From positions 1 to 31,222 of IMG/VR virus record IMGVR_UViG_3300036398_004122: 31,222 nt of DNA, one strand, 5' to 3'. Made by a program: the position numbers and the translations under genes. Below the pieces are notes generated by a model, which was not told the origin of the DNA, ran no database searches, and worked only from the letters and a program-made list of their open reading frames with translations. Shown here piece after piece: positions 1-31,222 of the stretch (positions are counted from its first letter, which is position 1; each line of letters opens with the position of its first letter). Source of the stretch: a virus.

Positions 1-1
1 A

Positions 2-190
2 CTTCCCAATCCAATTCGAGAGAATGTTATTTCTTATATTCAGGAGTTTCCTAAGGAATTGGGATTGGACAAATACATCGACTATGAACTACAATTCAAT
101 AAAGCATTCTTGGAACCTATGAGGGTCATCCTTGATGCAATTGGTTGGAAAGTTGAAAAAACAATTACTCTAGAATCATTTTTTTCCTAA
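2..190 (+). CDS. 43: DNA polymerase gp43, C-terminal end (partial)
   Basis: Open from the window edge to a TAA at 188-190, giving 62 codons of a C-terminus. The stretch IDYELQFNKAFLEP followed by a short tail ending in LESFFS resembles the end of T4-type family B DNA polymerases, where the last residues bind the sliding clamp. Position directly upstream of uvsX in a T4-like cyanophage replication block agrees with this. The catalytic and exonuclease domains lie outside the window, so the call rests on the tail and on gene order. The stop overlaps the next start (TAATG). Confidence 0.8.
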   Translation, partial: LPNPIRENVISYIQEFPKELGLDKYIDYELQFNKAFLEPMRVILDAIGWKVEKTITLESFFS

Positions 191-354
191 TGGATTTGCC
201 GATTAACGACGAAGAACTGAATACAATTGTAAGTGCTATGCATCTAGGTGGAGATACTGCACTATATCAAAAACTTAAACTTGTAAAAGAACTTAGGGAG
301 CAAGGTCTTCCATACAAAAAAATCTTACGTGAAGAATATGGGATGGTAGCATGA
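190..354 (+). CDS. Small conserved phage protein, 54 aa
   Basis: ATG at 190 overlaps the polymerase stop, and the TGA at 352-354 overlaps the next ATG, so it is translationally coupled on both sides. The protein is soluble, charged and probably helical, with a mid-section LYQKLKLVKELREQG and no membrane segment or metal motif. Small proteins of this size between the polymerase and uvsX are common in cyanomyoviruses. I do not recognise a function; the tight coupling suggests it is expressed with the replication machinery. Confidence 0.75.
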   Translation: MDLPINDEELNTIVSAMHLGGDTALYQKLKLVKELREQGLPYKKILREEYGMVA

Positions 355-1121
355 TACCCAAAATCATACATCAAATCGGACCAAAAGATAAAAATCTTTG
401 GCATCCTATATGGAAAATGGGACATAACTCATGGAAAAAACATTTTAAAGAACCAGAGTTTAAACACATTTTATGGGAAGATGGGGATGAAATTGACAAT
501 TTAGTAAAAACTAAATTTTCTGATTATTGGGAGTATTATCAGCAACTTCCAATGCATATGCTTAAAATTGATTTTGCTAGACTGTGTATATTATACACTT
601 ATGGTGGAATTTTTTCTGATCTTGATTTTTATTGTTATTCTAATTTTTATTCTGAATTAGTTGATGATTTATATCTTTTGGAATCTTTTGATGAAGAACA
701 TACCGAAGTGGAAAATCCATTAATTGCTAGTATTCCAAATAATGAATTTTTCTTAAATTGTTTAAAGAGATCCAAAATTAATTATGAAAAACTTGAAGAG
801 ACTAAATTTTTTACTATTGAGGATCCTTTATATGAACATGCTATATGTGGTCCATGGTTAATTGATTTAGTTTACAAAGAGTATGATGGAAATGTTAGTA
901 AATTTCCTAGAAATACATATAATCCGTTTTTTGATGTTTATAATGAAGAAGTAAAGACGAAGCATTTTGGAACTGGTATGTGGGGAATTACTACAATTGA
1001 AGATATCCTAGAAAGATATAAAATAGATAATTGTAATACTAAAACTTTCCTAAATCATTATCAAAAATTTAGGATAGATAAATTTCCAGAATTAAAAGAA
1101 TATTTAAATAAATTGGAGTGA
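351..1121 (+). CDS. Glycosyltransferase with DXD motif (GT32 / Gly_transf_sug-like)
   Basis: The 256-residue protein begins IPKIIHQIG, the first-strand signature of the Och1/GT32-like sugar transferases. It continues with KIDFARLCILYTYGGIFSDLDFY at about residues 72-94. In this family the Arg and the GG-x-x-x-D-x-D block bind the nucleotide sugar and the metal; here the DXD is D90-L-D92. It probably moves a hexose from a nucleotide sugar to a glycan or protein in the cytoplasm; donor and acceptor cannot be read from sequence. The start overlaps the upstream stop by 4 bases (ATGA) and uvsX starts 3 bases after its stop. It is clearly more AT-rich than its neighbours and sits inside an otherwise replication-only operon, so it looks like an inserted accessory gene. 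Confidence 0.8.
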   Translation: MIPKIIHQIGPKDKNLWHPIWKMGHNSWKKHFKEPEFKHILWEDGDEIDNLVKTKFSDYWEYYQQLPMHMLKIDFARLCILYTYGGIFSDLDFYCYSNFYSELVDDLYLLESFDEEHTEVENPLIASIPNNEFFLNCLKRSKINYEKLEETKFFTIEDPLYEHAICGPWLIDLVYKEYDGNVSKFPRNTYNPFFDVYNEEVKTKHFGTGMWGITTIEDILERYKIDNCNTKTFLNHYQKFRIDKFPELKEYLNKLE

Positions 1122-1124
1122 TGT

Positions 1125-2132
1125 ATGGATTTTCTTAAAGACATTGTAAAAGAAATTGGTGGTGAGTATACGCAACTTGCTGCTGACATTGACGAAACAG
1201 AGACTTATGTTGACACGGGTTCATTCATTTTTAATGCATTGGTTTCAGGTAGTGTACTTGGTGGTGTATCTGGGAATAAGATTACTGCTATTGCTGGAGA
1301 GTCTAGTACTGGAAAAACTTTTTTCTCTCTCGCAGTGGTTAAGAACTTCCTTGATAATAATCCCGATGGTTATTGCCTCTATTTTGATACTGAAGCTGCT
1401 ATAACAAAATCTCTTCTTGAAAGTAGAGGTCTTGATACTAACCGAGTAGTTGTTGTAAATGTGGTTACCATTGAAGAGTTTCGTTCCAAGGCACTTAAGG
1501 CAGTAGATTTGTATCTTAAGAAAAAGGAAGGTGAACGTAAACCTTGTATGTTTGTTCTCGACTCTTTGGGGATGCTTTCAACTGAAAAAGAAATTGAAGA
1601 TGCCCTCGCAGAAAAACAAGTTCGTGATATGACTAAATCTCAACTTGTCAAAGGTGCCTTTAGGATGCTAACCTTGAAGTTGGGGCAAGCAAAAATTCCA
1701 ATGATTGTTACCAACCATACTTATGATGTTGTTGGTTCTTATGTTCCAACTAAAGAAATGAGTGGTGGTTCTGGTCTTAAGTACGCAGCATCTACCATCA
1801 TCTATCTTTCTAAGAAAAAAGAAAAAGATGGCACAGAGGTAGTTGGTAATATTATTAAAGCAACTACTCACAAGTCTCGTCTGAGTAAGGAGAATAAAAC
1901 AGTTGAGGTTCGTCTTTATTATGATGAACGTGGATTGGACAAATACTATGGTCTTCTAGACCTTGCCGAAAAGCATGGTATTTTCCCTAAGTCTGGTACA
2001 CGGTATCAAATGCCAGATGGGACTTCCCAATACGGCAAAACGATTATGGAAAACCCAGAAAAGTATTTTACTGGGGATGTAATGCAAGCATTGGATGAAG
2101 CAGCACAAAAAGAATTCTCATACGGAGGGTAA
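1125..2132 (+). CDS. uvsX: UvsX, RecA-like recombinase
   Basis: A 335-residue RecA-fold ATPase. The Walker A motif GESSTGKT is at residues 58-65 and the Walker B strand FVLDS at 143-147, followed by a region expected to hold the DNA-binding loops (about 155-215). In T4 phages UvsX coats single-stranded DNA and drives strand invasion, which primes recombination-dependent replication and repairs breaks. The length is a little under T4 UvsX (391) and normal for cyanophages. The stop at 2130-2132 overlaps the helicase ATG by one base, and the helicase ribosome site (ACGGAGGG) lies in its last codons, so the two are co-translated. Confidence 0.95.
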
Positions 2133-3505
2133 TGGAAAAAGTCGAAACTACTATTCTTAGGAATCTTCTTTTCAATAATGACTATTGCAGAAAGGTTCTT
2201 CCTTTTATTAAAAATGAATATTTCGAGAATCTCCATGAGAAGGTAGTTTTTGAAGAGATTTGCAAGTTTATCGTTGCTTATGAAAAACTTGCAACAAAGG
2301 AAGTTCTCCTCATTGAAACTGAAAAAAGAACCGATATTACGGAAGATACATACAAAACTATTTGTGAGTATGTATCTAGGTTAGATAACAATGATGTTGA
2401 TTATAAGTGGTTGGTAGATACTACTGAAAAGTGGTGTAGAGACCGTGCTATATATCTTGCACTTATGGAATCTATTAAGATTGCAGACGGTCAAGATGAT
2501 AAGAAGAATCGAGATGCAATTCCAAGTATTCTATCGGATGCTCTAGCAGTTTCCTTCGACAATAACATTGGACACGATTACTTTAAGGATTCCGAAAAAC
2601 GATACGACTTTTACCATCAACGTGAGGACAAGATTCCTTTCGACTTGGAGTTCTTCAACAAAATCACAAAGGGTGGACTTCCTAATAAAACTCTCAACAT
2701 TGCTCTTGCAGGCACTGGTGTTGGCAAGTCTCTATTCATGTGCCATGTTGCTGCTTCTGTTTTACTTCAAGGTAAGAATGTCCTTTATATTACTTTGGAG
2801 ATGGCTGAAGAGAGGATTGCGGAACGTATTGACTCAAATCTTCTGAATGTTAAAATTCAAGATATTGAATCATTGCCTAAAATGATGTTTGAATCTAAAG
2901 TTAATAGTATTAATAAAAAGACTCAAGGGCAACTTATCATCAAAGAATATCCAACTGCATCAGCACACGCAGGGCATTTTCGAGCACTACTCAATGAACT
3001 TTCTCTCAAGAAATCATTTAAACCTGATATTATCTTTATTGATTATTTGAATATCTGTGCTTCTTCACGTTATAAGGGGAATAGCAATATTAACTCTTAT
3101 ACATTCGTGAAAGCAATTGCTGAAGAACTTCGTGGATTAGCAGTTGAAACTAATGTTCCTATTGTTTCCGCTACTCAAACTACTCGTAGTGGTTATGGAA
3201 ACTCTGATGTTGAACTTACTGACACATCCGAATCCTTTGGTCTTCCTGCTACTGCTGACCTTATGTTTGCTCTTATTTCTACTGAAGAGTTAGAGCAACT
3301 TGGTCAGATTATGGTTAAGCAATTGAAGAACCGATACAATGACCCAACAATGAATAAGAGATTTGTTCTCGGAATTGATAGGGCAAAGATGAGACTCTTT
3401 GATGTAGAGCAAAGTGCTCAAAAAGACATACTTGACTCTGGACAAGATGAGGAGTATAGTTATGATGAAGAAAAAACAAGTAAATTCTCTGGATTTAAAT
3501 TTTAG
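2132..3505 (+). CDS. 41: Replicative DNA helicase gp41 (DnaB family)
   Basis: A 457-residue SF4 helicase, close to T4 gp41 (475). Residues 1-150 form the helical N-terminal domain that links the ring and contacts primase. The RecA-like motor follows, with Walker A AGTGVGKS at 193-200, the TLEM motif at 221-224, and Walker B IIFIDYLNI at 300-308. The segment SATQTTRS near 345 corresponds to the DnaB motif with the sensor Gln. The C-terminus is acidic with many Asp, Glu and Tyr. It unwinds the fork 5' to 3' and works with the gp61 primase encoded at 11207-12208. It is coupled to uvsX by a one-base overlap. Confidence 0.95.
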   Translation: MEKVETTILRNLLFNNDYCRKVLPFIKNEYFENLHEKVVFEEICKFIVAYEKLATKEVLLIETEKRTDITEDTYKTICEYVSRLDNNDVDYKWLVDTTEKWCRDRAIYLALMESIKIADGQDDKKNRDAIPSILSDALAVSFDNNIGHDYFKDSEKRYDFYHQREDKIPFDLEFFNKITKGGLPNKTLNIALAGTGVGKSLFMCHVAASVLLQGKNVLYITLEMAEERIAERIDSNLLNVKIQDIESLPKMMFESKVNSINKKTQGQLIIKEYPTASAHAGHFRALLNELSLKKSFKPDIIFIDYLNICASSRYKGNSNINSYTFVKAIAEELRGLAVETNVPIVSATQTTRSGYGNSDVELTDTSESFGLPATADLMFALISTEELEQLGQIMVKQLKNRYNDPTMNKRFVLGIDRAKMRLFDVEQSAQKDILDSGQDEEYSYDEEKTSKFSGFKF

Positions 3506-3523
3506 TGGGAGGAGGAAATAATA

Positions 3524-4354
3524 GTGAAAATTGAAGAGATGGACGAAAAATTTATTAAATTTTCGGAAGTCAATAATACAAAACCAGAAATCAATGAACA
3601 TGTATTGAGTACTGGGGAAAAATCTTATTCTTTAGTAATTAAAGATTTTTTAAAATATCCTGATGAATTTTCAAGTTTATTGGCATCATTTCCACACTTT
3701 AAAAATGAAAAAGAATTCACAGGAAGACCTGGCAAATCATTTTTATTTAATCCATCAAATTTCCCAAAATTAACATTTTTCATTAGAAAATCTTTATTTG
3801 AACATTTTAAAATAAATCTTGAGTGTATTAGTTTATATACTAATTGCTTTTCTGGGATTATGGATACTCATCGGATTCCTCCTCATACCGATATGGATGA
3901 ACCATATAATTTACCTATTGGACCACATTTAGTTTCTAACTTAGGATTAACAAAAAACTTTAAAGGTGGTACTTCTTTTTGGACATTTATGAAAAAAAGA
4001 GGTATCATTGATATGAATATTGAAGAAATTAATCAATATTATTTTCAAATGAATGAAATTAATCATTCTGACAATAGAATTAATCAGTGGGAAAATACAG
4101 ATGATGATGGTGAGTGGAAACTTGAATATTATGTTTCTTGGGGATATAATGACTTAGTTGTTTATTCACCAACTCTATTTCATCAACCATATTTTAAAAA
4201 AGATTGGTTTTTAGATGATGATAGATTTTCATTGGCATCTTTTTATACTATAAAAACTGAGGATATTGATAAAATGCCTCCAGAACTCAGAGCAGATGCA
4301 TATGATATCTGGAAAAAATTTGAAATTTGCAAACTAGTAAATTATTATTTTTAA
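3524..4354 (+). CDS. Putative 2-oxoglutarate/Fe(II)-dependent oxygenase (first of two)
   Basis: GTG start, supported by the strong ribosome site GGGAGGAGGAA at 3508-3518, about 6-8 bases upstream. The 276-residue protein shows the iron triad spacing of this fold: H121-T-D123, then H220 in LFHQPYF, then R234-F-S236, matching the RxS that binds 2-oxoglutarate. GGTSFWTF (148-155) fits a core strand. Such enzymes hydroxylate or otherwise oxidise proteins, nucleic acids or small molecules; the substrate is unknown. It is AT-rich compared with gp41 and mazG on either side, so it is probably an accessory insertion. I infer the class from residue pattern only; a non-catalytic cupin-like protein is the alternative. 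Confidence 0.6.
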   Translation: MKIEEMDEKFIKFSEVNNTKPEINEHVLSTGEKSYSLVIKDFLKYPDEFSSLLASFPHFKNEKEFTGRPGKSFLFNPSNFPKLTFFIRKSLFEHFKINLECISLYTNCFSGIMDTHRIPPHTDMDEPYNLPIGPHLVSNLGLTKNFKGGTSFWTFMKKRGIIDMNIEEINQYYFQMNEINHSDNRINQWENTDDDGEWKLEYYVSWGYNDLVVYSPTLFHQPYFKKDWFLDDDRFSLASFYTIKTEDIDKMPPELRADAYDIWKKFEICKLVNYYF

Positions 4355-4360
4355 ATTAAA

Positions 4361-4771
4361 ATGACACAAAAAACTGATTTTGATAAATACCAACAATTCG
4401 TGGATGCAGTGACTTCTGATGCTTCCAGAGAATTTGTTTCATTGGCTGACCGAATGGTTGAATTGGATGAAAAGGGTGCAAACATTGAACGTCTTCTGAC
4501 TGCTGGTGTTGGAATCAATGCCGAAGGTGGTGAGTTCCTTGAGATTATTAAGAAGATGATCTTCCAAGGCAAACCCTTTAACGCAGATAACAAAGAACAT
4601 ATGATTATTGAACTGGGAGACCTGATGTGGTATGTTGCTCAAGCCTGTATGGCACTTGAAGTTTCTTTTGATGAGGTGATTGCTCGCAATGTGAAGAAAC
4701 TAGAAAAACGTTATCCTGGTGGTGCATTTGATGTTTACTATTCCGAAAATCGTGAGGAGGGAGATCTGTGA
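4361..4771 (+). CDS. mazG: MazG-type nucleotide pyrophosphohydrolase
   Basis: A 136-residue all-alpha MazG domain. The metal-binding pattern is visible as E55, E58 and E61 in AEGGEFLEIIKK, followed by E84-L-G-D87 in MIIELGDLMWYV. This is the single-domain length typical of cyanophages, about half of E. coli MazG. The family cleaves NTPs or dNTPs to monophosphate plus pyrophosphate. In cyanophages it has been proposed to alter (p)ppGpp levels or to recycle host nucleotides; I cannot choose between these from sequence. Its TGA overlaps the GTG start of the next gene. Confidence 0.92.
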   Translation: MTQKTDFDKYQQFVDAVTSDASREFVSLADRMVELDEKGANIERLLTAGVGINAEGGEFLEIIKKMIFQGKPFNADNKEHMIIELGDLMWYVAQACMALEVSFDEVIARNVKKLEKRYPGGAFDVYYSENREEGDL

Positions 4772-4947
4772 GTAAAGTAAAATTGGAATTGGATGTCCGT
4801 TCTGCTGCAGCAGTTCGACAAGTTTTGTTTGAGTCTCAAAAAGGATATACGAATAATATTAATACAGTACCTCCTCGTATTTTTGATATTCGTGAAGTGA
4901 TTGCTGATCTTGATGATGCAATCAGTCAAGTGATGGAAAAGAAATAA
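4768..4947 (+). CDS. Small conserved protein, 59 aa
   Basis: GTG start overlapping the mazG stop (GTGA), with a good ribosome site GTGAGGAGGGAG at 4752-4763. The 59-residue product has a basic front half (VRSAAAVRQVLFESQKG) and an acidic, probably helical end (IREVIADLDDAISQVM). There is no membrane segment or metal motif. Tight coupling to mazG suggests shared expression and perhaps a shared process. I do not recognise a function. A hairpin follows at 4954, so it probably ends this early operon. Confidence 0.75.
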   Translation: MSKVKLELDVRSAAAVRQVLFESQKGYTNNINTVPPRIFDIREVIADLDDAISQVMEKK

Positions 4948-4953
4948 TATTAA

Positions 4954-4988
4954 TCCCTCTTTCTAAATAAAGAAAAGGGGGATTTTTT
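4954..4988 (+). terminator. Hairpin with T tract; also covers the next ribosome site
   Basis: TCCCTCTTT (4954-4962) pairs with AAAGGGGGA (4974-4982), a 9-bp stem with one G-T pair, followed by six T. This fits a factor-independent terminator for the mazG operon. The 3' arm GGGGGA is also the only ribosome-binding-like sequence before the ATG at 4990, and the loop holds a CTAAATA late promoter motif. Confidence 0.6.
4963..4969 (+). promoter_or_regulatory. Late promoter-like motif CTAAATA
   Basis: CTAAATA, a variant of the T4 late promoter core TATAAATA, inside the loop of the hairpin and 21 bases before the ATG at 4990. A transcript starting just downstream would lack the 5' arm of the hairpin. 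Confidence 0.45.
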
Positions 4989-4989
4989 A

Positions 4990-5991
4990 ATGGCAACCGG
5001 TCAACAAATTGGAGAATATTTTGAAAATTCTTTTGCATTTTACTTATCTAAATTGTATGGAGTTTCTAGTCAAATAAATTTACAAAATGAATCTCAGAGA
5101 TTAGGACTTACACCTCAGGAAAAAACTTCAAAAGATACGGAAGCAAGTGATACTGCAAAAAAAGTAAAAGTGAAACTTTCCACTTACTATGGAACTGATT
5201 CTCCCAGTAAAATAGACTTAATTGGTGCAAATCCCAAAAGACGTAATTTTTTTAGTGGATTATATAATGAATTTGATGATGGAAATCCATCTGATATTTT
5301 ATTGGAATATTCCGGAAAAACTTTTCCTGAGGAAAAATACTTCGGAATATCTTTAAAATCCACAAGCAGAGGAAAAGCAACAGTCAAGGCAAACCTTGGG
5401 GTAGAAGATATTTTAAAATTATTTGGAAAAAATGGAACCACCCCAAATTGGGCATCAACTTTATTGTATAAAGAATTGGCTGAAAGTATTGTAAAAGCAA
5501 GGAAAACAGATGTTGAAACGAATTTTTCTAATTATGGATTATCTTCAAAACCAACAAATCATTTTTCATCTGGATCAAATTCAAAATGGTTTAACAAAAA
5601 TTTTGTAAGAACTTTAAAGAAAGGAAAAAACTTATTTGAAAGTGATGCAAAGCAAATAAAGGAAAATTATATTAATTATTTTGTACAAGAACTGAATAAA
5701 GTATCTCAAGATAAATTGAAAAGATTTATAATTGAAACTGCGTTAAAGGAAGTTTCTCTTCCTCTTTATATTGTTGCAAAGAGCACGGGAGGATTATTTG
5801 CTTCATACAGCACAGATAAAATATTGGATATTATTTCTTCTACTATTGTTATTAATACTAGAAAAACACCTACAGGTGAAACTAGAATACAATTAAAAAA
5901 AATTGGAAATCCAAATAGTATAATAGAGATAAGAATAAAATTTTCATCTGGTCAGGATATGACTAGTTCAATAAAAGTTGAGATTACATGA
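4990..5991 (+). CDS. Phage protein, possible PD-(D/E)XK nuclease-like fold
   Basis: A 333-residue soluble protein I cannot assign to a named family. The N-terminus QQIGEYFENSFAFYLSKLYG looks like the first helix of a restriction-endonuclease-like fold, with E12. SDILLEY follows with D102, and after about 16 residues the strand YFGISLKST with S121-L-K123, in the place of the (D/E)xK of PD-(D/E)XK nucleases. A Ser for the second acid would be unusual, so this is tentative. The late promoter motif in front, and nearby virion genes, suggest late expression. The ribosome site GGGGGA lies in the 3' arm of a hairpin. Confidence 0.6.
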   Translation: MATGQQIGEYFENSFAFYLSKLYGVSSQINLQNESQRLGLTPQEKTSKDTEASDTAKKVKVKLSTYYGTDSPSKIDLIGANPKRRNFFSGLYNEFDDGNPSDILLEYSGKTFPEEKYFGISLKSTSRGKATVKANLGVEDILKLFGKNGTTPNWASTLLYKELAESIVKARKTDVETNFSNYGLSSKPTNHFSSGSNSKWFNKNFVRTLKKGKNLFESDAKQIKENYINYFVQELNKVSQDKLKRFIIETALKEVSLPLYIVAKSTGGLFASYSTDKILDIISSTIVINTRKTPTGETRIQLKKIGNPNSIIEIRIKFSSGQDMTSSIKVEIT

Positions 5992-5994
5992 ATG

Positions 5995-6002
5995 AATAAA
6001 TA
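5995..6002 (+). promoter_or_regulatory. Late promoter-like motif AATAAATA
   Basis: AATAAATA sits 18 bases before the ATG at 6021, matching the T4-type late promoter core at seven of eight bases. Confidence 0.45.
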
Positions 6003-6020
6003 TTTAAAAACTAAGTAATA

Positions 6021-7217
6021 ATGAAGACTTTTGCCAGATTTTTTAACGAAGCAGTAGAAACCCAAGCATCTACCGAGGCAAAGAACCGTGGACTTGTTGG
6101 AAATGGTCACGGAGACTGGTACGATAAGCAGGGAAATTTTGTTGCAAAAACGGTTAAGGGTAAGTTAAAGTTTTTTGGACAAGGTGATACAGTATCTCAG
6201 GATGGTATTCCTGGTGAAGAAGCAAAGAAATCAACAAAGTCCCAACAAACAGATTCTTCCCCAGAGCAAGAAGAACAACCACAAGTTAATGGAGTTACAA
6301 TTGTTGTTGGTAGATTTAATCCACCTTCTAAAAACCATGAGGCATTACTTAGAGTTGGTATGTCTCAAGCAAAGAGACGTGGATACGAGTATAGAATTTA
6401 CCCAAGCAGAATTCAAGATTACACAACAAATCCTTTGAATCCATCTACAAAGATTGGATATATGCAGGCTTTGTTTCCTGATTATGCAGAATATATTGTT
6501 GATGATGAAGAAGCAAAAACAATTTTTGATATTCTCGCCTCTGTTTATGGTAATGGATATACTGATGTTGTAGTAGTTGTAGGTCAAGATAGACTTGGGG
6601 AATTCCAGAGTTTGGTTCATAAAGGTGAGGGGCAAAATTATCAGTTTAATAGTATTGAGGTGGTTCCCTCTGGGGTGAAAGACCCAGATAGTGAAATAGA
6701 GACCCCTGGTTCTTCTGCTTTAATGAGAGCAGCAGCAGCAGTAGACGACTTTGATAAATTTATAATGGGACTTCCTTCAACGGCAAACCAAGATGATGCT
6801 GCAGCATTATTTGATGAAGTAAAAAAATCATTGCAAGTTACAGAAGATACTGAGGTTTGGAAAATTGAACCAATGCTGGACTATGATGCTCTAAGATGGA
6901 ATTATAAAAATGGGGGATTATATGAAGTTGATACTATGGTTGAAAATTTAAATACTGGACTTGTTGGAAAAATTATTCGTAGGGGTGCAAATTATTTAAT
7001 TTGTGTTACTGAGTCTGGATTTATGTTTAAGAGTTGGTTAAAGGATGTTAGAGAAGTATTTGAAATAGGAACAACAGAATATTTTCAACATGCACAAGAA
7101 ATGACACCAGGGCAACCAAAGGTATCATTTACTGATATTATAGTTAAAAGAACTATACCACAATTTAAACCAAAAATACTAAATACTAATAGAAAAAGAT
7201 TGTCTACGGTAAAATGA
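6021..7217 (+). CDS. Nucleotidyltransferase-domain protein with T4-like capsid-targeting N-terminus
   Basis: 398 residues. The start MKTFARFFNEA resembles the capsid-targeting sequence of T4 internal head proteins (MKTYQEFIAEA), which the head protease cuts after the Glu. Residues 23-52 carry a Gly-rich stretch, NRGLVGNGHGDWYDKQGNF. Residues 92-250 form a nucleotidyltransferase domain: GRFNPPSKNH at 97-106 matches the GRFxPxHxGH-type nucleotide-binding motif, VGQDR is at 187-191, and SSALMRAA at 231-238 matches the family's SSxxVR motif. Known relatives make NAD, FAD, CoA or CDP compounds. The substrate here is unknown. A Ser-Lys-Asn replaces the usual first His region, so activity needs proof. 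The stop overlaps the next ATG (ATGA). Confidence 0.75.
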   Translation: MKTFARFFNEAVETQASTEAKNRGLVGNGHGDWYDKQGNFVAKTVKGKLKFFGQGDTVSQDGIPGEEAKKSTKSQQTDSSPEQEEQPQVNGVTIVVGRFNPPSKNHEALLRVGMSQAKRRGYEYRIYPSRIQDYTTNPLNPSTKIGYMQALFPDYAEYIVDDEEAKTIFDILASVYGNGYTDVVVVVGQDRLGEFQSLVHKGEGQNYQFNSIEVVPSGVKDPDSEIETPGSSALMRAAAAVDDFDKFIMGLPSTANQDDAAALFDEVKKSLQVTEDTEVWKIEPMLDYDALRWNYKNGGLYEVDTMVENLNTGLVGKIIRRGANYLICVTESGFMFKSWLKDVREVFEIGTTEYFQHAQEMTPGQPKVSFTDIIVKRTIPQFKPKILNTNRKRLSTVK

Positions 7218-9058
7218 CCTATTGGGAAAAGTATATCTCTGAAGAAATGACTGCTGCTCAAAAAAAGAAAGCAGCAGAGCAGGTTATGTCTGATTTAACT
7301 GGAAAAAAGAAAAAAAATAAAAAAGGGAAAGGGAAAGATAAAAAAAGCTCAGAATATACAGAGTATCTAAAAAAACAATTAGAATACAAGAAACAAAAAT
7401 ATGAAGACCAAAAAAGAAGGCAGATTGAAAAATTAAAGGAAAAATCGGATAAGGATACAAAATCAAAAGTCAGGAGTGCTTTATCTTCTGCAAAATACAG
7501 TACCATCAGTTATAAAGACCAAGATCCAACTGCATACAGTAAAGCAATAGGAAATGTTGGAAGTGCAGTTGGAGCACTTGCTAAAGCTGGAGTTGAGGCA
7601 CTTAAATCTAGAAGAGAAAAGAAGAAAGCAGAAAAACGAGCAGCAGAAGCAAAATCAAAACAACCAGAAAAGAAAGAACCAGGAAAACCAGGAAGACCAA
7701 AAGCATCCGGAGGAGATATTCAGCAGGTTTCCGTGAGAGATGTTAGTAATAAAAAGTCAACTAGTGGACTAACTGGAACCCCAGAAAGAAAGAAATTAGT
7801 TCCATCTACAAAGAGACTTCCTGCAGCATCTAAAAGGATTGCACCTTCAGGCGGCACTCCATATCAGGCAGCACCTTCTCCCCAAAGACAAACTGGAATG
7901 TCTTTGGGGCAAAGAGCAAGAAGAAATCCAGCACTAAAATCGGCATTAATTAAAACTAGAATGGAAAACTATTCAGATTGGAGAGAAGAATTCCTTTTCG
8001 AAGTAGATGAAAAGGCAAATAAAGTTGAGAAAGAAAAAATTATTGATGTCATGAAGGGTAAAAATAAAATTGAAATGAATCCTACTGTTAATGAAGACCA
8101 TAAGGAAATCGCAAGTGGAAAAAAGAAAGATGATGAGGGGTATATGGCAAATGTGGAGTTGGACCAAATGGAGAGAGCAATCAAAGCACTCCGTAAAAAA
8201 TTAAAGAAATCTGATACCCAACTCCCTGCTTGGGTGCAGTCAAAAATAACAAGAGCAGCAGATTACGTTGATACTGCTTCTGAGTATCTTCAAAGTGAAG
8301 AAGGACTTTCTGAAGAGAAAGAAGAAAAGAGATACTGCAAACTTTGCAGAAGAGAAGAGGCAAAGGGGGAGTGTTCCTACGGTCCTTCTATGTGGGAAAA
8401 ATATACAATCAGTGAAATGGCACCATTAGTTGCTGCACTTGGTAGAGTTGCTTTAGGTGCAGGTGCAAGAACTGCAGCAACAACTGGAACCAGAGCAGCA
8501 GTTACTTCTGCAGTGAAAGATATTGCAAAAGAAAAACTAAAAGCAGGAATTCAAAATTCACTTAGTCGTGCGGGACAAAAAGTTCAATCTAGTCCTGATT
8601 CAATTAGTCCAGAAGATAGTGGAGCAAGTGTTTATAGAAAGGCATTATCAAATATTGTTGGTGAGGAAGTGGATAAAAAAAAAACTTTAATATTATTGAT
8701 GCTTAAAGCACTTGAGGATAAAAAGAGAAGGAAGAATTCTCAACTAATTAATGGTATTATTGGGGAAGATTGTGAATTAGATGAATCAGTTGATAAAGAT
8801 AAAATGAAGTGCAATAAACCAAAAGCACAAGCACATGGTTCTGGAGAGAGTGGAAAGTCTCATATTGTAAAGGCATGTGAAGGTGGGGAAGAAAAGATTA
8901 TTCGTTTTGGACAACTTGGAGTTAAAGGTTCTCCAAAAAAAGAAGGGGAGTCTGAAGAATATGCAAGTCGTCGCAATAGATTTAAGACTAGACATGCAAA
9001 AAATATTGCAAAGGGAAAAATGAGTGCTGCCTATTGGGCAGACAAAGTTAAATGGTGA
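7214..9058 (+). CDS. Lys-rich modular virion-type protein, 614 aa
   Basis: The N-terminus MTYWEKYISEE has the same shape as a T4 head-protein signal ending in an I-x-E cut site. Residues 15-150 are very basic and probably helical or coiled (KKKKNKKGKGKDKKSS and following). Similar signal-like patches recur inside: MENYSDWREEFLFE near 250 and SMWEKYTISEM near 390. Between them YCKLCRREEAKGEC (near 375) could bind zinc. The last 90 residues form a conserved basic domain ending MSAAYWADKVKW. It overlaps the upstream nucleotidyltransferase gene by 4 bases. No enzyme is recognisable. A DNA-binding protein packaged in the head is my best guess, by analogy with T4 internal proteins. Confidence 0.7.
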   Translation: MTYWEKYISEEMTAAQKKKAAEQVMSDLTGKKKKNKKGKGKDKKSSEYTEYLKKQLEYKKQKYEDQKRRQIEKLKEKSDKDTKSKVRSALSSAKYSTISYKDQDPTAYSKAIGNVGSAVGALAKAGVEALKSRREKKKAEKRAAEAKSKQPEKKEPGKPGRPKASGGDIQQVSVRDVSNKKSTSGLTGTPERKKLVPSTKRLPAASKRIAPSGGTPYQAAPSPQRQTGMSLGQRARRNPALKSALIKTRMENYSDWREEFLFEVDEKANKVEKEKIIDVMKGKNKIEMNPTVNEDHKEIASGKKKDDEGYMANVELDQMERAIKALRKKLKKSDTQLPAWVQSKITRAADYVDTASEYLQSEEGLSEEKEEKRYCKLCRREEAKGECSYGPSMWEKYTISEMAPLVAALGRVALGAGARTAATTGTRAAVTSAVKDIAKEKLKAGIQNSLSRAGQKVQSSPDSISPEDSGASVYRKALSNIVGEEVDKKKTLILLMLKALEDKKRRKNSQLINGIIGEDCELDESVDKDKMKCNKPKAQAHGSGESGKSHIVKACEGGEEKIIRFGQLGVKGSPKKEGESEEYASRRNRFKTRHAKNIAKGKMSAAYWADKVKW

Positions 9059-9074
9059 TTGAGGGGTACTTTCG

Positions 9075-9082
9075 GATAAATA
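9075..9082 (+). promoter_or_regulatory. Late promoter-like motif GATAAATA
   Basis: GATAAATA lies 27 bases before the ATG at 9110 and matches the T4 late promoter core at seven of eight bases. Confidence 0.5.
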
Positions 9083-9109
9083 ATTTTGGTCTAACTTACG
9101 GAGGTCATT

Positions 9110-9283
9110 ATGGACGCAATTGTCGCAATCGTAAAACCAATTCTTATTAGAATTGCAACTCACCCATCAGTTAAAAATCTTGTTATTGAACTTCTTGAAA
9201 AATATGTAAAAACCACAGACAATAGCATTGATAATGTTATTCTTGCTACTGTTAAGGAACTTCTATTTAAACCAGAAGTTTGA
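9110..9283 (+). CDS. Small conserved helical protein, 57 aa
   Basis: ATG at 9110 with a good ribosome site TTACGGAGG at 9096-9104 and its own late promoter motif. The product MDAIVAIVKPILIRIATHPS continues as an amphipathic, probably helical protein, with hydrophobic residues about every third or fourth position. It is not hydrophobic enough to be a clear membrane segment. Strong translation signals and two hairpins after it suggest an abundant late product transcribed on its own. The function is unknown; a minor virion component is possible. Confidence 0.7.
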   Translation: MDAIVAIVKPILIRIATHPSVKNLVIELLEKYVKTTDNSIDNVILATVKELLFKPEV

Positions 9284-9287
9284 TTTT

Positions 9288-9304
9288 CCAAGTTTATGAC
9301 TTGG
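9288..9304 (+). terminator. Short hairpin after the 57-aa gene
   Basis: CCAAGT (9288-9293) pairs with ACTTGG (9299-9304) around a 5-base loop, followed by a partly T-rich stretch. It may protect the 3' end or assist the stronger terminator at 9327. Confidence 0.4.
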
Positions 9305-9326
9305 ATCTAATTTTGTTAAAATTTTT

Positions 9327-9354
9327 GGGGTAAAGTGTTGCTTTACCCCCTTTT
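9327..9354 (+). terminator. Factor-independent terminator
   Basis: GGGGTAAAG (9327-9335) pairs perfectly with CTTTACCCC (9341-9349) around a 5-base loop and is followed by CTTTT. The T tract runs straight into a TATAAATA late promoter. Confidence 0.8.
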
Positions 9355-9361
9355 ATAAATA
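9354..9361 (+). promoter_or_regulatory. Late promoter TATAAATA
   Basis: An exact match to the T4 late promoter core, 34 bases before the ATG at 9396 and sharing its first T with the terminator tract. Confidence 0.65.
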
Positions 9362-9395
9362 AGTTTAGGAAAAATTTTTTACGGAAAAGAAAAAA

Positions 9396-10202
9396 ATGGC
9401 ACTCTGGGGTAAAAAAGACGACATTTATTCTGCTGGAACTATTACAGTTGATTATGCAAATAAAACTGTAACTGGTTCTGGAACCACTTTCACCGCATTG
9501 AGTGTCGGTGATGTGATTTCTATCGGAGCTGGTACTACTTTTGGTGAGGCAGTTGTATCTGGTATTACCTCAGATACAGTTATTTCTATTGCATCTACTC
9601 AGTATCTAAGTGGTGCTGCTATTTCTGCTGTGGAGTGGACCGCATCCCAAAAACCAAAGTATACTCTTAAAGATTCTAATTATTCTGCAACTGAAATTCT
9701 TGGAGTCGATGAAAATGAGATTGTTTCATCTACACTAGAGATTTCACATACAGGATGGGTTGGTGTTCATACTTATGTTGATAATCACGGAAATCTGAGA
9801 AGAAAGACTGAAGTTTTAGTTGCTATGTCAGGAATCACCACTGGTGTAGCAAGTACAACTGGAGTTGGTGGTGATGCTGCCGATGACACCCTTCTCCCAG
9901 ATACTGTCATTTCAATTGTAACTCAACCATCTAGTGTTGGTGTTGCTACCACTGCACTACCACAGACAGTTAACTTTAGTGTAGTAGCAGCAACTTCTCC
10001 AGTATCTCAGGCTGTTACTTATCAGTGGCAGAGAAGCACAAATGGGGGTACTTCATACACCAATGTTGGTGGAGCAACTACCTCTGCAGTTAGTGTTGCG
10101 GTAACTAATACTACGTTTGATGGATATCTATATCGTGTTGTTCTTAATTCCACAGGTGCTGATCAAGTTGTATCTGGATCTGCAACCCTTACTGTATCGT
10201 GA
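9396..10202 (+). CDS. Virion structural protein with C-terminal Ig-like domain
   Basis: 268 residues, rich in Thr, Ser, Val and Gly as in beta-structured virion proteins. The first ~165 residues (starting MALWGKKDDIY) include strands such as KTVTGSGTTF and SQKPKYTLKDSNY. Residues about 178-268 look like a bacterial Ig-like domain: ITQPSS at its start, VTYQWQRSTNGG near 207 with the core Trp, DGYLYRVVLNS, and the end SATLTVS. Ig-like domains on phage heads and tails (T4 Hoc is the model) bind weakly to glycans and surfaces. Exact promoter, terminator upstream and a purine-rich leader (ACGGAAAAG) suggest strong late expression. Head decoration or fibre attachment are both possible. Confidence 0.8.
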   Translation: MALWGKKDDIYSAGTITVDYANKTVTGSGTTFTALSVGDVISIGAGTTFGEAVVSGITSDTVISIASTQYLSGAAISAVEWTASQKPKYTLKDSNYSATEILGVDENEIVSSTLEISHTGWVGVHTYVDNHGNLRRKTEVLVAMSGITTGVASTTGVGGDAADDTLLPDTVISIVTQPSSVGVATTALPQTVNFSVVAATSPVSQAVTYQWQRSTNGGTSYTNVGGATTSAVSVAVTNTTFDGYLYRVVLNSTGADQVVSGSATLTVS

Positions 10203-10210
10203 TTTGATGT

Positions 10211-10582
10211 ATGAGATTTGATGAGTTGAATGAAGATAACTATCTTCTTTTTGCAATTAAACATTATGAGAATCCTCAGTCCGTGACTAAGGATGACTTT
10301 TATGATGACCTAAAAAGAATTAGGTGGATTAAAAAGTTGTTGAAAAAATATAAAAATGAAGGTGAACTGAAAACTCATTTATTAATAAACCACTTTATTA
10401 TTCTTTATAATGTTTTTGGTGATGCAGCAACACCAATGCTGTTTTATAAATTGGAAAAGGATTATTGGAGTGTTCTGAAAACTTTTATAGTTTATCTTCA
10501 AAGGTTTCCGGAATATCCAATTACCAAAATTCATGAAATACCACTTGATGATGACTGTTTAAAAATACTCAATTCAATCTAA
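10211..10582 (+). CDS. Conserved phage protein, 123 aa, function unknown
   Basis: A soluble, probably all-helical protein. The front half is highly charged (DDFYDDLKRIRWIKKLLKKY). The second half is hydrophobic and aromatic (LLINHFIILYNVFGDAATPMLFYK, about residues 56-80) but interrupted by polar residues, so I do not call a membrane segment. Proteins of this kind are widespread in T4-like cyanophages. No catalytic residues stand out. It starts 8 bases after the Ig-like gene and its TAA overlaps the next ATG, so it is in the same transcript. Confidence 0.75.
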   Translation: MRFDELNEDNYLLFAIKHYENPQSVTKDDFYDDLKRIRWIKKLLKKYKNEGELKTHLLINHFIILYNVFGDAATPMLFYKLEKDYWSVLKTFIVYLQRFPEYPITKIHEIPLDDDCLKILNSI

Positions 10583-10782
10583 TGGACGACAGAATTTTAG
10601 ATAAAATTATTTCAATGGTAAGAAATAATTTAAATGAAGAGGGTGCAATGGCATTGCCAACTAATAATGTTGGTTCTGGTAATATTGCTGGAACTCCAGA
10701 GGCAGATCCAGGAAATCCACCAGTAAAAAAAAGAAAAAAATACATTTACCAAAAAAACTCTAGAAAACTTTGGAAAATATAA
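10582..10782 (+). CDS. Small protein with basic C-terminus, 66 aa
   Basis: ATG overlapping the upstream stop (TAATG). The 66-residue protein has a short helical front (DDRILDKIISMVRNNLNEEG), a Gly/Pro/Asn-rich middle that is probably disordered, and a strongly basic end, KKRKKYIYQKNSRKLWKI. The basic tail could bind nucleic acid or an acidic partner. Many cyanomyoviruses carry a similar short gene here. The function is unknown. Confidence 0.65.
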   Translation: MDDRILDKIISMVRNNLNEEGAMALPTNNVGSGNIAGTPEADPGNPPVKKRKKYIYQKNSRKLWKI

Positions 10783-10787
10783 ATGCC

Positions 10788-11207
10788 ATGTTCTCACAAG
10801 AATCTAAACTAGCGGTTCTTGAATCTAAACTCAACATTTATGAAGAACTGTCCAGAGAAATGCTTTCAAAATTGGAAGCAGCTGTGGAAAAAATATCAGA
10901 AGGAAATAACCGCATTGCTATGATTCTTACAAAGCATGACGAAAGGATTGAACAGGCGATAAAGACTGATGACCTTATTATAAAGATGATTGATGAGGTT
11001 AAGGAGTCAAATTCAAAAGAACATGCCCTTGTCATTAAAAGATTAGAGACAGTAGAAAGTAATATTGCAGATTTATCTAAGTTTAAGTGGCAGGTAGCAG
11101 CTATTTCAGGTGCTGCCGTTTTGATTATCGGTTTGGTAGTCCCCTTTATTGACAACGTGCTCCCAGGACCCTATAATGGAGGTTCCCAGACCACCCAAAC
11201 TAGATAA
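10788..11207 (+). CDS. Coiled-coil protein with C-terminal membrane segment (XhlA-like layout)
   Basis: 139 residues from the ATG at 10788. An in-frame TTG at 10770 would add six residues and overlap the previous gene; I prefer the ATG. Residues 1-100 show heptad-like spacing of Leu, Ile and Met (ESKLAVLESKLNIYEELSREM and following), predicting a long coiled coil. Residues about 102-120 (WQVAAISGAAVLIIGLVVPF) form one membrane helix, followed by a short polar tail. This layout matches XhlA-type haemolysin and holin-associated proteins, so a role in lysis or membrane anchoring is possible, by analogy only. A lysozyme gene lies 10 kb away, not next door. Confidence 0.7.
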   Translation: MFSQESKLAVLESKLNIYEELSREMLSKLEAAVEKISEGNNRIAMILTKHDERIEQAIKTDDLIIKMIDEVKESNSKEHALVIKRLETVESNIADLSKFKWQVAAISGAAVLIIGLVVPFIDNVLPGPYNGGSQTTQTR

Positions 11208-12208
11208 TGAGTTTTATTGATTCCAAATATATCGGGTTGGTTTCTTCCCGACTGCATAAGTTCGCTAGAAAAAAAGAAGGTCTATATAATTTCCGTTGCC
11301 CTTATTGCGGAGATAGTCAGAGGACTAAAAATAAGGCACGGGGATACCTGTATAAGTTAAAGAACGACCACAACTTTAAATGCCATAATTGTGGGGTTTC
11401 TAGGACTTTTACTAACTTCCTGAAGGATATGGATGCTGTGTTGTATGACCAGTATGTGATGGAGAGATATAAGAATGGTCTAACAGGAAAGGGAAGTCAA
11501 ACAAAGACACCAGAGTTTAAGTTTGAAAAACCTAACTTTTCAAAAAAGTCTTTTGACCTGCCCACCATAGAAGAACTAAATAAAGAACACTTGGCAAGAC
11601 AATATCTAGAGAACAGAAAAATTCCAAAGGAATATTTTCGTGAATTGTATTTTTGTCAGAACTTCAAAGAGTGGACTAACACTCAGAAGCACACATTCGA
11701 TAATTTAGACAACGACGAACCAAGAATCATCATTCCTCTCATCAATCAAGGAAAAATCTTTGGGTTTCAAGGTCGCAGTCTGAATAAGAATTCAAAGGTC
11801 AAATATATTACAATCATCCTAGACGACAGCCATCCAAAAATATATGGTTTAGATAAAGCAGATTTTAATAAGACTGTATATGTCGTTGAGGGACCAATCG
11901 ATAGTATGTTCTTAGATAATGCAATTGCTATGGTTGGAGCAGATTTAGATTACATGTTTTTCGTTACTAATTTTGAATCAGACTTTGTGATGGTCTATGA
12001 CAATGAAAAACGAAATAAACAAATTATTCAGAGAATGGAAAAGGCAATTGATTCAAAATTTCCTATTGTAATTTGGCCAAATGACTTGAAAGAAAAGGAC
12101 ATCAATGATATGATACTTGAAGGCATTGATGTCAACAAAATTGTAAAAGAAAATACCTTTATGGGGTTAGAAGCAAAAGCAAAACTTATTGGTTGGAAAC
12201 GAGTATGA
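11207..12208 (+). CDS. 61: DNA primase gp61
   Basis: 333 residues, against 342 in T4 gp61. The zinc-binding domain is visible as C31-P-Y-C34 and C59-H-N-C62. The TOPRIM domain starts near 223 with VYVVEGPIDS, where E228 and the later acidic residues (VMVYDNE, D265) bind the catalytic metals. It makes the RNA primers for lagging-strand synthesis and acts in a complex with the gp41 helicase at 2132-3505. The ATG overlaps the stop of the membrane protein upstream by one base, and its own TGA overlaps the nrdA start (ATGA), so primase and nrdA are coupled. Confidence 0.92.
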   Translation: MSFIDSKYIGLVSSRLHKFARKKEGLYNFRCPYCGDSQRTKNKARGYLYKLKNDHNFKCHNCGVSRTFTNFLKDMDAVLYDQYVMERYKNGLTGKGSQTKTPEFKFEKPNFSKKSFDLPTIEELNKEHLARQYLENRKIPKEYFRELYFCQNFKEWTNTQKHTFDNLDNDEPRIIIPLINQGKIFGFQGRSLNKNSKVKYITIILDDSHPKIYGLDKADFNKTVYVVEGPIDSMFLDNAIAMVGADLDYMFFVTNFESDFVMVYDNEKRNKQIIQRMEKAIDSKFPIVIWPNDLKEKDINDMILEGIDVNKIVKENTFMGLEAKAKLIGWKRV

Positions 12209-14502
12209 GCAACGGTACAAATGTAGTTAAAAGGAATGGTTCCGTAGAGAGTCTTGACCTGAATAAACTTCATCTAATGGTTGACGAGGCTTGCAAGGAT
12301 TTGTCTGGTGTATCAGCAAGTCAGGTTGAGATGCAGTCTGGAATTCAATTTTATGATGGAATTACAACTCAGGAAATTCAAGAAATTTTAATTCGTTCTG
12401 CATCAGACTTGATTGATTTGGATAACCCAAATTATCAATTTGTTGCAGCAAGACTTCTGCTATTTTCTGTGAGAAAGTCTTTGTATGGAAAAATTCAAGA
12501 CCATCCAACTTTCTTGGACCACATTAAAAAGTGTGTAAATGCGGGTGTTTATGACAAAGAAATTCTCACAAATTATTCTGAAGAAGAGATTAATAAACTT
12601 GGTTCGTATATTAATCATAACCGTGACTACCTATTCACTTATGCAGGTCTACGTCAGGTCGTTGATAAGTACCTCGTGCAAGATAGAAGCAATGGAAGTG
12701 TATATGAAACCCCACAGTTTATGTACATGATGATTGCTGCGACAATCTTCTCTCAATACTCAAAAGAAATTCGTCTTTCATATGTAAAGAGGTACTATGA
12801 CGCAATCTCAAAGCACAAAATCAACATTCCCACACCTATCATGGCAGGAGTGCGAACTCCACTTCGACAATTTGCTAGCTGTGTTCTTGTTGATTCTGAT
12901 GACACCCTCGATAGCATCTTTAGTTCTGATATGGCTATCGGCAGATATGTTGCACAAAGGGCGGGCATCGGTATCAACGCAGGTCGCATCAGGGGGATCA
13001 ATGCTAAAATCAGAGGTGGAGAAGTTCAGCACACAGGTGTTGTCCCTTTCCTCAAAAAGTTTGAGAGCACTGTCCGATGCTGCACTCAGAATGGCATCCG
13101 AGGTGGATCAGCAACTGTCCACTTTCCAATCTGGCACCAAGAAATAGAAGATATTCTAGTTCTTAAGAATAACAAAGGAACTGAAGATAATCGAGTCCGT
13201 AAACTTGATTATTCTATTCAAATTTCTAAATTGTTCTATGAAAGGTTTATTAAAGATGAGGAGATTACTCTCTTCAGTCCCCATGACGTACCTGGACTTT
13301 CTGATTCTTTCGGACTCCCTGAGTTTGACGATCTCTATGTTTCATATGAAAAGAATCCGTCCATTAAAAAGAAGACTATTAAGGCGCAAGAACTTATTCT
13401 TGACCTCCTTAAGGAACGTGCGGAAACGGGTCGTATCTACATTATGAATATCGACCATTGCAATTCTCACTCGTCATTTAAAGATAAAGTTTGGATGAGT
13501 AATCTTTGCCAAGAGATTACACTTCCTACCAAACCATTGCAGCACATTGATGACCCTAATGGGGAGATTGCACTTTGCATTCTTTCTGCGGTTAATGTAG
13601 GAAAAGTCAAATCTGATGAAGAATTTGAAGAACTTTGTGATCTTTCTGTGCGTGGTCTAGAAGAATTGATAGACTACCAAGAATATCCAGTTGTTGCTGC
13701 AGAAAAATCAACCAAAGCACGTCGTTCTCTTGGTATTGGGTTTATTGGTCTTGCACACTATTTGGCAAAACTTGGATGCAACTATGATTCACAAGAAGCA
13801 TGGGATGCGGTACACGGACTTTCTGAAGCATTCCAGTATTATCTTCTGAAATCTTCTAATCAAATTGCAAAAGAAAAAGGAAAGTGCGAATACTTTGGTC
13901 GCACTAAGTATGCTGATGGAATTCTTCCAATCGATACTTATAAAAAAGACGTAGATGAAATTACTTCAATTAAATTGGAACATGATTGGGAAACTCTTAG
14001 AGCATCTATCTTGGAATACGGTCTCAGGCACTCAACATTGTCCGCACAGATGCCATCGGAGAGCAGTTCCGTTGTGTCAAACGCAACTAATGGAATCGAA
14101 CCACCTCGTGGATTCTTGTCCATTAAGAAATCAAAGAAAGGACCTCTTAAGCAAATTGTTCCCCAGTATCATACACTCAAAAACAATTATACGCTTTTGT
14201 GGGATATGCCTAATAATACTGGGTATATTAATGTGGTTGCTGTGATGCAAAAGTTTTTTGATCAAGCAATTTCTGGAAATTGGTCTTATAATCCAGAAAA
14301 TTATCCAGATAATGAAGTTCCAGTCACTGTTATGGCAAATGATTTCCTAAAAACATATAAGTATGGATGGAAAACTTCTTATTACCAAAACACATATGAT
14401 ATTAAGACAGATGAGGTTAAAGATGAAAAGTCAGATATTTCATCTTTGATTAATGATATACTCAATTCTGGTGAAGAAGATTGCGAATCATGCAAAATTT
14501 AA
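12205..14502 (+). CDS. nrdA: Ribonucleoside-diphosphate reductase, large subunit (class Ia)
   Basis: 765 residues from the ATG at 12205, which overlaps the primase stop; a TTG at 12193 is less likely. It reduces ribonucleotides to deoxyribonucleotides with NrdB. All catalytic residues are in place: C226 (E. coli C225), the N-x-C-x-E block MSNLCQEI with C435 and E437 (E. coli C439, E441), and C458 in ALCILSAVN (E. coli C462). The C-terminal cysteine pair C760-E-S-C763 passes electrons from thioredoxin or glutaredoxin. The N-terminal ~90 residues are a short ATP-cone-like region; whether it still senses dATP is unclear. An oxygenase gene separates it from nrdB. Confidence 0.96.
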   Translation: MSNGTNVVKRNGSVESLDLNKLHLMVDEACKDLSGVSASQVEMQSGIQFYDGITTQEIQEILIRSASDLIDLDNPNYQFVAARLLLFSVRKSLYGKIQDHPTFLDHIKKCVNAGVYDKEILTNYSEEEINKLGSYINHNRDYLFTYAGLRQVVDKYLVQDRSNGSVYETPQFMYMMIAATIFSQYSKEIRLSYVKRYYDAISKHKINIPTPIMAGVRTPLRQFASCVLVDSDDTLDSIFSSDMAIGRYVAQRAGIGINAGRIRGINAKIRGGEVQHTGVVPFLKKFESTVRCCTQNGIRGGSATVHFPIWHQEIEDILVLKNNKGTEDNRVRKLDYSIQISKLFYERFIKDEEITLFSPHDVPGLSDSFGLPEFDDLYVSYEKNPSIKKKTIKAQELILDLLKERAETGRIYIMNIDHCNSHSSFKDKVWMSNLCQEITLPTKPLQHIDDPNGEIALCILSAVNVGKVKSDEEFEELCDLSVRGLEELIDYQEYPVVAAEKSTKARRSLGIGFIGLAHYLAKLGCNYDSQEAWDAVHGLSEAFQYYLLKSSNQIAKEKGKCEYFGRTKYADGILPIDTYKKDVDEITSIKLEHDWETLRASILEYGLRHSTLSAQMPSESSSVVSNATNGIEPPRGFLSIKKSKKGPLKQIVPQYHTLKNNYTLLWDMPNNTGYINVVAVMQKFFDQAISGNWSYNPENYPDNEVPVTVMANDFLKTYKYGWKTSYYQNTYDIKTDEVKDEKSDISSLINDILNSGEEDCESCKI

Positions 14503-15182
14503 AATTAAAAGGAGAAGGTAAATTCATCCCATTATTTCCTACTCCCCTTGGGATATTTAAAGATGATGATTATCCAAATAAAAAAGATGATATTTTAAAA
14601 ATGTGTCTTGATGAAAGGGATAATGATACTAGTGGTAGACTGATATCAAATCGGGGAGGTGGATGGCAAAGTAAGTCTAAATGGTTTTTTGAAGAAAAAA
14701 ATAAATCATTTTATGAATATCTCCATAAAATGATAGAATCTTTATTTTATGAATCATTTGATCACTCTGGAGAACTTACTTTTTCTGTACCAAATTGCTG
14801 GATTAATATTAACCCTTCAGGTGCTTATAATCTTTCTCATACCCACCCTGGTTGTGATTATGCTGGAGTTTTATATGTAAATCTTCCAGAAAATGATGAT
14901 ATTGATGATGATGCTCCTATTGTTTTTGATGGTCCAAATTCTCATATATTTGGATTAACATTTAATATGTACTCTGAGAATTATGTTAATGCATATGGAT
15001 TATGTGCTGAAATTGAAGTATATCCATCCGAAGGTACATTATTGATATTTCATTCTTCTCTTAGGCATTTAGTTGAAGAAAATAAATCTAAAGAGGAAAG
15101 AATTAGTATTGCTTTCAATATTATTATAGAAAATTATGGTAGATTTGGGGACAACAACAAAAGAGGCAAAATAAAATGTTAG
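14490..15182 (+). CDS. Putative 2-oxoglutarate/Fe(II) oxygenase (second of two)
   Basis: 230 residues from the ATG at 14490, inside the last codons of nrdA in another frame; a TTG at 14481 is an alternative. The pattern matches the phage oxygenase family with an N-x-x-H-x-H start: SHTHPGCDYAGVLYVN (H117, H119), then the distal H193 in SSLRHLVEE and R204-I-S206 in ERISIAFN, the RxS that binds 2-oxoglutarate. EGTLLIFHSS precedes the distal His as expected. The substrate is unknown; protein, nucleic acid or a small metabolite are all possible. It splits nrdA from nrdB, is AT-richer than either, and overlaps nrdB by 7 bases. Confidence 0.75.
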   Translation: MQNLKLKGEGKFIPLFPTPLGIFKDDDYPNKKDDILKMCLDERDNDTSGRLISNRGGGWQSKSKWFFEEKNKSFYEYLHKMIESLFYESFDHSGELTFSVPNCWININPSGAYNLSHTHPGCDYAGVLYVNLPENDDIDDDAPIVFDGPNSHIFGLTFNMYSENYVNAYGLCAEIEVYPSEGTLLIFHSSLRHLVEENKSKEERISIAFNIIIENYGRFGDNNKRGKIKC

Positions 15183-16318
15183 ATGGAATGACCGTTTTTA
15201 ATACAAAAGAGGTTGAAACAAAGAAACAGCCCATGTTCTTTGGACAACCTTTGGGAGTTCAAAGGTATGATTCCTATAAATATCCAATTTTTGAAAAATT
15301 AACTACACAACAACTTGGTTATTTTTGGAGACCAGAAGAAATTTCATTACAAAAAGATAGAGCAGATTATCAAACATTACGTCCTGAACAGAAGCATATT
15401 TTTACTTCAAATCTGAAGTATCAAATTCTTTTGGATTCTGTTCAGGGTCGTGGTCCCGGTATGGCATTTATTCCATACTGCTCACTCCCTGAATTGGAAG
15501 CATGTATGACCGTATGGGAATTCATGGAAATGATTCACTCTCGTTCATACACCTATATTATCAAAAATGTTTATTCAGATCCTTCTGAAGTTTTTGATTC
15601 AATATTATCTAATGATAATATTTTAGAAAGAGCATCATCTGTGACTGGTGCTTATGATGATTTTATTAACTCTGCACAACAGTATGGATCATCAAATGCT
15701 TGGATGTTTGCACAAGAAAATGCAGGATCTTCAAGAGAAGATCGTATTGAATTAAAAAGAAAACTTTATCGTGCTGTTGCCAATGTCAATATTCTCGAAG
15801 GTATCAGGTTCTATGTCTCGTTCGCTTGCTCGTTTGCGTTTGGTGAACTCAAACTTATGGAAGGATCCGCTAAAATTATCTCTCTCATCGCACGAGACGA
15901 AAACCAACACCTTGTTATTACTCAAAACATCCTCAATAAATGGCGTGAAGGAGATGATCCAGAAATGCAACAAATTTGTAAGGAAGAAGAGGAATGGGTA
16001 AGGTCTGCTTTTGATAATTGTGTTAATGAGGAAAAGAGATGGGCACAATATCTCTTTAAAGATGGTTCAATGATTGGTCTTAATGATAAACTTCTTCATC
16101 AGTATGTTGAGTGGATTGCAAATCGTAGAATGAAAGCAATTGGAATTAAACCTTTATACGATATTTCTGCAAAGAATAATCCTCTTCCTTGGACCGAACA
16201 TTGGATTTCCTCCAAAGGTCTTCAGGTTGCTCCCCAAGAAACAGAAGTTGAAAGTTATGTAGTTGGTGGAATCAAACAAGACTTGAAAACGGATACATTT
16301 GCTGGATTCCAACTTTGA
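15176..16318 (+). CDS. nrdB: Ribonucleoside-diphosphate reductase, small subunit (class Ia)
   Basis: 380 residues from the ATG at 15176, which has AGAGG 9 bases upstream; an ATG at 15188 (MTVFN) is the other candidate. It holds the di-iron centre and tyrosyl radical. All ligands are present: D87, E118, H121, E208, E242 and H245 (E. coli D84, E115, H118, E204, E238, H241). The radical Tyr is Y125 in HSRSYTYI. The C-terminus DTFAGFQL is the tail that docks into NrdA. The radical needs oxygen, which suits an oxygen-producing host. A strong terminator follows at 16325. Confidence 0.96.
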   Translation: MLDGMTVFNTKEVETKKQPMFFGQPLGVQRYDSYKYPIFEKLTTQQLGYFWRPEEISLQKDRADYQTLRPEQKHIFTSNLKYQILLDSVQGRGPGMAFIPYCSLPELEACMTVWEFMEMIHSRSYTYIIKNVYSDPSEVFDSILSNDNILERASSVTGAYDDFINSAQQYGSSNAWMFAQENAGSSREDRIELKRKLYRAVANVNILEGIRFYVSFACSFAFGELKLMEGSAKIISLIARDENQHLVITQNILNKWREGDDPEMQQICKEEEEWVRSAFDNCVNEEKRWAQYLFKDGSMIGLNDKLLHQYVEWIANRRMKAIGIKPLYDISAKNNPLPWTEHWISSKGLQVAPQETEVESYVVGGIKQDLKTDTFAGFQL

Positions 16319-16324
16319 TTCTTC

Positions 16325-16348
16325 GGGGGCATTTGCCCCCTTTTTTTT
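16325..16348 (+). terminator. Factor-independent terminator after nrdB
   Basis: GGGGGC (16325-16330), loop ATTT, GCCCCC (16335-16340), then eight T. It ends the primase-nrdA-oxygenase-nrdB operon. Its last T begins a TATAAATA. Confidence 0.9.
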
Positions 16349-16355
16349 ATAAATA
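16348..16355 (+). promoter_or_regulatory. Late promoter TATAAATA
   Basis: An exact T4 late core, 22 bases before the ATG at 16378 and fused to the terminator T tract, the same arrangement as at 9327-9361. Confidence 0.65.
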
Positions 16356-16377
16356 ACTAAAAAACTAGAGTATAAAA

Positions 16378-17811
16378 ATGTCCAGTATTAACGATATTAC
16401 AGACTTGTATAAGCAAATTAAAACTTCTGAAACTTCAGGAACTCTTCTTTCTGAGGCAAGTTTTGAGATTGGTCCTGGGCACAAGGCAGCACAGAAAACT
16501 CAGAAAATTTATAATAAAGCAAAGGAAGGTGCTGGTACTGAAAAGGAATGGTTAAAGAAAACTGGACCACAACTTCCTTTAGCAAAAGCAAAACCTGGAA
16601 TGCAAGTTGCTGGATATGAACTGGAAGGAGAATTAGTTTCCGAAAGAGAAATGACAAAGGCAGAAATGAAAAAAGAGAAAAAACTCAAGAATAAGTATGA
16701 TACTTCAGCAATGAAGAAAAGTATGATTGATCAATACGGAAAAGAAAAAGGAACTCAAATTTATTTTGCCACCATCCGTAAGCAAGCAATGGCAGATTCA
16801 TTTGAGGTAGAAGGTGAGCAACTCGATGAACTTGCTCCTCTTGCCGCTGGAGCACTTGCTGCTGGTGCAGCAGCTGCTCCATATTTACTTAAAAAATTTG
16901 CAAAACCAGCAGTGGATAAAGCAATGGATAAAGCAAGAAAAACATCTCCGATTGGTGGGGATAGATACTCAAGTCAATTAAAACAATTAAATCAATCATT
17001 TGACTATGATGATGCTTATGATTATATTATTGAAATGCTAGTTGCTGCAGATTACGCAGAGAGCTATGAAGCAGCAGAAGTAATGTTTGAGCACATTAGT
17101 GATGAGTTTACCTCAGTTATTCTTGAGGAGTATATTGAAGAGAAGGCAAGAGGAACTAGAAAAAAGACAACAGTTCATGCATATGATGTTGACGAAACTC
17201 TCTTCGGACACGGTAAGAAAGGTAAACCAAACGTTCAGGTTCACGTTAAGGATGCATCTGGCAAGAGAGTCAAGAGTTTAAGCAACCAGGAGTTCAATAC
17301 TCATAAGTTAGATAAGGGACATTCTTATGACTTTAGTGAGTTCCAAAGTGCTAAAAAGTTCTCCCAAACTGCTAGTCCAAACAAAAAAGTAATTAAGGAT
17401 ATCAAGAGAAAGCAAGCAAGAGGACAAAACGTTCATCTCATTACTGCTCGTTCTAAGTTTGATAAACCAAGTGAATTCCAAGGACACCTCAAGAAGCACG
17501 GTGTTGATGTAGATAAGAAGAACATTCACTACACTGGTGGAATGAAGGGTGGTGATATTGGTAAGAAAAAAGTTGATGTTGCAAATGCAGTAGCAAAGCA
17601 AAGTGGTGCTAAGAAAATCCATATGTATGATGATGCTGCCAAAGTTCATAAGGCATTTGAAAAAGAGAAGAAAGAAGCACCAACAACAAAGAAAATTAAA
17701 ACTCATATGGTTGCACCAGACAAGAAAGGTGAATCCAGAGTTCGTTCATATCAAGCAACTAAGAATGAAGAGATGAGTGCTTATGAATATTGGAAGCAGT
17801 TCATTGATTGA
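16378..17811 (+). CDS. Modular virion-type protein with C-terminal HAD phosphatase domain
   Basis: 477 residues in modules. Residues 90-137 hold MTKAEMKKEKKLKNKYD and the conserved QYGKEKGTQIYFATIRKQA. An Ala-rich segment follows (152-170). Residues 209-251 are a helical module, YDDAYDYIIEM to SVILEE, related to one in the gene at 18336. Residues 265-430 form a HAD-type phosphatase: D270-V-D-E-T274 (nucleophile and acid), T356-A-R358 (motif II), Lys near 397-399, and D418-D419 in IHMYDD (motif IV). Polynucleotide 3'-phosphatases and nucleotidases share this layout. The C-terminus MSAYEYWKQFID resembles the signal-like patches of the neighbouring late proteins. A packaged end-repair enzyme is possible but unproven. 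Confidence 0.75.
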   Translation: MSSINDITDLYKQIKTSETSGTLLSEASFEIGPGHKAAQKTQKIYNKAKEGAGTEKEWLKKTGPQLPLAKAKPGMQVAGYELEGELVSEREMTKAEMKKEKKLKNKYDTSAMKKSMIDQYGKEKGTQIYFATIRKQAMADSFEVEGEQLDELAPLAAGALAAGAAAAPYLLKKFAKPAVDKAMDKARKTSPIGGDRYSSQLKQLNQSFDYDDAYDYIIEMLVAADYAESYEAAEVMFEHISDEFTSVILEEYIEEKARGTRKKTTVHAYDVDETLFGHGKKGKPNVQVHVKDASGKRVKSLSNQEFNTHKLDKGHSYDFSEFQSAKKFSQTASPNKKVIKDIKRKQARGQNVHLITARSKFDKPSEFQGHLKKHGVDVDKKNIHYTGGMKGGDIGKKKVDVANAVAKQSGAKKIHMYDDAAKVHKAFEKEKKEAPTTKKIKTHMVAPDKKGESRVRSYQATKNEEMSAYEYWKQFID

Positions 17812-17813
17812 TA

Positions 17814-18287
17814 ATGAGGTTTAATTTTTCCTTTGGAAAGAAAAGAAGAGGAGTTATAGAATGGGTAAAGATTTCTATACTCCTCGAAGGTATTATTGAG
17901 TTTTTATCAAACAAATTTGGCATTGATAAGAAGAAACTTTGGGATATTGTAGATGAAATCCAAAGAGAACTTTTAAAAAGAGGTTGGATTGATGATACTG
18001 TAAATGATTATGTCATCAATACTCCAGAACTATTAGACCAAAGAATTGAACGTGATGTTGATAAAGCAATAGAAGAATATAAAAAACTGGAAGAACCAGA
18101 ACCAGTCAATATGAAGAATGAAGTGATATTAAAAGAGATTGAAAAACCAAAGTATACAGAGACCCAAAAGAAGATTGTGAAAGATGCTGTATATTATGAA
18201 AAAGAACCAGATGGTAGTAAAGCACAAGAACTTTTAGGTGGAGAGATGGGAATAAAAGCAAGTTGGAATCTTGATGAAGATAAATAA
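17814..18287 (+). CDS. Conserved protein, 157 aa, function unknown
   Basis: The ATG at 17814 starts 3 bases after the upstream stop; a TTG at 17808 would overlap it. No clear ribosome site, so translation may depend on coupling. The N-terminus is basic (RFNFSFGKKRR). A helical section follows (WVKISILLEGIIEFLSNKFG), and then an acidic linker with EEYKKLEEPEPVN and a charged end. The hydrophobic stretch near residues 20-37 is too polar for a confident membrane segment. It lies between two modular late proteins and before a late promoter, so it is probably a late product. Confidence 0.65.
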   Translation: MRFNFSFGKKRRGVIEWVKISILLEGIIEFLSNKFGIDKKKLWDIVDEIQRELLKRGWIDDTVNDYVINTPELLDQRIERDVDKAIEEYKKLEEPEPVNMKNEVILKEIEKPKYTETQKKIVKDAVYYEKEPDGSKAQELLGGEMGIKASWNLDEDK

Positions 18288-18289
18288 AC

Positions 18290-18297
18290 GATAAATA
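18290..18297 (+). promoter_or_regulatory. Late promoter-like motif GATAAATA
   Basis: GATAAATA starts 3 bases after the upstream stop and 38 bases before the ATG at 18336. Confidence 0.5.
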
Positions 18298-18335
18298 TTA
18301 TTAAGAAAAGTACTTTTCAATACCCCCCAAAGAAG

Positions 18336-20528
18336 ATGAAGAAAGAAGACTTGGATGCTTTAGCAGGTTTATATGAAGGTGTTTATTCTCCAAATTCTGG
18401 TGAATACCTGCAAGAAGAATTGGAGTTATTGATAGAACGTGGAGCACCAACAGATCCTAAAGCTAGGGCAGCATATGATGCTCAAGTTGCCAAAAACAGA
18501 GCTGCTTTGGGTAATACTCTTCTTTATGGAAATGCAGCAGGAAGAAAGCCATCTACACTTTCCACACCAACAAATGTAAGAGGTGGTGGAACAAGAAAAC
18601 CTGCAGCACCTGCACCAGCAGCAAAACCACCCGCAGCAAAACCAGGAGCACTTACTCCTGCAGTAAAACCAGCAGCAACATCTCCTGCAGCAAAACCAGC
18701 AGCAACATCTCCTGCAGCAAAACCAGCAGCATCAGCACCTGGTTCTGCAAAGGTTGTTCCATCTTCGGCAAAACCAGCAGCATCAGCAAAACCAGCAGGG
18801 TCAGCGATGGACCAGTGGGCTGCCGCCAATCCAAAACTCGCAGCGGCAAAGGCAGAAAGAGATAGAACAAGAGGAACTAGTGCAACTACAAATCCTCTCA
18901 TGAAGGATTTCAAAGATAAACTTCCTGCACCAAAAGCACCTTCACCATCTACTTCGTCAACTGCATTTGCAAAGACATCTCCTTCATTGGGTTCTTCATC
19001 TTCTCCAGTTAAGTCTGCTGGAACTGCAGCAGCTGCTAAACCAACTACAAATCAAACTTCAACAGCATTTTCTAGCCCATCTTTAGTTAAACCAGCAGCA
19101 CCTGCACCTGCAGCAAAACCAGCTGCAACAATGCAAAAGAGACCAGCAGGACCTGGTACTGGTGCAATGACTAGAGGTGGAGCATCAGGTGATGTTGGTC
19201 CAAATGCTAGAACAATTCGCAGTTCCTATGAGTGGGGTTCAAAAGCAACTCTCAAGGATGTTGCAAGTCTCTATAGTTCAATCTATGAGGGCAAAAAGAA
19301 GGACCAAGATCAAGATGGTGATAATGATTTCGCAGATGTAAGAATTGCAAGAATGATTGCATCTGGAATGTCAAAGGCACAAGCAATCGCAGCAGTTAAG
19401 AACAAAGAATATAATGAAGAGTTTGAATCTTGGGTAGATTCTCTTGTAGAAGAGGGTTATGACCTTTCTGATTATACTATGGACGAAATGTTTGACATCT
19501 ATCTTGATGAAGCAGAAGGTTCATATGGTTCTACACCAAAGGCATATAGTGCAGCATCAAAAACCAAGATGACTGCAAAGAGAAAGCCTTTCCTCAAGAA
19601 GATGTTGAGCAGAACTAATCCTGCTAACAGAACTTCTCCTTATGGTTCTCCAAGAAGGGGAATGAGTGATGAAGATAGGGAAAGAGCAAGAGCAGGTTCT
19701 AAGCACGGTGTCGGAACTCGTCAAGACCACGATTATCCTTCAGAGGGTCCTGGTGGTGTAACCAAGAGTGCTAAGAAACTCCGTAAGCAAAAAGCAATGG
19801 GTGAGTTTGGTGAGGCATACGAGATTGATGAAGCAGCAAAGAGAACACCAAAGAAAACCAGAGGTGCTAAAGACCCAGTAGCATATATGAAGGGTCGTTC
19901 TGATGCTGGCAAGAGAATTTCTGGAGATGAGGATACTGGTCCAAGATATTATACTCTAGGTCGTGCTCGTGGTGCTGAAGCAGATGCTCCAACACAACCA
20001 GGACAAAAACCTGTTAGAACACCTAAACTAGCAGGTTGGGAAAAGGATGATATTCAATATCGTAAAGCAAATTTAAAAGCAGGAAAAACTCATAAAGTTG
20101 GTGGAGAAAAAGGTCTTCCTGAAGAGTATGAAATTTATGAGATTGTAGCATCATACCTCCTTGAGAACAACTTTGCTGCAACTGTTAATGATGCAAATGT
20201 GATCATTGAAAATATGAGTGAGGTATGGTTAGACCAAATTCTTTCTGAAGCACCAGGAGAATGGTTTGGTGGTTTGAGGGACAAAGCTCGTGCAAGTAGA
20301 GCAGCACAGATGCAATCTTCACAACCAACACCAAAACCAGGTCCAACCGTTTCTTCACCATTTGCTAAACCAGCAAGTAGAAATGATAGTGGTAGTTTAA
20401 CTACTTATGGTGCTGGTGGTGGTGCGGCAGCAGAAAGAAGAGGTCAAACCCGTTCTCAGGTCATGCAGCAAGGTGCTAAGAACCTTGAGAATAAGAATAG
20501 AAATCCTGGACCAAATTTTGGTCGTTGA
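18336..20528 (+). CDS. Long modular virion-type protein, Pro/Ala-rich, 730 aa
   Basis: No enzyme domain is visible. The start LDALAGLYEGVYSP ends in a Tyr-Glu-Gly patch repeated inside as LKDVASLYSSIYEGK (near 305-319). Residues about 85-270 are low-complexity Pro, Ala, Lys and Ser, probably disordered. Near 322-335 DQDQDGDNDFAD looks like a calcium-binding loop, followed by RIARMIASGMSKAQAIAAV. Residues about 355-385 (SWVDSLVEEGYDLSDYTMD) and 595-640 (IYEIVASYLLENNFA to WLDQILSEAPG) are helical modules ending in an x-x-E that could be cut by the head protease. The second is related to residues 209-251 of the HAD protein. Probable virion or head-core protein. Confidence 0.7.
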   Translation: MKKEDLDALAGLYEGVYSPNSGEYLQEELELLIERGAPTDPKARAAYDAQVAKNRAALGNTLLYGNAAGRKPSTLSTPTNVRGGGTRKPAAPAPAAKPPAAKPGALTPAVKPAATSPAAKPAATSPAAKPAASAPGSAKVVPSSAKPAASAKPAGSAMDQWAAANPKLAAAKAERDRTRGTSATTNPLMKDFKDKLPAPKAPSPSTSSTAFAKTSPSLGSSSSPVKSAGTAAAAKPTTNQTSTAFSSPSLVKPAAPAPAAKPAATMQKRPAGPGTGAMTRGGASGDVGPNARTIRSSYEWGSKATLKDVASLYSSIYEGKKKDQDQDGDNDFADVRIARMIASGMSKAQAIAAVKNKEYNEEFESWVDSLVEEGYDLSDYTMDEMFDIYLDEAEGSYGSTPKAYSAASKTKMTAKRKPFLKKMLSRTNPANRTSPYGSPRRGMSDEDRERARAGSKHGVGTRQDHDYPSEGPGGVTKSAKKLRKQKAMGEFGEAYEIDEAAKRTPKKTRGAKDPVAYMKGRSDAGKRISGDEDTGPRYYTLGRARGAEADAPTQPGQKPVRTPKLAGWEKDDIQYRKANLKAGKTHKVGGEKGLPEEYEIYEIVASYLLENNFAATVNDANVIIENMSEVWLDQILSEAPGEWFGGLRDKARASRAAQMQSSQPTPKPGPTVSSPFAKPASRNDSGSLTTYGAGGGAAAERRGQTRSQVMQQGAKNLENKNRNPGPNFGR
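18669..18722 (+). repeat. 27-bp direct tandem repeat, two full copies
   Basis: Two identical 27-base units (18669-18695 and 18696-18722), with the first nine bases of a third at 18723. They encode PAATSPAAK twice within the Pro/Ala-rich part of the 730-residue protein. Identity at base level suggests recent duplication by slippage. Confidence 0.85.
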
Positions 20529-20550
20529 TTTTAAATCTTCACATAATTTT

Positions 20551-20577
20551 ACACCCTCTTGACGGGGGTGTTTTTTT
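20551..20577 (+). terminator. Factor-independent terminator
   Basis: ACACCCTC (20551-20558) pairs with GGGGGTGT (20564-20571) with one G-T pair and is followed by seven T. It closes the late block that starts at 16378. Confidence 0.85.
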
Positions 20578-20620
20578 ATGTCTAAAATGACTCTGTGGAG
20601 TTTCAAGAAAATTCTAGGTT

Positions 20621-20627
20621 CTAAATA
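20621..20627 (+). promoter_or_regulatory. Late promoter-like motif CTAAATA
   Basis: CTAAATA lies 22 bases before the ATG at 20650 and after a terminator, so the nuclease gene probably has its own late start. Confidence 0.4.
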
Positions 20628-20649
20628 GCTCAAAGTACAATAATACAAT

Positions 20650-21075
20650 ATGAGTTATGAAAACCCTTGGAGATTCAATGGGGAAATTTTTGAGTCAGAT
20701 AATATTCAAGATAATTTTGGTTTTGTATATCTTATATCTTGCATTCCGACTGGTCGCAAATATATTGGTAGAAAGTATTTCTGGAGTTTCCGCACACCAA
20801 GAGGAAAATCTAGAAAAGTTAAGTCAGAGTCCGATTGGAAAAAGTATTACGGCTCCTGTCCTGAACTCAAAGTCGATGTTAACCTTTGGGGGAAAGAGTC
20901 ATTTAGTAGAACAATCCTCAGTCTTCATAAAACAAAAGGAAAATGCAATTACGAAGAGACAAGACAACTCTTTGTAAATAACGTTTTGATTGAGTCTCTT
21001 GACGACGGGACTCCTGCGTATTATAATTCTAATGTCCTAGGAAGATATTATCGGAAGGATTATTTTAATGAGTGA
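20650..21075 (+). CDS. GIY-YIG family nuclease
   Basis: 141 residues. The two signature strands are FVYLIS (residues 25-30, in the GIY place) and RKYIGRKYF (36-44, with YIG at 38-40). SDWKKYYGSCPELK (61-74) and NYEETRQLF (100-108, with a possible metal-binding Glu at 102 or 103) follow. Small single-domain GIY-YIG proteins in T4-like phages cut DNA as homing endonucleases (Seg type) or as host DNA-degrading enzymes (T4 DenA is one). No separate DNA-binding domain is visible, so target choice cannot be predicted. It overlaps the next gene by 8 bases. Confidence 0.8.
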   Translation: MSYENPWRFNGEIFESDNIQDNFGFVYLISCIPTGRKYIGRKYFWSFRTPRGKSRKVKSESDWKKYYGSCPELKVDVNLWGKESFSRTILSLHKTKGKCNYEETRQLFVNNVLIESLDDGTPAYYNSNVLGRYYRKDYFNE

Positions 21076-21265
21076 CCTAAAAGTTAAAAAAGTCTGCAAT
21101 ACACTTATTGAAGACCATATCAATCGTATGCACGAATTGTGTGATGAGGGTCGAATCAAAGATGCTGAAAGTGTTTATGGTGAGATTCGAGATTGGGTGA
21201 TTCAGAAAGAAAATCTGGAAGTTTTATCTTTGGAATATATTAGTGGTTATTTTCCAGATTTGTAA
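21068..21265 (+). CDS. Small helical protein, 65 aa
   Basis: ATG at 21068, overlapping the nuclease stop by 8 bases and so probably coupled to it. The protein is acidic and helical, with two Cys (C10, C25), HINRMHELCDEGRIKDAESV and the end YISGYFPDL. There is no membrane segment or known motif. Coupling suggests a partner or regulator of the nuclease, but this is inference only. Confidence 0.65.
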   Translation: MSDLKVKKVCNTLIEDHINRMHELCDEGRIKDAESVYGEIRDWVIQKENLEVLSLEYISGYFPDL

Positions 21266-21270
21266 TATTT

Positions 21271-21277
21271 CTAAATA
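21271..21277 (+). promoter_or_regulatory. Late promoter-like motif CTAAATA
   Basis: CTAAATA just after the 65-residue gene. A transcript from here would pass through the hairpin at 21310 before reaching the lysozyme, so the terminator may be partial or the motif unused. Confidence 0.35.
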
Positions 21278-21309
21278 ATCACTTATAATGCAAAATCCAA
21301 TTTTTGGAT

Positions 21310-21332
21310 CCCTATTATGAGTAGGGTTTTTT
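21310..21332 (+). terminator. Short hairpin with T tract
   Basis: CCCTA (21310-21314) pairs with TAGGG (21322-21326), followed by six T. A second perfect 6-bp hairpin, ATCCAA/TTGGAT, lies directly before it and shares a base with it. Confidence 0.65.
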
Positions 21333-21365
21333 ATTATGAGAATGTGAATGAAAATTTAGAGCCGT

Positions 21366-21431
21366 GGGTACTGCCCCTGAGACGGGGAATTTCTCCTTTA
21401 CCTAGACGGATGTAGAGTTCAATTAATTTTA
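21366..21431 (+). promoter_or_regulatory. Structured leader before the lysozyme gene
   Basis: GCCCC (21373-21377) can pair with GGGG (21384-21387), enclosed by GGGTA (21366-21370) with TACCT (21399-21403). Alternatively GGGGA (21384-21388) can pair with TCTCC (21392-21396). These pairings exclude each other. The 45 bases before the ATG have no convincing ribosome site. I cannot assign it to a named riboswitch or RNA family. Confidence 0.4.
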
Positions 21432-22100
21432 ATGCAATCTATCTTTACAGTAGCCTTGCCCCTTCTGGCAACGGTTACAACCAGTACGGCATCACTGCCA
21501 TTCGTCAACTACAAGATGCAAGGTCCTCCACCTCCAGTGGAACCAACAACTAAACAATTTTCCGTTATTAAAGAATTTGACCTTGTAGATGAAAAGAAGA
21601 CAGCAATCCGAGAGGTTGCTCCCGAAAAGCCAAAAGAGAAAAGACTAATTTGTAAAGGGTGTAATGAACATGAAAATGCTGCCCTGGCATTCTTCCAGGA
21701 TCGTGGTATTAAAGACAGAAACGCCCTTGCTACCATCATGGGTAATATTCGTCAGGAATCTACTTTTATTCCTAACATTTGTGAAGGTGGTAGTAGAACC
21801 AGTTGGAGTAACTGCGGTCGCGGTTACGGACTGATTCAATGGACATCTGCCAATAGATATTATGGATTGGGTGATTTTGCTAAGAGGTATGGTGGTTCAC
21901 CATCATCACTTCACACGCAACTTCGTTATCTAACGACTGAAGTTCAATGGCAACGAATTCAAGATAGGATGAAAACTCCTGGTAAATCTATTGATCGTTA
22001 CATGGACTATGCGTATAGTTGGATTGGTTGGGGGCATCATGGTGCTCGCACATCTTATGCCTATGATTATGCTTCCAGACTGATCACGGTAGAAATTTGA
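21432..22100 (+). CDS. Secreted phage lysozyme-type endolysin
   Basis: 222 residues. The N-terminus IFTVALPLLATVTTSTASLP is hydrophobic and looks like a signal peptide or membrane anchor. It is followed by a Pro- and Lys-rich linker (about 31-72), then CKGC (74-77). From about residue 80 the domain matches phage tail-lysozyme proteins: ALATIMGNIRQESTF, with E109 as the likely catalytic acid, then GRGYGLIQW at 129-137. Such enzymes cut the glycan strand of peptidoglycan. A signal at the front means it could reach the wall through the host Sec pathway, so it may not need a large holin. It could instead be a virion-bound entry enzyme. Confidence 0.8.
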   Translation: MQSIFTVALPLLATVTTSTASLPFVNYKMQGPPPPVEPTTKQFSVIKEFDLVDEKKTAIREVAPEKPKEKRLICKGCNEHENAALAFFQDRGIKDRNALATIMGNIRQESTFIPNICEGGSRTSWSNCGRGYGLIQWTSANRYYGLGDFAKRYGGSPSSLHTQLRYLTTEVQWQRIQDRMKTPGKSIDRYMDYAYSWIGWGHHGARTSYAYDYASRLITVEI

Positions 22101-22115
22101 TACAATAGAATAGAT

Positions 22116-22138
22116 GGGGAAAGTAATATACTTTCCCT
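22116..22138 (+). terminator. Hairpin after the lysozyme gene
   Basis: GGGAAAGTA (22117-22125) pairs perfectly with TACTTTCCC (22129-22137) around a 3-base loop, with one more G-T pair outside. It is not followed by a clear T run, so it may end transcription weakly or mark a processing point before the tRNA. Confidence 0.55.
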
Positions 22139-22179
22139 ATTGCTAAAATAAATTAAATGAATTAAACTAATAATATATT

Positions 22180-22250
22180 GCGGGCATGGTGTAGAGGTAA
22201 CATACCATCCTTCCAAGTTGTAGTCACGGGTTCGATCCCCGTTGCCCGCT
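22180..22250 (+). tRNA. tRNA-Gly, anticodon UCC
   Basis: 71 bases. The acceptor GCGGGCA pairs fully with TGCCCGC, with T as discriminator as usual for bacterial tRNA-Gly. The D arm (GTGT with ACAT), T stem ACGGG/CCCGT and loop TTCGATC are regular. The anticodon loop is CTTCCAA, giving UCC. The anticodon stem is poor: CCATC against GTTGT has two mismatches (U-U and C-U). CCA is not encoded. It would read GGA and GGG codons, common in AT-rich phage genes. A T-rich stretch follows. Confidence 0.85.
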
Positions 22251-22258
22251 TTTTATGA

Positions 22259-22266
22259 AATAAATA
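22259..22266 (+). promoter_or_regulatory. Late promoter-like motif AATAAATA
   Basis: AATAAATA lies 12 bases before the ATG at 22279, directly after the tRNA. Confidence 0.35.
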
Positions 22267-22278
22267 TCTTATTAATAT

Positions 22279-22542
22279 ATGGTGAATAAAATGCTAAAAA
22301 TAAGATGTAAAAATTGTAACATTGAATTGGAGTCTCACCCAATAAAAACAAAATGTTGTGGTTGTGATAATATTACAACAATAACAGGAGAGAAAATTAC
22401 TGCTCTGGATTTATCTTTAGTTGAACTTATAATTTCTGGAAAGGACAATTCTCCCAAGACTGTATTAAGCAGAGAAGATTTGCTCTATCAAGAATCTAGA
22501 AGAAATAGAAAAGTAAAAAAACTTGAATTTGAAATTAAATAA
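22279..22542 (+). CDS. Zinc-ribbon protein, 87 aa
   Basis: The first 35 residues hold two Cys pairs: CKNC (about 10-13) and CCGC (about 26-29), the pattern of a small zinc ribbon. The rest is charged and probably helical (ALDLSLVELIISG, then EDLLYQESRRNRKVKK). An internal ATG at 22291 is a possible start, since no ribosome site is clear. Small ribbons of this type in phages often bind nucleic acid or a protein partner. It ends 2 bases before the halogenase start, so the two may be one unit. Confidence 0.75.
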   Translation: MVNKMLKIRCKNCNIELESHPIKTKCCGCDNITTITGEKITALDLSLVELIISGKDNSPKTVLSREDLLYQESRRNRKVKKLEFEIK

Positions 22543-22544
22543 TT

Positions 22545-24005
22545 ATGATAAAATCAATAAAATCAATTACAGTTGTTGGAGGGGGAACATCTGCTTGGTT
22601 GACTGCTTCTTATCTAGTTTCAAAATGTTCCCCAGATGTTAATATAACTGTTATTGATAAATTTGATGGTTCTCCAGTTGGGGTTGGTGAAGCAACACTA
22701 ATTCCATTTTTATCTTTTATGGAAAAGTGTGGATTTTCCGAAAAAGAATGGTTTAATGAAATTGATGCCACGATTAAAGGAGGTATATTATTTGAAAATT
22801 GGCAGATTGATGGTGAAAATATATGGCATCCATTCTCCTATGCGAAGTTTGGTAGTAACTATGATAATAATTTGAGTCTTTGGTCAAATACTCAGCACTT
22901 AAATTTTGTTGATTATGGACTACCAGATTATGAATTGTATATTGCAAATAAAAAAGTTAATTTGGAATCTGTAAAATCAATTGCCAGACATATTGATTGT
23001 GGAAAACTTGTAAAATTTATAAAAGAAAAATTACAAGATAAAATTTCTTTTATAAACTCAGAAGTTGTTGATGTTGTAAAAAATAATGATGGATATATTG
23101 CAAGTATTAAACTAAAAAATAATCAACAAATAAAATCTGACTTATATATTGATTGTACTGGATTTAAAAAAGTATTAAGTAATGATAGTATAAAAGTAGA
23201 TTTATCGAATAGATTATTTTGTGATACTGCAATCGCAGGTCATATACCATATAAAGATAGAAAAAGTGAACTCCATCCGTACACTGCATCTGATGCAGTT
23301 GAGCATGGATGGATATGGAAAATACCAGTTAAAAGTAGAATTGGTAGTGGATTAGTTTTCAATAGATCAATTACTGATATTGATACTGCAAAAGATTATT
23401 TTGTTAAGTACTGGGATAACAGAGTAGAAAAAGAATCCTTAAAAGTTATTGACTGGACACCTTACTACAGTGAAAAATTCTGGAATGCTAATGTTGTAAA
23501 TATCGGATTATCTGCCGGATTTATTGAACCACTTGAAAGTACAGGACTTCAGTTTATCCAAATGGGAATCGAATTATTGGATAGAGTATTAAATTCTTCT
23601 TTTTATAGTCAAGATGATATAACTTTATATAATAATAAGATGACCATTGCATATGATGAAACTGTAGACTATGTTTCTATGCATTATTTTAATACAAATA
23701 AAGAAGGAAAGTTTTGGGATTTTGTTAGAGAAAAAACTAAAAATCTAAATGAAAGGACAAATTTCTATTTGGAATTGATGAAAACCAATAATATACACAT
23801 TAATATAAGTTCTGGTGAAACTATCTTTGGTAAATATAACTGGATGTTATGGTTAGTGCAACTTGGGTATCCAATAGGTAAATTTGCAACAAGTTTTAAT
23901 GATTTTGAATTAATTCATGAACTTAATAAGTATTATGATTTCAACTATGAACTAGCAATGAGTTCTATGGATGCCGACACATTTTGTGATTTATATGGTG
24001 GATAA
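22545..24005 (+). CDS. Flavin-dependent halogenase (tryptophan halogenase family)
   Basis: 486 residues with all family motifs: the FAD-binding GGGTSAW at 12-18, the catalytic Lys K78 in TIKGGILFENW (K79 in PrnA), the GWIWKIP at 255-261, which is the WxWxIP that separates halogenases from monooxygenases, and E331-S332 in FIEPLESTG (E346-S347 in PrnA). It should use FADH2, oxygen and halide to form HOCl or HOBr/HOI and a lysine haloamine that halogenates an aromatic or other substrate. A related enzyme from cyanophage Syn10 (VirX1) has been shown to iodinate varied substrates. A separate flavin reductase is needed; none is visible here. Coding is AT-rich and A/T-ending. Confidence 0.93.
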   Translation: MIKSIKSITVVGGGTSAWLTASYLVSKCSPDVNITVIDKFDGSPVGVGEATLIPFLSFMEKCGFSEKEWFNEIDATIKGGILFENWQIDGENIWHPFSYAKFGSNYDNNLSLWSNTQHLNFVDYGLPDYELYIANKKVNLESVKSIARHIDCGKLVKFIKEKLQDKISFINSEVVDVVKNNDGYIASIKLKNNQQIKSDLYIDCTGFKKVLSNDSIKVDLSNRLFCDTAIAGHIPYKDRKSELHPYTASDAVEHGWIWKIPVKSRIGSGLVFNRSITDIDTAKDYFVKYWDNRVEKESLKVIDWTPYYSEKFWNANVVNIGLSAGFIEPLESTGLQFIQMGIELLDRVLNSSFYSQDDITLYNNKMTIAYDETVDYVSMHYFNTNKEGKFWDFVREKTKNLNERTNFYLELMKTNNIHINISSGETIFGKYNWMLWLVQLGYPIGKFATSFNDFELIHELNKYYDFNYELAMSSMDADTFCDLYGG

Positions 24006-24047
24006 TTTAATAATTTTTTAATCAAAGTTATCAAACCAACAAATTTG

Positions 24048-24077
24048 ATGACATTTTACTGTAAGTGATTATTATAT
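24048..24077 (+). promoter_or_regulatory. Possible sigma70-like early promoter
   Basis: ATGACA (24048-24053, one or two changes from TTGACA), 18 bases, then TTATAT (24072-24077). It lies in the ~95-base gap after the halogenase and before the run of small genes that includes talC and gnd. The match is moderate. Confidence 0.35.
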
Positions 24078-24099
24078 AGTAGTAATACGCATTAATCGT

Positions 24100-24249
24100 A
24101 TGGATCAGCACACCTATAATAATTGGGTGAAGATCAAAGCAACTTTTGAGGAATCTGGTAATACAGATAACATGTTTTATAAAAGAGCTGTAGAGATTGT
24201 TAAAACCAGAAGAGACCCTCTCGCAAAATTTCTTGGAGATGAAAAGTGA
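24100..24249 (+). CDS. Small conserved protein, 49 aa
   Basis: ATG at 24100 to TGA at 24247-24249, 49 residues: a soluble, charged, probably helical protein starting MDQHTYNNWVKIKATFEESG and ending LAKFLGDEK. No ribosome site is obvious. The stop overlaps the next ATG (TGATG), a coupling seen throughout this cluster. Proteins of this pattern are common in cyanomyoviruses. Function unknown. Confidence 0.65.
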   Translation: MDQHTYNNWVKIKATFEESGNTDNMFYKRAVEIVKTRRDPLAKFLGDEK

Positions 24250-24449
24250 TGGAACCTTATGATGAATGTGTGAGTCGTTCTGAAGTGCAGGAGATGATTG
24301 ATGATGCAATACGAAAACATAATCGTAATGCTGCGATTATCTCAATGTGTGTTGGTTGGGTTGTTCTTGCTCTTTTTGCTGAAGGTCTGCTTCGACTTAT
24401 TGGAGTAATTCCGCCAGTATTTTCATGGCTCAAAATCACTTTGAACTAA
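24249..24449 (+). CDS. Small single-pass membrane protein, 66 aa
   Basis: ATG at 24249 overlaps the upstream stop; a GTG just before it (24246) is possible. The front 30 residues are charged (SRSEVQEMIDDAIRKHNRN), followed by one hydrophobic helix at about residues 29-48 (AIISMCVGWVVLALFAEG) and a short amphipathic end. The protein is probably in the host inner or thylakoid membrane. Function unknown. It overlaps the next gene by 25 bases. Confidence 0.7.
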   Translation: MEPYDECVSRSEVQEMIDDAIRKHNRNAAIISMCVGWVVLALFAEGLLRLIGVIPPVFSWLKITLN

Positions 24450-24733
24450 TCTTTTTAGTTCCTTGGTTGGTCCTAGTGGTAATATCCCTAACAATGATCG
24501 TGCAGGGGTGGATGATTATGAATGCCCATTATGGATATTCAAAAAGTCCAAAAGTAAAACATCCAGAACTTAACGACGTTAAAGCAGGAGATCCTTTACT
24601 AGTGGTTAGATTTACAGACGAAGACATAGCAAAATTACAACAAAGAGTTACTGAACAAAAAATGCAAGAACTCTTTGAAGAACCATCTACATATGAAGAC
24701 GATGACGACGACAGATTGGATGATATTTATTGA
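24425..24733 (+). CDS. Membrane protein with acidic cytoplasmic tail, 102 aa
   Basis: ATG at 24425, inside the end of the previous gene in another frame. Residues about 7-32 (ELIFLVPWLVLVVISLTMIVQG) form one membrane helix. The rest is soluble and ends in a very acidic stretch, EEPSTYEDDDDDRLDDIY. The middle has the strand-like DPLLVVRFTDEDIAKLQQ. No known domain. The acidic tail suggests binding to a basic protein or surface. Confidence 0.7.
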   Translation: MAQNHFELIFLVPWLVLVVISLTMIVQGWMIMNAHYGYSKSPKVKHPELNDVKAGDPLLVVRFTDEDIAKLQQRVTEQKMQELFEEPSTYEDDDDDRLDDIY

Positions 24734-24746
24734 GTTTGTCTCACAT

Positions 24747-24827
24747 ATGCTTTATATGTTTATAGCATTTATGTGCGGAATAATTATTGGTTATATCGTA
24801 GGGTTCAGAAACGGAGGAGGGGAATGA
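24747..24827 (+). CDS. Very short membrane peptide, 26 aa
   Basis: ATG at 24747: MLYMFIAFMCGIIIGYIVGF then RNGGGE, one membrane helix. It has no clear ribosome site and overlaps the next, better-supported start by ATGA. The strong GGAGGAGGGG in its last codons serves that next gene. I keep it because size, hydrophobic pattern and coupling match its neighbours; it could be spurious. Confidence 0.4.
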   Translation: MLYMFIAFMCGIIIGYIVGFRNGGGE

Positions 24828-24913
24828 TTAGATTGACATTTTCTGCCATTTGTTTATTTGGATCCATAATGCTTTTTATTAACTGGGGATTAAATAACGC
24901 ATATCCACAATAG
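24824..24913 (+). CDS. Very short membrane peptide, 29 aa
   Basis: ATG at 24824 with the strongest ribosome site of the region, GGAGGAGGGG at 24813-24822. The peptide MIRLTFSAICLFGSIMLFIN, ending WGLNNAYPQ, is one membrane helix. It ends 10 bases before talC and its tail contains the talC ribosome site region. Such short peptides may tune a membrane complex, but I know no function. Confidence 0.65.
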   Translation: MIRLTFSAICLFGSIMLFINWGLNNAYPQ

Positions 24914-24923
24914 GAGATACTGT

Positions 24924-25583
24924 ATGAAGATTTTTTTAGATACTGCTGATATTTCATTTATCGAATCAGCATATGAAACTGGACTACTCGATGGTGTTAC
25001 CACCAATCCATCACTCATTCTTAAGAGTGGAAGACAACTTTTGGAAGTGATTGAGGAAATATCTAATTTCCAAAATCTAGAAAGTATTTCGGCAGAAGTT
25101 GTTGCAGATACTGCAGAAGAAATGCTTTCGGAAGCACAGAAATATTATTCAATTTCACCTGCCGTCACAATCAAAGTTCCTTGTACTGTAGAAGGACTTA
25201 AAGCTTGTAAGTTTCTTTCTGATAAAGGAATTAAAACAAACGTGACCCTTGTATTCTCAGTAGCACAAGCAATTCTTGCATCAAAGGCAGGAGCAACATT
25301 CATCTCACCTTTTGTTGGTCGTTGGATGGATAATTCCGTAGATGGAATTGAACTGATCAAGAACATTCGTAAGGCATTTGATTATTCTGGAACATCTACA
25401 CAAATTCTTGCAGCATCTCTTCGTGATGTAAGACAAGTAGAACAGTCTGCACTTGCTGGTGCTGATGTAGTTACAATTCCGCCAGTCGTATTCTGGGCAA
25501 TGTATAAGAATATTATGACTGATAAGGGTCTAGAACTCTTTCAGAAAGATTGGGAGGAAGTTCTTAAATCTACAGAAAAATGA
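24924..25583 (+). CDS. talC: Transaldolase (TalC/MipB type)
   Basis: 219 residues, the short TalC class typical of cyanophages. Active-site residues are visible: D6 in FLDTADI, N28 in VTTNPSLI, and the Schiff-base Lys K84 in VTIKVPCT. FISPFVGR (about 131-138) is the other family signature. It moves a three-carbon unit between sedoheptulose-7-phosphate and glyceraldehyde-3-phosphate. In cyanophage infection this helps run the pentose phosphate pathway to make NADPH and ribose-5-phosphate while the Calvin cycle is held back. Ribosome site TAGGAGATAC, about 8 bases before the ATG. The stop overlaps the next start. Confidence 0.95.
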   Translation: MKIFLDTADISFIESAYETGLLDGVTTNPSLILKSGRQLLEVIEEISNFQNLESISAEVVADTAEEMLSEAQKYYSISPAVTIKVPCTVEGLKACKFLSDKGIKTNVTLVFSVAQAILASKAGATFISPFVGRWMDNSVDGIELIKNIRKAFDYSGTSTQILAASLRDVRQVEQSALAGADVVTIPPVVFWAMYKNIMTDKGLELFQKDWEEVLKSTEK

Positions 25584-25786
25584 AGAAGGAGCATCAATGT
25601 TGGCATTTTGTAATGTCATCATTAGCAAGAATATATGGAGTTAATAAAATAAAAAGTGAAGAAAGATTTCACTCGTTTGCATTAGAGTGGTGTGATGATC
25701 ATAATTATACTTGTGATATTCATCTTGATGATTTAAATAAAGTTGATGCTTATTTTAGAAAAGAATACGAAAACTGGGAGCGATAA
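25580..25786 (+). CDS. Small conserved protein between talC and gnd, 68 aa
   Basis: ATG at 25580, overlapping the talC stop by 4 bases and ending directly before gnd. It is soluble, helical, His- and Asp-rich, with C7, C38 and C45, CWHFVMSSLARIYGVNK and ALEWCDDHNYTCDIHLDDL. The Cys and His could bind a metal, but the spacing fits no known finger. Its place between two sugar-phosphate enzymes hints at a linked role; no function is known. Confidence 0.7.
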   Translation: MKKEHQCWHFVMSSLARIYGVNKIKSEERFHSFALEWCDDHNYTCDIHLDDLNKVDAYFRKEYENWER

Positions 25787-26821
25787 ATGAAAGTAGGATT
25801 AATTGGACTTGGACGAATGGGAGAAGGAATGTCCCGTCGTATGATGAAAGCAGGAATAGAAGTCTGGGGTTATCGGAGGAATTATGAAAAAGCAAACGAA
25901 GCTTTTGAAAAGGGATTTGTTAATGGAATTGCAACTACTATTGAAAATCTTGTTAAAGTAGTTAAACAAAATAAAAAAGGTGGCACTCAACCAGGAATTT
26001 TTCAAATGGTTGTTCCTGCCGAAACAGTAGAGGAGACAATTAATGAGCTACTACGATATTGTAGTGAGGGAGATATTATTATTGATCATGGCAATAGCAA
26101 TTTTAAAGACAGTCGGAAGAGAGCAGAACGTCTGGCAAAGATGGGTATCCAATATATTGATTGTGGCACTAGCGGTGGTGTTTACGGTTTGGATCGTGGA
26201 TACTGTCTTATGGTTGGTGGCGGAAATACTGCGGTCGCCACTTGTGCGAGCATTTTTGATGCCCTTGCCCCAGGAGTCAATGCTGCCCCGAGGACTCAGT
26301 TTGACTCACCTTTGACCTCTGCAGAGTTTGGTTGGTTGCATTGTGGAGGACCTGGAGCAGGACACTTCGTGAAGATGGTTCACAATGGAATTGAGTATGG
26401 TATAATGCAGGCATATGCCGAAGGATTTAACATTATTAAAAATGCAAACGCAGGTGCAAAATATGTCAAGGAAGGAGATTCTGAGGTTGCTCCAATGGCA
26501 GACCCAGAATCTTATTGCTATGATATTGACGTTGCTGAAGTTGCTGAGTTATGGCGTCGTGGTAGTGTTGTTGGGTCTTGGCTTCTTGACCTTACCGCTG
26601 ATGTTCTGCGGAATGATGGTGAACTTAAACAGTTCTCTGGAGGGGTTTCCGATAGTGGTGAGGGTCGTTGGACTGTTTCTGCCGCTGTGGACCTTGGTGT
26701 ACCCGCTCCTGTCATTACTACTGCCCTTTTTGAAAGATTTAATTCACGCAACTTGGGCTCTTTCGCAGCCAAGGTTCTGAATGGTATGAGGTATATGTTT
26801 GGGGGACATCATGTTAGGTAA
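25787..26821 (+). CDS. gnd: 6-phosphogluconate dehydrogenase (short, GndA-like)
   Basis: 344 residues, shorter than the ~470 of the E. coli type. The Rossmann motif is GLGRMG at 7-12. The GTSGG substrate loop is at about 127-131. The catalytic group is in GHFVKMVHNGIEYG: K196, N200, E203 and Y204. It oxidises 6-phosphogluconate to ribulose-5-phosphate and CO2, giving NADPH or NADH. With talC it supports a phage-driven pentose phosphate flux that feeds the reductant and ribose needs of NrdA/NrdB. It starts one base after the 68-residue gene, and its end overlaps the next start by 11 bases. Confidence 0.95.
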   Translation: MKVGLIGLGRMGEGMSRRMMKAGIEVWGYRRNYEKANEAFEKGFVNGIATTIENLVKVVKQNKKGGTQPGIFQMVVPAETVEETINELLRYCSEGDIIIDHGNSNFKDSRKRAERLAKMGIQYIDCGTSGGVYGLDRGYCLMVGGGNTAVATCASIFDALAPGVNAAPRTQFDSPLTSAEFGWLHCGGPGAGHFVKMVHNGIEYGIMQAYAEGFNIIKNANAGAKYVKEGDSEVAPMADPESYCYDIDVAEVAELWRRGSVVGSWLLDLTADVLRNDGELKQFSGGVSDSGEGRWTVSAAVDLGVPAPVITTALFERFNSRNLGSFAAKVLNGMRYMFGGHHVR

Positions 26822-26930
26822 GGCACTTTTATTTGCTGCAATTCCCTTTGTATTATCTACACTTTATTTTGGAACAAAGGGTGGTTATTATGATTCTAAA
26901 GATTATAAGGGTAATGGAACAGCACACTGA
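26811..26930 (+). CDS. Small membrane protein, 39 aa
   Basis: ATG at 26811 within the end of gnd, with GGGGG at 26801-26805 as a possible ribosome site. The protein MLGKALLFAAIPFVLSTLYF has one membrane helix (or an uncleaved signal), followed by the polar tail GTKGGYYDSKDYKGNGTAH. TGA at 26928-26930 overlaps the next ATG. Unknown function. Confidence 0.65.
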   Translation: MLGKALLFAAIPFVLSTLYFGTKGGYYDSKDYKGNGTAH

Positions 26931-27121
26931 TGAAACACGCACTAATACTCTCTCTTTGTTTTCTTCCTCTCGCAGTTATCTACATAGTAATGAAGGTATC
27001 ATTATGGTTATCTACTAGCGTATCTGAAGTCAATTATGTCAGAGAGGATGCAAAACGAGAACACGGACCCTATTTGGAAGACCCATATGGAGACGTTGAT
27101 GAGAAAGAAGAGGATTATTGA
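26930..27121 (+). CDS. Small membrane protein with acidic tail, 63 aa
   Basis: ATG at 26930, coupled by TGATG. The helix ALILSLCFLPLAVIYIVMKV is at about residues 4-23 and is followed by a charged tail ending YGDVDEKEEDY. The layout matches the 102-residue protein at 24425 (helix, then acidic end), so the two may be functionally alike. Unknown function. Confidence 0.65.
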   Translation: MKHALILSLCFLPLAVIYIVMKVSLWLSTSVSEVNYVREDAKREHGPYLEDPYGDVDEKEEDY

Positions 27122-27272
27122 GACTAAAGAAATAATCGAAAAGGCAATCTTTGATTGGTATTTCGAGCAAGGTAAACCCGTTCCTGATTGGAAGATTAAA
27201 AAGGATCCTCAGTGGTGGACTGATTATTTGAGGGAACTTTCTGGTGATTATGACGGCAATGATGACTGGTAA
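27099..27272 (+). CDS. Small Trp-rich soluble protein, 57 aa
   Basis: I choose the ATG at 27099, with GGAG 6 bases upstream, over one at 27036 that would overlap the previous gene by 86 bases in another frame. The protein is charged with many aromatics: EKAIFDWYFEQGKPVPDWK and DPQWWTDYLRELSG, ending YDGNDDW. It looks like a folded small domain, perhaps a protein-binding one. Function unknown. Confidence 0.65.
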   Translation: MRKKRIIETKEIIEKAIFDWYFEQGKPVPDWKIKKDPQWWTDYLRELSGDYDGNDDW

Positions 27273-27277
27273 TTAAA

Positions 27278-27412
27278 ATGATATTTCATATAGTAGAAAA
27301 ACTAGCAGCAAATCCATTCTTTCTCTTTCTTTGTGGATGTGGATTGACAATAGTGCCATTTGCAGGTATTATGTATATACACAAAAATCACATTAGTGAT
27401 GGTGGAAAATAG
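27278..27412 (+). CDS. Small membrane protein, 44 aa
   Basis: ATG at 27278 to TAG at 27410-27412. The sequence NPFFLFLCGCGLTIVPFAGI forms one membrane helix at about residues 12-32, containing two Cys (C19, C21). The tail MYIHKNHISDGGK is polar. No ribosome site is obvious. Kept for its match to the neighbouring pattern of tiny membrane genes. Confidence 0.55.
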   Translation: MIFHIVEKLAANPFFLFLCGCGLTIVPFAGIMYIHKNHISDGGK

Positions 27413-27457
27413 TCACGGATGGACTCTAACAGCACTGGTCGGAAGCAATCCCCCCTT

Positions 27458-27685
27458 ATGGCAAAATCTGATTTTTTCAGATATATTGGAAATATTCTCC
27501 TTTTATCAGGATACTTTTTTCTGTTATGGGGAGATATGAAAATTGGGTTATTTGTAAAATGTATTGGGAATATTTTTGTTGTTCCTTTTGCAATCAAATA
27601 TAAGTTTTGGGATATACTTTTTTTATGTGGTTTTTATGCCGCAATTGAAATACCAAAATTAATTCAACTTTTCCTAGTTAAGTAA
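27458..27685 (+). CDS. Small multi-pass membrane protein, 75 aa
   Basis: Two in-frame starts exist: ATG 27419 (88 residues) and ATG 27458 (75). I prefer 27458 because MAKSDFFRYIGN begins the hydrophobic part directly, and residues added upstream (MDSNSTGRKQSP) are polar and of different character. Three hydrophobic stretches follow: GNILLLSGYFFLLWGD, FVKCIGNIFVVPFAIKY and DILFLCGFYAAIEI. It is likely an integral membrane protein, with two or three helices. Function unknown. An open frame without a start codon follows in another phase (27678-27842). Confidence 0.65.
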   Translation: MAKSDFFRYIGNILLLSGYFFLLWGDMKIGLFVKCIGNIFVVPFAIKYKFWDILFLCGFYAAIEIPKLIQLFLVK

Positions 27686-27842
27686 AACTAGGTGGTGGAG
27701 CCGAGAAATCGAACAACTGATTGAGTTTCCAATTTCTCTAAAGAATTGGTGGTGCGGATGGGATAACTCCCGCCTGGTTATTATTCCAGTTAAAAATATC
27801 TTATGGAAGAGGGGTTTACAAGACCCCTCTTTTTTAGTATGA
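27678..27842 (+). other. Open frame without start codon after the membrane protein
   Basis: A 54-codon open frame from 27678 to a TGA at 27840-27842, with no ATG, GTG or TTG. It reads protein-like: WWSREIEQLIEFPISLKNWW, then CGWDNSRLVIIPVKN. It is in the +1 phase relative to the gene ending at 27685, and the two frames overlap at 27678-27685. Options are a +1 frameshift product, a broken gene, or chance. The last dozen codons fall in a terminator, which speaks against coding there. Confidence 0.25.
27807..27835 (+). terminator. Factor-independent terminator
   Basis: AGAGGGGT (27808-27815) pairs perfectly with ACCCCTCT (27823-27830) around a 7-base loop, followed by five T. It separates the talC-gnd and small-membrane cluster from the sugar cassette. 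Confidence 0.85.
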
Positions 27843-27878
27843 TATATACTAAAGAATTATTATTTTCTTGATTAAAGT

Positions 27879-28931
27879 ATGAGTCAATACATTAAAACAG
27901 CACTTGTTCTTGGTGCTGGTGGCTTTATTGGAAGTCATATGGTAAAAAGATTACGTTCCGAAGGATATTGGGTTCGTGGTATAGACCTTAAAAGACCAGA
28001 ATTTTCTCCCACTGAAGCAAATGAATTTGTTCAGGGAGACCTTAGAGATGTAGATTTTGTTAGTAGAGTCCTAGAATATAAAGGAGAACTTGGCAATTTT
28101 TATAACCATGTTCCATATCGTTATATTCAAGCATTTGATGAAATTTATCAGTTTGCTGCTGATATGGGAGGAGCAGGATTTGTTTTCACTGGGGAGAATG
28201 ATGCAGATATTATGCATAATTCAGTATCAATCAATTTGAATGTTCTTGAGGAACAACGTAAATTAAATGAAAGAGTCGGTACGAATACTACTAAAATTTT
28301 CTATTCTGGTTCTGCTTGCATGTATCCTGAGCATAACCAACTTGATCCCGATAATCCTGATTGTAGGGAGTCTTCTGCTTATCCTGCCAATCCAGATTCT
28401 GAATACGGTTGGGAAAAACTTTTTAGTGAGCGTCTATATTTTGCTTACAATAGGAATTACGGCATTCCTGTACGTGTTGCTAGATATCATAACATCTTTG
28501 GACCAGAGGGGACCTGGGAAGGTGGACGAGAAAAGGCTCCTGCTGCGATTTGTAGAAAAGTGGCATATCTTCCGACTGAGGGCGGCACTATTGAAGTATG
28601 GGGGGATGGTAAGCAAACAAGATCTTTCCTCTATATTGATGAATGTATCGAAGCAACCCGTCGAATGATGGATTCTGAGTTTATGGGACCCGTTAATATT
28701 GGTTCTGAAGAAATGGTGACAATTAATCAACTTGTCGATACTGCTGCTAAAGTTTCAAATAAGGAAGTCGAAAAGAATCATATTCCAGGACCACTTGGAG
28801 TTCGTGGTCGCAATTCCAATAATGACCTAATTCGTGAAAAACTTGGTTGGGATTATTCACAGACTCTTGAAGAAGGTATCCGCAAAACATATGAATGGAT
28901 TAGTGAGCAAATTGCCAAGAAAGCATCATGA
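27879..28931 (+). CDS. GDP-mannose 3,5-epimerase-like SDR
   Basis: 350 residues, an extended SDR closest in pattern to plant GDP-mannose 3,5-epimerase. NAD-binding GAGGFIG is at 12-18. The active site has S145, C147 in GSACMYPE and Y176-x-x-x-K180 in YGWEK, and K219 in GGREKAPAA. The plant enzyme uses the matching Cys and Lys for epimerisation. IPGPLGVRGRNS and WGDGKQTRSFLYIDE are also typical. The plant enzyme turns GDP-D-mannose into GDP-L-galactose (and some GDP-L-gulose), the entry to L-galactose glycans. It is the first gene of the cassette after a terminator; the ATG overlaps none. Specificity is inferred. Confidence 0.85.
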   Translation: MSQYIKTALVLGAGGFIGSHMVKRLRSEGYWVRGIDLKRPEFSPTEANEFVQGDLRDVDFVSRVLEYKGELGNFYNHVPYRYIQAFDEIYQFAADMGGAGFVFTGENDADIMHNSVSINLNVLEEQRKLNERVGTNTTKIFYSGSACMYPEHNQLDPDNPDCRESSAYPANPDSEYGWEKLFSERLYFAYNRNYGIPVRVARYHNIFGPEGTWEGGREKAPAAICRKVAYLPTEGGTIEVWGDGKQTRSFLYIDECIEATRRMMDSEFMGPVNIGSEEMVTINQLVDTAAKVSNKEVEKNHIPGPLGVRGRNSNNDLIREKLGWDYSQTLEEGIRKTYEWISEQIAKKAS

Positions 28932-29620
28932 GTTGGAGAACTTCTTTATTAGATATCGCAGTTAACGACCATAATAGTTTTGAAAAAGAAGAATTGGTAA
29001 ACTATGATGTTTATCAATTTGGTGTTTTTAATGGTGGGTCGATGAAAGAAATTGCTTCTATTTTAAATAAACACAAAATAGAAGTGAATACTTTCCATGG
29101 GTTTGATGTTTTTACTGGAATGCCAAAAGAAACTGCAGAACCCATTTTCCAAGATTCTTGGAATCCAGATATTTTTCCAGATGAATTTAATGTTCTTAAG
29201 CATATGAGTTTGGATACTCCAGATGATTGTGCAAATCATATTCAGAAAGAAGTTCAAACTATCTTTACGAATAAAAATAATCAAAGTAAAGTATCTGTTG
29301 TTGCTGGACTTGTTGAGGAAACTCTCCCAAAACAAAAAGATTTAAAACCAGCATTTTACGTTGATTTTGATTTGGACATTTATTCCCCAACAAAATACGC
29401 ATTTAATTATTTGATGGAGAATAATTTGATTGTTCCTGGAACACTAATTGGGTATGATGATTGGGGTGGAACTCCTGGGTTTGAAGAATTCAAAGATGGA
29501 GAATCCAGAGCACATAAAGAGATTCTAGACCAGTGGGGAATCTCTATGACTAAATTATATCAAAGTGGGAATTCTTACCCACACGTACAAACTCTTTGGA
29601 TAGTAGATAGCTTAGAATGA
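28928..29620 (+). CDS. TylF/MycE-like SAM methyltransferase
   Basis: 230 residues, ATG overlapping the epimerase stop by 4 bases. The front region QFGVFNGGSMKEI (30-42) is the SAM-binding loop and FHGFDVFTGMP (56-66) the second signature of TylF-type sugar O-methyltransferases. The acidic cluster FYVDFDLDIYSP (143-154) and GYDDWGG (175-181) hold likely metal ligands (D146, D148, D177, D178). TylF and MycE put a methyl group on hydroxyls of deoxysugars. In this cassette it could O-methylate the sugar made or transferred by its neighbours; the acceptor is not known. Confidence 0.8.
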   Translation: MSWRTSLLDIAVNDHNSFEKEELVNYDVYQFGVFNGGSMKEIASILNKHKIEVNTFHGFDVFTGMPKETAEPIFQDSWNPDIFPDEFNVLKHMSLDTPDDCANHIQKEVQTIFTNKNNQSKVSVVAGLVEETLPKQKDLKPAFYVDFDLDIYSPTKYAFNYLMENNLIVPGTLIGYDDWGGTPGFEEFKDGESRAHKEILDQWGISMTKLYQSGNSYPHVQTLWIVDSLE

Positions 29621-30465
29621 AAATCTCAGTATTAGGTTCAAGTGGTCAGGTTGGAGCATACCTGACCGAATATCTTCGTGGAAAAGGTCATACCGTCAAT
29701 GAATTTGATGTTGTGAATGGACCAGAACAGGATATGACAGTTATTCCAAATCAAAACTTGGAAGATAATATCAAAGATTCTGACTTTGTATTCTTCCTTG
29801 CATTTGATGTGGGTGGTTCCAGATACCTTAAAAAGTATCAGCACACATTTCAGTTCATTGATAACAATGCACGTCTGATGGCAAATGCATTTGGACTTCT
29901 TAAGAAGTACAATAAGAGGTTTGTTTTTGCATCATCTCAGATGAGCAATATGAGTTATTCTCCATATGGAGTTCTGAAGAATGTTGGAGAACTTTATACT
30001 AAGTCTCTTAATGGACTTATTGTTAAGTTCTGGAATGTGTATGGCATCGAAAAAGACCACGATAAAGCACACGTTATTACTGACTTTATTCGTAAAGGAT
30101 TTGAGACTGGTGTAATTGATATGCTTACTGATGGTCAGGAGCAACGTGAGTTTCTTTATGCTGAAGATTGCTGCGAAGCACTAGAGGCAATTATGGAAAA
30201 CTATAATGACTTTACTTCAGAAGATAATCTTCACATCACAAGTTTCCATTCCACAAAGATTCTTGATATTGCAAATATTATTTCTGGTCAATTTAATTTG
30301 ATTGATAAGTCAGTGAAGATTCAACCATCAGAAGAAAAAGATTCTGTTCAAATGGATAAAAGAAATCTTCCAGATACATATTTGACTAAATGGTGGATGC
30401 CCAAAACAACTATCGAGCAAGGAATTGCTAAAGTCTTTGAGGCAATGAAGAATGAGCAAATTTAA
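29617..30465 (+). CDS. NAD(P)-dependent extended SDR (epimerase/dehydratase family)
   Basis: 282 residues, ATG overlapping the methyltransferase stop by 4 bases. The nucleotide-binding motif is GSSGQVG at 7-13. The catalytic group is S106 or S107 in FASSQ with Y117-x-x-x-K121 in YGVLK. DGQEQREFLYAEDCCEAL is the usual extended-SDR substrate-side motif. This class makes nucleotide-sugar epimers, dehydratases and reductases; I cannot choose one. Its place suggests it modifies the same GDP-sugar as the upstream epimerase, perhaps in a GDP-fucose-like step. It overlaps the next gene by 14 bases. Confidence 0.8.
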   Translation: MKISVLGSSGQVGAYLTEYLRGKGHTVNEFDVVNGPEQDMTVIPNQNLEDNIKDSDFVFFLAFDVGGSRYLKKYQHTFQFIDNNARLMANAFGLLKKYNKRFVFASSQMSNMSYSPYGVLKNVGELYTKSLNGLIVKFWNVYGIEKDHDKAHVITDFIRKGFETGVIDMLTDGQEQREFLYAEDCCEALEAIMENYNDFTSEDNLHITSFHSTKILDIANIISGQFNLIDKSVKIQPSEEKDSVQMDKRNLPDTYLTKWWMPKTTIEQGIAKVFEAMKNEQI

Positions 30466-31222
30466 GATTAATCTTTATTGCAACGATTCTCTTCTTCCTT
30501 CTACTTCAGATAAAAACACTTCTAAGTTTACTGAGTGGGTTTATGATGGTTCTGGAGAAGTTAATTTCTATGTAAATCAACGTTCTCTGGAAGCATTTTC
30601 TACGGTTCAAACCAAACCCACTTATATTTGGTTGTTGGAATCCAAGCAAATCATTAAACCAATCTATGATTGGATTATTAAAAATTATGAGTTTGCTGCT
30701 ACCAGAGTTGATGGTATTTTTAGTTGTGATAGAGAATTATGTGAAAAATATCCAAAGATTAAATATGCAATTAGTAATGCTGCACCTTGGGTTGTAGATA
30801 GACAGATATTTGAAAAGACCAAATTAGTCTCTATGGTCTCATCAAATAAGTCTATGGTTCCTGGACATATAAAGAGACTTGAGTTTGTGAATAAGTTCAA
30901 AGACCAAGTAGATTTATTTGGTAGGGGTATCCGAGATATTTCTTGTAAAGAAGAAGCACTAAAGGATTATATGTTCTCTATTGCAGTAGAAAATGCAGTT
31001 TATGATACCTATTTCACTGAGAAGATTACAGATTGTTTTGCTACTGGAACTATTCCAATTTTTTATGGATGTAGAGGAATTACTGAGTATTTCAATGAAG
31101 AAGGAATTATATTCCTAGATGATGATTTTGATATCTCTTCATTGACAGAAGACCTTTATCATTCTAAAATAGATGCAGTTAAAGATAATTTTGAACGTTC
31201 TTTAAACCTTCCTGTTGCGGAA
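30452..31222 (+). CDS. GT10 family glycosyltransferase (fucosyltransferase type), partial
   Basis: 257 codons, running off the window end with no stop; the 5' end (ATG at 30452) is inside the previous gene. Near residues 172-205 it has YMFSIAVENAVYDTYFTEKI followed by FATGTIPIFYG, the conserved GT10 motif that binds GDP-fucose. VDLFGRG (near 155) precedes it. Known members transfer L-fucose from GDP-L-fucose, and some accept GDP-L-galactose. With the upstream GDP-mannose 3,5-epimerase this points to transfer of an L-sugar onto a glycan. The acceptor and any later domain are beyond the window. Confidence 0.8.
   Translation, partial: MSKFKINLYCNDSLLPSTSDKNTSKFTEWVYDGSGEVNFYVNQRSLEAFSTVQTKPTYIWLLESKQIIKPIYDWIIKNYEFAATRVDGIFSCDRELCEKYPKIKYAISNAAPWVVDRQIFEKTKLVSMVSSNKSMVPGHIKRLEFVNKFKDQVDLFGRGIRDISCKEEALKDYMFSIAVENAVYDTYFTEKITDCFATGTIPIFYGCRGITEYFNEEGIIFLDDDFDISSLTEDLYHSKIDAVKDNFERSLNLPVAE

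Follow-up and report, generated by a model that had tools for sequence, protein, structure and literature searches.

Capsid-targeting sequences of T4 type on candidate internal head proteins of a cyanophage

We analysed a viral DNA stretch of 31,222 nucleotides (the window; IMG/VR record IMGVR_UViG_3300036398_004122) and found that four of its proteins, designated by the first position of their reading frames (6021, 7214, 16378 and 18336; Table 1), are probably internal head proteins produced late by a T4-like cyanophage. Judged from sequence, packaging in the head is strongly supported for 6021, which is very probably carried there, and well supported for 7214 (highly likely) and 18336 (likely). 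It is moderately supported for 16378, for which it is somewhat likely. The first-pass annotation had proposed a head-packaged set of this kind; a conserved tag, late promoters and relatives in virion proteomes lend it support, and 16378 and 18336 have no N-terminal tag.

Table 1. Positions of the features discussed, numbered from the first base of the window.
Feature	Position	Strand	Basis or remark
Late promoter core ATAAATA, T4 type	5996..6002	+	about 25 bases before ORF 6021
ORF 6021, NMNAT/NadD-like nucleotidyltransferase	6021..7217	+	phrog_395, Foldseek, invariant motif
N-terminal capsid-targeting sequence of ORF 6021, M-K-T-F-A-R-F-F-N-E	6021..6050	+	head-protease cut predicted after Glu10
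DGHG module (our own name), ~45 residues, after the tag	6057..6194	+	common to two other S-CREM2 virion proteins
ORF 6021 catalytic core	about 6291-6833	+	
ORF 6021 small beta domain	about 6936-7055	+	
ORF 7214, Lys-rich low-complexity mosaic protein	7214..9058	+	
N-terminal capsid-targeting sequence of ORF 7214, M-T-Y-W-E-K-Y-I-S-E	7214..7243	+	cut predicted after Glu10
Inner tag-like piece of ORF 7214, M-E-N-Y-S-D-W-R-E-E-F-L-F-E	7961..8002	+	
Inner near-copy of 7214's own tag, M-W-E-K-Y-T-I-S-E	8390..8416	+	
ORF 7214 C-terminal small domain	about 8792-9055	+	phrog_7595
Late promoter core	9355..9361	+	upstream of ORF 9396
Late promoter core	16349..16355	+	about 29 bases before ORF 16378
ORF 16378, HAD phosphatase protein	16378..17811	+	
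Helical module of ORF 16378, ending I-L-E-E	17017..17130	+	
HAD domain of ORF 16378	about 17170-17676	+	phrog_415, fold search, HAD motifs
C-terminal tag-like end of ORF 16378, M-S-A-Y-E-Y-W-K-Q-F-I-D	17773..17808	+	
Two late promoter cores	18280..18297	+	before ORF 18336
ORF 18336, low-complexity mosaic protein	18336..20528	+	relative of S-SCSM1 virion-annotated gp089
Helical module of ORF 18336, ending M-S-E-V-W-L-D-Q-I-L-S-E before Ala	20136..20249	+	

Results

Two window proteins begin with a tag in the T4 register

The N-termini and coordinates originally quoted for 6021 and 7214 proved correct, and their likeness to the T4 capsid-targeting sequence holds in the exact register, with an aromatic residue at position 4, hydrophobic residues at 7 and 8 and Glu at 10. 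According to the available passages of PMC9026906, residues 4 and 7 of the T4 tag serve targeting and residues 8 and 10 processing. Only these two proteins fit the register among the 29 window ORFs taken as genes; across all 56 open frames of at least 80 codons there was one further fit, 26043, an out-of-frame stretch within the gnd gene that surely arose by chance. Judged by the N-terminal tag, 6021 and 7214 belong with the T4-type internal head proteins that bear a capsid-targeting sequence; 16378 and 18336, in which such a tag was sought and found absent, do not.

We also sought the register in S-CREM2 and S-SCSM1, cyanophages with virion proteomes, which together have 501 annotated proteins. 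Six of these carry it, where 17,160 column placements gave 0.28 matches on average, and the four placements that reached six matches all fell on the identical four columns. Five of the six are found in virions versus 99 of the 501 overall (p 0.0014). S-CREM2 contributes four from 219 proteins (the SAM hydrolase gp6, the kinase gp14, gp136 and the cytidylyltransferase gp154), all on the published mass spectrometry (MS) list of 52, while S-SCSM1 gp030 is tagged yet has no virion record. S-CREM2 gp12, whose tag lies at residues 16-25, was excluded from the six. Applied to T4 as a control, the search recovers IPII, IPIII and gene 61.1. A position-free tag pattern was less telling (six matches, four of them virion proteins; shuffle mean 1.8), and a loose local scan also picks up wrong frames and antisense stretches. 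Tag-like C-terminal ends, not all of them convincing, occur in 7 of the 501 proteins, five of which are virion proteins.

The tag is conserved and spread over many families

Among relatives of 6021 collected without using the tag, 79 of 80 loci keep it in the T4 register (23 of 24 when counted as distinct 14-residue starts). Our claim of conservation rests on this tag-blind set, because alignment A1 (34 rows, 21 from the tag-pattern scan; 3 of 37 representatives, L368, L385 and L392, omitted), in which the tag is invariant, gives circular evidence, every row having been required to fit the tag pattern. The cytidyltransferases of P-HM2, S-CAM3 and HTVC008M have no tag, and that of S-CAM9 is atypical. 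The ORF that follows the NMNAT has a tag in half of the distinct related loci (10 of 20).

A DNA pattern for the tag fell at ORF starts in 123 of the 124 matches listed, compared with 6 of 24 for a scrambled control. Among the matches listed, the tagged proteins comprise 46 nucleotidyltransferases and at least 39 further clusters; SAM lyase, GNAT, glucosaminidase and lytic transglycosylase domains are found on tagged proteins elsewhere. The occurrence of the tag on many unrelated proteins of related viruses suggests an injected enzyme toolkit that enters with the phage DNA.

Late promoters precede these genes

Late promoter cores stand before ORFs 6021, 16378 and 18336, and before 9396, which matches the phrog_613 head protein (E 3e-21). 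ORF 22279 is also preceded by a late core. Over the whole window ATAAATA is not above chance (10 versus 12.5 expected); the evidence lies solely in its placement in front of these genes. In the examined loci it precedes 59 of the 105 distinct tagged NMNAT starts (8% in shuffles). It is present in 8 of 8 distinct upstream regions of close 16378 relatives and in the same proportion, 8 of 8, for 18336, and in 0 of 109 before nrdA, nrdB, uvsX and primase.

This distribution bears on a more conventional explanation, by which these would be ordinary auxiliary metabolic genes, expressed and put to use in the infected cell, their N-terminal likeness to the T4 tag would be irrelevant and detection in virions would reflect carry-over. 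Their replication and nucleotide gene neighbours would suit it, as would the relatives that lack the tag and the warning of possible carry-over by the authors of the virion MS studies (PMC9602691, PMC10665884, in the text available). We nevertheless consider it very improbable, since late promoters precede these genes and none of the four replication and nucleotide genes, the tag is enriched among virion proteins, and the tag pattern is so largely confined to ORF starts.

Relatives in virions and the head protease

Virion proteins on record include relatives of 6021, of 18336 and of a short stretch of 7214. An NMNAT-like protein is present in the virions of S-SCSM1, S-SZBM1 and S-CREM2, by published MS or record annotation; 7214 shares a 27-residue match with S-SCSM1 gp029, annotated as virion; and 18336 is 33.6% identical to S-SCSM1 gp089 over residues 517-639 (E 1.6e-9). 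No relative of 16378 was on a virion MS list. ORF 4990 occupies the place of the virion-annotated gp282 of S-SCSM1, shows no similarity to it and was rejected as a candidate.

A protease is annotated in S-SCSM1, S-CREM2 and S-SZBM1; genes for a protease, scaffold or capsid protein are absent from the window itself. In cyanophage-like contigs, all 75 capsid proteins read have L-x-E in the region of the cut (61 by pattern, 14 by eye), and some carry the F-L-T-E/A of T4 gp23. Cutting of the tag by the head protease is likely.

Two of the proteins carry enzyme domains

Both enzyme domains of the first-pass annotation were upheld. Protein 6021 matches phrog_395 cytidyltransferase (E 9e-73), and the best Foldseek matches of its structure model are NadD/NMNAT. 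We assign it to this class by its nucleotidyltransferase fold and its G-R-F-N-P-P...H and S-x-x-x-R motifs; G-R-x-N-P-P...H is invariant in the 6021-type alignment. Pfam PF01467 was matched by the S-CREM1 relative only and not by the window copy. The protein is 39% identical to S-SCSM1 gp281, whose place in the genome it shares, and 31% identical to S-CREM2 gp154. The DGHG module is modelled by AF2 at a pLDDT of about 87-89, and its profile gives two matches in the S-CREM2 kinase gp14 and one in gp12.

The HAD domain of 16378 is indicated by phrog_415 (E 1.4e-4) and by a fold search, with AphA (E 1.5e-4) and the T4 Pnkp phosphatase (E 0.01, TM 0.65 by target) among the Foldseek matches. The D-x-D-E-T, T-A-R, Lys and D-D motifs are invariant in 12 of 12 aligned proteins (alignment A2, which omits L150 of the 13 representatives). 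BLASTP gave no match to the tagged HAD protein of locus L407; profile comparison of the two returned a probability of 41% (E 2.8e-4), and both match phrog_415. Pfam gave nothing above cut-offs for 6021, 7214, 16378, 18336 or 4990, PADLOC found no defence family in six window proteins, and searching PDB sequences with both profiles gave no match.

Inner tag-like pieces and helical modules

The annotation had also placed Tyr/Trp...x-x-E patches inside 7214, 16378 and 18336. Such pieces are present in all three, and that of 16378 ends in Asp, without x-x-Glu. The longer inner piece of 7214 recurs in 20 of the 26 distinct tagged proteins of 7214 type, the window copy counted, and 13 of 51 relatives of 16378 have a complete tag-like piece inside the chain (e.g., that of L095). 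The pattern Y-S-x-W-R occurs in 3 of the 501 cyanophage proteins, all virion, where shuffles average 1.3 and reach up to 6. Our first helical-module profile included the 18336 copy; rebuilt from the 16378-type copies alone, it matches the 18336 module over its full length at a weak E of 0.03, so that the two modules are possibly related. It found no clear relative in the S-CREM2 and S-SCSM1 proteomes.

T4 gp67 and gp68 are prohead core proteins. The window proteins could likewise be parts of the prohead core that are cleaved into pieces and for the most part lost, or that aid DNA condensation, and not injected effectors. The low complexity of 7214 and 18336, the several cut-like sites in each and the I-L-x-E ends of the helical modules fit such a role. 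We regard it as unlikely, because 6021 and 16378 retain enzyme folds and active-site residues and tagged proteins elsewhere bear the enzyme domains listed above.

Discussion

Under the interpretation we favour, that of internal head proteins, the 10-residue tag of 6021 and 7214 would bind the prohead core during assembly, and cleavage after Glu10 by a gp21-type protease would be expected. The released protein would stay inside the head alongside the DNA and exit with it at the next infection; such ejection into the host is fairly likely. As an NMN/NaMN adenylyltransferase-like enzyme, 6021 would make NAD upon DNA entry, perhaps offsetting NAD-consuming defences or demands, a role to which we give an even chance. 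Protein 16378 would be a HAD phosphatase of the nucleotidase or 3'-phosphatase kind, and 18336 and most of 7214 may be disordered carriers or DNA companions.

Like T4 IPI, IPII, IPIII and Alt, 6021 and 7214 carry a ten-residue N-terminal tag in identical register; the capsid proteins of cyanophage-like contigs have a cut region of the T4 L-x-E type, and packaging of an enzyme, predicted here, recalls Alt. The set differs from that of T4 in its enzymes, in having tag-like pieces within chains as well, in the additional shared module that follows the tag, and in extending to many more families. The system is also less novel than first supposed: NMNAT-like proteins in cyanophage virions, and their proposed entry into the host, are published (PMC9602691, PMC10665884), and 6021 is a relative of those of S-SCSM1, S-SZBM1 and S-CREM2 (and S-CBWM1, as cited there). 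In their available text these papers give no targeting signal and leave packaging open. In the open-access literature we found no report of a capsid-targeting tag in cyanophages, of its spread over unrelated families or of inner copies. Polyvalent proteins injected by phages, the subject of PMC5512222 and cited in PMC7824862, resemble the present proteins, as interpreted here, in being multidomain, enzymatic and delivered with DNA; unlike the tagged proteins here, they have no targeting sequence in the description available.

More tentatively, and with somewhat less than even probability, the tag may serve T4-like bacterioplankton phages as a general address label for loading a large, fast-changing set of enzymes into the head. 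Fused tagged genes would keep the tag inside the chain and the head protease would cut the product in the capsid, turning one long protein into several injected ones.

Little has been described of the cargo that cyanophages bring into the host at entry, and virion proteome studies have been unable to separate enzymes that are packaged from those carried over. A tag predictive of packaging supplies a list testable in cultured phages, for S-CREM2 (the SAM hydrolase, the kinase, a Cas9-annotated protein and the NMNAT), and scanning N-termini for it yields candidate anti-defence enzymes. If true, the T4 capsid-targeting code would have been kept in distant T4-like phages.

A capsid-targeting sequence in the T4 register

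The window, a viral record of 31,222 bases, is a fragment of a T4-like cyanophage, with genes that include uvsX, gp41 helicase, mazG, primase, nrdA, nrdB, talC and gnd (any name not backed by a family search comes from the translation). Between mazG and the tail lysozyme sit ORFs 4990, 6021, 7214, 9396, 16378 and 18336. ORF 4990 occupies the same genome place as the virion-annotated gp282 of cyanophage S-SCSM1, and showed no detectable similarity to 510 comparison proteins and no family hit. In cyanophage S-CREM2, gp171 and gp172, which come after genes annotated as lysozyme, are relatives of a small ORF that overlaps 16378 at its end. A further ORF is labelled NAD synthetase by phrog_447, yet Pfam gives a SegE-type GIY-YIG endonuclease; the label is likely an error.

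Coordinates of features discussed in the text
Feature	Record	Position
ORF 4990	window	4990-5991
Small ORF at end of 16378	window	17808-18287
phrog_447 ORF	window	20650-21075
Gene 61.1	T4, NC_000866 (L485)	18966-19130
S-SZBM1_194	S-SZBM1 (L483)	14533-16656
K-W-D-G-A-P protein	L491	1047-2279
K-W-D-G-A-P protein	L490	2218-3411
K-W-D-G-A-P protein	L489	2275-3495

A 10-residue capsid-targeting sequence at the N-terminus directs T4 internal proteins into the prohead; for IPIII, targeting depends on residues 4 and 7 and processing on residues 8 and 10, and the gp21 cut falls after L/I-x-E (PMC9026906). The first-pass annotation had proposed T4-like starts for 6021 and 7214, and closer inspection bore this out: M-K-T-F-A-R-F-F-N-E-A and M-T-Y-W-E-K-Y-I-S-E-E carry, like the T4 internal proteins, a 10-residue tag in the identical register. 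They alone match among the 29 window ORFs taken as genes, and among all 56 open frames of 80 codons the further match is an out-of-frame stretch inside gnd. To collect 6021 relatives, peptide patterns that left the tag out were used; among the best 80 of 119, 79 (23 of 24 distinct starts) fitted [MV][KR]x[FY]xxF[FILV]xE, and the lone exception, locus L084, fits if a GTG nine bases upstream is the start.

The ORF following the 6021-type enzyme (NMNAT) was readable in 20 distinct related loci. By the pattern used it is tagged in nine of them, and L025 makes a tenth once Val is accepted at position 7; no tag is seen in L024, L026 or eight loci of greater distance, so that the tag is kept only in nearer relatives of 7214. 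Enzyme starts were read in eight isolates: S-SCSM1, S-CREM2 and S-CREM1 are tagged, S-WAM1 has a tag one residue shorter, S-CAM9 starts atypically, and P-HM2, S-CAM3 and HTVC008M have no tag at the start. The last five were chosen because their match began past residue 1, an unfair sample of isolates; even so, the tag is gained or lost among these enzymes.

Chance was assessed in several ways. Among 501 annotated proteins (219 from S-CREM2, 282 from S-SCSM1), the residue classes at positions 4, 7, 8 and 10 gave six matches, whereas 17,160 placements within positions 2-14 averaged 0.28; the four placements that reached six all used the same four columns. A position-free pattern was weaker (six matches, four of them virion proteins; shuffles averaged 1.8 and reached 5 at most). 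At the DNA level, a pattern for M-K-x-F-x-x-F-h-x-E-A matched at least 120 stretches in IMG/VR; among the matches listed, 123 of 124 (119 loci) fell at an open-frame start, where the frame had to run for at least 60 codons or be truncated at the end of the contig, and no more than 40 open codons could lie ahead of the start. When the pattern was scrambled while keeping its specified bases, the whole collection yielded 24 matches, six at such starts. As a control, an all-frame scan of T4 found IPII, IPIII and gene 61.1, and missed IPI and Alt because their tags differ. Gene 61.1, a 54-residue protein starting M-K-T-F-K-E-F-I-K-E-D, is outside the internal proteins named in the available part of the T4 review.

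Tagged proteins in virions

The S-CREM2 virion MS list, given in Table 3 of PMC10665884, holds 52 proteins and includes all four tagged S-CREM2 proteins: SAM hydrolase gp6, APH-like kinase gp14, gp136 and cytidylyltransferase gp154. The Cas9-annotated gp12, also listed, has its tag at residues 16-25 and was left out of the count. For S-SCSM1 we used the 47 genes annotated as virion proteins in the record; the paper itself gives 45 from MS, with NMNAT among those named (PMC9602691). Tagged gp281 (NMNAT) is so annotated; tagged gp030 is not, yet is flanked by two that are. Altogether five of six tagged proteins count as virion proteins by list or annotation, versus 99 of 501 overall (p = 0.0014). 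S-SZBM1 virions also contain the cytidylyltransferase and the protein of adjacent locus number. Both groups of authors allow that such enzymes could travel in the virion and get into the host, and also that they could be carry-over (PMC9602691, PMC10665884); the tag is independent evidence for packaging.

We also considered the protease. Among 80 capsid-protein loci fetched, 75 were readable; in all 75 the cut region held L-x-E, recognised by pattern in 61 and by eye in 14, and frequently as F-L-T-E, although one of the six search peptides spanned the cut site and biased the search toward it. The T4 gp23 cut region, G-S-F-L-T-E-A, is alike, and the cyanophage protease therefore probably cuts as gp21 does.

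Modules and enzyme folds

Residues 13-58 of 6021, the DGHG module, are predicted to fold as a small domain (pLDDT about 87-89). A profile built without the tag from 33 sequences matched, among the 501 proteins, only NMNAT gp281, S-CREM2 kinase gp14 (twice) and gp12, each of them a virion protein; the S-CREM2 cytidylyltransferase itself lacks the module by this search. The model of 6021, built from 34 sequences, has a mean pLDDT of 76 (86 to 97 over most of the core), and its nearest structures are NadD and NMNAT (best E 5e-5); G97, R98, N100, P101, P102 and H106 are invariant in 34/34. For the HAD domain of 16378 (12 sequences, pLDDT 72), the nearest structure to the model is AphA; T4 Pnkp phosphatase ranks 14th (E 0.01, TM 0.65 by target).

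The mosaic protein 18336 is related to virion-annotated S-SCSM1 gp089 (33.6% over residues 517-639, E 1.6e-9). One of its modules recurs in S-CREM1_219, whose gene adjoins NMNAT, and in S-SZBM1_194, a 707-residue chain that joins it to a SAM-lyase domain. S-SZBM1_194 is absent from the S-SZBM1 MS list; it is a possible packaged anti-restriction enzyme. A 27-residue Cys-containing piece is common to 7214 and virion-annotated S-SCSM1 gp029 (E 3.6e-4), and of 26 distinct tagged proteins of the 7214 type, 20 keep the inner piece Y-S-D-W-R-E-E-F-L-F-E of 7214.

Tag-like pieces in 16378 and its relatives

No relative of 16378 was found in the MS lists used. Three things support its packaging: a late promoter, pieces of tag that follow the HAD domain in its relatives, and a phrog_415 HAD protein at locus L407 with a plain N-terminal tag, M-K-N-F-S-E-F-L-S-E-A. 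Beyond the HAD domain, 51 distinct tails were compared: a complete inner tag with x-E is present in 13, 31 stop at a tag-like piece as in the window, and 10 have no tag piece by pattern. In L095, M-T-A-Y-E-Y-W-K-Q-F-I-S-E-A is followed by further protein, while the window chain ends M-S-A-Y-E-Y-W-K-Q-F-I-D; Asp at position 10 of the T4 tag keeps targeting and loses processing (PMC9026906). Met is common at the head of inner tags, which suggests a former start codon, and inner tags may therefore have arisen by fusion of tagged genes.

Breadth of the tagged families

Among the matches listed, 46 of 124 pattern-tagged proteins carry the nucleotidyltransferase motif; with the tag removed, another 74 of more than 40 residues group into 39 clusters. 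One cluster of eight, fragments included, has the DGHG module in common; some of these may be cut nucleotidyltransferases. Five of 15 tagged proteins passed the Pfam curated cut-off (DUF6267, glucosaminidase, GNAT, lytic transglycosylase DPBB, DUF6321), S-CREM2 gp6 is a SAM lyase, and two look like ADP-ribosyltransferases by eye only; one matches phrog_5470 RNA 2'-phosphotransferase weakly. In three loci, a protein that has a K-W-D-G-A-P motif and resembles DUF6267 by eye is encoded before or near a cytidyltransferase gene whose product lacks the standard tag; a DUF6267-type protein is itself tagged in L366 (by Pfam) and L403 (by eye).

Late promoters and packaging

ATAAATA, the T4-type late promoter core, lies at most 60 bases upstream of 6021, 16378, 18336, 22279 and 9396, a head protein by phrog_613. 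It precedes none of the other 24 window starts, including the replication and reductase genes, 4990 and 7214, which overlaps 6021. Across the loci fetched, 59 of 105 distinct NMNAT starts have it upstream, as do 25 of 76 other tagged starts and, among close relatives, 8/8 distinct 16378-like and 8/8 18336-like starts; none of 109 control starts does (nrdA 21, nrdB 42, uvsX 27, primase 19). Synthesis late in infection would suit proteins packed for the next host better than proteins that act in the current one.

The first-pass proposal of a head-packaged set stands in part: the tag, late promoters and virion relatives speak for it, while 16378 has no MS-listed relative and the 7214 tag occurs in 10 of 20 loci. 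No report of such a tag in cyanophages was found among the open-access papers listed; in the T4 review (PMC9026906), 'cyanophage' is present in the reference list. Packaging of the window proteins is well supported and their injection into the host is plausible. The phenomenon is a variant of the T4 internal-protein kind; of most interest are the range of tagged families and the use of the tag inside chains.
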